Source: Corynebacterium diphtheriae (lineage in GTDB: Bacteria; Actinomycetota; Actinomycetes; Mycobacteriales; Mycobacteriaceae). Taken from it: a stretch of DNA of 64,000 bases. Positions 1 through 64,000 of this stretch are shown in pieces. The notes beneath the pieces are model-generated. The model worked only from the letters and a program-made list of their open reading frames with translations. It did not search any database and was not told where the DNA came from. The position numbers and the translations under genes are program-made. Where the stretch lies: NCBI RefSeq assembly GCF_001457455.1, contig NZ_LN831026.1, positions 62,001 to 126,000 of the forward strand, written 5' to 3'. Numbering within the stretch: position 1 is the first letter of the stretch; the number at the start of each line of letters is the position of its first letter.

Positions 1-787
1 CGAAGGTGTCAACGACTACGGTGTGGCCGTCGATAAGCTCGGTGTGGAGGCTGCGATTTTCTTGGTCAGAGCCCAAGAAGGATGCGACGAAGTCATTGGC
101 GGGGTGGGCGAAAATATGGGCGGGGGAGCCCTGCTGGGCAATCTTGCCACCCTTTTCTAGCACCACGATGTGGTCGCCTACGCAGAAGGCCTCGTCGATG
201 TCGTGGGTGACCATGACCACCGTTTTATGCAGGCGGGATTGCAAGTCGATGAGTTGTTTTTGCAATGAGCGTCGCACGATGGGATCCACTGCGCCGAAGG
301 GCTCGTCCATGAGCAAGATGTCGGGGTCGGAGGCCAGCGCCCGCGCCACACCGACGCGTTGTTGTTGGCCGCCGGAGAGCTCGCCAGGGTAGCGGTTGGC
401 TAACGACGGCTCCAGGTCGACGTCGGCAAGCGCTTGTTTGGCACGCCGCTCAATTTCAGCTTTGGGCTCCTTGTTGAGCGTGGGAACCAAAGCAATGTTT
501 TGAATCACGGTGCGGTGTGGCAACAGCCCAGCGCTTTGAATCACATAGCCGATGGAACGTCGTAACTGCACCGGATCCGTCTCAGCGACATCCTTACCGC
601 GCACAATCACACGGCCCTCGGTGGGCTCGACCATGCGATTAATCATGCGCAACAGCGTGGTCTTACCGCTTCCCGACGACCCCACCAACACCGTCGTCTT
701 GCCCTTGGGGATAAACAGGCTGAAATCGGCCACGGCTTTTTCACCACGCTTGCCATAGCGCTTACTCACCGACTCAAACTCGATCAT
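1..787 (-). CDS. Osmoprotectant (glycine betaine/carnitine/choline) ABC transporter ATP-binding protein, 3' end outside window
   Basis: About 262 residues are visible; the C-terminus lies beyond the left edge. I translated this from the reverse strand: the start is the ATG at 787 (MIEFESVSKRYG). The Walker A loop GSSGSGKTT sits at residues 36-44, followed by a Q-loop (YVIQSAGLLPHRTV), the signature LSGGQQQRVGVARAL and Walker B ILLMDEPFGAVDP, then the H-loop MVTHDIDEA. The 'IQ' Q-loop and the 'FGAVDPIVRR' segment are typical of ProV/OpuCA-type ATPases, which energise import of compatible solutes. The gene ends before rskA but the two are probably not co-transcribed by design: the spacing is 9 bp, so read-through from sigK-rskA is possible. 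A matching ProX/OpuCC-type binding protein lies far away at 46.5 kb. The sub-family assignment is inference; ABC importer ATPase is secure. Confidence 0.85.
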   Translation of the reverse strand, partial: MIEFESVSKRYGKRGEKAVADFSLFIPKGKTTVLVGSSGSGKTTLLRMINRMVEPTEGRVIVRGKDVAETDPVQLRRSIGYVIQSAGLLPHRTVIQNIALVPTLNKEPKAEIERRAKQALADVDLEPSLANRYPGELSGGQQQRVGVARALASDPDILLMDEPFGAVDPIVRRSLQKQLIDLQSRLHKTVVMVTHDIDEAFCVGDHIVVLEKGGKIAQQGSPAHIFAHPANDFVASFLGSDQENRSLHTELIDGHTVVVDTF

Positions 788-796
788 GACGCCACG

Positions 797-1405
797 CTAC
801 ACTACGACCTCGGCAAGTACCTTTCCTCGCGGAGAAGTACTACCAGCCATAGGCTCCTCAGTAATCATCACCTTGTGGGTATCCCCCGGCAACGGCATCC
901 ACACATCAGTGTGTTCCTCCGGGCCAATAACACCAGCCGATTCCATCGAACCATCCGTCTTAACCGCCCACACTTGGGCGCCCATGCCGTGCCCAACCGC
1001 AGGAGCACCATCAACCATGGCACCACCAGAATTCATCGACTGCGACACCACAATGTCCAATGTGGCACCCATCGCCGACGCATCCGCCTGGCGTACATCA
1101 GAGGCAGCCAAAATGCTATCCATCTGAGCATGTGGATCCACAGCCTGCCACGGCTGATACACCGCTGTTACCACACCAGCAAGCAGCACTACCGACGCAG
1201 CCATCGACGCAAATACCAGTCCTGGGCGGCGGCGTCGCAACGGCGTAACCGTAGCCAACTGCTTCGGTTCTGGCTGTGATGGCTGCTCCTGTGGGGTAGC
1301 TGCGATGGCATCCATAACGCTGAGCTTCAACGCCGGTGGTGGTGTCAGCGGAGCAGGGGAAACATTGAGAGCATCTTCTATATCTCGGGGGAAGTTGTTA
1401 CTCAT
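797..1405 (-). CDS. rskA: Anti-sigma-K factor, RskA family
   Basis: 202 aa. The protein has a cytoplasmic N-terminal part, a single transmembrane segment at about residues 62-83 preceded by RRRRPG, and an extracytoplasmic domain ending in QVWAVKTDGSMESAGVIGP and PMAGSTSPRGKVLAEVVV. This matches the conserved anti-sigma-K domain, where QVW..D...AG and S..P.G recur. RskA proteins bind and silence their sigma factor until regulated proteolysis releases it. The ATG overlaps the end of sigK by 4 bp, so translation is coupled, as expected for a sigma/anti-sigma pair. The N-terminal region is short and proline-rich, without an obvious HxxxCxxC zinc anti-sigma motif. Confidence 0.88.
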   Translation of the reverse strand: MSNNFPRDIEDALNVSPAPLTPPPALKLSVMDAIAATPQEQPSQPEPKQLATVTPLRRRRPGLVFASMAASVVLLAGVVTAVYQPWQAVDPHAQMDSILAASDVRQADASAMGATLDIVVSQSMNSGGAMVDGAPAVGHGMGAQVWAVKTDGSMESAGVIGPEEHTDVWMPLPGDTHKVMITEEPMAGSTSPRGKVLAEVVV

Positions 1406-1986
1406 CGTGCTGCTCCCGTCGCAGATAAATGGGGGTGAACAATCTGGCGTAGTTTTTTCAAGCCGTCGCGTAGCCGTGTTTTCGCTGTTCCCAACGGAAC
1501 GCCCGTGGCCTCTGCAATCTCGCTATGAGTAAGACCTTGGAAATACGACAACATAATGGCCGTCCGGTGTGGCTCGCCAATGGAATCGACAAGCGCACGA
1601 ACCTGCTGCGACTCCAAAGACTCCACCGCCTCCTCCTCAGCGGCACACCATGTGGTGGCGCTATGGAGAAAATCAGTGGTATCGCGCTTTTTCGAAGCAA
1701 TATCAGAACGAACGCGATCAATAGCCCGCGACCGAGCTAACCGCAAAATCCACGACCGTGCCGAACCACGGGAGGCGTCGAAACTCGGCGCAGTGCGCCA
1801 CACCTCGACAAAAACCTCCTGGGTTACTTCCTCTGCCTGCGCACGATCATGAATCACCTGAGTGCTCAGGCCTAAAACATAGGGCGCGAGCTGGTCATAA
1901 AGCTGCGCGAAAGCCGCTTGGTCACCAGAAGCAACCGCGACGAGTAAATCATCGGGATCCATGACCAATAACTCTACAGCGGTCAC
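1402..1986 (-). CDS. sigK: ECF RNA polymerase sigma factor, SigK type
   Basis: 194 aa from the GTG at 1986; an internal ATG (MDPDDLL) at 1962 is an alternative start. Region 2 is visible as FAQLYDQLAPYVLGLSTQV and QAEEVTQEVFVEVWRTAPSF. Region 4 is visible as LSYFQGLTHSEIAEATGVP followed by GTAKTRLRDGLKKL. Assignment to SigK rests on the adjacent RskA-type anti-sigma gene and on the nearby divergent dipZ, which belongs to the SigK regulon in Mycobacterium tuberculosis (mpt83-dipZ-mpt70). The gene lies 26 bp downstream of a small lipoprotein gene on the same strand, suggesting a lipoprotein-sigK-rskA transcript that SigK could autoregulate. That regulation is inference. Confidence 0.88.
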   Translation of the reverse strand: MTAVELLVMDPDDLLVAVASGDQAAFAQLYDQLAPYVLGLSTQVIHDRAQAEEVTQEVFVEVWRTAPSFDASRGSARSWILRLARSRAIDRVRSDIASKKRDTTDFLHSATTWCAAEEEAVESLESQQVRALVDSIGEPHRTAIMLSYFQGLTHSEIAEATGVPLGTAKTRLRDGLKKLRQIVHPHLSATGAAR

Positions 1987-2012
1987 ACCGCATACAGCGA
2001 CCAGCGAAAAAT

Positions 2013-2258
2013 CTACTTCTGCATTGCGTCAGACTCGTGGGTCATCTTGTCATGATCCATCTTTCCGTCCATCTTGTCGTGCTCCATCTTGTCCGACTCC
2101 ATCATCTTGTCGGATTCAGGCGTCATCTTCTCGGAGCTCATCTGGGTGCTTGTCTCGGAAGTCATCTTCTCGGAGGTGCCGTTATCGCCGCAGGCTGCAA
2201 GGCCGAATGCGCCGGCTGCGAACATCATGGTCAGGGCTGCTTTGGTGGTCATACGCAT
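2013..2258 (-). CDS. Small Met/Asp/Lys/His-rich lipoprotein
   Basis: 81 aa from the ATG at 2258, chosen because AAGGAG lies 9 bp upstream; an in-frame upstream ATG has no such site. A signal peptide with lipobox FGLAAC is followed by a low-complexity mature part of about 60 residues built from repeats of the form (E/S/H)(S)DKM, for example ESDKMMESDKMEHDKMDGKM. Each repeat supplies Met plus Asp/His, so metal (copper-type) binding or a redox-sensitive methionine surface is possible; no family is recognised. It sits directly upstream of sigK and back-to-back with dipZ, the place that Mpt70/Mpt83 lipoproteins occupy functionally in mycobacteria, although it has no fasciclin domain. Confidence 0.75.
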   Translation of the reverse strand: MRMTTKAALTMMFAAGAFGLAACGDNGTSEKMTSETSTQMSSEKMTPESDKMMESDKMEHDKMDGKMDHDKMTHESDAMQK

Positions 2259-2340
2259 GAGTGAATACTCCTTATGTTTCACGATTACTTGCTTACTTGA
2301 AGGCTGACACCAGGAGTGCTCCCTGTGTGTCTCATAGGGG

Positions 2341-2358
2341 TATTCGGAGCTCCGATGG
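2341..2358 (-). promoter_or_regulatory. Palindrome and possible SigK-type promoter upstream of the lipoprotein-sigK-rskA genes
   Basis: The 12-bp perfect palindrome TCGGAGCTCCGA lies at 2344-2355. Read on the minus strand, the same block contains CCATCGG then CCGAATA separated by a few bases, resembling the CC-rich ECF promoter elements reported for SigK (recalled from memory, spacing not verified). It lies about 80 bp before the lipoprotein start and about 130 bp before the divergent dipZ start. Either an operator or an ECF promoter would fit. Confidence 0.4.
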
Positions 2359-2488
2359 GAAACGGATTGCGGTTGGGTGAAAAAAGTTTTTTCTCATTGT
2401 GAGCAATCCATAGCGGTGGGTGGCTCCGTATCAACTGACAGCAACGTTGAAAACCTAACCACCACTGCGATGAGGGAGTACGTAACAG

Positions 2489-4129
2489 ATGTTTGAATTG
2501 GCCACAATTGGATTAATCGGTGGCATTGTCACCGGTATATCCCCATGTATCTTGCCGGTTTTGCCGGTGGTTCTCGCCGTGTCGGTGGGCCGCAGACCAA
2601 CCCATGTGGTTGCTGGCCTAGCGCTCAGCTTTGCCACCATTACGCTGCTGGGCACTGTGATTTTAAGTTCTTTGGGTCTTCCTAAAGATGTATTGCGCTG
2701 GACGGGTGTCGGCCTGCTGGTGATCGTCGGTTTGAGCATGATGATCCCTAAGCTGGGTGAGCTGGTCGAGGAACCATTTAGTCGCATTCCGCGCCCAACT
2801 TTCTTGCAGCAAAAGGCCCGCGACAAGGGTGGCTTTATGATCGGCCTGGCCCTAGGTGCAGTGTATGTTCCCTGCGCAGGTCCTATTCTGGCTGCTATTA
2901 CCGTCGCCGGCGCGACGGGTGACATCGGTTGGCCAACGGTTGTGCTCACCGTGGCATTTGCCGTAGGTGCGAGCCTTCCGCTGCTGGTGTTTGCGCTGGC
3001 GGGTAACAAGATGGGTGAGAAGATCGACGCGATCCGTAAACACATGAAGCTTGTTGGTGCGGTTATTTTGGCGCTGGCGTTGGCTATGGCGTTGAACATT
3101 CCTGAGCGTGTGCAGCGTGCGATCCCCGACTGGACTGCTGGTGTGCAAAAGCAGATTAGTGAAAATGACAAGGTTCGTGGTGCTTTGAGTTCCGGTGGTG
3201 GCTCCTTGGCTGCGTGCCGCGACGCCGACCCATCGATGCTGCATGACTGCGGTGAGGCACCGGAGTTTGAGGGCCTGACTGGCTGGTTTAACACGGATAA
3301 GCCTGTGTCTACGCACAGCGGCCAGGTAACGCTTGTGGACTTTTGGGCCTACGCGTGCATCAACTGCCAGCGCGCGGGCGAGCACATCACCAAGCTTTAC
3401 GACGCCTACCGCGACGCAGGCCTGCAAGTCGTAGGCGTACACGCCCCCGAGTATGGCTTTGAGCACGAGCTCGCCAATGTGAAAGATGCTGCCAAACGCG
3501 AAGGCATTAACTATCCAGTGGCCCAGGACAACGACTTTGTCACATGGAAAAAGTACAACAACCGCTACTGGCCAGCTCGTTACCTGATTGACGCTCAGGG
3601 CAATGTGCGCCACATCCACGAAGGTGAGGGTGCATACAAGGAAACTGAACAACTGGTGCGCGAACTCCTGCGTGAAGCAAACCCCCAAGTATCACTGCCG
3701 GAGCCAGTAGAAAAGGGCGTCGAAAAGCACGATGCGCAACTCACTCAGCGTCGCAACCCCGAAACTTACCTTGGCTACGAGCGTGCCCGCTACTTCACCA
3801 ACAGCAACTACGGCCCAGGTGAGCGCACCCTCGAATTCAACGCACCAAAAGTCGGGCAATACACCCTCAGCGGAACCTGGGAGATTGCATCCGACCACAT
3901 CAACCCTGTTAAAGACGCTGCACTGTCCGTGAACATTCACGCAGCAACCGTGCAAACAGTTGTCTCCGGCACCGGAACCCTCGAAGTGACCTACCCCGAT
4001 GGCCACACCAAGGAATTTAAGGTGGCCGACGGCACCGTCAACGTGGTGGAACAAGACGAGCCTCTCGACGGAATCCTCACCGTGAAGCCATCCCAAGGCG
4101 TGAGCTTCTACTCGCTAACCTTCGGCTAA
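2489..4129 (+). CDS. dipZ: DipZ: CcdA-like membrane domain fused to thioredoxin-like domain
   Basis: 546 aa. Residues 1-210 are a CcdA/DsbD-type multi-pass domain with cysteines in TGISPCILPVLP and GAVYVPCAGPIL, which carry electrons across the membrane. An exported redoxin domain follows, with the active site FWAYACINCQRA near residue 290. The C-terminal 140 residues (starting LGYERARYF) form the beta-rich carbohydrate-binding-like module seen in mycobacterial DipZ. Length agrees with the family (about 550-690 aa). GAGGGAG precedes the ATG at a good distance. It is divergent from the lipoprotein-sigK-rskA genes, so it probably takes part in extracytoplasmic disulfide reduction under SigK control, as in the mpt83-dipZ-mpt70 cluster. 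Confidence 0.93.
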   Translation: MFELATIGLIGGIVTGISPCILPVLPVVLAVSVGRRPTHVVAGLALSFATITLLGTVILSSLGLPKDVLRWTGVGLLVIVGLSMMIPKLGELVEEPFSRIPRPTFLQQKARDKGGFMIGLALGAVYVPCAGPILAAITVAGATGDIGWPTVVLTVAFAVGASLPLLVFALAGNKMGEKIDAIRKHMKLVGAVILALALAMALNIPERVQRAIPDWTAGVQKQISENDKVRGALSSGGGSLAACRDADPSMLHDCGEAPEFEGLTGWFNTDKPVSTHSGQVTLVDFWAYACINCQRAGEHITKLYDAYRDAGLQVVGVHAPEYGFEHELANVKDAAKREGINYPVAQDNDFVTWKKYNNRYWPARYLIDAQGNVRHIHEGEGAYKETEQLVRELLREANPQVSLPEPVEKGVEKHDAQLTQRRNPETYLGYERARYFTNSNYGPGERTLEFNAPKVGQYTLSGTWEIASDHINPVKDAALSVNIHAATVQTVVSGTGTLEVTYPDGHTKEFKVADGTVNVVEQDEPLDGILTVKPSQGVSFYSLTFG

Positions 4130-4144
4130 GCCGCATATGAAAAA

Positions 4145-4198
4145 CGGCCAGATGAGTTGGGCACAATGTTGCTGTCCAACCCACCTAGCCGATTTTTA
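4145..4198 (+). terminator. Probable dipZ terminator
   Basis: A stem GTTGGGCA (4156-4163) pairs with TGTCCAAC (4173-4180), and outer CGGC/GCCG bases (4145-4148 and 4188-4191) can extend it. ATTTTTATT follows immediately. It lies 15 bp after the dipZ stop and abuts the stop of the convergent MerR gene. Confidence 0.5.
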
Positions 4199-4963
4199 TT
4201 GGGTGTGGCGTTGAGCGTTGCTCTGAATAGCCTTCTCCAACCAGACCGCCAAGCCTTTCGCGTACTTGTCATAATGCGCGGTAAAGCGCGGATCGGCAGT
4301 GTAGCCCTGAGCAATCAGCGCATGCTTGCTGTGTGAAACCGGAAACCATTGCGATAAACATGCCCGGTGTTCCTCTGCGAGTGCATGTGCGTCTGGGGAA
4401 TCAGGGGCCATACCCGATTCGAAAGCTTGGGCAAGGCGCTGGTCTAGCTTGTGCATGACCATCTGCCGAGCAGCAAAGTCGTCCTTGCCCAGCTGTGCTG
4501 CGCGCTGTTGGGAGATTGCCCAGTCTTCGGTGTCACCCCATCGCTCCTCGGCTTCCTTCTCCCACTTGCTCCATTCGCGGCCAAGGACCTTCGCGGTGTG
4601 GTCTGCAGAGAGCGGTTCGTTGTGGTTCATGGTGTCCTCCAAAAGTTGATGTACAGATTCGATCATGGAAGTCACACGATGTTTCCGCTGTTGCAGAAGT
4701 TCCAGCTGTCGTTGGAGATGGTCCGCGGGAGAGCTGTTGCTTTCGAGCATGTCGCGGATGGTTTTTAGCGGCATGCCAGTTTCGCGGTACAGCAAGACCT
4801 GGTAAATCTGGGCAACATCCTCCTCGCTGTAGAGGCGGTAATCGGCCCAACTGCGCCATTGGGGGCTGACTAGTCCGATGTCATCCCAATGGTGAAGAGT
4901 GCGCACGCTTACACCGACGAGGTCTGCTACTTCACCAACAGTGCGAAGATTGTGTTCTTCCAT
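4196..4963 (-). CDS. MerR-family regulator with TipAS-like effector domain
   Basis: 255 aa from the ATG at 4963 (MEEHNLRTVG); the ATG at 4975 is possible. The N-terminal MerR winged helix is complete: VGEVADLVGVSVRTLHHWDD, then SWADYRLYSEEDVAQIYQVL and TGMPLKTI. A coiled-coil region (LQRQLELLQQRKHRVTSMI) leads to a C-terminal all-helical TipAS/Mta-type domain containing DDFAARQ and LAEEHRACLSQWF. Members respond to thiopeptides or other amphiphilic drugs and usually activate their own promoter. A dyad just upstream supports autoregulation. No obvious efflux pump lies next to it, so its targets are unknown. Confidence 0.85.
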   Translation of the reverse strand: MEEHNLRTVGEVADLVGVSVRTLHHWDDIGLVSPQWRSWADYRLYSEEDVAQIYQVLLYRETGMPLKTIRDMLESNSSPADHLQRQLELLQQRKHRVTSMIESVHQLLEDTMNHNEPLSADHTAKVLGREWSKWEKEAEERWGDTEDWAISQQRAAQLGKDDFAARQMVMHKLDQRLAQAFESGMAPDSPDAHALAEEHRACLSQWFPVSHSKHALIAQGYTADPRFTAHYDKYAKGLAVWLEKAIQSNAQRHTQ

Positions 4964-4977
4964 GGGAGTTACCATTC

Positions 4978-5001
4978 ACCCTGACGCGGTGTGAGGGTCA
5001 A
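4978..5001 (-). promoter_or_regulatory. MerR-type operator-promoter of the TipA-like gene
   Basis: On the minus strand a TTGACC -35 (5001-4996) overlaps an inverted repeat, ACCCTCAC (4998-4991) and GTCAGGGT (4985-4978), with one mismatch. The dyad fills an unusually long spacer of about 19 bp before a weak -10, as expected for promoters twisted open by MerR proteins. The first base of the ATG at 4963 falls 7 bp after that -10, so the transcript may be leaderless. Confidence 0.6.
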
Positions 5002-5026
5002 GCGGGCCGATTTTTATTAGATTCGA

Positions 5027-5194
5027 CTACTGCTCGTCGATCTTCTTCTTTACGGCTTCTTGTACTTGGTCTACCTTGTCCGCGTACTTGCCTTCGGTTT
5101 TGGAGTCGATAAAGTCGCCGGCCTTATCCACGGCCTCCTTCACCTTGTCGGAGTTGTTGTTAATCAGGTCTTTAGCTTTGTTGAGAATATCCAT
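5027..5194 (-). CDS. Small antitoxin-like protein (Rv0909/MT0933 family)
   Basis: 55 aa. The protein is highly charged and helical: MDILNKAKDLINNNSDKVKE, then AVDKAGDFIDSKTEGKYADK and VDQVQEAVKKKIDEQ. The pattern K...A.DKAGDFID.KT.GKY.D.V..AQ is that of the actinobacterial MT0933-type antitoxin family. In this window no toxin gene lies next to it; the neighbours are a MerR regulator and an M20 peptidase. It could equally be a stand-alone stress protein of the same fold. Function as an antitoxin is inference from family resemblance only. Confidence 0.7.
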   Translation of the reverse strand: MDILNKAKDLINNNSDKVKEAVDKAGDFIDSKTEGKYADKVDQVQEAVKKKIDEQ

Positions 5195-5204
5195 GCAGGT
5201 CAGT

Positions 5205-6515
5205 CTACAGAAATTTCTCTACTAGCTGCTGGTATCCGGCAACAGTGAGGCGGAGATCTTCGAGGTGGAGGTACTCGTCATGGGAGTGGAGTTGGTCGTG
5301 AACATGCCCTAGGGTGCGGTCGGGTGCATGGACTGCAAATCCGTAGCCATTGCCACCCATTCGCCGTGCAAAGCGCAGGTCAGAACCACTGGGTGCGATC
5401 ATGGGGATCACGGTGGTGTCGGGGAAAGAGTCGTGGAGGACCTCGGCTAGTGTGCGGTAGAGCGGGGTGTCGGTGGGGGAGATGGTGGCGGGTTCGCAGA
5501 TGAGGTGTTCGATGGTGACGTGGGGTGCGAGATCACCGAGGGCTTGGGTGAGCAGGTCGTCCACGTAGGCGTCGTCGTGCCCTGGGAGAGTACGGATGTC
5601 CATGTCGAGCCAGGCGTGGCTGGGAAGGACGTTGATGGCTTGACCTGCGCGCAGCACGGTTTGGGCGATGGTGAGGTGGGAGATGGCGTGGCCGAAGGCT
5701 GCGAGGTCGCCGAGGTGTTCGTAGCCGGTGCCGTCTCGCAGGGCGGCGGTAGTGGTGGGGTCGAAACGGAAGGCGTCGATAAAGCCGCGCCAGATGTCGT
5801 CGGTGCTTACTTCGGGTTCAAAGGCGGCGATCCGGCGTGCTACTTCGCCGATCGTGGCGATGGCGCTGTCCTTGTTATAGGGGGCGGAGCCGTGGCCGGC
5901 GTCGCCATAGACGTGGAGGCGACGCTGGGCAGCGCCTTTTTCGCCGACGTAGATGATGGTGGAGTCGGAGCCATCACGGCCTGGGATGTGGGACCCGCCG
6001 GTTTCAGAGATACAGTTCTTCCAGCTCAACGCGTCGGGGTGGTGTTGGGCTAGCCAAGCTGCGCCGAGGCCACCGCGGGCTTCTTCGTCGGCAAGCGCTG
6101 CGAAGTAAAGAGTGCCGGCGTTGCCGCCAGTACGGGCAACATGTCGGGTGACGGCGGCCATGGTAGCGGTAATAAAGAGCATGTCGACGCTGCCGCGACC
6201 GTAGAGTTTGCCGTCGATGATGGTGGCGTCGAAAGGTGGGACGCTCCAATGTTGCGTATCGACGGGCACCACATCGGTGTGGCCTAAGAAGGTGAGGGGC
6301 TCGGCGGTAGGGTCGCTTCCGGTAGCAGTGACGACGAGGCTGACGCGCCCTGGGTGAGGTTCGAAGCGCTGGATGTTCACGGGACTCCCCGCGAAGAACT
6401 CTTCTAAAGTGGCCGCATTGCGTTCCTCGTGGCCGGAGTCTGGTGTGAGGTCGTTGACGCAGGCGTTGCGGATGAGTTCGGTGAGCAGGGCGAGGGTGTC
6501 GTCGTAAAGCGTCAT
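5205..6515 (-). CDS. M20-family zinc metallopeptidase / deacylase
   Basis: 436 aa from the ATG at 6515 (MTLYDDTLALL). The frame extends to an ATG at 6551 that would overlap the bioB promoter, so I prefer 6515. Metal-site motifs are clear: FLGHTDVVPVD, then LYGRGSVDM, then AALADEEARGG. A dimerisation (lid) domain is followed by PSGSDLRFARRMGG. M20 enzymes hydrolyse amide bonds in small substrates such as N-acyl amino acids, succinyl-DAP or dipeptides; the substrate cannot be read here. The gene is divergent from bioB and unrelated in pathway. Confidence 0.85.
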   Translation of the reverse strand: MTLYDDTLALLTELIRNACVNDLTPDSGHEERNAATLEEFFAGSPVNIQRFEPHPGRVSLVVTATGSDPTAEPLTFLGHTDVVPVDTQHWSVPPFDATIIDGKLYGRGSVDMLFITATMAAVTRHVARTGGNAGTLYFAALADEEARGGLGAAWLAQHHPDALSWKNCISETGGSHIPGRDGSDSTIIYVGEKGAAQRRLHVYGDAGHGSAPYNKDSAIATIGEVARRIAAFEPEVSTDDIWRGFIDAFRFDPTTTAALRDGTGYEHLGDLAAFGHAISHLTIAQTVLRAGQAINVLPSHAWLDMDIRTLPGHDDAYVDDLLTQALGDLAPHVTIEHLICEPATISPTDTPLYRTLAEVLHDSFPDTTVIPMIAPSGSDLRFARRMGGNGYGFAVHAPDRTLGHVHDQLHSHDEYLHLEDLRLTVAGYQQLVEKFL

Positions 6516-6544
6516 GTGTACCACATTAAGGGCAATGGGGGTGA

Positions 6545-6573
6545 TTGACATCCAAGATTAAACACCGTTCAAT
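6545..6573 (+). promoter_or_regulatory. bioB promoter with candidate BioQ operator
   Basis: TTGACA (6545-6550) is followed after 17 bp by TTCAAT (6568-6573). Overlapping it is the dyad at 6558-6572, which reads TTGAACGGTGTTTAA on the minus strand. This resembles the TGAAC-N3-GTTAC operator described for the TetR-type biotin regulator BioQ of C. glutamicum. Overlap of dyad and -10 region suits repression by biotin sufficiency. The assignment is by recalled consensus. Confidence 0.55.
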
Positions 6574-6628
6574 GATTATCGCTAGGATTTTTGGACATCT
6601 ACCAATTGCCACAACATGGGAGCATCAC

Positions 6629-7624
6629 GTGACTGACATTCTAGAACTCGCCCGCACCAAAGTGCTCAACAACGGCGAAGGCCTAAACAAAGAAGAAGTC
6701 CTCCAAGTACTACAACTCGACGAAGCACGCATCCCAGAGCTACTCGAACTCGCCCACGAAGTACGCCTCAAATGGTGCGGCGAAGAAGTAGAAGTAGAAG
6801 GAATCATCTCCCTCAAAACCGGCGGCTGCCCAGAAGACTGCCACTTCTGCTCCCAATCCGGACTCTTCGAATCCCCCGTGCGCTCCGCATGGCTCGACAT
6901 CGCAGGCCTCGTAGAAGCAGCAAAACAAACCCAAAAATCCGGTGCCACCGAATTCTGCATTGTGGCAGCCGTCAAAGGCCCCGACGAGCGCCTGATGAGC
7001 CAGCTTGAAGAAGCCGTCGCCGCCATCAAATCGGAAGTCGACATCGAAGTCGCAGCCTCCATCGGCATCCTCACCCAAGAACAAGTCGATCGCCTCAAAG
7101 CCGCCGGCGTACACCGCTACAACCACAACCTAGAAACCGCACGCTCCTACTTCCCCAACGTAGTGACCACCCACTCCTGGGAATCCCGCCGCGAAACCCT
7201 ACGCATGGTCGGCGAAGCCGGAATGGAAGTCTGCTCCGGTGGCATCATCGGCATGGGTGAAACCCTAGAACAGCGCGCCGAATTTGCCTGTGACCTCGCA
7301 GAACTCAACCCCACCGAAGTTCCCATGAACTTCCTCGACCCACGCCCAGGAACCCCATTCGCGGACTATGAAGTCCTCGACACCACAGATGCATTGCGCG
7401 CAATTGGAGCATTCCGACTTGCGCTTCCTAAAACCATCCTGCGCTTCGCCGGCGGCCGCGAACTCACCCTCGGCGACCTCGGCACCGAGCAAGGCCTCCT
7501 CGGTGGCATTAACGCCGTGATCGTGGGCAACTATCTGACCACCCTCGGCCGCCCCATGGAACAAGACCTCGACATGCTCGGCAAACTCCGCCTACCTATC
7601 AAAGCCCTGAACGCGAGCGTCTAA
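6629..7624 (+). CDS. bioB: Biotin synthase BioB
   Basis: 331 aa from the GTG at 6629, chosen because GGGAG lies 6 bp upstream and the residues encoded before it do not resemble BioB. The radical-SAM cysteine motif is present in [14 protein letters not shown] (CxxxCxxC). Later family blocks are [31 protein letters not shown] and LRFAGGRE. The enzyme inserts sulfur into dethiobiotin. The stop codon overlaps the start of bsaP by one base, so the two are translationally coupled. The upstream dyad suggests biotin-responsive control. Biotin feeds acyl-CoA carboxylases for fatty and mycolic acid synthesis. Confidence 0.96.
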
Positions 7625-7884
7625 TGGCCACACGTACACAATCCACAGAACTCCTCGAAGCCCTCCTCGCCGGCGAAGCACCCCGCTTTCACCCCAACAC
7701 CGGCCAAGAGCTTGTCGACGACATCGAGATCACGCTCTCCCCATCAGCCCGCGCCGGGCTCGAAGCACCCCGCTTTTGCCAGATCTGTGGCCGCCGCATG
7801 GTTGTGCAGGTCCGCCCCGATGGCTGGGAGGCTACCTGTTCACGTCATGGCAGCGTAGATTCCGCTTACTTGGGTAGGCGCTAG
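7624..7884 (+). CDS. bsaP: Biotin synthase auxiliary protein BsaP
   Basis: 86 aa. The ATG overlaps the bioB stop (TAATG). It contains [18 protein letters not shown] then ATCSRHG, giving CxxC...C, a small cysteine cluster consistent with an iron-sulfur or metal site. Actinobacterial BsaP (Rv1590 in M. tuberculosis) is required for BioB activity, as I recall from recent work. The tight coupling to bioB and the conserved Cys/RPDGW..TC block support orthology. The gene would be called a hypothetical protein in older annotations. Confidence 0.85.
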
Positions 7885-7894
7885 TGGGCGCACC

Positions 7895-8040
7895 ACCCCC
7901 GTTCACCCCCGAAAAAGACGGCACTTCACACCAAATCTGCTCAAACGGCCGGTTTGGAAGCGATTTGGTGTGAAGTTCCGAGAAAAATCCTTCGAAATAC
8001 CCCCGTTTGGTGGCTCTTCCGGTTTTAGGGTGCATTGATT
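7895..8040. repeat. Dispersed hairpin repeat, copy A
   Basis: A long hairpin has arms ACTTCACACCAAATC (7923-7937) and GATTTGGTGTGAAGT (7962-7976), perfect over 15 bp, with a 24-nt loop containing CAAACGGCCGGTTTG. It is flanked on one side by GTTCACCCCCGAAAAAGACG and on the other by AAATACCCCCGTTTGGTGGC and then an IS-end-like GGCTCTTCCGG. Two further copies lie at 19993-20133 and 20273-20393, in the opposite orientation. It lies 10 bp after bsaP and may also terminate that transcript. Confidence 0.85.
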
Positions 8041-8217
8041 GTGTGTCGGATGTTGGCGGCGTGGAAATCGCCACGTTCAAGCGGAAGATTTGGTGATATG
8101 GGTCGCCGGTGTAGGCGTAGTCCCAGGGGGGCGCCGATAAGGGTGTGGTCGTGCATGCTTTTGGTCGGAAAATATATCAACCAGATGATGTATTGAGATT
8201 TCCTTTGCCTAGCCTAA
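8041..8217. other. Non-coding stretch between repeat A and the irp6A promoter
   Basis: No supported gene. The segment begins at the IS-end-like sequence of repeat A (GGTTTTAGGGTGCATTGATT), so it could be remnant insertion-sequence DNA, but no transposase can be recognised on either strand. The last 60 bases are AT-rich and lead into the metal-regulated promoter. Confidence 0.4.
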
Positions 8218-8236
8218 TTAGGTTATAGTAAGCCTT
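8218..8236 (+). promoter_or_regulatory. DtxR box upstream of irp6A
   Basis: The 19-mer TTAGGTTATAGTAAGCCTT matches the DtxR/IdeR consensus TTAGGTTAGCCTAACCTAA strongly in the left half (TTAGGTTA) and partly in the right. An overlapping GCCTAATTAGG palindrome (8208-8222) may add a second half-site. irp6 is a known iron- and DtxR-repressed operon in C. diphtheriae. Confidence 0.8.
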
Positions 8237-8271
8237 GCCTCAAATCTGATTCTCAAAGTAAAGGAAAACTT

Positions 8272-9459
8272 GTGCGTTTATCCAGAAAAATTACAGCTGT
8301 GGCAGTGGCAATCGCTGCCAGTGGTGCTGCGCTTACTGCATGCAGCAATACATCAGACACTGCAACGGATGCTTCAGCAACTGGCTCGTCTGCAGCACTG
8401 ACCGTCACTGACGTCGCTGGTCGAACGGTTGAATTTGATAAACAACCAGAGCGCGTGTTGCTCGGCGAAGGCCGCGCCATGTTTGCTGCCTCGATCTTGG
8501 ACAAGGAAAACCCAGGTGAGCACATCGTGGCCCTCGGTGAGGATCTGCACAAAGCTGCACCGAGCTTTGAGGCGAAACTTTTTGAGGCTCACCCAGAGAT
8601 CAAGGACATCCCTGTTATCGGACACATTGCTAAGGGCAATGTGTCTGTAGAAAACCTGTTGGCTTTCAACCCAGATGTTGTGGTGATGACCCTTGACCAC
8701 AAGAAGGCAGCCGAGCAAAATGGCTTCCTTGCCAAGATGGATCAGGCTGGCATGAAGTACGTGTTTACGGACTTCCGCCAGAAGCCACTGGAAAACACCA
8801 CCAAGTCGGTGGAGGTTTTGGGTGCTGTTCTTGGCGAGCAGGACAAGGCAAAGGAATTCAACGAGTTCTACACCAAGAAGCGTGACGACATCATCGCTCG
8901 TGCAGAGAAGTTGGAAAACAAGCCACGCACCTTGGTGTGGCGTGCCGCTGGTCTGAAGGACTGCTGCTCCACGGTGAAAAACTCCAACCTTGGTGACTTG
9001 GTCAACGCTGCTGGTGGCATAAACATTGGCGACACTTTGCTGGATACCGAGTCCGGCGACCTGACCGCTGAGAAGGTTATTGCTGAGCAGCCAGAAAAGA
9101 TCATTGCAACCGGTGGCGCTTGGGCGAAAGACCCCAAGAAGCCTGAGGTTCTTCCTCACGTTGAGCTGGGCTACACCGCTACCGATGATGTAGCAGAGCG
9201 CACCCTCGAAGGCCTACTTAAGACCCCTGGCTTTAGCACCTTGGAAGCTCCTAAGAAGGGTGATCTGCACGCGGTATTCCACCAGTTCTACGACTCCCCA
9301 TACAACATCTTTGCTCTTGAGCAGTTCGCACAGTGGTTGCAACCAGAGGAGTTCAAGGATTTGGATGCTGTGAAGGACTTCAAGGAGTTCCACAAGAAGT
9401 GGATGCCATTTGAGTTCTCGGGCGTGTTCTTCGTTACCGACAAGGTTGAAGCTAAGTAA
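8272..9459 (+). CDS. irp6A: Siderophore-iron ABC transporter substrate-binding lipoprotein Irp6A
   Basis: 395 aa from a GTG at 8272 with AAGGA upstream. The lipobox is AALTACS near residue 24. The mature protein is a class III (FecB/FhuD-type) binding protein: TVTDVAGRTVEFDKQPERVL, then IPVIGHIAKGNVSVENLLAFNPDVVV split by a helical backbone, and LVWRAAGLKDCCSTVKN in the C-lobe. The two adjacent cysteines are unusual for the fold. First gene of a tight three-gene operon with its permease (next codon) and ATPase; iron starvation should induce it through the DtxR box. It captures an iron-siderophore outside the membrane. Confidence 0.93.
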   Translation: MRLSRKITAVAVAIAASGAALTACSNTSDTATDASATGSSAALTVTDVAGRTVEFDKQPERVLLGEGRAMFAASILDKENPGEHIVALGEDLHKAAPSFEAKLFEAHPEIKDIPVIGHIAKGNVSVENLLAFNPDVVVMTLDHKKAAEQNGFLAKMDQAGMKYVFTDFRQKPLENTTKSVEVLGAVLGEQDKAKEFNEFYTKKRDDIIARAEKLENKPRTLVWRAAGLKDCCSTVKNSNLGDLVNAAGGINIGDTLLDTESGDLTAEKVIAEQPEKIIATGGAWAKDPKKPEVLPHVELGYTATDDVAERTLEGLLKTPGFSTLEAPKKGDLHAVFHQFYDSPYNIFALEQFAQWLQPEEFKDLDAVKDFKEFHKKWMPFEFSGVFFVTDKVEAK

Positions 9460-10503
9460 ATGAGCAACGTAGTCGAGCAGTATCACAAGCGCTCACGACG
9501 CAAACTCTTAGCGATTGTGATTCTCACAGTGCTGGCCATCGCGGCATTCGTGGTGGCCACTGTGGTGGGGCCGGTGAATCTTACTCCGGCCACCATGCTG
9601 AAGGGCATTATTCAGCCCGATAGTGTTGATCCCACCACACGTACTGTGTTGTGGGATTTACGCCTGCCGGCGTCGGTTATGGCTGTGTTGATTGGCGCTG
9701 CGCTGTCGCTTTCTGGTGCCCATATGCAGACCATTTTGGATAATCCATTGGCGGAGCCGTTTACGCTGGGTATTTCGGCGGCGGCGGCTTTCGGTGGCGC
9801 TGCGTCGATTGTTTTGGGCTGGGTGCTTATTCCGCATGCGCAGTTTAATTTGGCTGCGGTGGCGTGGGCGTCGTCGTTAGTGGCTGTGGTGATTGTGGCT
9901 GGTGCCGCGGTGTGGCGTGGTGCTGGCGCGGAGTCGATGATTTTGCTGGGCATTGCGCTGGTGTTTTTGTTCCAAGCGCTGTTGTCGTTGATGCAGTATC
10001 GTGCGACGACTGAGGCGTTGCAGCAGATCGTTTTTTGGACGATGGGTTCGCTGCAGCGGGCAACGTGGACTGCTAATGCGATCATTGCGGTGATGTTGGC
10101 AATCGCGATTCCGTACACGGTGGTCAACGCGTGGCGTCTGACGGCACTTCGGCTTGGCGACGCTCGCGCGGCCGCCTTGGGCATTAATGTGGCAAGGCTG
10201 CGCGTGATCACCCTCGTGGTGGCGTCGCTATTAGCGGCAAGCGCGGTGGCGTTTGCTGGCATCATTGGCTTCATCGGCTTGGTTGGCCCCCACGTGGCCC
10301 GCATTTTGGTGGGCGAGGAGCAGCGCTTCTTCGCGCCAGCGTCGATGGCAGCGGGTGCGTTCCTGCTGGCTACGGCCCACGCGGTGTCTATTACGATGAT
10401 CCCTGGTGTGGCACTTCCTATCGGCATTATTACTGCGCTGGTGGGCGTTCCGTTCTTCGTGATCTTGGTGTTTACTCGCCGCCGCGCAATGTGGGGGTCC
10501 TAG
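9460..10503 (+). CDS. irp6B: Iron-siderophore ABC transporter permease Irp6B
   Basis: 347 aa, FecCD family. The ATG follows the irp6A stop with no gap. About nine or ten membrane segments are visible. Family signatures include LWDLRLPASVMAVLIGAALS, SGAHMQTILDNPLAEPFTLG and GFIGLVGPHVARILVG, the last carrying the EAA-like cytoplasmic loop that contacts the ATPase. Only one permease gene exists, so the transporter should be a homodimer of Irp6B with two Irp6C subunits. It forms the membrane channel for the iron-siderophore delivered by Irp6A. Confidence 0.93.
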   Translation: MSNVVEQYHKRSRRKLLAIVILTVLAIAAFVVATVVGPVNLTPATMLKGIIQPDSVDPTTRTVLWDLRLPASVMAVLIGAALSLSGAHMQTILDNPLAEPFTLGISAAAAFGGAASIVLGWVLIPHAQFNLAAVAWASSLVAVVIVAGAAVWRGAGAESMILLGIALVFLFQALLSLMQYRATTEALQQIVFWTMGSLQRATWTANAIIAVMLAIAIPYTVVNAWRLTALRLGDARAAALGINVARLRVITLVVASLLAASAVAFAGIIGFIGLVGPHVARILVGEEQRFFAPASMAAGAFLLATAHAVSITMIPGVALPIGIITALVGVPFFVILVFTRRRAMWGS

Positions 10504-10504
10504 C

Positions 10505-11263
10505 ATGAGTTTGAGTATTTCTGACCTGCGAGTCTCCTATGGTCATGGTCCGCGCACGCGCCATATTTTGAATGGTGTGAGCTTTGGCCCAGTGCCACTG
10601 GGAACGGTGACGGGCTTGTTGGGTCCTAACGCTGCTGGTAAATCCACGTTGATTAAGGCCATTGCTGGTTTGAAGGCCACCTCGGGTGGCACGCGCACCA
10701 TCATGAGCAAGGGTGCGGAGGTGCCGCATCATGAGCTGCGCAATGTGGTGGGCTATGTGCCGCAGGATTTGTTGACCAGTGCGTCGTTGACGGCGTTCGA
10801 GTCTATCTTGGTGTCCGCGCGTAAGGGCTACGATCCGCTGTTGAGCTCTGGAGCGGTGATGGAACGCTTGGGCATTACTGCGCTGGCGGATCGCTACGTT
10901 TCGGAGTTGTCGGGTGGCCAGCGTCAGCTGGTTGCGGTGGCGCAGATGTTGGTGCGTCAGCCGGAGGTTTTGCTTCTCGACGAGCCCACGTCGGCTCTTG
11001 ACCTGCGCCATCAGGTGGAGTTGCTCAAGTTGCTGCGTGCTGAGGTGAATTCTCGGGATTGCCTCGCTGTGGTGGCGTTGCATGATCTAAACCTAGCGGC
11101 GCGGTATTGCGATCATTTGGTGGTGCTTAGTGGCGGCCATGTGATTGCTGAGGGTGCACCGACGCAGGTGCTTACTTCTGACCTGTTGGAGCAGGTCTAC
11201 GGGCTGCGTGCCCGTGTTCTTGACGACGCCGGAGTGCCGGTGGTCTGTCCCGTGGAGGATTAG
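10505..11263 (+). CDS. irp6C: Iron-siderophore ABC transporter ATP-binding protein Irp6C
   Basis: 252 aa. Walker A is GPNAAGKST (Ala replaces the usual Gly of GPNGAGKST), the Q-loop is GYVPQDLL, the signature is LSGGQRQLVAVAQML, Walker B is VLLLDEPTSALD and the H-loop is VVALHDLN. All parts of a functional FecE/BtuD-type ATPase are present. It starts 1 bp after the irp6B stop, so the operon is irp6ABC. It powers import of the iron complex. Confidence 0.93.
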   Translation: MSLSISDLRVSYGHGPRTRHILNGVSFGPVPLGTVTGLLGPNAAGKSTLIKAIAGLKATSGGTRTIMSKGAEVPHHELRNVVGYVPQDLLTSASLTAFESILVSARKGYDPLLSSGAVMERLGITALADRYVSELSGGQRQLVAVAQMLVRQPEVLLLDEPTSALDLRHQVELLKLLRAEVNSRDCLAVVALHDLNLAARYCDHLVVLSGGHVIAEGAPTQVLTSDLLEQVYGLRARVLDDAGVPVVCPVED

Positions 11264-11297
11264 TTCTTTCACTTCGTAGGCCGGCGGGAGTTGCTAG

Positions 11298-11319
11298 GCT
11301 GGGGTGCCTGAACCCCAGC
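11298..11319 (+). terminator. GC-rich hairpin after irp6C
   Basis: GCTGGGGT (11298-11305) pairs with ACCCCAGC (11312-11319) around a 6-base loop. No T-run follows, so it may be a weak terminator or the leader structure of the downstream lipoprotein gene. Confidence 0.35.
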
Positions 11320-11352
11320 TGTAACCACCACATCCCTAGGAGGGATTTGACC

Positions 11353-12831
11353 GTGCGACTTCTTAAGCCGGCCCTTGTTCTCGCCATTGTGGCGGGTATG
11401 ACGCTTTCTGCCTGCGGTTCTGATTCTGCGACAAAAGACATCAGCGTTGCGGGCAGTGAGCTGTCCTTAGATAAAACAGCGCTGGTTGCGGATTCTTCTG
11501 GGGTGGAGGTTTCGCAAGCGTTTTTCCCTGATGCCGACAAAGTAGATTCGGTTGTGGTGGCAGGTGGCACCGCGCAGCACCGCTGGGAGGGAGCACAAGA
11601 GGCCATTAAGCGCGGGGTCCCGTTGCTTGTCGACGACTCCTCCAACACCGAGGCCATCAATGCCGAGATCGAACGGCTTGGGGTAAAAGATGTGGTTCGC
11701 ATCGGTGATCCAGCAGCCGACGCCCAGCAAGTGGCGGCCGACGCAGCTGCTAAGAAACACCACACCGAGGACGTGATGGTACGCCAGATCACTAAGCTTT
11801 CTGCAGAACACGGTCACCTTGATGGTGGGGCAGCGGTGTTGGTGTCACAGGCGACGTCGGCAGCTAGTGTTGCCACCGCCAAAGCCTCCGGCGCCACCGT
11901 GGAATACCTCTCTTCAGGGGACCCACGTGAATCCGCTACTTTGCAAAAAGATGCCCACGCCAAAGTGGTGGGCTTAGGGCCGAGCTTTAGCAACCAAGAG
12001 CGCTTCCACCGCGCGGTAGATATGCTGCAGGGCCCAGAAGTCCCAGGTGGCGGGCACTTGATTTTCCCTGAACATCGCCTCGTCGCTTTATATGGTCACC
12101 CCTCTGGCGGTGCACTCGGTGTGATGGGCGAACAACCTGCTCCAGAGGCAGTGGCCAAGGTAAAAGAGCTTACTGAGCACTATGCCGCCATCGATCCGCA
12201 GACCACCACCGTGCCTGCTTTTGAAATTATTGCCACCGTAGCCAGCGCAGACCCTGGCCCAGACGGCAACTACTCCAACGAGGGCACCATTGATGAGCTG
12301 CGTCCGTGGGTAGACGAGATCGGTAAAGCGGGCGGATATGCGGTCCTTGATCTGCAGCCAGGCAGCGCGAACTTCCTCGACCAAGCCAAGCAGTTCGAGG
12401 AGCTGCTCAAACTTCCGCACGTGGGGCTTGCTCTTGACCCCGAGTGGCGGATCAACCCAGGTGAAAAGCCCATGGAGCGGGTGGGAAGTGTTGAGGCCGC
12501 TGAGATTAATAGCACGGCTGAGTGGCTTGCTGGCCTTGTTCGCGATAATAACCTGCCGCAAAAGCCCTTTGTGGTGCACCAGTTCCAGTGGCAGATGATC
12601 CGTGGTCGTGAGCAGCTTAATACCACCGCCCCTGAGTTGGCGTGGATTCTGCACGCTGACGGTCATGGTCCGGCGCGCGATAAGTTTGCCACTTGGGAGA
12701 TGGTGCAGCAGGATCTGCAGCCGGAGTTCACTATGGCGTGGAAGAACTTTATTGATGAGGACACCCCGATGTTTACCCCAGAGCAAACTATGGATATTTA
12801 TCCGCGCCCAGGGTTTGTCTCCTATCAATAA
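11353..12831 (+). CDS. Secreted lipoprotein of unknown function, two domains
   Basis: 492 aa from the GTG at 11353, placed 8 bp after AGGAGGG; a TTG 6 bp earlier is closer to the site than usual. The signal peptide ends in the lipobox LSACGSD. Residues about 30-215 resemble a cell-wall-binding-repeat-2-like fold (VVVAGGTAQHRWEGAQEAI, then VPLLVDD and LGVKDVVRIGD). The C-terminal 230 residues contain PAFEIIATVAS, AVLDLQPGS, VGLALDPEWRI and FVVHQFQWQMI, a conserved actinobacterial block that looks like a TIM-barrel hydrolase by its Asp/Glu-bearing strand ends; I do not know its activity. It follows irp6ABC but has its own ribosome binding site and a hairpin before it. A role at the cell wall is inference. 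Confidence 0.75.
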   Translation: MRLLKPALVLAIVAGMTLSACGSDSATKDISVAGSELSLDKTALVADSSGVEVSQAFFPDADKVDSVVVAGGTAQHRWEGAQEAIKRGVPLLVDDSSNTEAINAEIERLGVKDVVRIGDPAADAQQVAADAAAKKHHTEDVMVRQITKLSAEHGHLDGGAAVLVSQATSAASVATAKASGATVEYLSSGDPRESATLQKDAHAKVVGLGPSFSNQERFHRAVDMLQGPEVPGGGHLIFPEHRLVALYGHPSGGALGVMGEQPAPEAVAKVKELTEHYAAIDPQTTTVPAFEIIATVASADPGPDGNYSNEGTIDELRPWVDEIGKAGGYAVLDLQPGSANFLDQAKQFEELLKLPHVGLALDPEWRINPGEKPMERVGSVEAAEINSTAEWLAGLVRDNNLPQKPFVVHQFQWQMIRGREQLNTTAPELAWILHADGHGPARDKFATWEMVQQDLQPEFTMAWKNFIDEDTPMFTPEQTMDIYPRPGFVSYQ

Positions 12832-12848
12832 CGGTATTGTGGTGGGCT

Positions 12849-13256
12849 ATGGCTACTCGTATTGCTGAACCAGGCGAGCCGATCATCGAGTTCTTCGCTG
12901 ATTGGCTCGACAGGATTTCTAATCCCACTAACCGTGCCATTGCCGAGCGGATTCTGGCGTGGGTGCATGAAGAATTCCCTGATCTGGGTTACCGTTTTGC
13001 ATGGAAGCAACCCATGTTTACTCACCACGGCACGTTCATTATTGGGTTTAGCCCAGCGACCAATCACATTTCTTTTGCCCCTGAACGCGCAGGCATTGTG
13101 AAATGGGAGCCGCAGTTGAAACAACGGGGGTTGTCTTACGGGAAGATGATGGTGCGGTTGCCGTGGGATCAGCCGATTCCTTTCGATCTGCTGCGCGATG
13201 TGATCGCCTTTAACATCGACGATAAACGCGATGTGACAAGTTTTTGGCGCAAGTAA
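12849..13256 (+). CDS. DUF1801-family protein
   Basis: 135 aa from the ATG at 12849 (MATRIAEPGEPI). Family blocks are present: LAWVHEEFPDLGYRFAWKQP, FTHHGTFIIGFSPATNHIS and SYGKMMVRLPWDQPIP. DUF1801 proteins such as B. subtilis YdhG have a frataxin-like fold and have been linked to iron delivery. That would suit a neighbour of irp6, but it is inference. The stop lies 14 bp before the photolyase start, so the two may be co-transcribed. Confidence 0.8.
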   Translation: MATRIAEPGEPIIEFFADWLDRISNPTNRAIAERILAWVHEEFPDLGYRFAWKQPMFTHHGTFIIGFSPATNHISFAPERAGIVKWEPQLKQRGLSYGKMMVRLPWDQPIPFDLLRDVIAFNIDDKRDVTSFWRK

Positions 13257-13270
13257 TACAGGAGGATATG

Positions 13271-14611
13271 ATGGCTCGCTCAGTGGTGGTGTGGTTCCGT
13301 GACGATCTACGCGTCCACGACAATCCAGCTCTTATGAAGGCATGGGAGCTTGTTCGTGCCAACCCTGCGGACTTGCATGCGGTCTACATTGCCAACGAGG
13401 TGGGGGTTCGCCCCCTTGGTGGGGCAGTCAAGTGGTGGCTGCACCACAGCCTGCTGGCTTTGTCTGAGCAGCTGGCGCAGCGTGGTGTGCGTCTGCATGT
13501 GCTCTCCGGCGACCCACTCACGCTGTTGCCACAGCTAGTGACTTCCTGTGGTGCTACAGCCGTGACGATGAATCGTCGCTATGATCCCGCAGCACGCAGT
13601 ATTGATGATGCCTTCGTCGCTGATGCCAGTGCCCACGATGTGGAGGTCTACGACTTCCCCTGTCACTTGCTGGCAGAACCAGGGGAGATCACCACCACAA
13701 CCGGTGGCAGCTACAAGGTGTTTACGCCCTTTTCCCGTAACCTTCGCGACGCCATCGGTGACCTGCCCTTAGACACGCTTGCGGCACCACCCAAGGCCGA
13801 ACAGCCCATAGACGACACGGAAACCCAGGCCGCGATTGCGGACTTAGGCTGGGACGCATGGTGGGCTGCGTCGATAAGCAAGGCGTGGACCCCAGGTGAA
13901 CCCGCCGCCCGCGAAGCCCTCGCCGAGCTCGACGACATCCTTCCGCGCTACCTAGACGACCGCGACCGCCCTGACATCGACGGCACTTCTAGGCTAAGCC
14001 CGCGCCTGCGCTTCGGGGAACTCAGCGTCGCTGAGGTGTGGAATCATGCCCACACCTCGGAGGGGTTCCGCCGCCAACTCATGTGGCGAGATTTCGCCTG
14101 GCACCGCCTCGACGCGCACCCCGACATGGCGACCGCCAACATCCGCCCCGAATTTGACCGCTTCCCTTGGGACGGCGGTGACTTCGAAGCCGAACTGAAC
14201 GCTTGGCGTCATGGCCGCACCGGCATCGCGCTTGTCGACGCCGGCATGCGCGAACTATGGGCCACCGGAACCATGCACAACCGTGTGCGCATGGTCGCCG
14301 CATCCCTGCTGGTCAAAAACCTAGGAATCCACTGGCGGCACGGCGAGCAATGGTTCTGGGACACTCTCGTTGATGCCGACCCAGCGTCCAACCCCTTCAA
14401 CTGGCAATGGGTAGCCGGCAGCGGTGACGACGCCGCCCCCTACTTCCGCATCTTCAACCCCGATACCCAAGCGCGCCGCTTCGACCCCGACGGCACCTAC
14501 CGCACGCGATGGCTGCCCATCATGAGCGTGGACTATCCCGAAGAGGCGATCGTAGACCTTAAAGAATCCCGACTTCGAGCCCTCGACGCCTATAACGCTT
14601 GTAAACGCTGA
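13271..14611 (+). CDS. phrB: Deoxyribodipyrimidine photolyase
   Basis: 446 aa from the second of two adjacent ATGs (13268, 13271), which has the better distance to GGAGG. The N-terminal photolyase fold begins SVVVWFRDDLRVHDNPAL. The C-terminal FAD domain shows RLSPRLRFGELS, QLMWRDFAWH, TGIALVDAGMRELW and NPFNWQWVAGSGDDAAPYF. Length fits class I CPD photolyases and the FAD/substrate residues are intact. The enzyme reverses UV-induced pyrimidine dimers using light. Two copies of the recurrent GCGTCGAYAAGC motif (13868, 14230) lie inside it. Confidence 0.95.
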   Translation: MARSVVVWFRDDLRVHDNPALMKAWELVRANPADLHAVYIANEVGVRPLGGAVKWWLHHSLLALSEQLAQRGVRLHVLSGDPLTLLPQLVTSCGATAVTMNRRYDPAARSIDDAFVADASAHDVEVYDFPCHLLAEPGEITTTTGGSYKVFTPFSRNLRDAIGDLPLDTLAAPPKAEQPIDDTETQAAIADLGWDAWWAASISKAWTPGEPAAREALAELDDILPRYLDDRDRPDIDGTSRLSPRLRFGELSVAEVWNHAHTSEGFRRQLMWRDFAWHRLDAHPDMATANIRPEFDRFPWDGGDFEAELNAWRHGRTGIALVDAGMRELWATGTMHNRVRMVAASLLVKNLGIHWRHGEQWFWDTLVDADPASNPFNWQWVAGSGDDAAPYFRIFNPDTQARRFDPDGTYRTRWLPIMSVDYPEEAIVDLKESRLRALDAYNACKR

Positions 14612-14633
14612 GCAATCAGATAGGTTAAGGGGT

Positions 14634-15053
14634 ATGAGAAAACTGTATTATGCCTCGTTAACCTACCTCATTCTCGGGCTTGTAGCCGGGGTGTTCTACC
14701 GTGAATGGACTAAGGTGTTCAACGCCGTGGACCGCTCTCAACTCAACACCTTGCACACCCACCTCCTCGTGCTAGGAACCTTCTTCTTCCTCATCGTCTT
14801 AGCACTCGACAAGATGTTTCACCTCTCTGGCCAAAAGAAATTCCAGCAGTGGTTCATCTTCCACAACGTGGCCCTAGCATGGACCACCCTCGCCATGCTG
14901 GCCAACGGCATCGTAGCTACCAGCGGCGGTATGTGGGGCCCAGCCCAATCGGGTATCGCTGGCTTGGGCCACATCCTGCTCACCGGCGGTTTCATCTGGT
15001 TCTTCAGCATGCTCAACACCGCCATCAAGCGCAGCGAAGCTAACCAGAAATAA
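14634..15053 (+). CDS. DUF2871 membrane protein
   Basis: 139 aa with four predicted membrane helices. The opening [20 protein letters not shown] and [20 protein letters not shown] match DUF2871, with conserved His residues (LHTHLL and the later [10 protein letters not shown]) at helix ends that could bind a metal or heme. It lies 22 bp after phrB. The last 14 bp overlap the 3' end of ino1 on the other strand. Function unknown. Confidence 0.8.
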
Positions 15054-16107
15054 ACTGCTCCAGCTCCGCGCGGGCAGCCTCGTCGCGCATCTGGCGCGGC
15101 GGGGACTTCATCAAATACGCAGCCGCTGGATACACCGGCCCACCGATACCGCGATCCTTGGCGATCTTCGCCGCGCGCAGGGCGTCGATAATTATGCCCG
15201 CAGAATTCGGCGAATCCCACACCTCCAGCTTGTACTCCAGATTCAACGGCACATCGCCAAACGCAGTGCCCTCCAAACGCACATACGCCCATTTGCGGTC
15301 ATCTAACCAGCCCACATAATCCGATGGGCCAATATGGACATCCCGAGCCGCAATTTCTTGATCCAAGTTCGACGTCACAGCCTGCGTCTTAGAGATTTTC
15401 TTCGACTCCAAACGCTCCCGCTCCAACATGTTCTTAAAGTCCATGTTGCCGCCTACATTCAGCTGCATCGTGCGATCCAAATGCACACCACGATCCTCAA
15501 ACAACTTAGCCAAAACGCGGTGCGTGATCGTGGCACCAACCTGTGACTTAATATCATCGCCCACAATTGGCACCCCAGCCTCTTCAAACTTGGCAGCCCA
15601 CTGCGGATCAGAAGCAATAAACACTGGTAGCGCATTCACAAATGCCACGTTGGCGTCGATAGCACACTGCGCATAAAACTTATCCGCCTCCTCCGAGCCC
15701 ACCGGAAGATAGGAGACGAGGACGTCGACACGCTCATCCTTGAGTACCTGCACCACATCCACCGCCTGGGCAGGGGACTCCTCAACGGTTGCGCGATAAT
15801 ACTTGCCCAAACCATCAAGAGTAGGGCCTCGCTGCACTGTCACACCCGTCTCCGGCACATCGCAAATACGGATCGTGCAGTTCTCCGAGGCATTAATCGC
15901 CTCCGACAGATCCAGCCCCACCTTCGCGCGATCCACATCAAACGCGGCAACAAACTCAATATCGCCCACATGATAATCCCCAAACTGCACGTGCATAAGG
16001 CCTGGCACCTGCTGTTCAGGGGACGCATCCTTGTAATACTCTACGCCCTGTACCAGCGACGATGCACAGTTGCCCACACCGGCAATGGCAACACGAATAG
16101 CAGACAC
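15040..16107 (-). CDS. ino1: Inositol-1-phosphate synthase
   Basis: 355 aa. The actinobacterial short-type MIPS begins [20 protein letters not shown] (NAD-binding glycine loop). Other blocks are [69 protein letters not shown] and [20 protein letters not shown]. It converts glucose-6-phosphate to inositol-1-phosphate for phosphatidylinositol, lipoarabinomannan-type glycolipids and mycothiol. The 160-bp region upstream is free for regulation; no operator is assigned. Confidence 0.96.
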
Positions 16108-16317
16108 ACATACTCCCTTGGCTTTGATAACAACCGAACATAAGCTTCACGACGTACCCACTGCGGGGGAGACCCACGGGTGGGTGCTGTCGTGGATCTC
16201 GGCCACTATACCGCCGGTGTGGAGCATTAAAACTGCTGGTTAATCGGTTAAGTAAATCGGTACAGATGGATCATGCAGCTACGAAAGGGCGAGAAAATTA
16301 CTGCCAAAAATACCAAA

Positions 16318-16343
16318 AGCCTCCCCACTTTGAGGGGGAGGCT
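16318..16343 (-). terminator. Rho-independent terminator of the VIT-family gene
   Basis: AGCCTCCCC (16318-16326) pairs with GGGGAGGCT (16335-16343). On the minus strand the stem is followed by TTTTGGTATTTTTGG. It lies 11 bp past the stop of the gene at 16354. Confidence 0.8.
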
Positions 16344-16353
16344 AAAGGCGATG

Positions 16354-17112
16354 TTAGGCCACCGCGCCGAAGGCATAACCGGCACCGAAAGTCAGTGCCA
16401 AGCCGAGAATGCCACCGATGGTCAGGCGCAGTACTGACTTCACAGGCGAGGTGCCGCCGATACGCGCTGAGATATAACCGGTAATAGCCAAGGCCAGCAA
16501 GGTGACGGCAGTTACGGCAATCGCGCCGGCCACGCGGGAGAGATCTGGGATCAAGAAGACCGTGAGCAGTGGCAGCAGTGCGCCGAGCAGAAAGGATGCT
16601 GCCGAGGACACCGCAGCATGAAGCGGGCTGGTGAGGTCATGGGGATCAATGCCGTACTCGATTTGCAGGTGGGCACGGAAGGGATCGTTGCGACCAATCT
16701 CAATGGCGGCACGATACGCAGTGGCAGTGCTCATGCCGTAGTTTTCAAGGATCCCAGCGATTTCTGCGCGCTCTTCACCTGGAGCGTGCAGAAGCTCGTT
16801 GTATTCCTGCTCCATGACCTTGTGCTCGTTGTCGCGCTGGGCAGACACGGACACGAATTCGCCTAGTGCCATGGATACGGCGCCGGCGATGGTGGCTGCC
16901 ACACCGGAAAGCAGCACTGTGGAAGTGCTGGCGTTGGTAGCGATCACGCCGAGCAGCAGGGCAGAGATGGACACAATGCCGTCGTTAGCTCCGAGGATGC
17001 CGGCGCGTAGCCAGTTCAGCTTGGAGTTGAGCCCCGATACTGCCACTGGGTCTAGGGCTTGGCCCGTGGAGGAGAGGGTCCCTGGCAATGGTGGGAAATT
17101 CTTTTGCGTCAT
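16354..17112 (-). CDS. VIT1/CCC1-family iron/manganese transporter
   Basis: 252 aa. Membrane helices alternate with a cytoplasmic insertion. The family motif begins LRAGILGANDGIVSISALLL, followed by GAVSMALGEFVSVSAQRDNE. The central Glu-rich region (VMEQEYNELLHAPGEERAEI) is the metal-binding insertion seen in plant VIT1. The C-terminal helices are complete. The family moves Fe2+ or Mn2+ out of the cytosol. In this metal-rich window it could protect from iron overload; no DtxR-like box is apparent immediately upstream. Confidence 0.88.
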   Translation of the reverse strand: MTQKNFPPLPGTLSSTGQALDPVAVSGLNSKLNWLRAGILGANDGIVSISALLLGVIATNASTSTVLLSGVAATIAGAVSMALGEFVSVSAQRDNEHKVMEQEYNELLHAPGEERAEIAGILENYGMSTATAYRAAIEIGRNDPFRAHLQIEYGIDPHDLTSPLHAAVSSAASFLLGALLPLLTVFLIPDLSRVAGAIAVTAVTLLALAITGYISARIGGTSPVKSVLRLTIGGILGLALTFGAGYAFGAVA

Positions 17113-17206
17113 CGTTGCCTGCCTTGGTTTTATGGTGCGACTCGGTGTCGCTTGGGCTTCATTGTGCTGCTATTTTCAGTAGCGGGCAAGGATTGAAACC
17201 CTATCC

Positions 17207-17989
17207 TTAGCTGGGGATAGTTAGACTTTCCACTCTTTCTATCTCTGCAATGACGAGGCGCCGTACCCGCGGATCATGGGGCATGTCCTCGTGCAAAATG
17301 ATCGCGTGCTTAGACACTGCTTGCGCATAAATATTGCGTACAAGTTTTCCGTGGAGAAAGCAGGATTCTACCGGCTGGATAATGGTGTCGGAACGGGTGG
17401 CAATGCAGCTGTAATACACGTACGGCAGTGTGTCGCCATCTGCGTTGAGTTGTGCAATGAGCTCGCTATCGTGCAGCATTTCAAAGCCGCTAGCCCCAAA
17501 AAATCCGGTGATAAGGGAATCGATCACTGCGGTACCACGCGGTGTGCGCCCCAGCGGGCTCATCATTCCGCCGTGGGAGGTGCCGTGGTGGGGGACCGCA
17601 AGTGAAATGAGGTGGCTTACTTTGTTTGCGCCGTCGAGGTTGTGCATCCAATAGCGTGCCAAAATTCCGCCTTGCGAATGCCCCACCACAATCGCTTTCT
17701 TGGCCTTGGTGACGGTCAAAACGGCGTCGATATATGCGCCTACTTGGGCCGCGGATTCCGCTACGGCTGCGGTGGAGCGCATCCCAAAATCCGGTGCCCA
17801 CACGGCGTAGCCGAGGCTGCGAAGCGCGTGCCCGAGCTCCATCCAATCGCCTTTGGTGACTCCCGTTCCGTGGATCAGGATGACGGGATAGGGGTGGCGT
17901 TTCGACGGCCGATCGCGCCAGTCGTCCTCGAAGATTCCACGGGCTGGCAGGCGGGCAGAAAGCGGCAGGTGATGCTGGACAACTGCCAT
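17207..17989 (-). CDS. Alpha/beta-hydrolase, lipase class
   Basis: 260 aa. An oxyanion strand HPYPVILIHGTGVTKGDW, nucleophile elbow IVVGHSQGG (Ser), then SLAVPHHGTSHGG, a segment seen in triacylglycerol lipases of the LipA/EstA type. A late His (KHAIILHEDMPHD) can complete the triad. No signal peptide is evident: the N-terminus is MAVVQHHLPLSARL, so it is probably cytoplasmic or exported by another route. Divergent from the nitroreductase gene with a 96-bp gap. Confidence 0.82.
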   Translation of the reverse strand: MAVVQHHLPLSARLPARGIFEDDWRDRPSKRHPYPVILIHGTGVTKGDWMELGHALRSLGYAVWAPDFGMRSTAAVAESAAQVGAYIDAVLTVTKAKKAIVVGHSQGGILARYWMHNLDGANKVSHLISLAVPHHGTSHGGMMSPLGRTPRGTAVIDSLITGFFGASGFEMLHDSELIAQLNADGDTLPYVYYSCIATRSDTIIQPVESCFLHGKLVRNIYAQAVSKHAIILHEDMPHDPRVRRLVIAEIERVESLTIPS

Positions 17990-18085
17990 GGTTTTCTCCT
18001 TGTACTATCAGTGCGTGTGCCTTTACTGTTAGTGTAACCACACCAATAATAGTGATTTATCAACAAGCCTTGAAAGGATAATGCA

Positions 18086-18664
18086 ATGTCTTTGACTGTT
18101 GCAGAAGCTATCGCCCAACGTCGTGCCGTACGCACCTACACCGACCAGCCCATCCCGGACGATATCCTTGATCGCGTTGTTGCCCAGGCCCTCGAAGCGC
18201 CTACTGCTTTTAACGCCCAGCGTGCCGACGTTGTGGTGGTACGCGATCAGGCTGTCAAGGATGCCCTTTTTGCAGCTTCCAAGCAGGCGCAGCTTCGCGA
18301 CGCTCCCGCAGTGCTCGTGATCGTCGCCCGTGCCGATGCCCCCACCGACCTACCCGAGCTCCTCGGCCCCGACCGCGCCGCTTATGCCAACGGCTTCTTT
18401 GCGCGTCTCGACGCAGCCGCTCTTCGTGAAACCGCGCTGAAAGATGCCATGCTTGTCGCAGGTTTTGCCCTCATTGCAGCCCAAGGCGAAGGTCTTGCTA
18501 CCTCGCCCACTACTGGCTGGGATGAGTCCCAGGTCCTCGAGGCTGTCGGACTTGGCGGGCGTGATGACCGCGCCGTAGGACTTGTCATCGCCATGGGCTA
18601 CCCTGCCGAGCAGCCACTCCACCCTGGCCGCGAGGCAAGCCGCCGCGTCAACGATCACTACTAA
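18086..18664 (+). CDS. Nitroreductase-family protein
   Basis: 192 aa. FMN-binding start: IAQRRAVRTYTDQPIPDDIL, then ALEAPTAFNAQ, the acidic DAMLVAGFALIAAQGEGLAT and a closing VIAMGYPAEQ. The family dimerises around two FMN and reduces nitroaromatics or quinones with NAD(P)H. AAAGGA precedes the ATG at 7 bp. The end of the gene is 4 bp from the stop of a convergent pseudogene. The physiological substrate is not evident. Confidence 0.88.
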   Translation: MSLTVAEAIAQRRAVRTYTDQPIPDDILDRVVAQALEAPTAFNAQRADVVVVRDQAVKDALFAASKQAQLRDAPAVLVIVARADAPTDLPELLGPDRAAYANGFFARLDAAALRETALKDAMLVAGFALIAAQGEGLATSPTTGWDESQVLEAVGLGGRDDRAVGLVIAMGYPAEQPLHPGREASRRVNDHY

Positions 18665-18668
18665 AACG

Positions 18669-19536
18669 TTATGTCCCTTTGATCCATCGGGTTCCCGATC
18701 CTCGTTGTGGGCCTGAAGGATCAATGTGTGCTTTTCCAGCGCGTCGTAAATTGCGGAGAATCTCGGTGATCTCGGGACGTGGCATGCCTATGCTCTCTGC
18801 AATTTCGGCCGCTGAAATCGGGGAACCGGAGCTGAGCTTTTCTTCAACCCATGTTTGGACTGACGATTGCGGGATTGTCTCTGACTGATAATAATTGGTA
18901 GTTTTTCGAGCTTTTTCGCTGAGAAACCATTCATCCGTGTTGTGAATTTGGGTGAGAAGACCATTGCTTTCAAGAGCAAACATTAGCTCGGTAGCTTCTT
19001 TTGAGGATGTCTGAGTCTTCACACGAGCTTGTTTGAGCGATATGACAGGAGAAGTCCAGAGGTGCCACAGCACTATGAGAGTGTTGACGCTATGGAGCAT
19101 GTCTGGGTTGAAACTGAGACTGAGCTCATGCAGTGCTTTGATAAAACTCTCGTCTGGATTTCCTGAATGAAGGATAACTTCGACAAAAGTGTCCTCGGTA
19201 TGAACATCCGGAATATCACGACCGCTGCCTAATAGGATTTTTTCGGTGTCAAATGTGGTTCCAGTAAAGGCTTCCGTGCCCCCCGATTTTATCTTTAATT
19301 CCAACCACAATATGTCCAGTGTCGGCATCCCCATTGGCAAGGCATACTGCCTCATCAATGAGCTTTTCAATCAAAGCCGCTTGTGGATTGCCATGCTGTT
19401 TCCCTCGACCTGCGCATGCTGGGTCTTCTTTGAATTCCAAAGTTTCTGATTCCAAAGAATCTGCAATGGATCCTTCCCAGATGGCATCTAGTGCATTCAT
19501 GACATGAGCGGGGAGGGATGTGAGGGAAACTTCCAT
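18669..19536 (-). pseudogene. AlbA_2 (Schlafen-like) regulator with winged-helix C-terminus, frameshifted in a C6/G6 tract
   Basis: Two overlapping frames make one protein. The N-terminal frame (from 19536) has the AlbA_2 start SETLEFKED and VCLANGDADTGHIVVGIKD. It goes out of frame at the run of six C on the + strand (19279-19284). The second frame resumes GGTEAFTGTTFDTEKILLG and runs to a C-terminal winged helix with SAAEIAESIGMPRPEITEIL. Removing one base from the tract restores a continuous protein of about 288 aa. Such proteins are putative nucleic-acid binders or defence-linked regulators. It may be a dead gene, a sequencing error or phase-variable. Confidence 0.75.
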
Positions 19537-19560
19537 GAACAAAGATACATTTCCCCAGCA

Positions 19561-19687
19561 AGTTGTTTTGTCCGGTGGCAGTTATTGTTCTAAACAACTT
19601 GTCAACAACTTTGGGGTGCTATGTGGGGTGGTTTTACTTGTGTTTTCGCAGCTAGGGGTAGTTGTTTCGAGTTGTTTTAAGTTGTTG
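19561..19687. repeat. 126-bp direct repeat, left copy
   Basis: Runs from AGTTGTTTTGTCCGGTGGCA to AGTTGTTTTAAGTTGTTG and is about 93% identical to 20592-20717. It contains nested palindromic pieces (TTGTTCTAAACAA, GTTGTTTT/AAACAAC). The two copies bracket the inverted-repeat element at 19731-20525. Confidence 0.85.
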
Positions 19688-19992
19688 GGCTGTGGATGGG
19701 AAATGTGTGGAAGATTTCCGTAATTTTATGGGCTCTTCCGGTTTTAGAGTGCATTGATTAGTTCGCTGGGGTTCGGGCGTGGCACAAGATATTGGGGTCC
19801 TTGGCTTTGTAGGAATAAGGGGTCTAAACCATCCATCCACAACCAAGGACCTACTGTGCAGCCTAACGGAAATGCCATCGTCATCGAAGCCGAGCCCGTC
19901 GAGCCCATCAATGAATGCCCCGCATGCGGGCAGCCAAGAAAACCATGAGCAAGCGCCGCAAAGACATCTCCGCCTACATCCGACACACAAAC

Positions 19993-20133
19993 AATGCACT
20001 CTACAACCGGAAGAGCCACCATTCGGGGGTATTTCGAAGGATTTTTCTCCGAACTTCACACCAAATCGCTTCCAAACCGGCCGTTTGACTGGATTTGGTG
20101 TGAAGTGCCGTCTTTTCGGGGGTGAACGGGGGT
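19993..20133. repeat. Dispersed hairpin repeat, copy B
   Basis: Arms ACTTCACACCAAATC (20053-20067) and GATTTGGTGTGAAGT (20092-20106). It is in reverse orientation to copy A and carries the same flanks, from an IS-end-like CCGGAAGAGCCACCATT to CGGGGGTGAACGGGGG. Confidence 0.85.
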
Positions 20134-20272
20134 AGCGCTAGCGTAGGTGGTCTGCTCGGCGTCGTCCTAGTGATCCTTGTTGGTCTTGCGGGTGCTGCTG
20201 CGGTTCCGGCCCAGGGTTTGACCCGTACATACCCGAAGGTCTTGCCACCGAAGGGCGCTCCGGTTCCACCGA

Positions 20273-20393
20273 GCCACCATTCGGGGGTATTTCGAGGCAT
20301 TTTGCACAGAACTTCACACCAAATCGCTTCCAAACCGGCCGTTTGGCTGGATTTGGTGTGAAGTGCCGTCTTTTTCGGGGGTGAGCGGGGGTG
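20273..20393. repeat. Dispersed hairpin repeat, copy C
   Basis: Contains GAACTTCACACCAAATCGC and GGATTTGGTGTGAAGTGCC around the same GGCCG loop. It is parallel to copy B and about 140 bp from it, inside the same inverted-repeat element. Its outer end (GAGCCACCATTCGGGGGTA) is shared with copy B. Confidence 0.85.
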
Positions 20394-20591
20394 GCGCGCC
20401 CACCAACGCCCACCAACACCACCCAATCCCAGCCAAGCCATGGTTGTGGAAAACGTCCTGCTCCGCGTAGTGCCACGCCCGAACCCCCGGCGAACTAATC
20501 AATGCACTCTAAAGCCGGAAGAGCCATTTTGTGGAGTTTTTGCAGGTCAGAGATTTAAGGGGAGTTGGGACGTGTAAAAACTATCGTCTCA

Positions 20592-20717
20592 AGTTGTTTT
20601 GTTCGGTGGCAGTTGTTGTTCTAAACAACTTGTCAACAACTTTTGGGTGTTATGTGGGGTGGTTTTACTGGTGTTTTCGCAGCTAGGGGTAGTTGTTTTG
20701 AGTTGTTTTAACTTGTT
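20592..20717. repeat. 126-bp direct repeat, right copy
   Basis: Second copy of the repeat at 19561-19687, same orientation. It ends about 50 bp before the carbonic anhydrase start and may therefore contain part of that gene's promoter. Confidence 0.85.
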
Positions 20718-20768
20718 GTTGCGTGCCTACTGGGTTGATCGGGGGCTTCTCGGCATAGTGTTGTAGCT

Positions 20769-21323
20769 ATGACTGGTCCACTTATTCTGCCGTTTAATGG
20801 CAAGGTTCCGCGTGTTCATGAGACTGCATTTATTGCTCCGAATGCCACTTTGATTGGTGATGTGACGATTGGGCCCCATGCTTCGGTGTTTTATGGCTGT
20901 GTGCTGCGGGCGGATATTAATTCGATTGTTGTGGGGACGCGTACGAATATCCAGGATAATTCGGTGTTGCATGTTGATCGTGACGCTGCCTGTGTGCTGG
21001 GTGACGATGTCACGGTGGGGCACATGGCGTTGGTGCATGGTTCCACTGTGGGTGATGGCACGTTGGTGGGCATGCATGCCGCGTTGTTGTCGCGTTCGGT
21101 GGTAGGTGCTGGCAGTTTGATTGCTGCTGGTGCGGTGGTGCTGGAGGGGCAGGTTATTCCTGCGAAGTCGTTGGCTGCTGGGGTGCCGGCGAAGGTGCGT
21201 CGTGAGTTATCTGATGAGCAGTCGGCTGGGTTTATTCCTCATGCTGGCCGTTATGTTGAGGTGGCGGCTCAGCATGGGGAGTTGGGTGCTCCGCTGAGTG
21301 TGGAGGATGTTCGCTTCCGTTAA
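20769..21323 (+). CDS. Gamma-class carbonic anhydrase-like protein
   Basis: 184 aa left-handed beta-helix. The opening VHETAFIAPNATLIGDVTIG is followed by VLRADINSIVVGTRTNIQDN and VTVGHMALVHGS, giving the spaced histidines that bind zinc in this family. VPAKVRRELSDEQ closes the helix. Such proteins hydrate CO2 or act as housekeeping hexapeptide-repeat proteins (PaaY/YrdA type). Its 3' end overlaps the ROK gene by 4 bp in convergent orientation. Confidence 0.9.
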   Translation: MTGPLILPFNGKVPRVHETAFIAPNATLIGDVTIGPHASVFYGCVLRADINSIVVGTRTNIQDNSVLHVDRDAACVLGDDVTVGHMALVHGSTVGDGTLVGMHAALLSRSVVGAGSLIAAGAVVLEGQVIPAKSLAAGVPAKVRRELSDEQSAGFIPHAGRYVEVAAQHGELGAPLSVEDVRFR

Positions 21324-22318
21324 CAGGATGTGAGGATGCGCTTTGCCAGTCCGAGTGGGTCTTCGATGAGGTGATCGAGGGCTACTGCTCGGGCGGCGGC
21401 GCGTGCGTTGTCCAGGTGGGTGGGGAAGACGCGGATTTCTATGTTGGGGTTGGTGGGGGAAGAACGTAGTGCTTTGCCTACGGTCCGGGCGTCGTCGGGG
21501 TTGGAGAACGCGGAGCCTGCGAGCACGATGCTGTTGGGGGCGTGTTCTGCGACGAGGTGGACGGCGGCTTCGCTGAGCAGTGCGACGTCCTCTGAGGAGG
21601 TGTCGATGGGAACGGTGGTGATGCTGTCGGGGGTTTGTAGTGCTGCACCGGTGGAGTCGTCGGCGTAGAAGATGAGGGTGGTGCTGGGATGGTTGGGGTC
21701 TTGTGCTTGTTGTTCCGCGCCGGCGATGGCGGTGATCACGCTGGTGACGGCGATGGGGACGGGGATTTGTTTGTAGAGTGCGCTGACGATGTCGAGGCGG
21801 TCCCATCCGAGGTTGGCTGCGGTGACGAGTCCGGTGGGGGATACTCGGCCGGAGCTGGAGATTCCGATGCTGGCTAGTGGCAGTTCGGAGAGTGTGGTGA
21901 GCTCGGTGATGGCGGTTGTGATGGCGTCGATGTAGGTATCGATGCTTGTCGACGCCGGCCGGACCTCAATCATCTTTTCCCGTAGGGCGATGCCTCGGGT
22001 GTTGTATGCGCCGATGTAGGTGGCGCGGGTGCCTACTGCGACGCCGATGTGAACCCAAGGTGAAGGTGCGAGTTCGATGGGGATGGTGGGGCGCCCTGGT
22101 CCTTGAGGGATGGAGAGGTCGGGGCGTTCGCGAACGAGGTGCGCTTCCATGAGTGCGGCGACTGCGCGGGTGACGGTTGGTTGGGATTTACCTGATCCGT
22201 TGACCAGTGTTGCCCGTGTGACTGGTTGGAGGTGGCGGATGAGGTGCAAACATGAGGCAGCCGGGGAAGTGGGCTTAGTAAAGGACGGCGTGTTCCTCAG
22301 TGTTCTGCGGTTCGGCAT
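21320..22318 (-). CDS. ROK-family transcriptional regulator
   Basis: 332 aa. An N-terminal winged helix (TRATLVNGSGKSQPTVTRAV) is followed by a shortened ROK sugar-kinase-like domain with IELAPSPWVHIGVAVGT, SIGISSSGRVSPTGLV and SIVLAGSAFSNPDDAR. The canonical ROK zinc motif CxCGxxGCxE is not seen and the glucokinase catalytic loop is degenerate, so it is probably a repressor rather than a kinase. No sugar operon adjoins it; the divergent PepSY gene or itself may be its target. Confidence 0.78.
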   Translation of the reverse strand: MPNRRTLRNTPSFTKPTSPAASCLHLIRHLQPVTRATLVNGSGKSQPTVTRAVAALMEAHLVRERPDLSIPQGPGRPTIPIELAPSPWVHIGVAVGTRATYIGAYNTRGIALREKMIEVRPASTSIDTYIDAITTAITELTTLSELPLASIGISSSGRVSPTGLVTAANLGWDRLDIVSALYKQIPVPIAVTSVITAIAGAEQQAQDPNHPSTTLIFYADDSTGAALQTPDSITTVPIDTSSEDVALLSEAAVHLVAEHAPNSIVLAGSAFSNPDDARTVGKALRSSPTNPNIEIRVFPTHLDNARAAARAVALDHLIEDPLGLAKRILTSC

Positions 22319-22685
22319 GTGTCAAATTTTAGGGGTTCGTAGACCAGCTTGTCTAAATTAGACGGTGTTCAAAAGTTTGATAAATAGATGTTTTGAACTG
22401 CAAATATGCTTTAAATGCGGTGCCCCTATAGACCGATCGGTACGCCTAGGGGTATATGGCCGAGAAGAAAAACAAAAGGTGAAAGTGCACTTTTTATATA
22501 AGCGTTATGAGGTTACATCTCGGCGACAAGGATGAATATATTCCCGACATATTGGGGGTAACGGGGGTGAATTTCATAACGTTGAAATATAGACAATAAA
22601 AATATTGAACTTTAGGGAACTCTTGCCTTATTGCTGCCGACAACTACTGCGTTCCATTGCCACAACCCATCACGGAAAGCTGTTT
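22319..22685. other. AT-rich intergenic region between ROK regulator and PepSY gene
   Basis: No gene is supported. It holds the palindromic site at 22423-22452, a CGTTATGA (about 22503-22510) / TCATAACG (about 22575-22582) inverted pair and the AT-rich promoter region of the PepSY gene. Base composition is clearly lower in GC than the flanking genes. Confidence 0.5.
22423..22452. promoter_or_regulatory. Nested palindrome, likely TetR-type operator
   Basis: A 10-bp perfect palindrome ACCGATCGGT (22432-22441) sits within outer arms CCCCTA (22423-22428) and TAGGGG (22447-22452). The ACCGATCGGT core is common in TetR-family operators. It lies between the divergent ROK and PepSY genes. Confidence 0.5.
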
Positions 22686-24056
22686 ATGGTTGCAACTTAC
22701 ACACCGTCCGCCGAGAAGCAGGAAGCGTCGACACGCGCTTTGCCCCGCCACCTGCGACGACTGCACTTCTTCGCAGGCATCATCTGCGCGCCACTCATCT
22801 TCATCGCATCGCTGACCGGCCTCGGCTACGCCTTCGGCCCCAGCCTCGATAAAGCCGTCTACTCCGAAGCCATCAACGTCACACCCAGCGGCGATGAGCT
22901 ACCGCTAGAACGAATCGTTGACATCGCCCGCGCCACCCACCCCGACCTTGAACTCGCTGGTGTGCGCGTAGGCAACTCCGACCAAGCCACGCGCGTGATG
23001 TTCAACGACCCCACCTTGCCCAAGAGCACCACGCAGGCAGTCTTTGTCAACCAATACACCGGCGACATCACCGGCGACATGCCGCAATACGGCGGATCGG
23101 CTGCACTTCCCATCCGACACTGGCTCTCACTCGGACACCGCGATCTCTGGCTCGGCGAACCTGGCCGCCTCTACTCCGAAACCGCCGCATCGTGGCTCGG
23201 TGTTCTCGCCGTCAGTGGTGTGTACCTGTGGTGGAAACGGCAGCGCAAAGCCGGCCGCCTAGCTGCCATGTTGCGTATCGACGGCCGCGGCCGCACTCGG
23301 AATCTGCGCTGGCACGGCGCAATCGGCACCCTTGTGGCCGCCGGCATGATCTTTTTGACCATCACTGGCTTGACATGGTCGTCTGTAGCAGGCGACAACA
23401 TTCGTTCGGTACGCACCGCCTTGAACTGGACTACGCCGTCGGTAAGCACGGCGCTCGGTGCGGCGACCGAGCAAACCCCCGCCGACCCCCACGCTGAGCA
23501 CGGCGGACACAGCGGACACCATGCGCACATGGCAGCTCTGGACGTATCTGAGCAGGCACAACGCGTAGCAACCACCGCTGCCGGCGAACTGCGCACCCCC
23601 TTTACCGTCAAGCCCCCGAAGGAAGACGGCCACGCCTGGACCGCCGCGGAAGACCGCGTTGCTTACCGCCTCACCTACGACGCCTTAGCTGTCGACGGCT
23701 CCAACGGGCAGGTGACCGACCGTGTGGACTTTGAGCAGTGGTCATTGCCCGCAAAGCTCACTGCCTGGCTGATCGAATTGCACATGGGCACCCTGCTGGG
23801 CGTACCTAACCAAATCGCCCTCGGTCTGTTGGCTATTGGCCTTCTCATCCTCGTGGTGCGTGGCTACCTGCTGTGGTTCCAGCGTCGTGGCACCGCGTGG
23901 GTTGGTAGCGCTCCGGCGCGCAGTGTAGACGGTGTGCGCGGATATGGCGCACTTGGCTGGATAGGCGTTGCTGCCATGGTGATCTATGGCGTGGTGGCAC
24001 CCCTGTTTGGTATTACCTGCGTGGCGTTTTTGATCTGCAGCATGCTGAAGAAGTGA
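22686..24056 (+). CDS. PepSY-associated membrane protein
   Basis: 456 aa from the ATG at 22686 (GGAAAG upstream). The architecture is PepSY_TM: an N-terminal helix after LPRHLRRLHFFAGIICAPLI, a large outer domain, a WLGVLAVSGVYLWWKR helix, a WHGAIGTLVAAGMIFLTITG helix, a second PepSY-like loop, then WLIELHMGTLLGVPNQIALG and two final helices. The second outer loop has the His-rich HAEHGGHSGHHAHM, plausible for metal capture. Proteins of this family are often tied to iron or copper handling (ferric reductase-like). The stop codon is followed after one base by a 94-bp palindromic element. Confidence 0.85.
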   Translation: MVATYTPSAEKQEASTRALPRHLRRLHFFAGIICAPLIFIASLTGLGYAFGPSLDKAVYSEAINVTPSGDELPLERIVDIARATHPDLELAGVRVGNSDQATRVMFNDPTLPKSTTQAVFVNQYTGDITGDMPQYGGSAALPIRHWLSLGHRDLWLGEPGRLYSETAASWLGVLAVSGVYLWWKRQRKAGRLAAMLRIDGRGRTRNLRWHGAIGTLVAAGMIFLTITGLTWSSVAGDNIRSVRTALNWTTPSVSTALGAATEQTPADPHAEHGGHSGHHAHMAALDVSEQAQRVATTAAGELRTPFTVKPPKEDGHAWTAAEDRVAYRLTYDALAVDGSNGQVTDRVDFEQWSLPAKLTAWLIELHMGTLLGVPNQIALGLLAIGLLILVVRGYLLWFQRRGTAWVGSAPARSVDGVRGYGALGWIGVAAMVIYGVVAPLFGITCVAFLICSMLKK

Positions 24057-24150
24057 AGTGAGTAGTTCGTGCCAAAACTTTTTGAGGCTCGCAGCGTTTC
24101 CGCAGGTCGGAGATATAAGAAAAGATGCAATTTGGCACGAACTACTCACT
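24057..24150 (+). repeat. 94-bp palindromic 3' element, copy 1
   Basis: Perfect 20-bp inverted ends AGTGAGTAGTTCGTGCCAAA (24057-24076) and its complement (24131-24150). The interior reads ACTTTTT...CGCAGCGTTTCCGCAGGTCGGAGATATAA in the + direction. It begins directly after the PepSY stop codon, in the gene's orientation. It would fold into a long RNA hairpin. Other copies: 47990, 57789, 58773. Confidence 0.9.
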
Positions 24151-24206
24151 CGCAATCATCACGGCAGTTATTACACAATCCTCGTAGTGCCCTAGACTGT
24201 GTTCAC

Positions 24207-25292
24207 ATGAGCTTTTCCCCAGAACTGCCTGACTTTATGCAGGGCCTCGGCGTGTCCGTCCATGCCATGACCAACGCCGATGTCCCCGCGCACACGGACT
24301 CCGTTTTACGTAACCTGAATCGTTTTGAGCAGCACTTTACCGCCGACGATCTTGTTGTAGTGCCGTTGTCGGAGTACACCTTTTTTAACGAGGGGCGTGG
24401 CGATATTGGCATCGTGGTACAAGATGCCTCTGGTGCCGTCGTGGGTACCATGTGCGTGCAGTTTATTAAAGGACTGGCCTACCTCAACCCCGCTGTGCCT
24501 GAGATGACGCTTCGTTTGGATGAAGCGTGGCGCGGGAAGGGGATCGGTGGCTGGTTGATTGAGCAGGCAACCGAGTATGGTCGTTTGAACGGTTGGCCTG
24601 GTATTGCGGTGAATGTGGAAAAGCAGTCGCCAGCTCGTCGCCTTTATGCGCGCCATGATTTCGCTGCTCAGGACCGTGAGGTTGAATATGGTGCTATCAT
24701 GCTGAAGACCTTGAGTCCGAAGATTCGTAGCGTTGCTGTGTATTGCGGCTCGGCTGTGGGGGAGCGACCTGAGTATGCGCAGGCGGCGCGTGAGTTGGGT
24801 ACTGCGTTGGCGCAGCGCGGTATCACCATGGTTTATGGTGGCGGCAGGCCAGGTCTGATGGGTATTGCTGCCGACGCTGCCATCGCCGCGGGTGGCAAGG
24901 TGCATGGTGTGATGCCGCATGCGCTTGTTGATCTAGAGCAGGCGCATCCTGGTTTGAGTGCGCTTGATATTACTGACACGATGGCGCAGCGTAAGACGCG
25001 CATGGAAGAGCTTGCCGACGCCTTTGTGGTCCTGCCAGGTGGCATGGGCACTATGGAGGAGATGTTCCAGGTGTTGGTGCGTCAGCAGCTAGGGCCGTAT
25101 GCGGGTCCGGTGGCGTTGATGAATATTGAGGAGTTCTGGGATCCGTTTATTGCTGCATTGCGCACAATGAGTGAAGAGGGCTTTATTTCAGAGCGTTATA
25201 TTGATGCGCTGGTGATGGCGAAAGATTCTGAGGAGCTTTTCCAAGGCTTCAGCTCGTGGGTGAATCCTGGGCTGAAGTGGCTGTCTGACTAG
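24207..25292 (+). CDS. GNAT acetyltransferase fused to LOG-family phosphoribohydrolase
   Basis: 361 aa from the ATG at 24207. Residues 1-170 are a GNAT domain (MTLRLDEAWRGKGIGGWLIE carries the acetyl-CoA loop; QSPARRLYARHDF follows). Residues about 175-361 are a LOG (cytokinin riboside 5'-monophosphate phosphoribohydrolase) domain: SVAVYCGSAVGERPEYAQAA, MVYGGGRPGLMG, and the hallmark VLPGGMGTMEEMFQ. LOG enzymes release the base from nucleoside monophosphates. The fusion is unusual, since LOG normally stands alone. An acetylation linked to a nucleotide product is one guess. DUF885 follows 11 bp later. Confidence 0.85.
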   Translation: MSFSPELPDFMQGLGVSVHAMTNADVPAHTDSVLRNLNRFEQHFTADDLVVVPLSEYTFFNEGRGDIGIVVQDASGAVVGTMCVQFIKGLAYLNPAVPEMTLRLDEAWRGKGIGGWLIEQATEYGRLNGWPGIAVNVEKQSPARRLYARHDFAAQDREVEYGAIMLKTLSPKIRSVAVYCGSAVGERPEYAQAARELGTALAQRGITMVYGGGRPGLMGIAADAAIAAGGKVHGVMPHALVDLEQAHPGLSALDITDTMAQRKTRMEELADAFVVLPGGMGTMEEMFQVLVRQQLGPYAGPVALMNIEEFWDPFIAALRTMSEEGFISERYIDALVMAKDSEELFQGFSSWVNPGLKWLSD

Positions 25293-25303
25293 ACTGTCGA
25301 GGC

Positions 25304-26917
25304 ATGAATAGCTCACGGATTCCTTCTGTTCTCGACGCCTCCTGTGAGGCGTATGTGTACGATCTTGCTGCTGTTTCTCCCACCGATGCGACCGCGTGGG
25401 GGATTAGCGGCTATGACGATCAACTCCAAGATTTTTCCCCAGCGTATTGGGAAAAAGTTGCAGACCAGCATCGCAAACTTCTGAACGCCATCCCTGCAGA
25501 AGACACCCTCGACTCGGTTGATCGTGTCACGGCTGCTGTGTTGCGGGATCGCCTCGGGGTGGAATTAGATATTGATGCGGCTGGCGATAACCTAGCAAAG
25601 CTCAACAATATTGAGTCGCCAGTGCAAACCATTCGTGACACCTTCTTGCTCATGCCGCAGGATACCGACGAGCAGCGCGATGCCATTGCCGCGCGCCTGA
25701 CTCACCTCCCGCGCGCACTGGCCGGATATAAGGAATCCCTGCAGGTGGCTGCCGCAGCAGGCAGGGTAGCGGCTGCCCGCCAGGTACAGTGTGTGATCGA
25801 ACAACTCACGGAGCTTACCCAGCCGCAATCAATGCTGACGCAGCTGGGCGTATCGGGTGCCGCTGTGGAGCACGCGCAGGCGGCCTGCGGGGAGATGGCG
25901 CAGTGGCTGCGCACCGAACTACTACCCAAGGCACCTGCTGAGGATGCCGTCGGTAGGGAGCGCTACCAGCGCCTAAGCCACCTGTTTGTTGGTGATGTAG
26001 TAGACCTTGACGACGCCTACCTGTGGGGTCAAGAGCGCCTGCGGGAGATCGTCGATAAGCAAGAAGCCATCGCCGCCGAACTCTACGGTGCTGGCACCAG
26101 CGTCGCCGACGCCATGAAACGCCTCGATACCGAAGAGCGCTACACCATCCACGGCGTGGACGCGCTGCAACAATGGATGCAAACCCAAGCCGACCGCGTA
26201 ATCGCCGATCTCAACGGCACCCACTTCGCCATCCCCGAGCCGGTACGCACCATCGAAGCCAAAATCGACCCCGCGGGCACCGGAGGAATCTTCTACACCC
26301 CACCATCAGACGACTTTAGCCGCTCAGGACGCATGTGGTGGTCTGTTCCCGCAGGTCAAGAAGAATTCCACACGTGGCAAGAACTCACCACCGTATTCCA
26401 CGAAGCGGTACCAGGCCACCACCTGCAATGCGGACAAGCCACCTGCGAACGCGACAACCTCAACCTATGGCGGCGCGTAGCCTGCTGGAACTCCGGACAC
26501 GGCGAAGGCTGGGCCCTCTACGCCGAACAACTCATGGCCGAACTGGGATACCACGACGACCCTGGCACCATGATGGGCATGCTCGACGCACGACGCCTCC
26601 GCGCCGCCCGCGTTGTCCTCGACATCGGCGTGCACCTGCGCAAAACCACCCCCGACGGCGGTGTATGGGATGCCGCCTACGCTTGGGACTTCCTACGCGC
26701 CAACGTGGCTATGGACGAGAAGAACCTCGCCTTTGAACTCGACCGCTACCTCGGCTGGCCAGGCCAGGCACCGTCCTATGCCCTCGGCCAGCGCCTCTGG
26801 CAAGACCTGCGTGACAGTGCCGTCGCACAAGGAATGAGCCTGCCGGAATTCCACAGCCGTGCCCTAACGCTGGGGTCTATCCCCATGTCGATCCTGCGGC
26901 GTGAGGTACTTCGCTAA
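25304..26917 (+). CDS. DUF885-family putative zinc metallopeptidase
   Basis: 537 aa, cytosolic. The zinc motif HEAVPGHHLQ (HExxxH) near residue 365 is followed by the glutamate-bearing WNSGHGEGWALYAEQLM. DARRLRAARVVLDIGVH and YLGWPGQAPSYALGQRLW are further family blocks. Length and architecture match bacterial DUF885, distantly related to M32/M2-type gluzincins. No signal peptide is present. The substrate is unknown. It probably shares a transcript with the GNAT-LOG gene. Confidence 0.88.
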   Translation: MNSSRIPSVLDASCEAYVYDLAAVSPTDATAWGISGYDDQLQDFSPAYWEKVADQHRKLLNAIPAEDTLDSVDRVTAAVLRDRLGVELDIDAAGDNLAKLNNIESPVQTIRDTFLLMPQDTDEQRDAIAARLTHLPRALAGYKESLQVAAAAGRVAAARQVQCVIEQLTELTQPQSMLTQLGVSGAAVEHAQAACGEMAQWLRTELLPKAPAEDAVGRERYQRLSHLFVGDVVDLDDAYLWGQERLREIVDKQEAIAAELYGAGTSVADAMKRLDTEERYTIHGVDALQQWMQTQADRVIADLNGTHFAIPEPVRTIEAKIDPAGTGGIFYTPPSDDFSRSGRMWWSVPAGQEEFHTWQELTTVFHEAVPGHHLQCGQATCERDNLNLWRRVACWNSGHGEGWALYAEQLMAELGYHDDPGTMMGMLDARRLRAARVVLDIGVHLRKTTPDGGVWDAAYAWDFLRANVAMDEKNLAFELDRYLGWPGQAPSYALGQRLWQDLRDSAVAQGMSLPEFHSRALTLGSIPMSILRREVLR

Positions 26918-26962
26918 CCCACGATTTCCACTCCACCTGTTGCGCGCAATATAATGCGGTGT

Positions 26963-27391
26963 ATGTCTGACCAACTGAAACTGGACCAGCAGATCTGTTT
27001 CCAGCTGTACACCGGATCGCGCCTCATGCAACGAATGTACCGCGTCTACTTCGACCAGTGGGGAATCACGTACTCCCAGTACTTGGTCCTATTGCTGCTA
27101 TGGGAAAAAGATCGCCAGACCATCAGCGAACTGTCAGACCCCCTCGACCTAGACAGCGGTACCCTCTCGCCACTACTGCGGCGCATGGAGGCCAATGGCT
27201 TTGTCACCCGCGAACATGAACAAAGCGACTATCGCAAAGTAGTCGTGTGCCTGACTACCCGCGGCCGCCGGCTGAAAACCAAAGCCAAAAAAATGAACGA
27301 CGAGCTCAACGACATGCTGGGCTTTGACGACGCCGACCTCACCGCCGTCACCCGCGTCCTAGAAAAGATCAACCCCTCCGCAGCAATCTAA
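26963..27391 (+). CDS. OhrR-like MarR-family redox-sensing regulator
   Basis: 142 aa from the ATG at 26963 (MSDQLKLDQQ). The N-terminal LKLDQQICFQLYTGSRLMQR carries a cysteine at the position of the peroxide-sensing Cys of OhrR (LKL.NQLCF.LY). A winged helix follows: QYLVLLLLWEKDRQTISELS and LDLDSGTLSPLLRRMEANGF. The C-terminal helices are complete. OhrR proteins repress organic-hydroperoxide resistance genes until the Cys is oxidised. No ohr gene adjoins it, so it may regulate the neighbours or distant genes. Confidence 0.87.
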   Translation: MSDQLKLDQQICFQLYTGSRLMQRMYRVYFDQWGITYSQYLVLLLLWEKDRQTISELSDPLDLDSGTLSPLLRRMEANGFVTREHEQSDYRKVVVCLTTRGRRLKTKAKKMNDELNDMLGFDDADLTAVTRVLEKINPSAAI

Positions 27392-28421
27392 TAAGCTGCG
27401 GCAGCCACCCTGCCAGCAACAACACACACAACAGGCGGATAATCTGCACGGCCACCACAATCGGGCCAGCACCGCCCTCGCTGGCAAGGGCTAGGACCGT
27501 CTCCAAGCCACCAGGGCTGGTAGCCAAATACGCGTCAAAATAATCCACGCCCATGGTCGCAGCCAACGGCCACGCCGTAAGCGCACAACCACCCAACAAC
27601 ACCACGATAAAAATCATCGTGGCAGGTACTTGGCGTGCAAAAAACTTCAACGCAGCCACCGATAACCCACCGCCGCACATCCAACCAATGCACAAAAACG
27701 CAAAAATGCGCACCAACATTGGCGGGGTGAAATCCACATGCGGCAACACCGCACTAGCAGCAACAATAAGAAGCAACGGCCCCAGAATCGACGGCACCGG
27801 AATCCGCAACACCGCCGCAAGACGATGGCCCACCACCGCAATCACACACACAAGCGCAAGCGCCCACCACGGCTGGTCGCCACGCGGGGTAACCACATGG
27901 TCCAAACCCGTCGGCGCAATCATATGAGCCACGAGCGGCAACGACATCGACACCGCCACCAGACGCAAATACTGCGACAATGCCACATAGCGAAAATCCG
28001 CGCCCAGATCCTGCGCCAACACCGGCATGACCGACGCCCCACCAGCCAACATCGACAAAATGCCCGTCTCCTGAGAAATCAACGGCTGCGCCCGCGCCAA
28101 CACCATGCCACCCACAATGCCAATCGCCAACGTGACAAACGTGACCATGAGACCAGGCAGCACGTAGCGTGCCAGCAGCGCCGGGTTCGCAGTAGCTAAC
28201 GGCAAACCCGCCAGAATTCCAATGAAGCCACGGCCGAGGTTAAACACCTCCTTGTGGATCGGTAGCTCCGTGCCGCTCACAATCGCCATCGTGGCCGATA
28301 CAAAAATCGCACCGAGAATCCATGCCGCAGGAACATGCAACATGCTGAACACATATCCGGTTGCAACCGAGGCTGGAACCACCAGCAGCCACTTGGCGGC
28401 AACACTGCTATTCCATGCCAC
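27369..28421 (-). CDS. AbrB-family membrane transporter
   Basis: 350 aa with about ten membrane helices in two inverted halves. The family starts HVPAAWILGAIFVSATMAIV and has GRGFIGILAGLPLA, GILSMLAGGASVMPVLAQD and, at the end, YFDAYLATSPGGLETVLALA. This is the AbrB/'ammonia monooxygenase-like' transporter family, whose substrate is not established. It starts 4 bp after the lipoprotein gene and its 3' end overlaps the MarR gene by 23 bp in convergent arrangement. Confidence 0.85.
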   Translation of the reverse strand: MAWNSSVAAKWLLVVPASVATGYVFSMLHVPAAWILGAIFVSATMAIVSGTELPIHKEVFNLGRGFIGILAGLPLATANPALLARYVLPGLMVTFVTLAIGIVGGMVLARAQPLISQETGILSMLAGGASVMPVLAQDLGADFRYVALSQYLRLVAVSMSLPLVAHMIAPTGLDHVVTPRGDQPWWALALVCVIAVVGHRLAAVLRIPVPSILGPLLLIVAASAVLPHVDFTPPMLVRIFAFLCIGWMCGGGLSVAALKFFARQVPATMIFIVVLLGGCALTAWPLAATMGVDYFDAYLATSPGGLETVLALASEGGAGPIVVAVQIIRLLCVLLLAGWLPQLIRLLRRG

Positions 28422-28425
28422 TTTG

Positions 28426-28911
28426 TCAGTTCACAGCCTCATAGGAATCCTGGGTAATCACCACACCCTTGCCATCAGGCCTGCTGATTTTTATCGAATC
28501 CGGTGCCGAGGTATCGATCGTCCACCCCGACTGCGGATCACCGACCACATAGCGGTGCTCTTTACCCAAGTGTGCGAAGCCCTGATCTCGCACCGGTGGC
28601 TGCTTACCCGTTGCCGACACCGCAAACGGCTCCGCCTGGACTCGCACCGTGGTGGCTTGCTCGTGGGCACCTTCGGTGTTTTTCCACGTGGTAACAAACT
28701 GCAGCGGTGAACACTGGGCTTGGGCTGGGGTGAAATCACAAGCAAGGTCTACATCGCTGCTAAGGGCTACCACATAGCCGCCGGGCTGAATGGTTTCCGG
28801 TGCCGCCTGCTGGACCGATCCAGCCGACGAACAACCACACACCCCCAATGCCACCGCGGCAGCAATCGCGGTAGTAGTTACAGTGCCTTGAAAAACGGTA
28901 GTCAATCTCAC
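28426..28911 (-). CDS. Small secreted lipoprotein
   Basis: 161 aa from the GTG at 28911, preceded by GGAGG at 8 bp; the reading frame continues upstream without a good site. Signal peptide TAIAAAVALGVCGCSSAGS holds the lipobox. The mature part is beta-rich, with two Cys (LACDFTPAQAQC) probably in a disulfide and the Thr/Val-rich WKNTEGAHEQATTVRVQAEP. No family is recognised. It is the first gene of a two-gene unit with the AbrB-type transporter, so it may help that transporter. Confidence 0.68.
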   Translation of the reverse strand: MRLTTVFQGTVTTTAIAAAVALGVCGCSSAGSVQQAAPETIQPGGYVVALSSDVDLACDFTPAQAQCSPLQFVTTWKNTEGAHEQATTVRVQAEPFAVSATGKQPPVRDQGFAHLGKEHRYVVGDPQSGWTIDTSAPDSIKISRPDGKGVVITQDSYEAVN

Positions 28912-29008
28912 GGTGCTCACCTCCACAAGCTTGGTTACCTCCGAGCGTAGTGTGTAACCACGAACAACGCTGACAGGGCACAGAAGACGAACAAAGGACA
29001 ACACCCCC

Positions 29009-29779
29009 ATGGATCTAGGACTAAGCGGCTGGGCGATACTCACCTTTGGGGCGGCCGCCGCCGGTTGGGTAGACGCCGTCATTGGCGGCGGTGGATTGAT
29101 CCTCATCCCCCTCATCATGGCCGTAGCCCCAGGACTGCTCCCAGCAAATGCGCTGGCCACAAACAAATTTGCGGCAGTCACCGGAACATTCTCCGCGGCG
29201 GTAACCCTCGTGCGCAAAGTGGGCGTAGATACCTCCCTCGCGCTACGTATGATCCCCGTTGCGGCCGTGTGTTCGGGAGTGGGTGCGCTGATGGCGGCGT
29301 CGATAAGCAAAGATGTAATGCGGCCAATCGTTATCATATTGATGCTTATCGCCGGCCTCTTTGTGGCGCTTAGACCCGATTTTGGCCAAGGAAACAGCGC
29401 TCACAAACCATGGGGACGCGCCGTAGCACTCATCGCCGTTGCCGCCATCGCAATTTACGACGGCATCTTCGGGCCCGGCACCGGGATGTTCCTCATCATG
29501 GCGTTTACCGCCTTGCTTTCCCAAGACTTCATCCGCTCCGCAGCCTTGGCAAAAGTCATCAACACCGCCACCAACATTGGCGCCCTCTGCGTCTTCATCG
29601 CCGCGGGCCACATCCTCTGGAAACTCGGCATCATCCTCGCCATCGCCAACGTTGCTGGCGCACAACTAGGCGCACGCACCGTCCTCGGTGGTGGCACCCG
29701 CCTCCTGCGCGCAGCCCTGCTCACCCTCGTCGTCGTGATGAGTATCTACCTGGCACAACAACAGTGGTTCAACGGATAG
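29009..29779 (+). CDS. TauE/SafE-family sulfite/sulfonate-type exporter
   Basis: 256 aa, about eight membrane helices. Signature WVDAVIGGGGLILIPLIMAV is followed by NKFAAVTGTFSAAVTLVRK and the internal repeat GIFGPGTGMFLIMAFTALL, then TNIGALCVFIAAGHILW. The duplicated glycine-rich cores are typical. The family exports small organic or sulfur anions; substrate not determined. It ends convergently with hrpB, overlapping 11 bp. Confidence 0.87.
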   Translation: MDLGLSGWAILTFGAAAAGWVDAVIGGGGLILIPLIMAVAPGLLPANALATNKFAAVTGTFSAAVTLVRKVGVDTSLALRMIPVAAVCSGVGALMAASISKDVMRPIVIILMLIAGLFVALRPDFGQGNSAHKPWGRAVALIAVAAIAIYDGIFGPGTGMFLIMAFTALLSQDFIRSAALAKVINTATNIGALCVFIAAGHILWKLGIILAIANVAGAQLGARTVLGGGTRLLRAALLTLVVVMSIYLAQQQWFNG

Positions 29780-32114
29780 CCAACGGATCCTCCGGCCACG
29801 GATGCTTGGGGTAGCGTCCGCGCATATCGGAACGAACCTGCTGGTAGGGGCCCGCCCAGAAACTATCCAACGTGTCGGTCACCGCAAGCGGGCGACCAGC
29901 AGGCGACAACAAATGAAACTGAAGCGGGCGGCCGCACACAATGGGGGACTCCAACAGGCCAAAACAGTCTTGAAGCCTAGTGCTCAGCACCGGCCGGTCG
30001 CCAGCATAAGAAATACGGGCGCGGCGACCATTAGGCAACTCGAGTACAGCAGGTGCCAGCTCGTCGAGGCGGGTGGCCTCCGGCCACGGGAGCAAGCGCT
30101 GGAGTGCGGGGTAGAGATCGATTCGGGCGGCTGGGGTGCCGGCGGCCAATGCTGCGATCTCAGGGCCAAGCCACAAGGTGGGGTCGGCTGCATCAACATC
30201 CGGCCACGGTTCACCGTAATACTCGTGAAGATGTCGGAGGCGATCGCGCAGCTCGGTGGCCTTATCGGAGAACGTAAACAGCTCAAGGCCATGGGTGCGG
30301 ATACCCTCGGCTAGTGCCTGTTCCGCGAGCTCACCCTCAACTTTCACATTGGTTGTGCTCAATGTTATTGCGCCGGAGTGGCGAATGCGCGTGCCCCGCA
30401 GGGAGCCGTCGACAAGCGTAGCCTCAGTGCGCTCCGCAACGCCGATGATGTCCACAGCAGCGGCCTCACTGATAGGGGCAGCCGAGCGGATAACACTGCC
30501 ACGATGTGTGAGAGACGCCTGCGCCACCGCAAGCCACTCATGGCCAGAAAGACTAGAAACCCCCAGCTCAGCACGGGAACCGCCTGCCATAAGATAGCTG
30601 TCGCCATCGCGCCGCGCCACATTTTTAGGCCACGCCCGCGCGATCGCTTCCCCTGGTGTGCACTCAGAATCAGGCACGAACCCCGCTAACCGCGCCACCT
30701 CGCGGGTAAAACGCTGCTGATGAGACATCGCCGCGATTGCACGAGGAATATCCCCACGGGCATCAAGACTTAGCGCCGCAATCGTCGGTGCAGCCCCGCC
30801 ACCACAATGCAGCAACGACGCACCCAGCCGAGGATCCGTAGGCAACGTAGCCAGCGTGCGACCAAGTTCGGTGATCTGGCCTGCGGCGTTGAGTGCGCCG
30901 ATGTCGCGCAATGTATCCACGGCCTGCTCCCATGATTGCTTCGGGGGCGTGCTCAGCAGCGGAAACTGGGCGGGATCAGTACAACCCCACGCGGTCAAAC
31001 ACAGTGCCGCTTGGGTGAGATCGGCGGAGCGGATTTCTGGGGTGACGTGGTCGGGGAAGTGCTGAAACTCCGCCGCCGAGTACAGGCGGTATACGGTGCC
31101 TGGCCCTTCACGACCAGCGCGTCCCGCACGTTGGTCTGCTTGTGCCTGGCTGGTGCTGGTGGTGACCAGGCCGGTGAGGTCACGGGCGCGATCGCGTTTG
31201 GGAACACGGCTTAGGCCGGCGTCGACAACAATGCGCACGCCTGGCACGGTCAAAGAGCTTTCGGCTATCGACGTTGCCACCACGATCCGCTGCCGACCAG
31301 CGCGCAGCGCAGCGTCTTGCTCCGAACTAGTCAACTGGCCATGCAGAGGATAAACCGGCACGGATGTGCGCTGCTCTAAAGCGGAAACCGCAGTGGTCAC
31401 GGCGGCAATGGTGGGGAGGAATACAAGGGCGGAATCCGTGGAGTGCGCCACCGCACGCTGGGTAACTGTGCAAACATGATCCATGTATGAGCGGCTCAGC
31501 GCTATGCGCTCGGCAGCAGGCTGATAATGCAGCTCCAAGGGGTGAATCTCCGCGTGGGTTTCCACGATAGGTGCTGGGTGTTCTGGGCTCAGTAGCTCAG
31601 CAAAGCGCGGGGCATCGACGGTTGCGGACATCGCGATCACCGTGAGGTCGTCGCGAAGCTCTCGTAGCTCAACAAGCATGCCAAGGACAAGGTCGGTGTC
31701 GAGTTGGCGCTCATGGACCTCATCGACCACCACGGCAGAGACTCCGTCGAGCTCCGGATTAGAAATCAGCCTGCGCAACAGCACACCTGGGGTGACAAAC
31801 TCCACGAGATCGCCCCGAGAACGCTCGCCACGAATGGTATAACCCACACGATGTGTACTCGGCTGATCGCAACTGCTCCGGTCGAGCTGTTCAAGGTGAT
31901 GGGCGGCAGCACGAACAGCCACCCTGCGCGGTGCCACCACGATCACCTTGCCGCCAGTTACATTGTGCGCAATGGGTGGTACAAGGGTGGTTTTACCTGT
32001 GCCAGGTGGGGCTTGCACCACCGCCATGCGATGGGTGCGCAGGGCGTCGATAAGCGTCGTGGTGGACTGTGCGACGGGCAGACCGGCGCCGATAACAGAA
32101 AGATTAAAGCTCAT
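29769..32114 (-). CDS. hrpB: ATP-dependent RNA helicase HrpB
   Basis: 781 aa DEAH-box helicase. Motif I is VVQAPPGTGKTTLVPP, Ia APRRVAVRAA, II VVDEVHERQLDTD (DEVH), III AMSATVDA, V VATSIAESSLTVPGVRIVVD, VI QRAGRAGREGPG. The HA2/ratchet region and the HrpB-specific C-terminal domain (RARISYAGDRPVLSTRLQDC, PIVCGRPLQFHLLSPAGRPL) are full length. The precise bacterial role is not well defined. Its start overlaps the end of a decayed acetyltransferase gene by 11 bp. Confidence 0.95.
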   Translation of the reverse strand: MSFNLSVIGAGLPVAQSTTTLIDALRTHRMAVVQAPPGTGKTTLVPPIAHNVTGGKVIVVAPRRVAVRAAAHHLEQLDRSSCDQPSTHRVGYTIRGERSRGDLVEFVTPGVLLRRLISNPELDGVSAVVVDEVHERQLDTDLVLGMLVELRELRDDLTVIAMSATVDAPRFAELLSPEHPAPIVETHAEIHPLELHYQPAAERIALSRSYMDHVCTVTQRAVAHSTDSALVFLPTIAAVTTAVSALEQRTSVPVYPLHGQLTSSEQDAALRAGRQRIVVATSIAESSLTVPGVRIVVDAGLSRVPKRDRARDLTGLVTTSTSQAQADQRAGRAGREGPGTVYRLYSAAEFQHFPDHVTPEIRSADLTQAALCLTAWGCTDPAQFPLLSTPPKQSWEQAVDTLRDIGALNAAGQITELGRTLATLPTDPRLGASLLHCGGGAAPTIAALSLDARGDIPRAIAAMSHQQRFTREVARLAGFVPDSECTPGEAIARAWPKNVARRDGDSYLMAGGSRAELGVSSLSGHEWLAVAQASLTHRGSVIRSAAPISEAAAVDIIGVAERTEATLVDGSLRGTRIRHSGAITLSTTNVKVEGELAEQALAEGIRTHGLELFTFSDKATELRDRLRHLHEYYGEPWPDVDAADPTLWLGPEIAALAAGTPAARIDLYPALQRLLPWPEATRLDELAPAVLELPNGRRARISYAGDRPVLSTRLQDCFGLLESPIVCGRPLQFHLLSPAGRPLAVTDTLDSFWAGPYQQVRSDMRGRYPKHPWPEDPLAIR

Positions 32115-32475
32115 AAGTGGTGTGAGGATTAGCGGTGCGTATAACTCGGGCGGGGTTGCCGTAGGCGATGGTGACCCCTGCGGTGTCGAGGATGGTCACT
32201 CCGTAATTGATAAAAGTATCTTTGCCAATGGTCGTGTTAACACCATATTCAATGGTCAGAGGCTGTCTGATCGTGCAGTCCTTACTGGCGGGGCTGAGGA
32301 TCAACCGGCGGAGGCGATCAAGCTCCTCGGTATGCGTTGGGTGAGTGGCGTTGTAATCGAAAACCAACTCGGCGGTGCGAGCTATAGCCTGCGTGATCTC
32401 CGGCGATACTGGGATATGCCACCGTTGGGCGCGCTGGTCGGCCATCGTAGCTAGGGTATGCGGATCTAAGCTCAT
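32104..32475 (-). pseudogene. Maltose/galactoside O-acetyltransferase-like gene with large internal deletion
   Basis: 123 aa in frame. The N-terminal 95 residues match Maa/LacA (HTEELDRLRRLILSP, IEYGVNTTIGKDTFINYGVT). The protein then jumps from ILDTAGVTI straight to AYGNPARVIRTA, which is the normal C-terminal AGNPAKVIR. About 60-70 residues of the beta-helix, including the catalytic His region, are missing without loss of frame. It is therefore unlikely to be active. It sits just before hrpB and could still serve in coupled translation. Confidence 0.78.
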
Positions 32476-32494
32476 GATGGCTAGGTTAGTGGGT

Positions 32495-33186
32495 ATGCCA
32501 GATCTTTTCAGTGATAGCGGTTGGGTAGTGGTGAGCTGTCACGGGCGCTGCGCCCTGGTCTTGTTCACCTGCCACGTTGGATGGGGTTGGACCAGCAGTT
32601 CGCCGTGGTGCAGCAGTGCCGTGAGATTGCGCGCTCGGTGGCAGGTACTCCGCTTGCGATGCACCGGCAGCAGTGGGCGTATGGCACGATGAGCGCCTAT
32701 TTGATGTCCTTGGGGTTGCACTGGGAATACCGCACCTACCAGTATGTTTCTCAGTGGGGTGGGGTGGCTGTCCCGCCTATTCCTGTGGAGTTTTCGGCGC
32801 TGGCGCATGAGGTGTTGTGCGCTGCTGCGGGTGTTGACGACTCCCTTGCCGCGTGGGTGGATTCTTATCGCATTGATGCGGCTTTGGTGAATTATTATCC
32901 GCCGGGTGCTGGGATGGGGATGCACCAAGATGCGTTTGAGGATTCCCGTGCACCGGTGGTGTCGTTGTCTATTGGAGATTCGGCGGTGTTTCGGGCGGGC
33001 AATGGTGTGAATCGGCAGCGTCCGTGGCAGGATGTGGTGTTGGGGAGCGGGGATGCGGTGGTGTTTGGTGGACCGTCGCGAGACATGTTTCATTCGGTGG
33101 TGCGGCTGCACGAGGGCACGGCACCGACGCGATGTGGGGTGTCTCAGGGGCGGATAAATCTGACATTTCGGCAGGTAAAGCTATAG
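32495..33186 (+). CDS. alkB: AlkB-type 2-oxoglutarate/Fe(II) DNA dealkylase, probable N-terminal frameshift
   Basis: The dioxygenase core is intact: PLAMHRQQWAYGTMSAYLMS, ALVNYYPPGAGMGMHQDAFE (HxD), then MFHSVVRLHEG (distal His) and GRINLTFR (Arg for 2-oxoglutarate). The expected start MPDLFSDSGW is encoded from the ATG at 32495 in another frame; the switch falls between about 32515 and 32535. In the core frame the only early start is a TTG at 32521 with no good ribosome site. A one-base change would rebuild a full protein of about 230 aa. It repairs alkylated bases and neighbours tag. Activity depends on whether the shift is real. Confidence 0.8.
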
Positions 33187-33238
33187 TTTACCCCTGTTTT
33201 ACCCCCGCGTGTTGGAGGGATGTTTTAGCCTCGCTGTC

Positions 33239-33826
33239 ATGAACGGTATGGATCTTATTTCTTGTGATGATGGTCGGGTACGCCCTGCATGGGCGGTGGG
33301 GGATGCGCTGTTGCGTCATTATTACGACTATGAGTGGGGCGCACCGGTTCATTCGGAGTCGGGGTTGTTTGAGCGATTAGCGCTAGAGGGGTTCCAGTCG
33401 GGGTTGAGTTGGCGGACGGTGCTGCAGAAGCGCGCTGCTTTTCGGGAGGTTTTCTGGGGGTTTGATGCGGATCGGGTGGCGGGTATGACGGAGGCGGATG
33501 TGCAGGCTTTGCTTGTCGACGCCCGCCTGATTCGCAATCGGCGCAAAATCATGGCGGTGGTCAATAACGCTCGTGCTGTGATTGATCTGCGTGAGCATGG
33601 TGGCTTGGATGAGGTGTTGTGGTCGTTTGCGCCGGCGCAGCATACGCCTCCTCTTACGGTGGCGGATATCCCTTCGCAGACGGTGGAGTCACGGGCGATG
33701 GCTAAAGAGTTGAAGCGTTGTGGCTTCCAATTTGTTGGGCCTACCACGTGCTATGCCACGATGCAGGCGGTGGGGATGGTAGATGATCGCCCCCGTGGCG
33801 CGTCGCCACTTCTCGTGGAAAGCTAG
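33239..33826 (+). CDS. tag: DNA-3-methyladenine glycosylase I
   Basis: 195 aa from the ATG at 33239 (a second at 33248 is possible). Tag blocks are clear: LLRHYYDYEWGAPVHSESGL, then LALEGFQSGLSWRTVLQKRA (the catalytic Glu follows the family pattern), and CGFQFVGPTTCYATMQAVGM. The N-terminal Cys and the C-terminal His/Cys that form the zinc snap in E. coli Tag are absent (GRVRPAW; VDDRPRGAS), so the zinc site is lost or replaced. It removes 3-methyladenine. It is 52 bp after alkB. Confidence 0.88.
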   Translation: MNGMDLISCDDGRVRPAWAVGDALLRHYYDYEWGAPVHSESGLFERLALEGFQSGLSWRTVLQKRAAFREVFWGFDADRVAGMTEADVQALLVDARLIRNRRKIMAVVNNARAVIDLREHGGLDEVLWSFAPAQHTPPLTVADIPSQTVESRAMAKELKRCGFQFVGPTTCYATMQAVGMVDDRPRGASPLLVES

Positions 33827-33830
33827 TGCC

Positions 33831-34559
33831 ATGTCGAATCAACATGTGGTTAATGAGAAAAAGATTGCGGTTGTTACCGGTGCTTCCTCGGGTATTGGTG
33901 AGGCTGCCGCGCGTGCTCTTGCGGCCGATGGTTGGCATGTGATCGTAGCGGCACGACGCAAACACCTGTTGGATGTTCTGGCTGCTGATATTGCCGGTAC
34001 AGCGATTGAACTTGATGTGACAAGCGATGAGTCCGTGGCTGCGTTTGCGGCGCAGATTCCGCGATGTGACCTGCTGGTGAATAACGCGGGAGGCGCATTA
34101 GGGCTTGATCCCATTGCCCAAGCAAACCTTGAGGATTGGCAGTGGATGTATGACACCAACGTGTTAGGCACATTGCGGGTAACGAGGGCTCTGCTTGATG
34201 TGTTGAGCAGCAGTAATGGTCTGATTATCAACATCAGTTCGATCGCCGGTATCGCGCCCTATGCCGGTGGCGCTGGCTATAACGCTGCGAAGTTCGGGGT
34301 ATCGGCCATGGATAAGGTCATGCGCATTGAGTTCCAAGAACGAGGTATCCGTGTGGCAGAAATCAACCCAGGTCGGGTGCATACTGATTTTTCACTGGTG
34401 CGGTTTAAAGGTGACCAGCAGGCAGCCAATGCCGTCTATGAGGGCAAGGTGAACCTCACCGCGGGCGATATTGCGGAAACGATCCGGTGGGTGGCCTCGT
34501 TGCCTGCACACGTCAACATTGACCGGCTTGTGATCACCCCACAGGATCAGGTGATCTAG
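33831..34559 (+). CDS. Short-chain dehydrogenase/reductase, YdfG-like
   Basis: 242 aa from the ATG at 33831. Rossmann glycine motif VVTGASSGIGEAAARAL, NADP-type VIVAARR, DLLVNNAGGALG, catalytic Ser region IINISSIAGIAPY, and Y-x3-K in GYNAAKFGVSA, followed by VAEINPGRVHTDF. It resembles NADP-dependent 3-hydroxy-acid dehydrogenases (serine/3-hydroxypropionate type). It begins 4 bp after tag and may share its transcript. Confidence 0.9.
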   Translation: MSNQHVVNEKKIAVVTGASSGIGEAAARALAADGWHVIVAARRKHLLDVLAADIAGTAIELDVTSDESVAAFAAQIPRCDLLVNNAGGALGLDPIAQANLEDWQWMYDTNVLGTLRVTRALLDVLSSSNGLIINISSIAGIAPYAGGAGYNAAKFGVSAMDKVMRIEFQERGIRVAEINPGRVHTDFSLVRFKGDQQAANAVYEGKVNLTAGDIAETIRWVASLPAHVNIDRLVITPQDQVI

Positions 34560-34569
34560 CTCTATCGTT

Positions 34570-35125
34570 ATGACTCTTTCGGTGTTTGGTGCACTAGCTG
34601 CCGTGTGGGCTGCAGCAATTACGCTGCCTGGCCCAGACGTGCTGCAGATTGTGCGCATGGGTACTAAGAACCGGCACTTAGGCATGTGGTGTGCGCTAGG
34701 TGTGATGACGGGTAACACGATATGGATTGTGGGATCCCTGTTGGGGTTTGCGGCAGTGTTAGCTGCTAGGCCAGAGATCGTGCACCTTATTCAATTAGTT
34801 GGTGGGCTTTATATCGCGTGGATGGGTGTGTCCTCTGTGCGGTCTGGGTGGCAACGAATCTGTCTAATCCCAAAGCCGTGGTGTTTTCTCCTCGATATTC
34901 GCGCAGTTTGTCAACCCCAATATGGGGGCTATGTGGACTATTGTGATAGCAGCGTTTCCGATCGTTAGCGGTCTAGCGTGGTTTATCGGCCTTGCATGTG
35001 CCGTGAGGATGGTAGCCAGCGCTTTAATACGTAATAGTGCATGGATTGATCTTGGTGCGGGCGTAATTTTCCTCATCATTGGCGTAATCATGGCCGTTGA
35101 AGGAGTTGCCGGAATTGTGGGGTAA
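34570..35125 (+). pseudogene. LysE/RhtB-family exporter, deleted and frameshifted
   Basis: The N-terminal 95 residues are normal: AITLPGPDVLQIVRMGTKNR, GVMTGNTIWIVGSLLGFAAV, GGLYIAWMGVSSVRSGWQR. The next expected part (NLSNPKAVVFF, then SSIFAQFVNPNMGAMWTIVI) occurs in other frames: first shift near 34858 where a linker of some tens of residues is also missing, second at the TTTT of 34884-34887. The tail continues to AVEGVAGIVG at 35125. At least two lesions make loss of function likely. The family exports amino acids. Confidence 0.8.
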
Positions 35126-35233
35126 GCCACTTTAATCCTTTTGATGTGTGCTAGTCTGCGGCACAAGAGAGGATGCACTGCACCCGCAGCGTGCCCCGTC
35201 CAACGTTGTCTATTCAAGAGGAGAACACACGCA

Positions 35234-35992
35234 ATGCGTACACCACACCGTCAAGGACACACACGCTGGACCAAACTCCCACTCGTGTTCGCAGTAGGAA
35301 CGCTCAGTGCCGCCATGCTGGCAGCCTGCGGATCCGACACCACAACCGACACCACCGACGGCTCCGCAGGACCTTCTAGCCCAGCAGCAGCCTCGGCCAC
35401 ACCAACCACCACCGACGCACTCTCAGGGCGAATCGTCGGCGCCGAAGACGCCCCCGAAGGCCTCACACACGAGGACTTCTACGCCATGTTCGGCTCCACA
35501 GAAGAAACCCCCAAAGACACCATCAACCCACCAGAATGTGAACCACTGATCTTTGACAGCCACACCATGTTCAACTGGGGATCCCAAGCCCGCGGCACCA
35601 CCGCAGTATCCATGTACAACAGCGCCGACGGCGACCAAACCGCCTTCATCAAAATCGAAGAAGACGCAGCAAGGCCCGTACCAGACGCAGGTGCCTGCGC
35701 CACCGTCACCACAGAAAACACCTCAACACTAGGAACCTCACGCACCACCTACGCCATCGCACCAAAAGAACTCCCAATAGAAGGCGCAGACACCGTCGTA
35801 GCCGTTGACCAAAACCTCCAGGGCTTAACCCTCGACGACGCTGATATGAGCGGTGCGCGCGCCGGGGAACGCACCACAGTGGTCATCGCGCAAGCGCACG
35901 GACACACCATCACCGCAGTGGGAACCGGTGATATTCCTGACCAAGTGATCACCGACTTGGTTAACAAACAAATCCACAAACTTGCCAGCTAA
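35234..35992 (+). CDS. Secreted lipoprotein of unknown function
   Basis: 252 aa from the ATG at 35234, preceded by AGAGGAG. Signal peptide with lipobox MLAACGS, then a Thr/Ser/Ala-rich linker of about 45 residues. The folded part has a Cys pair (NPPECEPLIFD ... DAGACATVTTENTS) and a beta-rich C-terminal half (TTVVIAQAHGHTITAVGTG). This arrangement resembles mycobacterial sensor-domain or DUF5642-type lipoproteins, but I cannot assign it firmly. No gene partner is evident. Confidence 0.7.
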   Translation: MRTPHRQGHTRWTKLPLVFAVGTLSAAMLAACGSDTTTDTTDGSAGPSSPAAASATPTTTDALSGRIVGAEDAPEGLTHEDFYAMFGSTEETPKDTINPPECEPLIFDSHTMFNWGSQARGTTAVSMYNSADGDQTAFIKIEEDAARPVPDAGACATVTTENTSTLGTSRTTYAIAPKELPIEGADTVVAVDQNLQGLTLDDADMSGARAGERTTVVIAQAHGHTITAVGTGDIPDQVITDLVNKQIHKLAS

Positions 35993-36034
35993 TAAGCTGC
36001 GTAAGCCAACAATTGCTACGACAAGGAGATACCC

Positions 36035-36111
36035 ACGATTGTTGCCACGACACCTACTGTTGAAGGCCGCACCATCGCAGAGATGGTTCGCCGTGCAGCC
36101 GACTTGGGGGT
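36035..36111 (+). pseudogene. YbjQ/UPF0145-like remnant with ACG in place of its start codon
   Basis: AAGGAG precedes an ACG at 36035 that opens TIVATTPTVEGRTIAE, the N-terminus expected for YbjQ proteins (MIVTTTPTVEG). The next residues MVRRAADLGV resemble the later LxRRAxxLGA segment of the same family, so the middle is deleted. The frame then runs into the left edge of the IS30 element. It is a decayed gene cut by the insertion. Confidence 0.55.
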
Positions 36112-36117
36112 GTTCCT

Positions 36118-37815
36118 ATATAGGTTGTCAACTCCGTGGGTGAGATTGTGAACTGCTCCCCTTTAGTTGGACTGAGAAATCAGACACCGACTAATAGGGA
36201 GTGTTTCTATGAGCACACGAAGTTTGGGTTCAGAGGGTCGTTGCAACACTTTCATCCGAAAGAGGTTGCTCATGGCATCATCCCCAGGCCCGTTCCACAG
36301 TCTCACCGACGCTGACAAGCATCGCCTGACTGAACTGATCACAGCTGGCAGTAGTGTCCATGCTGCAGCACGCCTCCTCAACGCCAACTACCGGCATTGC
36401 TTGAACTATTCCCATCACAACACATTGATTACCCCACGGCGGCAGAGCACGGTCGTCCCACAGCAACGCGCTGCGTTTCTCACCCAGATCAACAACGAGA
36501 ACACCTCCATCCGCCGTGCAGCCATCGATACCGAACTGTCTTTGTCAGTGGCCTACCGCCTAGCGCGTGACACCGGCCAGCACACCAGACGCAGCCGCTA
36601 CCAACAACGTGTTGATTCAACCAACCTACGCCTGGAGTACCTACGATTGCGGCTTGCCTGCCTGTCGCAACGCGACGCAGCCACCGCGGTAGACATCGGG
36701 CGTCGCACTGCCTATGACTTCGACCATGGTTTGTCGCATACTGGCTCCACACGCCGACGGTTCATCCCAAACGGCCCTCATGCCAAGGCGTATAACACGT
36801 GTATGACCACGCTTGCTGCCCGCCATGATGTCATCGAAGAAGGCCGTCTACCGGCCCCAGCGCTACCCACACGCATTGACCCCTACAAACCTATTAACCG
36901 CAGGTACTTAAACATCGAAGATCGCATTCAGATCGCTGACCTGTATCGGGAAGGTCATTGCCCGGCGTACATCGCCCGAGTGATGGGGCAGAGCCGCTCG
37001 ACGATCACCCGGGACTTGCGCCGAAATCTGTTGTCGGCGGGTTGCGGGCACAATGGTCACCGGAGGAAATTTCGAGTCGAATTCGCCTCGACTATCCCGA
37101 TGATCAGGAGATGCGCATGAGCCACGAAACCATCTACGACGCGTTCTACCTGGATGCGAAAGGAAGACTAAAAGACCTTGACCTGCAACTTCCCACTGGG
37201 CGTAAGAAACGCCGGCATCGTGGTCGTTGCCGCAGTGGCCAAAGCACCGATCGATTTGTTGACGCGATGACCATGATCGATGACCGACCACACGACGTTG
37301 AAGAATGCGTGGTCCTTGGGCATTGGGAAGGAGATCTGATCTTGGGCAAAAACAACCAGTCAGCAGTGATCACGCTGGTGGAACGGGTCAGCCGGTTCGT
37401 GGTCCTTGGCCGTCTACCGAGCAATCACACCTCAGCTGAAGTCACGCGAGTGCTTAAAGACATCGTTGGTCGGATTGATCAATCCATGTGGTCGTCGATT
37501 ACCTGGGATCAAGGATCGGAAATGGCTGGGCACAAACGGTTTAGCATGGCTACGAACGTTCCGGTCTACTTCTGTCATCCCGCATCGCCGTGGGAGCGGG
37601 GAACTAATGAAAATACTAACGGTCGGTTGCGTAGGAACCTCCCGAAATCCCAGGACCTGTCGGTCTACAGTGCACAGGATCTGGAAATGATCGCGAATAT
37701 CCACAATCACAAACCGCGTAAAGCGCTGGGATGGCACACGCCCGCTGAAGTTATGGCAGATGTGCTTCGTGTGGAGGGTAGTATCACCGGATAATTAGTC
37801 GTTGTTGCAACGACT
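36118..37815 (+). mobile_element. Defective IS30-family insertion sequence
   Basis: The transposase frames at 36209-37794 define it. The right end probably lies in GTCGTTGTTGCAACGACTCC (37799-37818), which is typical of IS30-type ends. The left end is degenerate, somewhere in CTATATAGGTTGTCAACTCC (36115-36134), so boundaries are approximate. It separates the ybjQ remnant from the putative RNA/DUF3800 locus. Confidence 0.7.
36209..37794 (+). pseudogene. IS30-family transposase, frameshifted with central deletion
   Basis: The first frame (36209-37120) begins MSTRSLGSEGRCNTFIRKRL. It holds N-terminal HTH regions, ending in the HTH_38 block DRIQIADLYREGHCPAYIAR and STITRDLRRN. The second frame (to 37794) resumes at LRAQWSPEEISSRIRLDYPD and holds the DDE domain: GHWEGDLILGKNNQSAVITL (first Asp), ITWDQGSEMAGH (second Asp) and SPWERGTNENTNGRLRRNLP (Glu). 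The join at about 37020-37040 lacks the 50-60 residues normally found between these blocks and changes frame. The catalytic residues survive but no single product can be made without recoding. Confidence 0.85.
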
Positions 37816-37841
37816 CCTAGAACCCAAGAAAGAAGTCACGA

Positions 37842-38010
37842 GGGGAAGCAACAACTGCCAACCAGCTCTTGACGAGAACACGGAAAAGGTTGGGGTTGCC
37901 CTTCCTAAAACAGAACGCTATCCTCAAGGGTGTGGAGTTGATCTTCGTTGAGAGATGAACATCAACTCGGCCCGCACTGTAGCTACTGGCAGGTGCGGGC
38001 CATTTTATTT
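37842..38010 (+). ncRNA. Putative structured RNA ending in a rho-independent terminator, next to DUF3800
   Basis: Three hairpins lie in series. (1) GCAAC (37848-37852)/GTTGC (37895-37899), extended by GGAA/TTCC across a CC bulge, enclosing CCAACC (37858-37863)/GGTTGG (37888-37893). (2) GAGTTGAT (37935-37942)/ATCAACTC (37961-37968). (3) GGCCCGCAC (37969-37977)/GTGCGGGCC (37993-38001) followed by ATTTTATTT. No reading frame is convincing here. Hairpin 3 abuts the stop of the convergent DUF3800 gene. Families of structured RNAs associated with DUF3800 genes have been described (DUF3800 motif RNAs); whether this belongs to one is untested. Hairpin 3 alone could be just a terminator. Confidence 0.55.
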
Positions 38011-38688
38011 CTTCTGGGGAGCTGCATAGATAATCGTAGAGTGCGGCTCTAAGTAGGTCTCGAAGTAGTCCCCGGTTTCGTTTCTGCCCTTGTGTGTAAT
38101 CTGACGTCGGTAGGCCATACAAGTTATGTCCGGAGCCCATAGAAGCTGCTCATCGGATGGGCTAACCCAAGCTACGCCTACCTCACGAGGAAAGATGCCC
38201 TCCTGCCTGAGCCTCCTAACCAGACGCCGATCCCGATTATCGTCAACTCGTCTTAATCGCTTTTCGAAGATGAGCCCTGCCGGAGGATTATCGCGTGCGC
38301 TCCCGTAGATGTGCTCTACCAGAGACCTTAAGCAATCTCCCCTAGCCTGCTCAAGGGCTCCCCCAGACTGCAGGGAAATTTCAACGGAAACAAGGTGCTT
38401 GTCTCCCCAGGAGTCGAGCTGCTTCAGCATCTCGACGGTACGGTACTGACCTTCAGAGGTGCGGAGTTCATCTGTTGTGTGCCAATAATCCTTCTCCGAA
38501 ATATCGCGAAGAGTCTTTCGGGTTCCCTCAAGATCCCCATAGCTAAGCTTCACTGCTGCCAAGATATAAAAGGACCCGCTCTCGTATTCGTCAGGCACCG
38601 AGTACGACTCATCGAGGTAAAGAAAGGCGTCATCATCAGACGCACCACCGTACAGCCTCACCAAAGATGGGTGTAGATGCTCTTTCAT
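38005..38688 (-). CDS. DUF3800-like protein (RNase H-like fold)
   Basis: 227 aa with a strong start: GAGGAGG 6 bp before the ATG. DUF3800 features are FLYLDESYSVPDEYESGSFY near the N-terminus (DES acidic motif with the following F-x-L-A-A-V strand), RRVDDNRDRRLVRRL in the middle, and LLWAPDITCMAYRRQI, which matches the late LxxADxxAxAxRR block. Such genes occur in variable regions next to structured RNAs and mobile DNA, and an RNA-processing or defence role has been proposed. Surroundings agree: an IS30 element on one side, a TA pair on the other. Codon use looks less corynebacterial than the flanks (more AGG, AAG, CTA). Confidence 0.65.
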   Translation of the reverse strand: MKEHLHPSLVRLYGGASDDDAFLYLDESYSVPDEYESGSFYILAAVKLSYGDLEGTRKTLRDISEKDYWHTTDELRTSEGQYRTVEMLKQLDSWGDKHLVSVEISLQSGGALEQARGDCLRSLVEHIYGSARDNPPAGLIFEKRLRRVDDNRDRRLVRRLRQEGIFPREVGVAWVSPSDEQLLWAPDITCMAYRRQITHKGRNETGDYFETYLEPHSTIIYAAPQKK

Positions 38689-38831
38689 GACATCCTCCTC
38701 AGATGATCTACCTAGCTTGATTGATTCCTCCAGAAACTAGGTTACTGGCCGTAGGCCACGCTCAGATAACTCAGCACACCTCTCGGTGCGCTGGAAGCGC
38801 CACTGCCCGCGAAAGCAAGGCCCTAGCAACT

Positions 38832-39137
38832 ATGGGGCGCAGGGATGAACAGAAGGCCGAACAACGCTGGAAAACAGACCCTAACGGCGACTACGCACAA
38901 GGACGCAGAAGCGCTCTTCAAGCAGCTAATGCAAAGAGAGATGCAAGGCGAGCTGCTCTCTTCAAAGGTGAAAATGGCCATCTTGGAGGCCAGAACCCAG
39001 GGGGTGCCGACCCCTCATCCAAGGAGCTAGCGGACACCTTGGGAACCTCAGTTAGGCGGATTCGGCACACGGGTTCCGGTTACGTAGTAGTTCGCGTGCT
39101 TTGGCCTTCACTTTGGGGTGGCTCGTCGGCTGCTTGA
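38832..39137 (+). CDS. Doubtful small hypothetical reading frame
   Basis: An ATG at 38832 opens a Lys/Arg-rich frame (MGRRDEQKAEQRWKTDPNGD) of 101 aa. An overlapping frame at 38845-39030 gives a better helical segment (DAEALFKQLMQREMQGELL). Neither has a ribosome site or a recognisable family, and together they may be a frameshifted remnant. The region 38689-38831 holds only the DUF3800 promoter. Confidence 0.2.
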   Translation: MGRRDEQKAEQRWKTDPNGDYAQGRRSALQAANAKRDARRAALFKGENGHLGGQNPGGADPSSKELADTLGTSVRRIRHTGSGYVVVRVLWPSLWGGSSAA

Positions 39138-39175
39138 GTGGCTGTGGCGAGCCCTTGATTCTTGCCCGTATAACC

Positions 39176-39191
39176 TGTAAGCATGTTTACA
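39176..39191. promoter_or_regulatory. Operator-like palindrome of the TA pair
   Basis: TGTAAGC-AT-GTTTACA is an inverted repeat with one mismatch whose last base is the A of the antitoxin ATG. An RHH antitoxin would be expected to bind such a site and repress its own operon. Confidence 0.55.
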
Positions 39192-39427
39192 TGAGTGGTT
39201 CGGTGATTAGCTTGCGTATCGATGACGAGCAGAAGCGGCGTTTGGATGAGCTGTCGCGACGTACGGGGCGGCCGTGTTCGTTTTATCTTCGGGAAGCGTT
39301 GAGTGCACATCTGGCTGATCTGGAGTATGTGTATCGCTTGGAGGAGGAGGCTGCTCAGGTTCGTCGCGGGGAGTTGGGAACTGTGCCGTTGAGTCAGCTG
39401 GAGCGCGAGTGTGGCTTGGGAGATTAG
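39191..39427 (+). CDS. Ribbon-helix-helix antitoxin (RelB/CopG-like)
   Basis: 78 aa from the ATG at 39191. N-terminal ribbon SVISLRIDDEQKRRLDELS, then a helix with TGRPCSFYLREALSAHLADL, typical of RHH antitoxins, and an acidic Glu-rich C-terminal tail (RLEEEAAQVRRGELG) that would wrap the toxin. It overlaps the toxin gene by 17 bp. It should neutralise the toxin and autoregulate through the palindrome at its own start. Confidence 0.85.
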   Translation: MSGSVISLRIDDEQKRRLDELSRRTGRPCSFYLREALSAHLADLEYVYRLEEEAAQVRRGELGTVPLSQLERECGLGD

Positions 39428-39674
39428 TTTTTCTCCTCGGGCGGTGAAGTCGTTTAAGAAGCTCGATACGGGTGAGCAGCGGAGGGTGAGTAAGTTTCTG
39501 CGGGAGGTTGGCGCCCTTGAGGACCCGAGGTTACGAGGTAAGGCATTAACAGCCAATAAGTCGGGTTTGTGGCGCTGGCGTGTGGGGGACTATCGGATTA
39601 TTGCTGACATTGTGGACGCGCGTGTTGTCGTCGTTGTGGTTGACGTTGGGCACCGCTCGAAGGCCTACGACTAA
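39411..39674 (+). CDS. RelE/ParE-superfamily toxin
   Basis: 87 aa from the GTG at 39411. Core pattern WEISFSPRAVKSFKKLD, LRGKALTANKSGLWRWRVGD and YRIIADIVDARVVVVVVDVG, ending HRSKAYD. The R-V-G-D-Y-R-I strand and the terminal H-R-x-x-x-Y are classic RelE/ParE features; the terminal residues favour ribosome-dependent mRNA cleavage of the RelE type. It is translationally coupled to the antitoxin. The pair lies 0.5 kb from the DUF3800/IS30 zone. Confidence 0.87.
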   Translation: MAWEISFSPRAVKSFKKLDTGEQRRVSKFLREVGALEDPRLRGKALTANKSGLWRWRVGDYRIIADIVDARVVVVVVDVGHRSKAYD

Positions 39675-39800
39675 CCTCCCTTGGTCCTCGCCTCCGTCGG
39701 GTCCACCGTTTTCCATCACGCGACAGAGGCGGGGGTTGTAGATTGTGGGCTTGAGGGGGTGCCGAGGCCATAAGCGGCCGCACCGGTTAGACTGATGTGC

Positions 39801-40094
39801 ATGCAAGCGCAGGATGTCACGATTCGTGATCAAGAAATCAAACTCGGTCAGTTTATTAAGCTCGCCAACCTCGTAGAAACCGGCGGTGCCGCAAAAGAAG
39901 TTATCGCCGAAGGCCGCGTCACCGTCAACGGTGCCGTGGATACCCGCCGTGGCAAAACGCTTCGCGACGGCGACGTTGTCTGCATCGGCACCGCCTGCGC
40001 CCGCGTAGTCGCAGGCGCAGCAGACGACGATGACTACTTTGATGAAAAGACCGCCAACGATGACTTCGACCCAGAAGTCTGGAGGAACATGTAA
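39801..40094 (+). CDS. S4-domain RNA-binding protein, YbcJ-like
   Basis: 97 aa from the ATG at 39801; an ATG at 39795 is possible. The S4 fold is IKLGQFIKLANLVETGGAAK, EVIAEGRVTVNGAVDTRRGK and TLRDGDVVCIG, followed by an acidic tail (DDDDYFDEK). No ribosome site is visible and a TAGACT -10-like hexamer lies about 10 bp upstream, so the transcript may be leaderless. It overlaps the VOC gene start (TAATG). Confidence 0.85.
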   Translation: MQAQDVTIRDQEIKLGQFIKLANLVETGGAAKEVIAEGRVTVNGAVDTRRGKTLRDGDVVCIGTACARVVAGAADDDDYFDEKTANDDFDPEVWRNM

Positions 40095-40918
40095 TGCCCG
40101 CATTTCAAGCCGAGCCAGGCATGCCCTACTGGATTGACCTGACCACCAGCGACCTGCGTAAATCCACATACTTCTACTCCCACGTACTGGGCTGGGAAAT
40201 TGAAGAATTTGGTGCCGACTACCACCTTGCCCGCGTACAAGGCCTACCAGTAGCAGGTTTTATCAAACGGCCAGAAAACCATCAGCAGCCCGATACCTGG
40301 GTCACCTACTTCATGACCGACAACATCGCCGCTGATTGTGCAGAAGTAGAAAAACTAGGCGGTCGGGTACTTGCCGACCCCATGGAAGTCCGACTCGGAC
40401 AGATGGCACTGGTCGTCGACAACGCCGGCGGCCTCTTCGGCCTGATCCAACCCGCCGGCGAAGATGCCTTCATTGCGGCCGGCGAACCTGGCACACCAGT
40501 GTGGCATGAGCTCACCGCCACCACGAACTACACCAAGGCAGTAGAGTTCTACCCAGCACTTTTCGGCTGGGCAACAGCCACCATGGACACCGACGGCTCC
40601 TTCGAATACACCACCGCCCAAGTAGATGGCGGTGCCATTGCGGGAATCTTCAACGCCGAAGGCCAATTCCCACCCCAAGTACCAAGCTTCTGGCAAAGCT
40701 ACCTCGGCGTTGCTGAGGTAGACGCCGCCGTTGCAGCGACCGTGGAATACGGCGGCAGTGTTATCCGCGAACCATGGGACACCGAATTCGGTCGCATGGC
40801 GATCATCGCAGACTCCACCGGCGCCACCGTCACCCTATGCGAAGCACCGGAGCCAGTAGAAGAAGGCAACGAGTCCGATCCACTAGAAGGCATCGACCTC
40901 AGCCAATTCGGCCTCTAG
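40094..40918 (+). CDS. Two-domain VOC (glyoxalase-like) protein
   Basis: 274 aa. Two tandem VOC modules: residues about 5-125 (GMPYWIDLTTSDLRKSTYFY, VTYFMTDNIA) and about 133-255 (PVWHELTATTNYTKAVEFYP, YLGVAEVDAAVAA). It resembles M. tuberculosis Rv0577/CFP32-type proteins. Metal ligands are incomplete by eye, so catalysis is uncertain. The start overlaps the S4 gene stop by one base. Confidence 0.87.
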   Translation: MPAFQAEPGMPYWIDLTTSDLRKSTYFYSHVLGWEIEEFGADYHLARVQGLPVAGFIKRPENHQQPDTWVTYFMTDNIAADCAEVEKLGGRVLADPMEVRLGQMALVVDNAGGLFGLIQPAGEDAFIAAGEPGTPVWHELTATTNYTKAVEFYPALFGWATATMDTDGSFEYTTAQVDGGAIAGIFNAEGQFPPQVPSFWQSYLGVAEVDAAVAATVEYGGSVIREPWDTEFGRMAIIADSTGATVTLCEAPEPVEEGNESDPLEGIDLSQFGL

Positions 40919-40923
40919 CCGTC

Positions 40924-41229
40924 ATGGGCACTGATTGCTCGCAGCATGTCCCGCTCAGCGATCTCACTGAGCGGGTTCTAGCAGATGTTGACACCATACC
41001 CAGCGGCGCAGTGACCACCTATGGTGACATAGCGCGCCGCGTGGGGTGTGGCGCCCGCCATGTCGGCAGCATTATGCGTCGATACGGGGCGCTGACCGCC
41101 TGGTGGCGCGTCGTGCGTGCCGACGGCACCCTAGCGGTCGCCGACCGCGCCATCGAACACTGGGACCGCGAAAATATCGCGCACAATGGAAAACGCGTGG
41201 ACCTATCCCAGTGCTACTACCAGCCATAA
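40924..41229 (+). CDS. Alkyltransferase-like (ATL) DNA-binding protein
   Basis: 101 aa from the ATG at 40924. MGMT-type DNA-binding fold: LADVDTIPSGAVTTYGDIAR, RHVGSIMRRYG, then WWRVVRADG where methyltransferases have the PCHRV active-site cysteine. Trp in place of Cys is the mark of ATL proteins, which bind O6-alkylguanine and hand it to nucleotide excision repair. It follows the VOC gene by 5 bp and adds a third alkylation-damage protein to the window. Confidence 0.88.
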   Translation: MGTDCSQHVPLSDLTERVLADVDTIPSGAVTTYGDIARRVGCGARHVGSIMRRYGALTAWWRVVRADGTLAVADRAIEHWDRENIAHNGKRVDLSQCYYQP

Positions 41230-41238
41230 CCGGTGAAT

Positions 41239-42159
41239 CTACGCGCTGTGTTGCGCTGCCTGATGAGCAAAAAATTCCGCCACGTCGCGCACCCGTTGAC
41301 GAGCCACCTCTGGGGTAGAAACCCGATGCTCAGAGACGTATTCTTGCACCCTGACCTGCTCCGGCTCCTCAGCCCACGGGTAATGCCCTGCGATGGTATC
41401 GTTGCTAGCTACCTGCATAAGCGTTGGTGGGAACTGTGCCGCATCAGGGAAACTAATACCCCCAACAACCTCAGGTGGCAGCCCCGTGAGATCAAGATGC
41501 GGGAAAGTTAAAGCCTGAGCATCCCAAAGCGAATGCGTCAAGGTGGTCAACGCTCCACCGGAGGAGTATCCCCAGGCAAACAGCGCGGTGGGCTGTTGAT
41601 TGTCACGCACCCACTGGGCGGCCGTGGTGACCGTTGCAATGACCTGTTCCAAGGTGTGCTCTGGCACCAGCGGATAATCTAGGTCCAAGAAGGTAACACC
41701 GGAGAGGTTGGCTACAGCAGCAACCTCGGGGCGCCACGCATTATCGAGCGCCACGCCCGAGCCCTTCCACCAGCCGCCTGGGTGCAAAGAAATAGCCCAA
41801 GCGCCACTGGGGTTGGCGGGGCGGATGATCTGCCCGCCAAGTTCGGGAACATCTTCGGTGGTCACGCCGTCGATAAAGGCAACACCTGGCATGGTGTGGT
41901 CGAGAGCGGAGCCAAGCATGAGCATGCACGCATGGGTGATCCGGTCGGGCAGGCGGGCGTCGAAAGTGTCGATGGCCTCCTTATCGCTGGGGTTATCCGA
42001 CCACGGTGGGTTCTTCGCAGGTGCCTCATAGTGGGCGGCGATATAGGTGGAGAGCTGCTCTAATTGCTGCTCGGGGGTAAGGATGCGATCGTGGCCGCCG
42101 ATGAGGAATTCTTCACGCTCGCGGCGTTCTTCTGGGCTGATATTCGATGTATCCGTCAT
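41239..42159 (-). CDS. Alpha/beta-hydrolase (HSL/esterase-like)
   Basis: 306 aa from the ATG at 42159, with AGGA 8 bp upstream; an ATG at 42168 overlaps that site. Oxyanion-hole strand ISLHPGGWWKGSG (HGG-type), DLDYPLVPEHTLEQVIATV and nucleophile elbow WGYSSGGALTTL place it in the HSL/alpha-beta hydrolase 3 group. The C-terminal His lies in AGHYPWA or STPEVARQR; not certain. Cytoplasmic; substrate unknown. Convergent with the ATL gene, 9 bp apart. Confidence 0.83.
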   Translation of the reverse strand: MTDTSNISPEERREREEFLIGGHDRILTPEQQLEQLSTYIAAHYEAPAKNPPWSDNPSDKEAIDTFDARLPDRITHACMLMLGSALDHTMPGVAFIDGVTTEDVPELGGQIIRPANPSGAWAISLHPGGWWKGSGVALDNAWRPEVAAVANLSGVTFLDLDYPLVPEHTLEQVIATVTTAAQWVRDNQQPTALFAWGYSSGGALTTLTHSLWDAQALTFPHLDLTGLPPEVVGGISFPDAAQFPPTLMQVASNDTIAGHYPWAEEPEQVRVQEYVSEHRVSTPEVARQRVRDVAEFFAHQAAQHSA

Positions 42160-42298
42160 GTTTTTCATCCTACGCGTGTTGGGGATCACCCCCGCTGCAG
42201 GACATTACCGCGCCACGTTCTCAACAAAAGGTGTAGAAACAATAAAAACATAATGGTCACAAGGGTGTGTCCGTAGCGCGAAAGGGTTAGTGCGGATC

Positions 42299-42925
42299 AT
42301 GAGCGGTATCTCTATTATCGAAAACGCAGTTCTCAAGCCCACCAAGCGCGAGGTTGCTGAACAATGGTTGGGCTATTTTGAGCACATTGGTTCCTACCGG
42401 TTTGTTGACCCCGACGGTCAGGTAGGTATCGAGTCGCTGATTGGCTTCGACCTCGACCGCCGGCTTGTACAAATGCCGGTGACGTACCGCAGTGCCGAAT
42501 TTGATGCGGAACACACATTGACCACCATGGACCACTCGGTGTTAGGCACCCGCTACGTGAGCAACGCCATGGGCGATCCGGTGGCGGTACGCGAGTACAT
42601 TCGGGTGATCTTGGAGGCCGACAACGGCGCGCAGCGTTCCGACGGCAAAGTGTCGGTCCTCGACGTGCGCGGAAGCGGCAACCGCGAGGAAAAACTCACC
42701 CTCGGGGAGGTGCGCATTCTTGAGGCCACACGGCAGCGCGCGGTGGGCTACGTGCGTATCGACGCCACCCTGCGCGGCTTTGTCCTGCGTGTTCCGCATC
42801 TGCTCGTGCCAGAGAACTCCCCGCGCCTAGGGCATAACATCTCGCCGATGCGATTGAACGGCTCTGTGGTGATGTCTCCTAAAACCGTTCTCATCGCAGC
42901 GGAGCTCAGCTGGCACGATATTTAA
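42299..42925 (+). CDS. Maltokinase N-terminal cap-like protein (Cg0192-related)
   Basis: 208 aa from the ATG at 42299. The blocks ENAVLKPTKREVAEQWL, FVDPDGQVGIESLIGFD, LVQMPVTYRSAEF and MDHSVLGTRYVSNAMGDPV match a family annotated as maltokinase N-terminal cap-like. Mak makes maltose-1-phosphate in actinobacteria, but the kinase domain is absent here. A carbohydrate-binding or regulatory function is inference. Its 3' end is 7 bp from the convergent M13 peptidase. Confidence 0.75.
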   Translation: MSGISIIENAVLKPTKREVAEQWLGYFEHIGSYRFVDPDGQVGIESLIGFDLDRRLVQMPVTYRSAEFDAEHTLTTMDHSVLGTRYVSNAMGDPVAVREYIRVILEADNGAQRSDGKVSVLDVRGSGNREEKLTLGEVRILEATRQRAVGYVRIDATLRGFVLRVPHLLVPENSPRLGHNISPMRLNGSVVMSPKTVLIAAELSWHDI

Positions 42926-42932
42926 CCAAGGG

Positions 42933-44897
42933 CTACCAGATAGTGACTCGCTTTTCTGGGGCGATCCACATGGGGGAGTCCTCTGCCACGTCGAAGGCTT
43001 GGTAGAACTCGGCGACGTTGCCGGCAATCACATTGCAGCGGAACTCGGCAGGGGAGTGCGGATCAATGGCGAGGTACTGTGCCGCAAGCTCTGGACGAAT
43101 CGCTGTGCGCCACACGCGTGCCCATGCGAGGAACAAGCGCTGCAGGCTAGTGAACTGGGTCTTTTCCAGTTCTGGGTCGGCATCTTCGACGTGGAAAGCA
43201 GCTAGTGGGGTGGAATCGAAGTCGAGGCCGTGATCGGCGAGGTAGCGTCGATAAGCGATGACTGCGATGCCCAATCCGCCGAGGTCACCGATGTTTTCAC
43301 CCAAGGTAAACCGGCCATTTACACCCGCACCGCTGGGGTTGTTGTCCGCGAGCACGCTCGGAACCAAGCCCTCGAACTGCTCCACCAGACGGTCCGTCAA
43401 CGCGCTGAACGCAGCACGATCCTCATCGGTCCACCAGGATTCCAGATTGCCGTGGCCGTCGTACTGCGAACCTTGGTCGTCAAAACCGTGGCCGATCTCA
43501 TGGCCAATCACCGCGCCGATAGCACCAAAGTTTTCAGCCGCATCGGCATCAGGCGAATAGAACGGTGTCCGCAGGATAGCCGCAGGGAAGGTGATGTCAT
43601 TGACCACGGGGTTATAAAACGCATTGACGGTTTGCGGGGTGGTAACCCACTCGTTGCGATCCGCCAACCGCCCAATTTTGTTCAGCTCATAGTCGTGGGC
43701 AAAGGCAGAACCAGCACGAACGTTATCAAGGAGGTCTGTTCCCTTGGCGCTGAACTCCAAGCCGGCGTAGCTGCGCCAAGAATCTGGATAGCCGATCTTG
43801 GCATTGAACTTGTCCAGTTTGTCCAACGCACGCTCACGAGTCTCCGGCGTCATCCACGACAACCCGCTGATGCGCTCACGGTAGGCCTCGATAAGGTAGC
43901 TGACCAGCGAAAGCATATCTTTTTTGGAGGACTCGGGGAAGTGGCGTTCCACATACAACGCACCGATTTCTTCACCCACGAAAGACTCCGCCAACCCCAA
44001 GGCGCGCTTCCAGCGGTCGCGCTGCTGTGTCGCACCAGAGAGCGTGGTACCAAAGAACTCAAAGTCGGCGCGAGAAATCTCAGGGGTGAGAACACCGGCA
44101 CGAGAATGCAGGATGTGCCAGGTGGTCAGCAGTTTCCAATCATCAAGACGCTGCGGTGTCAGCAGGGATTCTAGGGCCTCAAAGTAGGAAGGCATCATGG
44201 AAATAACACGGTGCTCCGGCAGACCAGCGGCACGCAACAGGGCTGCCACCTGCGGCGGAAGCTCAGCCATCTCAGTGGGATTGAAGGTCTTTACAGCATC
44301 GCGACGCTGCACCACATCCCAATGGGCAGCAGCAATATCAGTCTCTAGTGCCAGGATCCGCGTGGCGGCGTCGATAGGCGTGGTGCCCAGCTGCTCCGGT
44401 GCAAGGAAACCCAACATCTTTTCCACGTGCTTTTGATAAGCCGCACGCGTCTGCGCATGAGCCTCCTCACGGTAATAGGCCTCATCCGGCAACGTAATAC
44501 CTGACTGCATGATATAAGCCACGGACTCGTCACCAGCAGAATCCTTCGCAACCCAGAACCCCACAGGTCCGCCCACGCCCACGCGGTCCAACGCGCCCAA
44601 GGCCTGAACAAACTCCGGCACCGTAGCAACATCGATCAGTGCGAGATCCTTATCGAGGGCCGCAATACCCGCCGACTCGATGCCCTCGGTATCCATGAAC
44701 GAGGCATACAACTTTCCGGCCAACGAATCAGCAGAATCCGCCACGATCGTGTGCACATCTTCTTCCGCGCGATCCCGCAAGCCATGGAAAGTGCCATCCA
44801 CGCCACGATCGTCTGGAATCACATGAGAATCCAACCACGGGCCATTAACAAAACGGTAGAGGTCTGACAGGGCAAAACGGTGCTGATTATCATTCAT
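42933..44897 (-). CDS. M13-family zinc metallopeptidase (PepO/neprilysin-like)
   Basis: 654 aa from the ATG at 44897 (MNDNQHRFALSDLY). Zinc motif GAVIGHEIGHGFDDQG (HExxH) with GENIGDLGGLGIAV supplying the downstream Glu/Asp, plus the conserved NAFYNPVVNDITFPAAIL substrate strand before it and MWIAPEKRVTIW at the C-terminus. No signal peptide or membrane anchor, as in bacterial PepO, so it is probably a cytoplasmic oligopeptidase. Length fits the family. Confidence 0.94.
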   Translation of the reverse strand: MNDNQHRFALSDLYRFVNGPWLDSHVIPDDRGVDGTFHGLRDRAEEDVHTIVADSADSLAGKLYASFMDTEGIESAGIAALDKDLALIDVATVPEFVQALGALDRVGVGGPVGFWVAKDSAGDESVAYIMQSGITLPDEAYYREEAHAQTRAAYQKHVEKMLGFLAPEQLGTTPIDAATRILALETDIAAAHWDVVQRRDAVKTFNPTEMAELPPQVAALLRAAGLPEHRVISMMPSYFEALESLLTPQRLDDWKLLTTWHILHSRAGVLTPEISRADFEFFGTTLSGATQQRDRWKRALGLAESFVGEEIGALYVERHFPESSKKDMLSLVSYLIEAYRERISGLSWMTPETRERALDKLDKFNAKIGYPDSWRSYAGLEFSAKGTDLLDNVRAGSAFAHDYELNKIGRLADRNEWVTTPQTVNAFYNPVVNDITFPAAILRTPFYSPDADAAENFGAIGAVIGHEIGHGFDDQGSQYDGHGNLESWWTDEDRAAFSALTDRLVEQFEGLVPSVLADNNPSGAGVNGRFTLGENIGDLGGLGIAVIAYRRYLADHGLDFDSTPLAAFHVEDADPELEKTQFTSLQRLFLAWARVWRTAIRPELAAQYLAIDPHSPAEFRCNVIAGNVAEFYQAFDVAEDSPMWIAPEKRVTIW

Positions 44898-44969
44898 ACG
44901 CACCACTCTAGTGAGGTTATCCAACATTGGGGTAACCGCATGTCACGATGACCTAGTAGGTTGTATCTC

Positions 44970-45602
44970 ATGTCGCATTATCAATTCCGGCCGGCGGTGA
45001 CGGCCAAAACATGGAGCCTGCTCGCACTAGGAGTGATCACTGCTCTTGTGCTGCCAGCGCTTCTCAACATGGTCACCCCAGATGTGGACGCTAAGACCGT
45101 GAATGTTTCCCTAGGCTCCGAGCAGGAAAAATGGGAAATGCCCATGTTTAAAAATGACTCCTCCCGCCTGCAATGCGAAGAATCCATGTCGGATTTACTT
45201 ACCCCCGCCTGGGATTGCGACGGCGCAACACTGACCTCCATGGTGGTGTGGGGCAGTAAAGACCAAGACATGACGTTACGACGCATGATGCGACTCAATT
45301 CCATGATTGACCCAGGCGATGAGGTCCCCATCTTGCACAAGGGTGGCGTGCGCATTATCAGCAGCCCTGAGAACCCCAACCAAGTCGGCCTGAGTCTAGA
45401 GCGACCCGCCGACGACGTTGAGCACACCGGCACCCTATTCGTGCTTGTCGACGGGCCCGAATTTGATAGCTACGCCGAGCTGGTGTTTAACAACCTCCGT
45501 GCTGAAGAAGCCCGCATCGCTGGTGGCGAGCACGAACCGATGACCCTAGAAGAACTCACCAAAGGGTTCGACAAAGCCCACAAGGGGGACGCACACACAT
45601 GA
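44970..45602 (+). CDS. Single-pass membrane protein of unknown function
   Basis: 210 aa from the ATG at 44970. A membrane segment at residues about 15-38 (WSLLALGVITALVLPALLNM) is followed by an outer domain with two Cys (SRLQCEESMSD ... AWDCDGATL). No family is recognised. It overlaps prsW by 4 bp, and prsW in turn overlaps the proX-like gene, so the three form one coupled operon. It may be a substrate or partner of the PrsW protease. Confidence 0.72.
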   Translation: MSHYQFRPAVTAKTWSLLALGVITALVLPALLNMVTPDVDAKTVNVSLGSEQEKWEMPMFKNDSSRLQCEESMSDLLTPAWDCDGATLTSMVVWGSKDQDMTLRRMMRLNSMIDPGDEVPILHKGGVRIISSPENPNQVGLSLERPADDVEHTGTLFVLVDGPEFDSYAELVFNNLRAEEARIAGGEHEPMTLEELTKGFDKAHKGDAHT

Positions 45603-46519
45603 GCACCCAACGAGCACAACCCGCATCCATCTCATGGGTGCTGTGGACCCTCATCGGTATCTCGATACCAGTCATAGTGTTTTTCACCTTCGCTAACTAC
45701 TTCGCCTCTCCGATCGCGGCATTCCTTGGTGTCCTCTTCGGCCTCGTCTATTTCGCCGTAGGCACCGCACTATTTTTCTTCTCACCCATGTGGCCCACCG
45801 CCGGCTGGAAGTGGTACTTCGCGTGCATCGGCTGGGGCGCCGGTGCCTCCTTCTGCATTGTCATGCTATCTGCGGCCCCGTTTACAGATCTCACAGACAA
45901 ACTGGGATGGGAAGCCATCTCCGCCTCATTCGCCGGTGCCTACCCCGAAGAGATCGCGAAGTCTCTCGGCGTGCTGCTCATCTTGTTTACCTTCTCCAAA
46001 CTGACTCGCCCTTGGCACGGTTTTGTTACCGGAGCCATGATCGGATTGGGTTTCGAGGTCTTTGAAAACATCAGCTACGGCGTACTTGGGGCGATGAGCG
46101 ACCCCAACACCGACATCACCGGAGCGCTATCTTCGTGGGGGATCCGCAGCATCGCAGGCCCAGGCCTGCACGTCGCCTTCACAGCCATCGCAGGCTATGG
46201 AATCGGTCTAGCGGTATTCCGCTACGGCTGGGACACCCTCCAGCGCTTCCTTGTGGGACTATGCGCACTTGGTGTGGCCTTCTGCCTGCACTTCACATGG
46301 AACTTGCAGTTTGATAGCTACGCCAAGCAAATCGCCAACTTTATCATCGTGGCGTTGATCCTCTACCCACTGATGGTGTGGCTCTGGCTGCGGTGCCATA
46401 GGCAAGCCAAAAACGATCTCGGGGTAGTGCGCATGAAGAGCCCCATTACGACCATCGCTGAGCTGCAGCGTCGCAAGCTCGCCACCACCTCTGAAGAAAG
46501 CCAGCCTCATGCGTCTTAA
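45599..46519 (+). CDS. prsW: PrsW-family intramembrane metalloprotease
   Basis: 306 aa with eight or so membrane helices. The three family motifs are present: GAYPEEIAKSLGV (EExxK), FVTGAMIGLGFEVFENISYG (FxxxE) and PGLHVAFTAIAGYGIG (HxxxxxxxG), which bind the catalytic metal. In B. subtilis PrsW cuts the anti-sigma factor RsiW; actinobacterial homologues have unknown substrates. Two anti-sigma-type proteins are not adjacent here, though RskA lies 44 kb away. Coupled to both flanking genes by overlaps. Confidence 0.9.
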   Translation: MSTQRAQPASISWVLWTLIGISIPVIVFFTFANYFASPIAAFLGVLFGLVYFAVGTALFFFSPMWPTAGWKWYFACIGWGAGASFCIVMLSAAPFTDLTDKLGWEAISASFAGAYPEEIAKSLGVLLILFTFSKLTRPWHGFVTGAMIGLGFEVFENISYGVLGAMSDPNTDITGALSSWGIRSIAGPGLHVAFTAIAGYGIGLAVFRYGWDTLQRFLVGLCALGVAFCLHFTWNLQFDSYAKQIANFIIVALILYPLMVWLWLRCHRQAKNDLGVVRMKSPITTIAELQRRKLATTSEESQPHAS

Positions 46520-47417
46520 CATCACCACGATTATCGCCGCCACCGTCACCGCCGGAGCTCTCGCGCTTTCTTCCTGTGGATCCATCGAATCCATCGAGGG
46601 CGGAAGCCACCACAACTCCGACACCATCGTGGTGGGATCGCAGGATTACTACTCCAACGAAATCATCGCAGAGATTTACTCGCAGGCCCTCGAGGCCAAG
46701 GGCTACACCGTGGACCGCCAGTTCCGAATCGGGCAACGCGAGGTCTACGTCGACGAAATCGAATCTGGGCGTATCGACGTCTTCCCCGAATACACCGGCC
46801 CACTCCTTCAACACTGGAAACCAGATACCGAAGCCCGCGAGAAAACAGAGGTGTATCAGCAGCTCAAAGAAGCATTGCCTGAGCACCTTGTAGCCCTTGA
46901 TCAATCAGCGGCCACCGATCAAGATTCCTATGTGGTGACCGAGGAGTTTGCCAAAAAACACCACGTAAAGTCCATCGCTGACCTTGCCGAAGCTGCCAAA
47001 AAACAACCCCTCACACTCGGCGCCAACTCGGAGGCCCAAGACCGCCCAAACGGCCCCAAAGGGCTAGAAAAAACCTATGGGGTGTCCGTCGGCTTTACTC
47101 CCATCGAGGATTCTGGCGGACCGCTAACCGTCAAAGCACTACGCGACAACTCCATCCAGTTGGCCATCATCTACAGTGCGGACCCGTCGATAAGCACGAA
47201 CCACCTGACCACCCTCGAAGACCCCAAGGGGCAATTCCTCGCCTCCCACGTGGTCACCATCGCACACGACGATGTCCCCCTCGGTGCCGCAACCGTGCTC
47301 AACAAGGTCAATGCCACACTGACAACCAAGCAACTCCGCGAACTCAACGCCCGCTCCGTCAACGAGCAACTACCCAGCTCTGTGATCGCCAAAGACTGGA
47401 TCAAACAACACCTATAA
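46509..47417 (+). CDS. Osmoprotectant ABC transporter substrate-binding lipoprotein (ProX/OpuCC-like)
   Basis: 302 aa. Lipobox LALSSCGS near residue 23. The mature OpuAC-type fold shows TIVVGSQDYYSNEIIAEIYS, DEIESGRIDVFPEYTGPLLQ and LKEALPEHLVALDQSAATDQ, then DNSIQLAIIYSADP. The Tyr-rich and EYTG elements match quaternary-amine binding proteins. Permease and ATPase genes are not next to it; an ATPase of the same class is at the left edge of the window. It overlaps prsW by 11 bp. Confidence 0.88.
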   Translation: MRLNITTIIAATVTAGALALSSCGSIESIEGGSHHNSDTIVVGSQDYYSNEIIAEIYSQALEAKGYTVDRQFRIGQREVYVDEIESGRIDVFPEYTGPLLQHWKPDTEAREKTEVYQQLKEALPEHLVALDQSAATDQDSYVVTEEFAKKHHVKSIADLAEAAKKQPLTLGANSEAQDRPNGPKGLEKTYGVSVGFTPIEDSGGPLTVKALRDNSIQLAIIYSADPSISTNHLTTLEDPKGQFLASHVVTIAHDDVPLGAATVLNKVNATLTTKQLRELNARSVNEQLPSSVIAKDWIKQHL

Positions 47418-47431
47418 AACCCGAAAAATAG

Positions 47432-47470
47432 GGGCAGCTAGCGCGGAACACCATGCGTGACTAGCTGCCC
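47432..47470 (-). terminator. Terminator of the 47438-47875 gene
   Basis: GGGCAGCTAG (47432-47441) pairs with CTAGCTGCCC (47461-47470), a 10-bp perfect stem that includes the stop codon. On the minus strand it is followed by CCTATTTTTCGG. It may also slow transcripts arriving from the convergent proX-like gene. Confidence 0.7.
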
Positions 47471-47875
47471 TGTTTGCGTGGCCACATGAGCGGCGCTCAA
47501 CGTCTCAGCAATGTACAAATCGCCGCGTCCCACCAGCGTCACATCCCCCGTGGTCTGCAGTGAACCCAAACGAACGTCCTCGTCCAACGACAATCCCAAC
47601 GGGCCTGACGCGGAAATAGACGCAACTTCTGGGCCACACAAAACCAGTATGACCGGCTCGGTTGTTGTCACACGAATATCTTGATTGCCCACCCTGTAAG
47701 TGCCAGGTTCTGAGATGGTTCCATCTGCGGGCGCGCTGCGCACCTCAGAGGATGCAGAGATCAAGCTAGCCGCAGTGATGTGGTCCGAATTGCGCGACGT
47801 CATCCCCGATATCCCAGCGATCACGCTGGCGCCCACCACGGCTGCAGTAATCCCGACCATGGTTAGCTTTCGCAT
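47438..47875 (-). CDS. Small exported protein of unknown function
   Basis: 145 aa from the ATG at 47875 (MRKLTMVGITAAVVGASVIA). An N-terminal membrane or signal segment leads to a small beta-rich domain (GTYRVGNQDIRVTTTEPVIL, DVTLVGRGDLYIAETLSA). No family recognised. The domain is short of charged surface patches and has one Cys. Its neighbours give no hint: proX-like converges on it and a palindromic repeat lies 115 bp upstream. Confidence 0.6.
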   Translation of the reverse strand: MRKLTMVGITAAVVGASVIAGISGMTSRNSDHITAASLISASSEVRSAPADGTISEPGTYRVGNQDIRVTTTEPVILVLCGPEVASISASGPLGLSLDEDVRLGSLQTTGDVTLVGRGDLYIAETLSAAHVATQTGQLVTHGVPR

Positions 47876-47989
47876 CGGCACACCTCTTTGAAGTCTCACG
47901 GAAGATAGTTTCTAGCATGCGTCGGCAAGCTGTGGATTAGCTGTAAAGGGCTAAGGGGTTGGCTGCCAAAAAGGGGTGGGGATAAGAAA

Positions 47990-48083
47990 AGTGAGTAGTT
48001 CGTGCCAAATTAAATCTTTTCTTATATCTCCGACCTGCGGAAACGCTGCGGAGGTGAAAAAGTTTTGGCACGAACTACTCACT
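47990..48083 (-). repeat. 94-bp palindromic 3' element, copy 2
   Basis: Same 20-bp perfect ends; the interior is in minus orientation, reading away from embC. It lies 18 bp after the embC stop on that gene's strand. Identical length to copies 1 and 3. Confidence 0.9.
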
Positions 48084-48100
48084 TGTGATGCAAAGGCTGG

Positions 48101-51100
48101 CTAGTTCTTAGTCACCTTCGTATCAATGTTCATCCGGCCTGGGTACCACAGCCCAGATCGAGTGATCGTTTCGGTGTCCACGGTGGCTACATCGGGAGCT
48201 TCGCCCTTGGAATTAGTGCGCAGCTTGTACACCTTGATAGAACCCCAGTCGCGAACCCAGTCATTCTTGGAGTAGCTCGGCAACTCGTAGCTGGAGTTGA
48301 TCGTCTCAGCAATGCCGGTCACGCCACCGCCAGCGAAGTCCTGGAAGTTCATACCGCTTTGCTTACCCTTAGCATCCGCAGAAATGCGGTACTCAGGGAT
48401 TTCTGCCACACCTGCATAGTGGTTGAAGGTGCGCTGGCACGGGAACTGCAGCGGTACCGCCCAGTCCAGTAGGCCTGGGGTAGAGGCAGGGAATTGGTTG
48501 GCCAAGGTGTCCATGGTGGGCACGCGTGGTGGGGTAAAGGCGATCCACTCGTCGGGGTCGAGGCTGGTGTCTTTGGCATGGATGCGGATCACGTCGGCGT
48601 CATCGGGGATGTCGCTCAGTGGGAGTCGCAGGTTGCGCCAGGTGGAGTCGATACCACTGTCGAGCAGGTCGAGCTCGCCGAGTTTTTCTGCCTTGCCGGA
48701 GGAGCCACCAGTGTTGCTGCGGCCGTATTCCAGCACGATCTTTTGGCCGTTTTCCACAATGCCGTTGACATCCTTGTGCTTGATGGATCCTGCGGCGGAG
48801 ACAACAACCAGTGGGGTGTTGTCGGTGGTTTCTGGCAGCTTGAACCAGCTGGAGGTTGCCTCAGCGATTTCTTGTTTGCCATCGGTCCACGAGCCCAACA
48901 CCGGTACGGTGCGGTAATCCAAGTTGAAGGGGAGTCGGGAGTGAGAACCGTTCACGCCTTGGTCGGCGCGGTGGGTTTCTTTCTTCTTCGCAGCTTCTTC
49001 TTGGTTGTCGGAGGTTGCGTCAGCTTTCGCTGCAGAGCCATCAGAGTCAGCACCCGCTGCGGTGTTGGATGCGTCGGAGTCAGCTGCGGCAGTGCCAGAA
49101 CCGTCGCCGGTGCTGTTTGCTGCGCCGAGTGCTTCCGGTCGGTTTTCTGGGGTAAATGCCCACGGTGAGATGCGGTTCGGGTCGAAGCCGCGGACGTCGT
49201 CGTTAGTAAGGGAGTCGCCTAGTGTGCCGGTGAGCGGCGTGAGGAAGGACTCGTTGGTGTTTGTTTCTACGAGGACATCGTTGGCGAGGTTGCAGGTGTC
49301 ACCCTTGAGCGAACGGAGGTTGCCTAAGCCGACGGAGTAATTCGGGTATTGGTCGATGAATCCCTTGGTCAATGAGGCTAGGGAGAATGCGACTGCGAAG
49401 ATACTCAGGATAGCGATGGGTGCGGCTGCAAGGCCTTCGAAGTACTGCTTGCGGAAGGGGCGGTTGACCATCGTGGGGTCTTCGCCGCGGGCTTCTGCTT
49501 GTTCCTCGGCGACGTCTTTGCGGAAGGATACGAGCACACCGGCAGCCATGACGACCAGTGAGAGCAGCAACATCACGGTTGATGCTTCGATCCCGTGGAA
49601 TTGGATGGTCTTGTCCCACCAAGGGATGGAGTAGCTCGAGGTGTACCACCAGCCGTTGGGGCCTGCGAGGGCGAAGGCGAACACGAAGAGGATGCCGCCG
49701 GTCAGCAGAATGCGGGCGCGTGGGGAGCGTAGCGCGATGTGCGAAAGCGCTACGGCACCTACACCAGCTAGTGCTGCGGCTATGCCGGCCCACACACCGA
49801 AGTGGTGCGTCCACTTGGTGGGGGTGAACATCATGAAGAACAAGGTGCCCACCATGACGAGCATGAGGCGCATGACGGGGCCTTTGTTGGTGCCTGGTAC
49901 TTTGCCTTGGCGCAAGATGGTGGCACCGACGAGTGCTGCGGCGACAAAGGTGAAGAAGACTCCGACGCGGCGGGCGAAGGAGCCGTCGACTGTTTGCATC
50001 ATGAGCACTTGGTAGCGCACGAGTTCGTTGTACCAGCTCAGGGCTGGGCCTTTGTCGCCGCGCACGTGGATGGATTCCAGCACGTTGCGCAGTGTTTGGT
50101 CACCGAAGACGGCGATAAACACGGCGGTGCCGGCGGCCATGAATGGTGCGACCATGGCCATTACGCTCACCGCGATGGAGCGTTTCGACGCCCCCGTGTT
50201 CAGGTAGGGCAGGCGTCGGTAGACGATGCGGATGAGGTAGGACAGTCCGGCGAGGACTGCGGTGACTGCCATGAGGCCGGTGGGGCCGCAGGCGAGGGTA
50301 AATGCTGCCAGCATCGTGCCTATTGCTGCTGGTAGGAGGCGTTGGGTGGCGATTGCTACCTCGAACGACAACCAAGTTAGTAGTGTGCCAGCGGCAATGA
50401 TGGGTTCGGGGCGCAGGCCGTTATTGTAGGCCAGCCAGAAGGAGAGGAACACAAATGCTGTGGTCCATTGTGCGACGCGGCGCTGTGCGATTTTTTCGCC
50501 AAGGCGTGGTAGTACCTCGCGGGAGAGGACGAGCCAGATCACGATGGCGGAGATCAGTGATGGCAAGCGCATCCAAATGGAGGCGGTGGACACCTTGGAC
50601 ATGAGGCCGAGAAGGTCGTAGTAGGGGGCGCCGAAGGGGGATTCTGGCACACCGAACCAGCGGTAGTAGTTGGCCATGTAGTCGGAGGCCGAGGAGGCCC
50701 TGGCCATGGTGAGGATGAAGCCATCATCGGAGGTGTTAGCGCCGATGAAGTACCAGACCAGCAGGATGGCGCCCACGATGGCGTCGAGGGGCCGTGGGCG
50801 GAAGAAGCCCTTATTGAGGAAGCGGATGTCGGTGGCGCCGTCGCGACGATCGAGCATGCCGAGGGAGATCAGGGAGATCAGCAGCATGAGGCCGCCGAGC
50901 CACATGGAGGCGTATTTGGCTAGGGTCGGCGAGGAGGTAAAGCGTGAGTTGATCTCTACATGGGCGTTAAGTCCGGCGTTGAGGAGGTCAGCTGCGGCGT
51001 TGCTTTCCAGCTCGGTGTAGATGCCCATGATGATGGGACGAACGTCGCGTTCCACGGTTTCGGTGGTGGAGTCGTCGCCTTCGATGCCGGCGGTTGTTTC

Positions 51101-51526
51101 GTCCTCGGTTGAGGAGATCGCGATGGTGGCGTCGGCAGGCAGTTGGGCGAGTTCGCGTTTGCCCAGGTCGAGCACGAGTTCGCCGTGGGAGGTGATTTGC
51201 AGGCCGTCGTCGTTTGCGCGCACGAAGAGTCCGCGGGCACCGGCATCTTCGCTGTTGGCGGGCAGTGTGCCTAGGATGAGGTCTTGGCCTTTGCGCAGCT
51301 TATCGACGCTTGCCACTGGGATCTTCGCATCGAAAGAGATGGGCGTGTAGCTCATCAGTGGAGCGCTCACGCTGTTGAGTGAGCCGTTTTGTGGCCACGA
51401 CACACTCGATTGCACCTGGTTGACGGGCATGAGTGGGGTGATGATGAACAGGACGAAGCCGATCACACCGGAAAGGATCGCCGCCCACTTTATGCCGGTG
51501 ATGTTAGTGTTCATAGGCTTAGTCAT
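48101..51526 (-). CDS. embC: Arabinosyltransferase Emb (EmbC-type)
   Basis: 1141 aa. GT-C fold: an N-terminal helix (KWAAILSGVIGFVLFIITPL), an outer domain, then GANTSDDGFILTMARASSAS with the Asp pair of the catalytic loop, YYRWFGVPESPFGAPYYDLL and LMSKVSTASIWMRLPSL, the block that holds ethambutol-resistance sites in mycobacterial Emb proteins. About a dozen helices precede a large C-terminal carbohydrate-binding region with a Ser/Ala-rich insertion (AAADSDASNTAAGADSDGSA). A single emb gene is usual for Corynebacterium. It extends arabinan with decaprenyl-phospho-arabinose. Its ATG overlaps aftA by 8 bp. Confidence 0.95.
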   Translation of the reverse strand: MTKPMNTNITGIKWAAILSGVIGFVLFIITPLMPVNQVQSSVSWPQNGSLNSVSAPLMSYTPISFDAKIPVASVDKLRKGQDLILGTLPANSEDAGARGLFVRANDDGLQITSHGELVLDLGKRELAQLPADATIAISSTEDETTAGIEGDDSTTETVERDVRPIIMGIYTELESNAAADLLNAGLNAHVEINSRFTSSPTLAKYASMWLGGLMLLISLISLGMLDRRDGATDIRFLNKGFFRPRPLDAIVGAILLVWYFIGANTSDDGFILTMARASSASDYMANYYRWFGVPESPFGAPYYDLLGLMSKVSTASIWMRLPSLISAIVIWLVLSREVLPRLGEKIAQRRVAQWTTAFVFLSFWLAYNNGLRPEPIIAAGTLLTWLSFEVAIATQRLLPAAIGTMLAAFTLACGPTGLMAVTAVLAGLSYLIRIVYRRLPYLNTGASKRSIAVSVMAMVAPFMAAGTAVFIAVFGDQTLRNVLESIHVRGDKGPALSWYNELVRYQVLMMQTVDGSFARRVGVFFTFVAAALVGATILRQGKVPGTNKGPVMRLMLVMVGTLFFMMFTPTKWTHHFGVWAGIAAALAGVGAVALSHIALRSPRARILLTGGILFVFAFALAGPNGWWYTSSYSIPWWDKTIQFHGIEASTVMLLLSLVVMAAGVLVSFRKDVAEEQAEARGEDPTMVNRPFRKQYFEGLAAAPIAILSIFAVAFSLASLTKGFIDQYPNYSVGLGNLRSLKGDTCNLANDVLVETNTNESFLTPLTGTLGDSLTNDDVRGFDPNRISPWAFTPENRPEALGAANSTGDGSGTAAADSDASNTAAGADSDGSAAKADATSDNQEEAAKKKETHRADQGVNGSHSRLPFNLDYRTVPVLGSWTDGKQEIAEATSSWFKLPETTDNTPLVVVSAAGSIKHKDVNGIVENGQKIVLEYGRSNTGGSSGKAEKLGELDLLDSGIDSTWRNLRLPLSDIPDDADVIRIHAKDTSLDPDEWIAFTPPRVPTMDTLANQFPASTPGLLDWAVPLQFPCQRTFNHYAGVAEIPEYRISADAKGKQSGMNFQDFAGGGVTGIAETINSSYELPSYSKNDWVRDWGSIKVYKLRTNSKGEAPDVATVDTETITRSGLWYPGRMNIDTKVTKN

Positions 51527-53573
51527 GCGTCACCACCACGAATGGTCCTACTTGGGTGACAGTCCATGGGCTATTTTCTCCTTGGAATACCTCGGGGTTA
51601 AAGCGAACACCCTTGAACCATACGTTGGGGTTGCTTGGGAAGATGTCGATAGCAAGGTTGAAGTTCCAGCCGTCCTTTGAATCCGAGGAGCCTGTGGAAT
51701 CGGCGCGCAGCACGAATGCATCGGGGCTACGCCATGGAACGTTCGATACGGCACGATCAAAGTCTTGGGGGTCCTTCAAGGAATCCCAGCTTTGCGACGC
51801 CCAATTCTCGATAACTGCATTGCGCTTTTCAAACTCGCCCAACGGGTTGGCATAGTGCGAGGTAAACGCCTGGAAACCGAGGTATGGGTAGTAGGTGAGG
51901 AAGTTGAACTCGTCGGTGAGCACCACGGTGTCTGCCGCCGGCTTGCCGGTCTTTTCTTGGATCACACGATCTATTTCCGCGTAGTACTGTGTAGCATCCG
52001 GTGGCAAGAAGTCAGCACGGTGACCGTCGCCATCGGTGTTGGTGTACGCGAGCTCAATGGCGTGCGCGTTACGATCTGGAATTGCCTGCGCATACTGAAT
52101 ACCCGCCAACGCCAAGACCACCACGCAGATCACATTGATACGCGTGGACAAGCTTGTAGAAAACTGCACAGGATAGAAGCGGTGCACCGCCACAAGGCGC
52201 AACTCGGCAAGACCGAGCACACCTGCGGTCCCCAGAATGATGGTGATAACCGAATCCAGACGGAATCCCAGCAGTGTGGTTCCGCTCAGCGCAACAGACA
52301 TCGAGGCGATAACCCAGAGGTACATTACGGCCAAGCCGACGCCCATAGCGCACACATCGGGATCCATCACACGCATGATCAGGTAGATCAAGCCGATAAG
52401 GCACAGCACGCCAACAAAGCTGGTGGCAAACATTGGCAGTGGCACCACGGTGCCCTCAGATGGGAGGAAGTGAGAGGCCGCTGCAGTGCCCTCGTAATGG
52501 CCGGTAAACCGCAGCCACAAGTATGGTCCCCACACAATCGAGGCGATAGCCATCGAGGACACGCCGATAACGATGATCTGACGAATCGGCCGCCACGAAC
52601 GAAGCACGAATGCGAAGAACAGGCCCGAAACCGTGACCAAGCTCAGCGCAATCACCGCAGTGTACAAGGTGTATGTGGAAGCGGAAGCGCCCAAGTACAC
52701 CACAACACCCACGGTGGCCAGCTTCTGGCCTGATAGCGCACGACGACCCATCACCAGTGCTGCAGGAATGCCCATAGCAATCACACAGGCATAAGGCTCA
52801 AAAGCGCATAGTGTTAGAGCAATAGCGGTAGTAACCAGCGCAATTGCCGTAGCAACAGGCAAGCTGCCCACCAATCGCTGCCACACAGGCACCAACACAC
52901 AGCCAGTGACCGCAATGCTCAACAATGCCCACGGCTGATAGATCGCCCACCCCGGGTACCCAATAAGCTGCGCAAACCGCGCACCTAACCAGAACCACGC
53001 ACCTGGGTAATACGCCGGAAGATCGGCATAGTTCATATCCGGTAGCCCCTGCGTAGCCGTCAGACGGGTAAGGAACTGGGTGCGGAAGCCCTGGTCAACC
53101 GTAATGCCTTCCAAGTACAGGCGGCTAGGAGAGAGCGGCACACCAATGGCTGACATGACCAAACCAGCCGGTGCCATATGGGTCACCGCATAGGTGATCC
53201 ACGTGCGCCAGCGCGGCCGCGTGGTGCCCCTCTTGTCATCTGCCATCCACCACAGTACAAAAATGCAGGTTACTAGCAGGGTAAGGAAGATACCCACGGT
53301 AGCGCCCGCCTTGGTGACCTGCGAACCACCAAACGGTGGCAGTTTGACCACCTTGAGGAGATACCACAAGCCCAAAGTACAGATGGAGCTACCAAAGATC
53401 GTGGCCACAATGGCAATCAGAGTAGCTTTTGCAGAGAGCTGATCCGGGGCGTACATCACCACGGATGTGAGCTCTGAGTCTGAAGCCTCTCCCTGGGTGG
53501 TATTCCTTTGCGCACGCACCTGCGAAGAACCCCCTGAAGGGGAGGCATGTTTACTCGGGGCAGATTCAGTCAT
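51519..53573 (-). CDS. aftA: Galactan 5-O-arabinofuranosyltransferase AftA
   Basis: 684 aa from the ATG at 53573 (MTESAPSKHAS). GT-C membrane protein: the LYLEGITVDQGFRTQFLTRL loop after the second helix carries the catalytic acidic residue, followed by about ten helices and an outer C-terminal domain (PPDATQYYAEIDRVIQEKTG, LTDEFNFLTYYPYLGFQAFT). AftA adds the first arabinose to the galactan, before EmbC extends it. It is coupled to embC. A terminator-like hairpin separates it from dprE2. Confidence 0.93.
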   Translation of the reverse strand: MTESAPSKHASPSGGSSQVRAQRNTTQGEASDSELTSVVMYAPDQLSAKATLIAIVATIFGSSICTLGLWYLLKVVKLPPFGGSQVTKAGATVGIFLTLLVTCIFVLWWMADDKRGTTRPRWRTWITYAVTHMAPAGLVMSAIGVPLSPSRLYLEGITVDQGFRTQFLTRLTATQGLPDMNYADLPAYYPGAWFWLGARFAQLIGYPGWAIYQPWALLSIAVTGCVLVPVWQRLVGSLPVATAIALVTTAIALTLCAFEPYACVIAMGIPAALVMGRRALSGQKLATVGVVVYLGASASTYTLYTAVIALSLVTVSGLFFAFVLRSWRPIRQIIVIGVSSMAIASIVWGPYLWLRFTGHYEGTAAASHFLPSEGTVVPLPMFATSFVGVLCLIGLIYLIMRVMDPDVCAMGVGLAVMYLWVIASMSVALSGTTLLGFRLDSVITIILGTAGVLGLAELRLVAVHRFYPVQFSTSLSTRINVICVVVLALAGIQYAQAIPDRNAHAIELAYTNTDGDGHRADFLPPDATQYYAEIDRVIQEKTGKPAADTVVLTDEFNFLTYYPYLGFQAFTSHYANPLGEFEKRNAVIENWASQSWDSLKDPQDFDRAVSNVPWRSPDAFVLRADSTGSSDSKDGWNFNLAIDIFPSNPNVWFKGVRFNPEVFQGENSPWTVTQVGPFVVVTHD

Positions 53574-53637
53574 AGATAACAGTTTGGCACATGGTCTTGA
53601 CATGGCAAGCAGCGCCGACCTGGAAACGCAAAAAATG

Positions 53638-53685
53638 GTGCCCCTTATGACCAGATCGGAGTACTTTTCCGGTCACAAGGGGCAC
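53638..53685 (-). terminator. Hairpin with T-run between dprE2 and aftA
   Basis: Arms of 15 bp with one mismatch (53638-53652 and 53671-53685, GTGCCCCTT...AAGGGGCAC). On the minus strand the stem is followed by CATTTTTTGC. It would end part of the dprE1-dprE2 transcript 29 bp past the dprE2 stop, so aftA-embC may be at lower level or have its own promoter. Confidence 0.75.
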
Positions 53686-53713
53686 TACAAAGTGATGTGC
53701 GACAACCTACAAA

Positions 53714-54475
53714 CTAGAAGGGCAGCTTGCGGAAGATTGCCTGCGGGATGAACTTGAACGCCAAGGAAACGTACTCGAACAGTGGGTGAACAAAGATGGC
53801 GCTCTTGCGGTTGAGCACAGCGTCGAACGTAGCCTTAGCCACATCCTCTTTATTCACCGTCAATGGTGCCTCGCCAGCGTCGGCGGACATCTTGGTGCGC
53901 ACCTGGCCTGGGCGCACAACCACAACGTTGGCACCGGATGGGCGCAGAGCCTCACCGAGGTTGACGTAGAAGCCGTCCATGCCGGCCTTGGACGCACCAT
54001 AGACAAAGTTCGAGCGACGCACACGCTGGCCAGCAACGGAGGACAGCGCCACGATGGTGCCGTGGCCCTGCTCCTTGAACTTCTCGCCTAGGAGCACACC
54101 GACGGACACTGGTGCGGTGTAGTTGGTCTGTGCCGAGGTGACAGCAGCCTTCTGGTCCTGCCAGAGCTGCTCTTGATCGCCCAGGGTGCCAAAGGCCACG
54201 ATTGCGAGATCCACATCGCCTTGAGCCCATGCGAGGTCGATAACCTCGGCGTGCTTGTCAAAGTCGGTGGCATCGAAGTCGATCACGTCGACCTCCGAAG
54301 CGCCCGCAGCTTTCATCTGGGCGACGGCTGCGTCGATACGCGGGGAGTCCTGACGCGCTGCCAACGTGACATGAGCTGGGCCTTTGGCCAAAAACTCGGC
54401 GACGATGGAAAGACCGATTTCGGACGTGCCGCCCAACAGAAGAATATTTTGTGCTTGGCCTACTGCATTCAGCAT
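53714..54475 (-). CDS. dprE2: Decaprenylphospho-ribose 2'-epimerase subunit DprE2 (keto reductase)
   Basis: 253 aa from the ATG at 54475 (MLNAVGQAQNILLLGGTSEI). SDR fold with the TSEIG glycine motif, DLAIVAFGTLGDQ, VALSSVAGQRVRRSNF and FVYGASKAGMDGF (Y-x3-K), GANVVVVRPGQVRTKMS. It reduces the 2-keto intermediate made by DprE1 to give decaprenyl-phospho-arabinose. It begins 20 bp after dprE1. Confidence 0.95.
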   Translation of the reverse strand: MLNAVGQAQNILLLGGTSEIGLSIVAEFLAKGPAHVTLAARQDSPRIDAAVAQMKAAGASEVDVIDFDATDFDKHAEVIDLAWAQGDVDLAIVAFGTLGDQEQLWQDQKAAVTSAQTNYTAPVSVGVLLGEKFKEQGHGTIVALSSVAGQRVRRSNFVYGASKAGMDGFYVNLGEALRPSGANVVVVRPGQVRTKMSADAGEAPLTVNKEDVAKATFDAVLNRKSAIFVHPLFEYVSLAFKFIPQAIFRKLPF

Positions 54476-54494
54476 GAGGAAGTAGTCCTTTCTT

Positions 54495-55961
54495 TTAGTG
54501 CAGCTCGAGGCGGCGGGACATATCGGACGCAAAGACACCCGTGGGGTCGATAGCGTTGCGGGTCTTCAACCAGCCTTCCATACCTGGGTACATCTTGTGG
54601 AAGTTCTCCGCAGAGGTACGGGACTCCTTAGCCAAGTACAGGCGGCCACCGAATTCCATCACGCGCTTATCCAGATCATCCAAGAAAGCGCCAAGACCAG
54701 GCTTGATGGGGAAGTCAACGCAGACGTTCCAACCAGGCATTGGGTAGGACAATGGTGCCTTGTTACCCTCACCGAACAGCTTGAACACGTTCAGTGCAGA
54801 GTAGTGGCCGGACTTCTGAATGTCCTTGACAATGTCCTTGAATGGCTCGACTGCCTCGCGTGGCACCACGAACTGGTACTGCAAGAAGCCCTTGGAGCCG
54901 TAGCCGCGGTTCCACTCACCGATGAGGTCTAGTGGCTGGTAGAACTGCGTGAGGTTTTGCACCTTGTTCTTGTAGGTTCCGGACTTGAGCCACCACAGCT
55001 CGCCGATGGCGATCATGGAGAGCTTGTTCATGGTGAAGCTTGGGAAGATATCCGGCACAGTGACCAGCTGCGGAGCATTGAACTTCAGTGGATCCTTAGC
55101 CAGCTTCGGTGCGATCTCCTCCAGCTGTGCCAAGGTGGCCAGCGAACCGCGGGAGATGGCGGCACGGCCGAGCTTTGGCTCAGGGGAGATGGCGTCGAAC
55201 CATGCAGACGAGTAGGTGTAGTTGTGCTCGGAGCCATCGGAGTGGAACTCGATGGTTTCGTCGAGGTTGGCGGTTAGGTCGCCGTCGGCAATGAAGTACG
55301 CGGTTTCCGTCTTGGTCATGCGGATGCGTGCGCGTACGATAATGCCGGTCAGGCCCATGCCGCCGACGGTTGCCCAGAACAGTTCGCCGGTGGGGTCGTC
55401 TGCGGAGCCTTCTGGCTCAAGGTGCAGGATACGGCCGTCGGCAACGAGCAGTTCCATGGAGGCAACGTGGTCGCCGAAGGAACCTGCGGAGTGGTGGTTC
55501 TTGCCGTGGATGTCAGGGCCAATTGCGCCGCCGATGGTTACTTGGCGGGTACCTGGTAGAACGGGAACCCACAGGCCATAAGGCAGTGCGGCTTTCATGA
55601 GCTGGTCCAAGGTCACGCCACCGTCGACGTCGACAATCGCCGATTCTGGGTCGATGGAGTGGATCTTGTTCAGGGCTTGCATGTCTACGACGAGGCCACC
55701 GGAGTTCTGGGCGGGGTCACCGTAGGAGCGGCCCATGCCACGAGCGATCACGCCGCGCTTGAGGTGCGCTGGCTTGGAATCATTCTGCTCGGCCACCTGG
55801 CGGACTGCATCAACGATTACGTCGAGATCTGGGGTGGACAGAACCTCGGCGGTGGTTGGTGCGGTACGGCCCCAACCTGTGAGTTTCTTGGCTTCTGTGT
55901 ATAGGGCTCCGGAGGCACCGTTCGAAGCTGCGGTGCTGGACGTGCCCTTGTCGGTCGTCAT
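54495..55961 (-). CDS. dprE1: Decaprenylphospho-ribose oxidase DprE1
   Basis: 488 aa FAD-linked oxidase. The FAD domain shows [54 protein letters not shown] and [19 protein letters not shown]. The substrate domain has [49 protein letters not shown] and [13 protein letters not shown]. The Cys in WNVCVDF corresponds to Cys387 of M. tuberculosis DprE1, the benzothiazinone target, and the Lys of YLAKESR to Lys418. It oxidises decaprenyl-phospho-ribose at C2. Confidence 0.96.
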
Positions 55962-56077
55962 CGTTTTACAACGGTACCCGCTTCACGTGACATGTGACTA
56001 TGACTGGGCGTGTCCGAGCGGGTGGTTTTTCTCACGTTCTGATGTGGGAACAAACATTTTCGGGGACGAACGCTACC

Positions 56078-56326
56078 TTATAGATCCATCATTTCGCGGA
56101 TTTCGCGTGGTAGTTCCTCTTGAGAGCAGATGGTGGGGCCGTCGTACTGCTCGAGGATTTCGTAAACGCGTACTCGCGAGTTGCTGTCGAGCATGGGGAT
56201 TTCTTCTGCCATGAGCAGCATCATGTCGTTGCTTAATGGCGCTGAGGTGTGTTGTGTTGCGATGGTGTCGCTTGTGACCTCTTTGGGCTGTGGTGCGGGT
56301 TGGGACTTGCGCAAAAAACCGAACAT
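56078..56326 (-). CDS. Conserved small protein upstream of dprE1
   Basis: 82 aa. Begins MFGFLRKSQPAPQPKEV and ends in a helical acidic segment NSRVRVYEILEQYDGPTICS, QEELPREIREMMDL. No family recognised. It lies 116 bp upstream of dprE1 on the same strand and could be its operon leader gene. It is the only gene between dprE1 and the divergent membrane-protein gene. Confidence 0.6.
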   Translation of the reverse strand: MFGFLRKSQPAPQPKEVTSDTIATQHTSAPLSNDMMLLMAEEIPMLDSNSRVRVYEILEQYDGPTICSQEELPREIREMMDL

Positions 56327-56384
56327 GCTGCCACTTTACTGTGAATGGGGGTGCATGTCATGGGGGTTCGCTAGTGTGTGTCCT

Positions 56385-56789
56385 ATGACGAACCAAGCAC
56401 GTATTTGCCGTCTTTCCGCCGCGTTGTCTGTCGGCCTGATTACCGCGTTGCCGGATTATGTTGCCAACAAGGCTGTTCGCTGGCTGCTTAACTCGCTGAT
56501 TGCGGGCGCTGGTGTTGGTGTGGTGGCGTATGTGAACAAGCAGGACGAGGACCCCACGAACGACCTTGACGTTGTTGCCCGCGAGCTTATCGACGACTCC
56601 CAGTTCGGACCCGCAGCCACTTGGGGGCTGTTCCTCGCCGTTGTGGTGCTGCTGTTCGTGCAGCGTATCGACGCCAAACTCACCGCCGTGGTCACCGGCT
56701 GGTTGCGTCGTCGCGGCGTGCGCGCCCCACACACTGTGCTCGGTGTTCTTGCTGCGGCACTGACCTATGCGGAAGTATCAAAGTCATGA
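56385..56789 (+). CDS. Small membrane protein of unknown function
   Basis: 134 aa from the ATG at 56385 (MTNQARICRLSAALSVGLIT). Hydrophobic stretches at residues about 34-50 (LNSLIAGAGVGVVAYV) and about 77-95 (WGLFLAVVVLLFVQRI) with an acidic linker (NKQDEDPTNDLDVVARELID). The end overlaps the next gene as ATGA. No family recognised. Position between dprE1 and gtrA suggests, without proving, a cell-envelope link. Confidence 0.65.
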   Translation: MTNQARICRLSAALSVGLITALPDYVANKAVRWLLNSLIAGAGVGVVAYVNKQDEDPTNDLDVVARELIDDSQFGPAATWGLFLAVVVLLFVQRIDAKLTAVVTGWLRRRGVRAPHTVLGVLAAALTYAEVSKS

Positions 56790-57334
56790 TCAGCGTTATC
56801 GATGTGTTGTCAGGCCCAGCTGATAACCCCACCGTCGTCATGTGGCACGTGCACACCTCGCCCGACTATCCCACAAGCCTCATGTCCGGTGCGTGGGTGC
56901 TCGGACCAGCGGAAAGTCATGGGGTTGATAGCCTCGGCTCTCTGCTTACTAACACATGGGCGTTGCCGCTGACTCCGGCGGCCGCAGCGCTAGTGCCCGC
57001 TGGGATCCCCGTGATTTCCCTCGACGATGTGCGCGCAGCGGTAGAAGCAGGGCTAGGCGAGATCAAATCAGTGATCGCCTCGGCAAAACAAGACAACCCC
57101 AAGCTCGTCGCCCCGCGCTTTAACGCCCTGCCCACAATCAGCCCCGATGACTTCCGTGCCGCCTACCACGGCGAACCCCAAGCAGAAACCGCATGGTCTG
57201 CTGCCAGCGCGGTCGCAGCATGGATGCAAACATGGCTTGATATTGAACAACAGCGCCGCAGCCGCGCCTACCTCAAAGACGCGCTGGGATCTTCGGCGCG
57301 GTCGCTTCCGTTGCATTTGCTACCTACACGGTAA
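56786..57334 (+). CDS. Conserved hypothetical protein
   Basis: 182 aa from the ATG at 56786, overlapping the preceding gene by 4 bp. It looks soluble, with FNALPTISPDDFRAAYHGEP, then QAETAWSAASAVAAWMQTWL and a basic C-terminus (QQRRSRAYLKDALG). Internal 'VVMWHVHTSPDYPTS' and 'GAWVLGPAESHG' are distinctive, but I do not recognise the family. gtrA begins 11 bp later, so the three genes are probably one operon. Confidence 0.62.
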   Translation: MISVIDVLSGPADNPTVVMWHVHTSPDYPTSLMSGAWVLGPAESHGVDSLGSLLTNTWALPLTPAAAALVPAGIPVISLDDVRAAVEAGLGEIKSVIASAKQDNPKLVAPRFNALPTISPDDFRAAYHGEPQAETAWSAASAVAAWMQTWLDIEQQRRSRAYLKDALGSSARSLPLHLLPTR

Positions 57335-57345
57335 GATTCCCGCCC

Positions 57346-57765
57346 GTGACTACAACCAACTCGGCCGCACCACAAAGCGTGACATCCCAAGGCATTAAGT
57401 TCATCATCTCCGGTGGTATCTCCGCAGTCGTGGACTTGGGCCTTACCTACATCTGCCAGATCCTCTTCGGCTTCTCCGCCGCAGGTGGCCGCACGATTGG
57501 CTTCATCTTTGGCACGCTGACCGCCTATTTGATTAACCGCCGTTGGACTTTCCAAGCGGAGGCCTCCACCAAGCGTTTCATCCAGGTGGCTGTGCTGTAC
57601 ACGATCACCTACTTTGTGAACGTGGGCGGCCACGCTTTGCTGTTTGGCTTGTTCACCTCACCTGGTCTGGGGGAACGCGTGGCTTTGGTGATCGCCTTTG
57701 TGATTTCTCAAGGTGTTGCCACGGTGATCAACTTCTTCGTGCAGCGCTGGTTCATTTTCAAGTAG
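57346..57765 (+). CDS. GtrA-family membrane protein (Rv3789-like)
   Basis: 139 aa from the GTG at 57346. Four membrane helices with the family blocks QGIKFIISGGISAVVDLGLT, GFIFGTLTAYLINRRWTFQ, NVGGHALLFGLF and FVISQGVATVINFFVQRWFI. In M. tuberculosis the homologue Rv3789 adjoins dprE1 and has been linked to decaprenyl-phospho-arabinose export or AftA anchoring. Here it is near dprE1 but on the opposite strand, separated by three small genes. Confidence 0.88.
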   Translation: MTTTNSAAPQSVTSQGIKFIISGGISAVVDLGLTYICQILFGFSAAGGRTIGFIFGTLTAYLINRRWTFQAEASTKRFIQVAVLYTITYFVNVGGHALLFGLFTSPGLGERVALVIAFVISQGVATVINFFVQRWFIFK

Positions 57766-57788
57766 CCTGTGCTGCCCTGTTGGGCCTC

Positions 57789-57882
57789 AGTGAGTAGTTC
57801 GTGCCAAAACTTTTTCGCCTTCGCAGCGTTTCCGCAGGTCGAAGATATAAAAAATAATTTAATTTGGCACGAACTACTCACT
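57789..57882 (+). repeat. 94-bp palindromic 3' element, copy 3
   Basis: Perfect 20-bp ends; begins 24 bp after the gtrA stop, in gtrA orientation. The start codon of the next frameshifted gene lies 21 bp past its right end. Confidence 0.9.
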
Positions 57883-57902
57883 CGGCTACTCTCCCACGGA
57901 GT

Positions 57903-58753
57903 ATGGGGGAAATAACACAGAAAATACCGCACGCTACTCTCACCCGAAAGCTAGAGAGCGGGGAAATTATCCGTGTGACTCACGGACTGTACTGGCAGGG
58001 GGACGTCAACGTAGATGAGCTGGCGGCAGCCCTGTGCCGGCGGGGTTTGTGCTTACGGGTGTCACAGAACTGGAGCTTTTGGCTCGGCAGCCGCTCACGC
58101 TGCCGTTGCATGTTGTTGCTAATCGCAGGGTGAAATCTACTGAGTATGTGGTGATACATCGCAGTTCTGTGCGCAAGTATGCGCGTGTGGCAGATGTGCT
58201 GATTGAGCTGCCGGTTTATGCGATGCGGTGGCTTGGTAGAAGGCAGGCGATTCGGCTGGCGGAGATTGCTTATGCTGGGCGTGAGGGGCGTGCGCGGTTG
58301 GAGCGCCATGCGCAGGGTGCAGTTCCTGTGCGGGTTCGGGAGATTGTGCAGGCTTCGGTTATTGGTGCTGATAGTCCGCCTGAGCGTGATCTGGTGCGTG
58401 CGTTGCGATCTGCTGGTGTGGAGTGTGAGAGCAATGTGCGGGTGGGGGATTATCGTTGGGATATTCGTATTTGTGGCAGTGCGGTGCTTATTGAGGTGGA
58501 TGGCTATGCGTATCACAATGCCGAAAATCGTGAGACTTTTCGTTTAGATCGCTGGAAGGCTAACGACGCCACCCTGCGTGGTTATTTGGTTCTGCGGTAT
58601 TCGGCTGTCTGCGTGCGGGAGTCTGTGGATGTGATTGTTGATCAGGTTGTTCAGGCGGTGCAGTGTGCGCCGAAGCAGCTTCGTGATGTTGATGAGGCGA
58701 GGTGTTGGCATCGCGGAGCGTGGAAGTGGATGCCTGGATTGGCGTGGCTCTAA
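57903..58753 (+). pseudogene. AbiEi-antitoxin-domain / DUF559 endonuclease-like gene with frameshift
   Basis: From the ATG at 57903, IPHATLTRKLESGEIIRVTH and GLYWQGDVNVDELAAALC give an AbiEi-type N-terminal winged helix. At about 58032-58036 the frame must shift back one base to continue PAGFVLTGVTELELLARQPL. The rest contains ARLERHAQGAVPVRVREIVQ and a C-terminal DUF559/Vsr-like nuclease core: DYRWDIRICGSAVLIEVDGY, AYHNAENRETFRLDRWKAND and GYLVLRYSA. The D...E-x-D...D pattern of the nuclease is intact. A 280-aa protein would be restored by one base. The locus is bracketed by two copies of the 94-bp element. Confidence 0.72.
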
Positions 58754-58772
58754 CCACTGTTGATACGTCACC

Positions 58773-58864
58773 GTGAGTAGTTCGTGCCAAAACTTTTTCG
58801 CCTCCGCAGCGTTTCCGCAGGTCGGAGATATAAGAAACGATTTAATTTGGCACGAACTACTCAC
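58773..58864 (+). repeat. 92-bp palindromic 3' element, copy 4
   Basis: Ends are the same sequence shortened by one base each (GTGAG...CTCAC). It starts 20 bp after the preceding gene's stop, in that gene's orientation, and lies 23 bp from the stop of the convergent glfT1, so it can serve both. Confidence 0.9.
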
Positions 58865-58886
58865 ACCAGAGCCAAGCGCCCTAGAA

Positions 58887-59804
58887 CTAGGGGCGTTCGA
58901 ATTTCTCGGAGCGCCCGAGTTGGTGGAGTTTGAACCATTCGAGGAATCCGCGGGGGTCGCGTCGCTGGATGAGGAAGAACCAGGCGAAGCGGGCGTATTC
59001 CTGTGGGAGGAGGCGTCGCATGCCGGGTTGGTTCATGAGGTAGCCGCGGTTGCGGTAGGTGAAGTAGCGTTTGGCGTCGCTGGCGGGGTATTGGGTGTGC
59101 ATGCGTCCGCCGAGGATGGGTTTGAATTCGTCAGAGCCGTCGGGGTGGAGGTATGCGGTGGTGAGGCAGGTGCCAAAGTTGAGTCCGGAGCGTACGAGGC
59201 GGCGGTGGTATTCGACTTCGTCGCCGCGGATGAATAGTCGCAGGTCAGGAACACCGATGCGTTCCATGGCGGCGGCGGAGATGAGTGCGCCGTTGAAGAG
59301 GGATGCGATGCCGGGTAGGAGGGTGTCGCTGGGGTTGTTGGGGTCGATGAGTTCGCTGCGGTAGCGTCGCCATTCGAGTCCGCGGCGTAGGGGGAATGCG
59401 AGTCGGTTGGGGTCGTCCATGTTGCAGACCACGGGGGAGACTTCGTCGAGTTGGTGGGTGACGGCTGCGTCGATAAGCGTGGCGAGTACTTGGGGCCCTT
59501 CGGGGCGGCCGTCATCGTCGGCACACCAGATGGCGTCGGCTCCGAGGGCGAGGGCGGTGAGGAATCCGTAGGCGAATCCGCCGGCGCCACCGAGGTTGGT
59601 GTGCGATGGCAGGTAGATGCCTCGGTCGCCGGCGACGCTGTGGAGGAGGTCGCGTACTGCGTCTTCGCAGCCGTTGTCGACCACGATGATCCACTTCACT
59701 GGGTGTGTTTGCGCGGCTACCACCTCGAGGGAGGCGCGGAGGAGCTCGACGCGCTTGTGGGTCACGATGACTGCGGCGATGTTATCTGAAGTGGAAAGCG
59801 GCAT
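58887..59804 (-). CDS. glfT1: Galactofuranosyltransferase GlfT1
   Basis: 305 aa GT2-type transferase. Opening NIAAVIVTHKRVELLRASLE, WIIVVDNGCEDAVRDLL, NLGGAGGFAYGFLTALALGA, the DXD-type AIWCADDDGRPEGPQVL, and the acceptor-side IRGDEVEYHRRLVRSG with the catalytic Asp/Glu. It matches Rv3782-type GlfT1, which adds the first galactofuranose residues to the rhamnosyl linker of arabinogalactan. It has no close operon partner here; dprE1-embC are 3-10 kb away on the same strand. Confidence 0.93.
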   Translation of the reverse strand: MPLSTSDNIAAVIVTHKRVELLRASLEVVAAQTHPVKWIIVVDNGCEDAVRDLLHSVAGDRGIYLPSHTNLGGAGGFAYGFLTALALGADAIWCADDDGRPEGPQVLATLIDAAVTHQLDEVSPVVCNMDDPNRLAFPLRRGLEWRRYRSELIDPNNPSDTLLPGIASLFNGALISAAAMERIGVPDLRLFIRGDEVEYHRRLVRSGLNFGTCLTTAYLHPDGSDEFKPILGGRMHTQYPASDAKRYFTYRNRGYLMNQPGMRRLLPQEYARFAWFFLIQRRDPRGFLEWFKLHQLGRSEKFERP

Positions 59805-59906
59805 GGTCCTTATTGTGGCACATTGTGAGGTTTGCCCTACAACGACACAAACAGTGAGGTCAGGATAAGTGAGGATAGTGCAGGCTTACCCCATTTGTGT
59901 GTTGTT

Positions 59907-59925
59907 TTAGCTTAGCCCTAGCTAA
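59907..59925 (+). promoter_or_regulatory. DtxR box upstream of iutA
   Basis: TTAGCTTAGCCCTAGCTAA matches the DtxR consensus at 15 of 19 positions and is itself nearly symmetric. It lies 53 bp before the iutA start, in the promoter zone. In C. diphtheriae the iut locus is reported as iron-regulated through DtxR (recalled, not looked up). Confidence 0.8.
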
Positions 59926-59977
59926 TTTGCTTCTTATCGCAATAAGATTCAGTTTCATGACTAAGGAAACTTCTCGC

Positions 59978-60943
59978 ATGTCACGACGCGGCTTCATTCG
60001 CACTGCTGCCGCTTCCGTGGCCGCATTGGCACTTTCTGGCAGCCTCGTTGCATGTTCGACGGACTCAGCTAGCACCTCCGCTACCACCAGTGCAGCTAAC
60101 AAAGCACTGACGGTGTTTGCTACCACTGGCTACATTGGCGACGCAGTAAAGAACATCGCCCCTGATGCCGACGTAACCATCATGGTGGGTCCTGGCGGCG
60201 ATCCGCACACCTATCAGCCCACTACACAGGACATTTCTAAGATTGAGTCCTCTGATGTGGTGCTATGGTCTGGTCTGCACATGGAGGCCAAGATGTTGGA
60301 TCAGCTGAAGGCGCAGGGGGATCGTCAGGCGGCTGTTGCTGAGGCGATCCCTGAGGACAAGCGTTTGGATTGGCCAGAGCCGGGCGATAATGGCGAGAAG
60401 TTGTATGACCCCCACGTGTGGAATTCCACGGAGAACTGGAAGTACGTGGTGGATGCGATTGCGAAGAAGCTGTCTGAGGTAGATAAGGATAATGCCGCTA
60501 CCTATAAGGACAATGCTGAGAAGTACAAGAAGGAGATCGACGAGACTGCTGCGTATGTGAAGGAGCAGATCGATCAGATTCCGGAGCAGAAGCGTATTTT
60601 GATCACTGGTCATGATGCGTTTAGCTACTTTGGCAAGCAGTTTGGTGTGGAGATTCACGCTACGGACTTTGTGACCTCCGAGTCGGAGATGTCGCCAGCG
60701 GAGCTTGCTGAGTTGGGCAAGTTTATTGCTGAGAAGAAGATCCCTACGATTTTCCAGGACAATTTGGCTAATCCGCAGGCTATTAACTCTTTGAAGGAGA
60801 CTGTGAAGGCTAAGGGGTGGAACGTGGAGATTTCCGATAAGGAGCTTTACGCTGATTCCTTGGGTGAGTCTGCACCGACGGATACTTACCTTGGTGTTTT
60901 GAAGTACAACGCTGATGCTATCCGCGAGGCTTTGGCTAAGTAA
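59978..60943 (+). CDS. iutA: Metal ABC transporter substrate-binding lipoprotein IutA
   Basis: 321 aa from the ATG at 59978, preceded by AAGGAAA at 8 bp; an ATG at 59957 has no site. Signal RRGFIRTAAAS with twin-Arg-like RR and lipobox SLVACST. Cluster 9 (ZnuA/MntA) metal ligands: GPGGDPHTYQPT (His), YDPHVWNSTEN (His), LITGHDAFSYFGKQFG (His/Asp) and FQDNLANPQ (Asp). The His-rich loop of zinc-specific ZnuA is absent. First gene of iutABCD, under the DtxR box. Confidence 0.92.
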   Translation: MSRRGFIRTAAASVAALALSGSLVACSTDSASTSATTSAANKALTVFATTGYIGDAVKNIAPDADVTIMVGPGGDPHTYQPTTQDISKIESSDVVLWSGLHMEAKMLDQLKAQGDRQAAVAEAIPEDKRLDWPEPGDNGEKLYDPHVWNSTENWKYVVDAIAKKLSEVDKDNAATYKDNAEKYKKEIDETAAYVKEQIDQIPEQKRILITGHDAFSYFGKQFGVEIHATDFVTSESEMSPAELAELGKFIAEKKIPTIFQDNLANPQAINSLKETVKAKGWNVEISDKELYADSLGESAPTDTYLGVLKYNADAIREALAK

Positions 60944-60960
60944 TTAGCAAATTTTCTCGA

Positions 60961-61004
60961 CCGCGCTACAACACGTTAATGTGCATGTTTTCGGTGTAGC
61001 GCGG
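60961..61004 (+). promoter_or_regulatory. Hairpin between iutA and iutB
   Basis: CCGCGCTACA (60961-60970) pairs with TGTAGCGCGG (60995-61004), ten perfect pairs and a 24-nt loop. There is only a weak T-rich tail (TTCTTG). It may lower expression of iutBCD relative to the binding protein or protect the iutA mRNA end. Confidence 0.6.
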
Positions 61005-61041
61005 TTCTTGTCGCACATCTGACTATTTTTTAAGAGGCGTT

Positions 61042-61776
61042 ATGTCTGTCCCTTTGCACGCGCTGCCACCGGCTTTGGTGATGCGCAATGTGTCTGCGCG
61101 TTATGGTTCTACTGTTGCTGTGGAACGCGCTAGTGTTGTGGTTCCTGCTGGCACGGTGATGGGTTTTATTGGCCCTAATGGTGCGGGTAAGTCCTCGTTG
61201 ATTAAGGCTGCGATTGATTTGATTGATCGCGATGGCGAGGTGGAGTTTTTCGGCGAGAGTTTGGCTGCGTGTCGTAACAGGGTGGGCTATATGCCGCAGA
61301 GTGCGGATGTGGATTGGGATTATCCGATCACGGTTCGCCAGGTGGTGCAGATGGGGCTGTTTCCACGGGTGGGGTGGTTTAAGCGGTTGTCGGGGGAGCA
61401 TAAGGAGCTTGTCGACGCTTCCCTGGCGCGTGTTGGTATCGCGGATTTGGCTAAGCGTCATATTTCTGAGCTGTCGGGTGGGCAGCGTCGTCGTGTGTTT
61501 GTGGCGCGTATTCTTGCCCAGCAGCCGGATATTTATTTGTTGGATGAGCCGTTTGCTGGTGTGGATGCTGCCAGTGAGAAGGTGATTCGTGGTGTGTTGC
61601 ATGAGCTGCGGGATGCGGGCAAGTCGGTGGTGATTGTGCACCATGATTTGTCTACTGTTGAGGAGCTGTGTGACCACGTGACGATTATTAATCGTGGGGT
61701 GTTGGCTTCTGGTCCGGTGTCTGAGGTGTTTACTCGTGAGACGGTGAACAAGGCGTTTGGTTTGGGGCTGCTATGA
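61042..61776 (+). CDS. iutB: Metal ABC transporter ATP-binding protein IutB
   Basis: 244 aa. Walker A GPNGAGKSS, Q-loop GYMPQSADVDWDYP (the DVDWDYP stretch is typical of Mn/Zn transporters of the MntB/TroB group), signature LSGGQRRRVFVARIL, Walker B IYLLDEPFAGVDAAS and H-loop VIVHHDLSTVEELC. AAGAGG precedes the ATG. It overlaps iutC by 4 bp. Confidence 0.93.
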   Translation: MSVPLHALPPALVMRNVSARYGSTVAVERASVVVPAGTVMGFIGPNGAGKSSLIKAAIDLIDRDGEVEFFGESLAACRNRVGYMPQSADVDWDYPITVRQVVQMGLFPRVGWFKRLSGEHKELVDASLARVGIADLAKRHISELSGGQRRRVFVARILAQQPDIYLLDEPFAGVDAASEKVIRGVLHELRDAGKSVVIVHHDLSTVEELCDHVTIINRGVLASGPVSEVFTRETVNKAFGLGLL

Positions 61777-62672
61777 GCCTGATTGAGTTTTTGTCGGAGT
61801 TTTCTTTCCGTCGTGTGGTGCTGGGAACCATGTTGATTGGTTTGTGTTCGGGTGCCATGGGAACGTTTTTGTATTTGCGCAGGCAGTCGATGATGAGTGA
61901 TGTGATTGGGCACTCTGCGACTCCTGGTGTGATGGGTTCGTTTTTGTTGTTTTCTACGGTTCCGGTGTTGGCGGGGTCGCAGTTGCTGGCGCAGTGGGGG
62001 ATTGATGCGCGTTCGATGCCGGTGATTACGGTGGGGGCGTTGATTACGGGGTTGGCGTCGGCGTTGTTGGCGGACAAGGTGGCTGCGACGACGCGCATTG
62101 GTATTGATGCCACTATGGCGGTGATGTTGTCGCTGTTTTTGGGCGGCGGCCTGATTTTGCTGCAGATCATTCAGCGTGGGCGTTATAAGGGCAAGGGCGG
62201 CATTGATGAGTTGATGTTTGGTAATGCTGCCACGCTTACTAATTTGGATGTGCGCACGTTGGCTGTGGTGTCTGTGGTGATTTTGGGTGTGATTGTGGCG
62301 TTGTGGCGGCCGTTTACGCTGTTGGTGTTTGATCCGGTGTTGGCGCGGATGTCGGGGATGCCGCGGTGGATTAATGGTGTGTTGTTTGTGATTATCACGC
62401 TGGGCATGGTGATTGGTGTGAAGGCGGTGGGCCTGATCTTGATGATTGCGTTTGCTGTGTTCCCGCCGGCTGCTGCGCGTCAGTGGTCGCGTACGGCGTT
62501 GCAGATGGTGGTTGCGTCGGCTCTGATTGGTGGGGCGTCGGCGGTGTTGGGCACCTATATTTCGATTTCGGTGGGTAAGGTGCCCACGGGCCCGGTGATT
62601 GTGTTGGTGCTGGCTGCGACTGTGCTGGTGTCTATGGTGTTGTCGCCGCGTAGGAGTGGGGTGTCGGCATGA
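61773..62672 (+). CDS. iutC: Metal ABC transporter permease IutC
   Basis: 299 aa, ABC-3 family with about eight membrane helices. Blocks: LCSGAMGTFLYLRRQSMMSD, VIGHSATPGVMGSFLL, GGIDELMFGNAATLT and VKAVGLILMIAFAVFPPAAA. The 'RRQSMMSDxxxHS' element near the N-terminus is the family mark. ATGA overlaps link it to iutB and iutD, giving a coupled iutBCD set. Confidence 0.92.
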   Translation: MSLIEFLSEFSFRRVVLGTMLIGLCSGAMGTFLYLRRQSMMSDVIGHSATPGVMGSFLLFSTVPVLAGSQLLAQWGIDARSMPVITVGALITGLASALLADKVAATTRIGIDATMAVMLSLFLGGGLILLQIIQRGRYKGKGGIDELMFGNAATLTNLDVRTLAVVSVVILGVIVALWRPFTLLVFDPVLARMSGMPRWINGVLFVIITLGMVIGVKAVGLILMIAFAVFPPAAARQWSRTALQMVVASALIGGASAVLGTYISISVGKVPTGPVIVLVLAATVLVSMVLSPRRSGVSA

Positions 62673-63520
62673 CGTTTGCGGTGTCTGTTTCGTTGTTGGC
62701 GCTGGTGGTGGCGCTTACCGCTGCGATTCCTGGGGTGGTGTTGGTGTTGCGTCGACAAGCGATGCTTTCCGACGCCCTCTCCCACGCCGTTTTGCCGGGC
62801 ATTGCGGTGGGCGCGTTGTGGACTACTAATCCGAATTCGCCTATTTTGTTGATCGGTGCGACGTTGAGTGGTGTGCTGGTCATGGCGCTCACGGAGTGGG
62901 TGCGTGGCCGCAAGCGGGTGACTGAGGATAGTGCTACGGGCCTGATTTTCCCCGCGTTTTTCGCTATCGGTGTGATTCTGATTTCCACGAAGTTTAATCG
63001 CTCGTCGATTTCTGAGCACACGGTGCTCGTGGGTGATCTCAACATTTCTGCCATGCAGCATCTGGTGGTGGGAACCATTGATTTTGGCCCGAAGAGTGCG
63101 TGGATTATTGGCGCGGTAGGCTTGCTCACGTTGGTCCTGTTGTTGGTGGCTAAGCGGCCGCTGGCGATTTCGACTTTCGATCCCGTTTTTGCGCGCACGG
63201 TGGGTATTCGCACGCGCTTGATTAACTATCTGGTGATGACGATGGTGTCGCTGACCATCGTGGTGGTCTTCGATGCTGCTGGCGCGGTGTTGGCTGTTGC
63301 GTTGATGATTGTGCCTGCTGCGACCGCATTGATGATCGCTTCTTCGGAAGGTGCCATGTTGTTGGTCACGTTGGTTGTTGCTGCGGTGAGTTCTCAGGCG
63401 GGGTTCTGGGTGGCGTATCGTCTCGACGCGGCGACCTCGCCGACGATGGCGTTTGTCGACGGCCTCATCTTCCTCGCGGTGTGGGGTATTATTCGTGCGC
63501 GTCGCCGGCTGCGGCGTTGA
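62669..63520 (+). CDS. iutD: Metal ABC transporter permease IutD
   Basis: 283 aa, second ABC-3 permease. RRQAMLSDALSHAVLPGIAV repeats the family mark, followed by LVGDLNISAMQHLVVGT and FDAAGAVLAVALMIVPAATA. With IutC it should form a heterodimeric channel. The ORF ends 84 bp before iutE, which has its own promoter. Confidence 0.92.
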   Translation: MTFAVSVSLLALVVALTAAIPGVVLVLRRQAMLSDALSHAVLPGIAVGALWTTNPNSPILLIGATLSGVLVMALTEWVRGRKRVTEDSATGLIFPAFFAIGVILISTKFNRSSISEHTVLVGDLNISAMQHLVVGTIDFGPKSAWIIGAVGLLTLVLLLVAKRPLAISTFDPVFARTVGIRTRLINYLVMTMVSLTIVVVFDAAGAVLAVALMIVPAATALMIASSEGAMLLVTLVVAAVSSQAGFWVAYRLDAATSPTMAFVDGLIFLAVWGIIRARRRLRR

Positions 63521-63604
63521 AAACTGCAGTTCTGCTAACTGTTGATGGGTATCTAAGTGTGTGCTTCCTAGTGCACATGACAATCGTTGCCTATAGTGGC
63601 GGTC

Positions 63605-64000
63605 ATGGCACATCGACTAATCCGTACCGCAATCGCAGCTGTGGCTGCCACAGGTCTTGTGGCAGCAGCCGGCTGCTCCACCACCGACTCCGGCACCAGC
63701 GCTTCTGGAACTTCGAGCGCCGCCAAGAGCGACACTCTTAAGATCTTTGCTACCACCAGCTACATCGGCGACGCAGTAAAGAACATCGCCCCTGATGCAG
63801 ACCTTACCGTCATGGTGGGCCCTGGTGGCGATCCACACACCTACCAGCCATCCACCGCTGACCTTGAGGCAATGCAAAACGCGGATGCCGTTATCTGGTC
63901 AGGCCTTGGCATGGAAGCCAACATGATTGACCAGCTTCGCGGGCTTGGCGACAAACAAATCGCCGTAGCCGAGCAGCTTCCTGAGTCCCAGCTGTTGCCA
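63605..64000 (+). CDS. iutE: Second metal-binding lipoprotein IutE, 3' end outside window
   Basis: 132 residues are visible, in frame to the right edge. Signal TAIAAVAATGLVAAAGC with lipobox, then TLKIFATTSYIGDAVKNIAP and GPGGDPHTYQPSTADLEAM, closely like IutA. A TATAGT hexamer (63592-63597) sits 7 bp before the ATG and no ribosome site is seen, so the mRNA is probably leaderless. In C. diphtheriae iutE is reported to be under zinc/Zur control; TGACAATCGTTGCC (63578-63591) is the only dyad-like sequence near and is a weak candidate. Confidence 0.88.
   Translation, partial: MAHRLIRTAIAAVAATGLVAAAGCSTTDSGTSASGTSSAAKSDTLKIFATTSYIGDAVKNIAPDADLTVMVGPGGDPHTYQPSTADLEAMQNADAVIWSGLGMEANMIDQLRGLGDKQIAVAEQLPESQLLP

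Follow-up and report, generated by a model that had tools for sequence, protein, structure and literature searches.

A short word, CGTCGNNAMGC, occurs in very many copies along the chromosome of Corynebacterium diphtheriae, and we think it somewhat more probable than not, from comparisons of sequence, that CRTCGNNAMGC is a DNA uptake sequence of Corynebacterium for natural transformation. The full motif, at about 1 site per 1.8 kb, is found 1,347 times in the 2.46-Mb genome and its reversed pattern 123 times; the 11-mer CGTCGAYAAGC is found 329 times (179 + 150) and its reversed pattern 11 times. The motif was defined by counting every single substitution, which revealed a sharp specificity with eight invariant positions and a ninth that is A or C. 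The word is asymmetric and not palindromic. No AT-rich tracts were seen in its flanks, which showed only upstream preferences for G that largely follow the codon period.

We examined a 64-kb stretch of this chromosome (the window), for which a preliminary description had listed 19 CGTCGAYAAGC cores. Sequence search of the window recovered all 19, 10 forward and 9 reverse as described, with the reported preceding G present on 11; 13 of the 19 coordinates were exact, and six forward ones had been placed 1 base too low and are corrected in Table 1. The intragenic placement was borne out, with 18 of the 19 cores in greedy ORF calls and the remaining one (56585) within listed ORFs, as were the mixed reading frames. 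The 12-mer first taken as the unit is not the true one; what stays fixed is CGTCG..A[A/C]GC, whose two central bases are only loosely constrained. The over-representation is real and larger than first noted: dinucleotide shuffles of the window gave an expectation of 0.09 CGTCGAYAAGC and reached 19 in 0 of 100 cases, and under an order-5 Markov model CGTCGACAAGC was observed 9 times against 0.27 expected and CGTCGATAAGC 10 times against 0.43. The actinobacterial DnaA box is TTRTCCACA, and GCTTRTCGACG, the complement of the core, resembles it, with 2 of 9 bases different.

Table 1. Sites of the word in the 64-kb window.
Feature	Position	Strand	Source or remark
CGTCGAYAAGC cores	starts 28, 13869, 26050, 29298, 30407, 32045, 43246, 47185, 59468, 62750	+	sequence search
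CGTCGAYAAGC cores	low coordinates 7710, 11625, 14230, 21944, 33511, 45443, 51298, 56585, 61407	-	sequence search
CGTCGNNAMGC, all sites	span 28..62774	50 sites: 20 +, 30 -	regular-expression scan
CGTCGNNAMGC beyond cores	421, 3718, 6086, 6500, 15723, 22726, 23437, 31649, 47920, 54331	+	regular-expression scan
CGTCGNNAMGC beyond cores	668, 3394, 6254, 10152, 10972, 16144, 17897, 18220, 18292, 18403, 23273, 25010, 39959, 41115, 42634, 42754, 46769, 50180, 51789, 56663, 62764	-	regular-expression scan
Closest site pair, convergent	62750..62774	62750 +, 62764 -	starts 14 bp apart

A codon-aware comparison, set beforehand as the means of refuting the enrichment, covered 464 kb and left the excess in place. 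With shuffles that kept proteins and codon usage, the coding DNA of one genome (G000) held 250 CGTCG words against 15.0 expected (sd 3.8), an excess of about 17-fold, and 9 words of the other dialect, CATCG, against 12.3. A second genome (G006) showed the reverse, with 143 CATCG words against 16.8 and 12 CGTCG words against 8.4; each genome sampled carries its own dialect. The 250 coding sites occur in both orientations relative to genes (83 sense, 167 antisense), and a function at the RNA level was therefore rejected.

Among 201 genomes of the Corynebacterium genus, 130 held at least 100 copies of the CGTCGAYAAGC core, 11 carried the one-letter dialect CATCGNNAAGC (the CATCG form, dialect 2) in 625-1,337 copies each, and about 50 were enriched for neither word. 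Dialect ancestry was read from one protein tree, built on TadA of 39 genomes; there the 10 dialect-2 genomes included out of 11 need one change, and the off state needs 7 changes, at least 4 of them forced by well-supported branches. The dialects are not wholly exclusive, as about a dozen class-1 genomes hold 118-159 copies of CATCGNNAAGC, where 30-90 are usual, and G143 is mixed (1,337 CATCGNNAAGC and 449 CGTCGNNAMGC); this genome apart, they follow phylogeny and keep the inner core. Since the sites lie in mixed frames and on both strands, far exceed the codon-shuffle expectation and show a dialect that tracks ancestry, the earlier claim that selection acts on DNA and not on protein is supported.

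The idea that the motif extends to other genera was rejected: among 249 genomes of the order, the 11-mer was strongly enriched in 3 only, all of the Corynebacterium genus. In one other genus (f15/g20), six 6-7-Mb genomes hold 46-124 copies of the 11-mer. There CGTCGNNAAGC was at or below its reversed control in 7 of the 8 genomes tested and above it in G439 (368 against 260); the reversed control is a poor baseline in this genus because two low relatives have 102 and 103, and a smaller excess therefore remains. Copies of CGTCGNNAAGC numbered 1,875 in a Corynebacterium sp. MAG, 56 in a C. urealyticum MAG, and 1 and 0 in two C. glutamicum phages, counts that weigh neither way.

Maintenance of the sites was followed in one pair of sibling species (G006 and G105, 200 kb each). 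Between them 88 of 105 sites were kept, whereas controls with permuted patterns were kept in 342 of 746 cases. G006 held 98 sites in 173 kb of aligned and 7 in 26.6 kb of unaligned DNA, and G105 held 101 sites in 174 kb and 3 in 25.5 kb, respectively. In this pair, then, the word is enriched in the core, poor in acquired DNA and kept between relatives. The spacing of sites was near random, not even. An inverted-repeat terminator arrangement was looked for in 246 gaps and not found; 5 gaps were shorter than 60 bp, among them those of 3 close convergent (+-) pairs separated by 9-17 bp. With so few such pairs in the sample, a terminator organisation does not apply.

The density and form of the word match those of known uptake sequences. 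The DUS of Neisseriaceae, which is read by the minor pilin ComP, is likewise a short non-palindromic word in very many copies on both strands, with clade-specific single-letter dialects and an invariant core. However, the Corynebacterium word is bipartite (CRTCG-NN-AMGC) and its role in uptake is putative, and Corynebacterium has genes for Tad/Flp pili, not type IV pili. The USS of Pasteurellaceae, for which PpdA/ComN is the receptor candidate, also combines a core with looser positions, comes in few variants and is abundant to the same order, but is unrelated in sequence and has AT-rich flanking tracts. Pairing as terminator inverted repeats, a common although non-essential trait of DUS and USS, distinguishes both from the Corynebacterium sites. 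The pattern across the genus, in which many species have the word in hundreds to thousands of copies, a related branch has a one-letter variant and some species have neither, is best known from uptake bacteria that recognise self DNA.

Transformation machinery was sought in 80 genomes (30 class 1, 11 dialect 2 and 39 off), hand-picked from count tables and not random. ComEC, DprA and the TadA-type ATPase had profile matches in all 80, exceeding curated cut-offs in 80, 73 and 79, respectively. ComEA was present in 29 of 30 com loci, the single miss being an off genome (G172), and a full Tad set including Flp, TadE and TadF in 20 of 20 loci read. In the motif-bearing G001 the ComEC match is split across two frames. 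ComEC, DprA and the TadA ATPase were also matched in 39 of 39 motif-free genomes, so this generic machinery does not explain presence or absence of the word, and competence genes were rejected as an on/off switch. A receptor was sought in Flp, TadE, TadF and ComEA, in which no obvious difference between motif classes was seen by eye; the TadE profile PF07811, with E values of at most 0.1 in 24 of the 80 genomes and none over cut-off, in both classes alike, was uninformative. ComEC frames, which include upstream sequence, look longer in many off genomes, and this seems to be lineage-linked.

From these features we infer a scheme in which a cell-surface DNA receptor would prefer double-stranded DNA bearing the word. 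The receptor would probably be part of the Tad/Flp pilus, which must span the outer mycolate membrane. ComEA and ComEC would then import one strand, and DprA and RecA would recombine it. Fragments bearing the word would enter and replace homologous DNA more often, and biased transformation of this kind would consequently spread the word and keep it through the core genome. The CATCG clade may be the product of one change in receptor specificity, and in lineages without an excess the receptor would have lost its specificity or never had any. Transformation of Micrococcus luteus, an actinobacterium with comEA and comEC, is reported to require Flp/Tad pili (PMC6370729). The uptake reading predicts natural competence in Corynebacterium, of which no report was found among the literature matches listed.

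The preliminary description had offered a DNA uptake sequence, a Chi-like site or another binding site, and of these an uptake sequence fits best, with another genome-wide protein-binding site as a possible alternative. A Chi-type hotspot, where a helicase-nuclease of the AdnAB class would read the word in single strands and switch from degradation to recombination, is unlikely. Chi of RecBCD/AddAB is likewise abundant, intragenic and tied to recombination, and shows core enrichment and species variants; PF12705 (PDDEXK_1) matched in 80 of 80 genomes, with some frames of helicase-nuclease size (about 1,000-1,200 codons) that we infer to be AdnAB. However, PF12705 does not separate on from off genomes, and the word, whose eight fixed bases and A or C flank a 2-bp gap, exceeds described Chi sites in length. 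A bias to the leading strand is usual for Chi sites, whereas the orientation mapping proposed in the preliminary description, made on sampled stretches of three genomes, gave no leading-strand excess (211 leading, 253 lagging, z = -1.95). Together with the finding of RecC (PF04257) in 0 of 80 genomes, with an E. coli positive control detected, this contradicts a RecBCD-type Chi site; an AdnAB-type reader is possible. The word also lacks the strong leading-strand bias towards dif that marks KOPS. Actinobacterial architecture imparting sequences, KOPS-like octamers G(A/T/C)GGGGGA and (T/C)GGGGGAG reported in C. ulcerans (PMC3164646), are genome-wide too, but differ in sequence and are over-represented on the leading strand, whereas the word is strand-symmetric.

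There is similarly little probability that the word, scattered along the chromosome, is bound by a chromosome-organising protein with a role in nucleoid occlusion, condensation or segregation. In favour of this, the word is strand-symmetric and mostly intragenic, and it is rarer, though not absent, around the terminus, with 43 sites in 120 kb there and 223 in 344 kb elsewhere, as are SlmA and Noc sites. Uptake does not predict this drop if neither base composition nor accessory DNA is behind it; a lower G+C (0.475-0.535) in the terminus stretches that were sampled may account for part of it. Noc, SlmA and MatP sites are palindromes, as expected of a dimeric regulator, whereas the word is asymmetric, and at its density it is far more frequent than Noc or SlmA sites. 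A core role in the cell cycle is also argued against by the absence of the word from about 50 of 201 genomes.

Self-marking for a defence system that attacks DNA without the word, or a by-product of restriction-modification, is very unlikely. The patchy on/off distribution across lineages resembles that of defence genes, and a Dam-family methylase and a type II restriction enzyme, annotated from the G006 copies only, adjoin comEC in 6 of 6 dialect-2 com loci read. However, the pair occurs in motif-free G014 and in 0 of 10 class-1 com loci, and was rejected as the on/off determinant; a restriction target is normally avoided by a genome instead of being enriched, and the three dialect-2 clade genomes that were measured are depleted of GATC. 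That the count stems from biased codons or amino acids, or from a repeat family, can practically be dismissed: one antisense frame does hold 145 of the 250 coding sites, but the codon shuffles give 15.0 where 250 are seen, seven motif-free congeners have counts within the range of their own nulls (G163 comes close to the top of its range, with 9 where 3.8 are expected and 11 is the highest null count), and a shared flanking repeat around the sites was looked for and none was found.

Corynebacterium includes major human and industrial species. As of 2025, selection of self DNA during the uptake step was reported as known from two families only, the Neisseriaceae and Pasteurellaceae (PMC12616744), and on our best reading the putative Corynebacterium uptake sequence would be the first outside them. 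We see about an even chance that it represents a third, independently evolved DUS system and the first in a Gram-positive, with its own dialects, a Tad/Flp pilus that traverses the mycolate outer membrane, a receptor unrelated to ComP/PpdA and an influence on species boundaries. If true, this would offer a mechanism for the frequent recombination reported in C. diphtheriae (r/m = 5, PMC7694903). It would also mean that a third and distant lineage with an outer membrane had come to transform itself selectively with self DNA, and hence that the outer membrane itself may favour self-selective transformation.

All 19 core sites (CGTCGAYAAGC or its complement GCTTRTCGACG) that the preliminary description reported for the window were present, against a shuffle expectation of 0.09, and none of 100 shuffles reached 19. 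The window spans bases 62,001-126,000 of a single 2,463,666-bp contig, which carried 329 copies of CGTCGAYAAGC and 11 of a reversed control pattern. We examined the word in a 464-kb sample of this genome, consisting of the window and 20 evenly placed 20-kb stretches. The two versions of the core 11-mer occurred there 45 and 29 times, and a single change at positions 1-5, 8, 10 or 11 left 0-3 copies. This paucity of copies after substitution at fixed positions suggests that the putative reader of the word is exacting. Position 6 showed a preference for A, position 7 accepted any base, and position 9 was A or C. The full unit, CGTCGNNAMGC, was present in 266 copies in the sample and in 1,347 (651 + 696) in the whole genome, against 123 for the reversed pattern, a density of approximately 1 per 1.8 kb, with 50 copies in the window.

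A codon-aware expectation had been named beforehand as the refuting test. Synonymous codons were permuted among called ORFs, keeping all proteins and codon counts, and this gave a mean of 15.0 CGTCGNNAMGC sites (sd 3.8; the maximum over 30 shuffles was 21) against 250 observed coding sites. ORFs made up 88% of the sample, and 249 of the 266 sites lay wholly within them. The mixed reading frames claimed earlier were also borne out, with all six frame and strand combinations found and one antisense frame the commonest (145/250 coding sites). In pooled sampled stretches of three genomes, 211 sites were leading and 253 lagging with respect to replication (z = -1.95), and strand totals of the core over 201 genomes were 24,662 forward and 24,590 reverse.

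Among these 201 genomes of the genus Corynebacterium, 11 strongly carried a one-letter CATCG variant (dialect 2). The core reached at least 100 copies in 130 of the remainder, 41-78 in 9 and 25 or fewer in 51, two of which (G073 and G084) had a moderate dialect-2 excess. In 80 chosen genomes, CGTCGNNAMGC occurred 441-2,685 times in 30 genomes with the CGTCG word (class 1) and 22-286 times in 39 motif-free ("off") genomes. Five genomes (G062, G041, G120, G129 and G132) showed about 2-3.4 times the reversed control (163-286 vs 76-106). These counts fall well short of those in class 1 and may reflect a motif that was lost and is now decaying. No other genus was strongly enriched among 249 genomes of the wider order. 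A milder excess was seen in part of genus g20: CGTCGAYAAGC was 3-11 times over the reversed control in G439, G446, G397 and G409, and CGTCGNNAAGC exceeded its control only in G439.

Two seemingly empty genomes, G006 and G111, held 38 and 49 copies of the dialect-2 word CATCGNNAAGC in 100-kb samples, where approximately 3 were expected. Across the 201 genomes, CATCGNNAAGC reached 625-1,337 copies in 11 and a moderate level in two others (213 and 159), and it numbered 118-159 in about a dozen class-1 genomes. Codon shuffling of sampled DNA gave 143 CATCG words vs 16.8 expected and 12 CGTCG words vs 8.4 in G006, and 48 vs 3.5 and 8 vs 3.0 in G111, which shows that each genome is enriched for its own word; in sampled DNA of seven off genomes, counts fell inside the ranges of their own codon-shuffle nulls. 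One genome, G143, was rich in both words (1,337 dialect 2, 449 CGTCGNNAMGC). On a TadA tree of 39 genomes, including 10 of the 11 dialect-2 genomes, dialect 2 required one change (support 79/82), class 1 seven, and the off state seven, at least four of them forced by well-supported branches. With class 1 ancestral, one dialect switch and several losses form a simple history, as read from one protein with uncertain rooting. Several genomes favoured G at base -2 of the word, and the preference was strong in dialect 2 (38/42 sites in G006) and was seen also in class-1 G137 (15/18); a period of three in the upstream G looks like codon structure. Class-1 G099 (stretches L064-L068) preferred T rather than A at position 6, CGTCGTNAAGC, and is a finer sub-dialect.

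The sibling dialect-2 species G006 and G105 were compared over 170,432 aligned bases at 93.7% identity. They had 88 of 105 word sites in common, vs 342 of 746 for 389 permuted patterns, and divergence was 2.5% at fixed word positions and 5.5% in flanks. Site density in G006 and G105 was 0.57 and 0.58/kb in aligned DNA and 0.26 and 0.12/kb in an unaligned set that includes stretches that are only edges of sampled DNA.

Other repeats were met in the window (Table). The shorter type had seven further copies in sampled stretches L023, L025 and L026 and may represent small dispersed mobile or terminator elements; the longer appears MITE-like. Repeats in 51 and 23 copies in L099-L106 (G152 and G120 samples) look like putative CRISPR arrays.

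Table. Repeat elements of the window
Element	Inverted sequences	Window positions
~50-bp inverted repeats, conserved flanks	TTCACACCAAAT...ATTTGGTGTGAA	7925-7974, 20055-20104, 20313-20362
~90-bp elements, inverted ends	TGAGTAGTTCGTGCCAAA...TTTGGCACGAACTACTCA	24059-24148, 47992-48081, 57791-57880, 58774-58863

ComEC, TadA-type ATPase and DprA each matched in 80/80 genomes (above curated cut-off in 80, 79 and 73). ComEA adjoined ComEC in 29 of 30 loci, and the ComEC match was split across two frames in motif-bearing G001. All 20 tad loci (14 on, 6 off) were complete for CpaE, TadA, TadB, TadC, Flp, TadE and TadF. RecC was found in 0/80 genomes, and PF12705, a domain of the kind present in AdnAB, matched in 80/80. 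Thus Micrococcus-type transformation machinery (PMC6370729) is widespread in the genus, and a RecBCD reader for a Chi-like site was not found in these genomes. None of the tested gene families tracks the on/off state, and a specificity factor is the missing piece among the families examined. A Dam-family adenine methylase and a type II restriction enzyme (DUF6996/6997/7226) adjoin comEA-comEC-holA at L289:2728-4921, with matching genes in L290-L294 and L296 (6/6 dialect-2 com loci plus G014). GATC was under-represented in G006, G111 and G014 (0.63-0.68) and likewise in class-1 G099 (0.63).

Neither the word as a genomic element nor natural transformation in Corynebacterium was described among the matches listed from the open-licence literature. 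C. ulcerans is reported to have genome-wide octamers (PMC3164646), but these differ from this word in sequence and in being strand-biased; a spaced-motif paper, in its excerpted text, mentions Corynebacterium for CRISPR repeats only (PMC5217627). The main weaknesses of reading the word as an uptake sequence are that no competence report was among the matches listed and that off species retain the machinery. Corynebacteria have an outer membrane barrier in common with Neisseriaceae and Pasteurellaceae. High recombination is recorded in C. diphtheriae (PMC7694903). The uptake sequences of Neisseriaceae (DUS) and Pasteurellaceae (USS) are marked by abundance, sharpness, strand symmetry, one-letter dialects, upkeep and patchy absence (PMC3630211, PMC12616744). 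The Corynebacterium word has the same feature set, including one-letter dialects distributed by clade and upkeep in shared DNA, and this likeness argues for uptake selection: we lean slightly towards the word being an uptake-selection sequence for DNA, recognized by a putative receptor.
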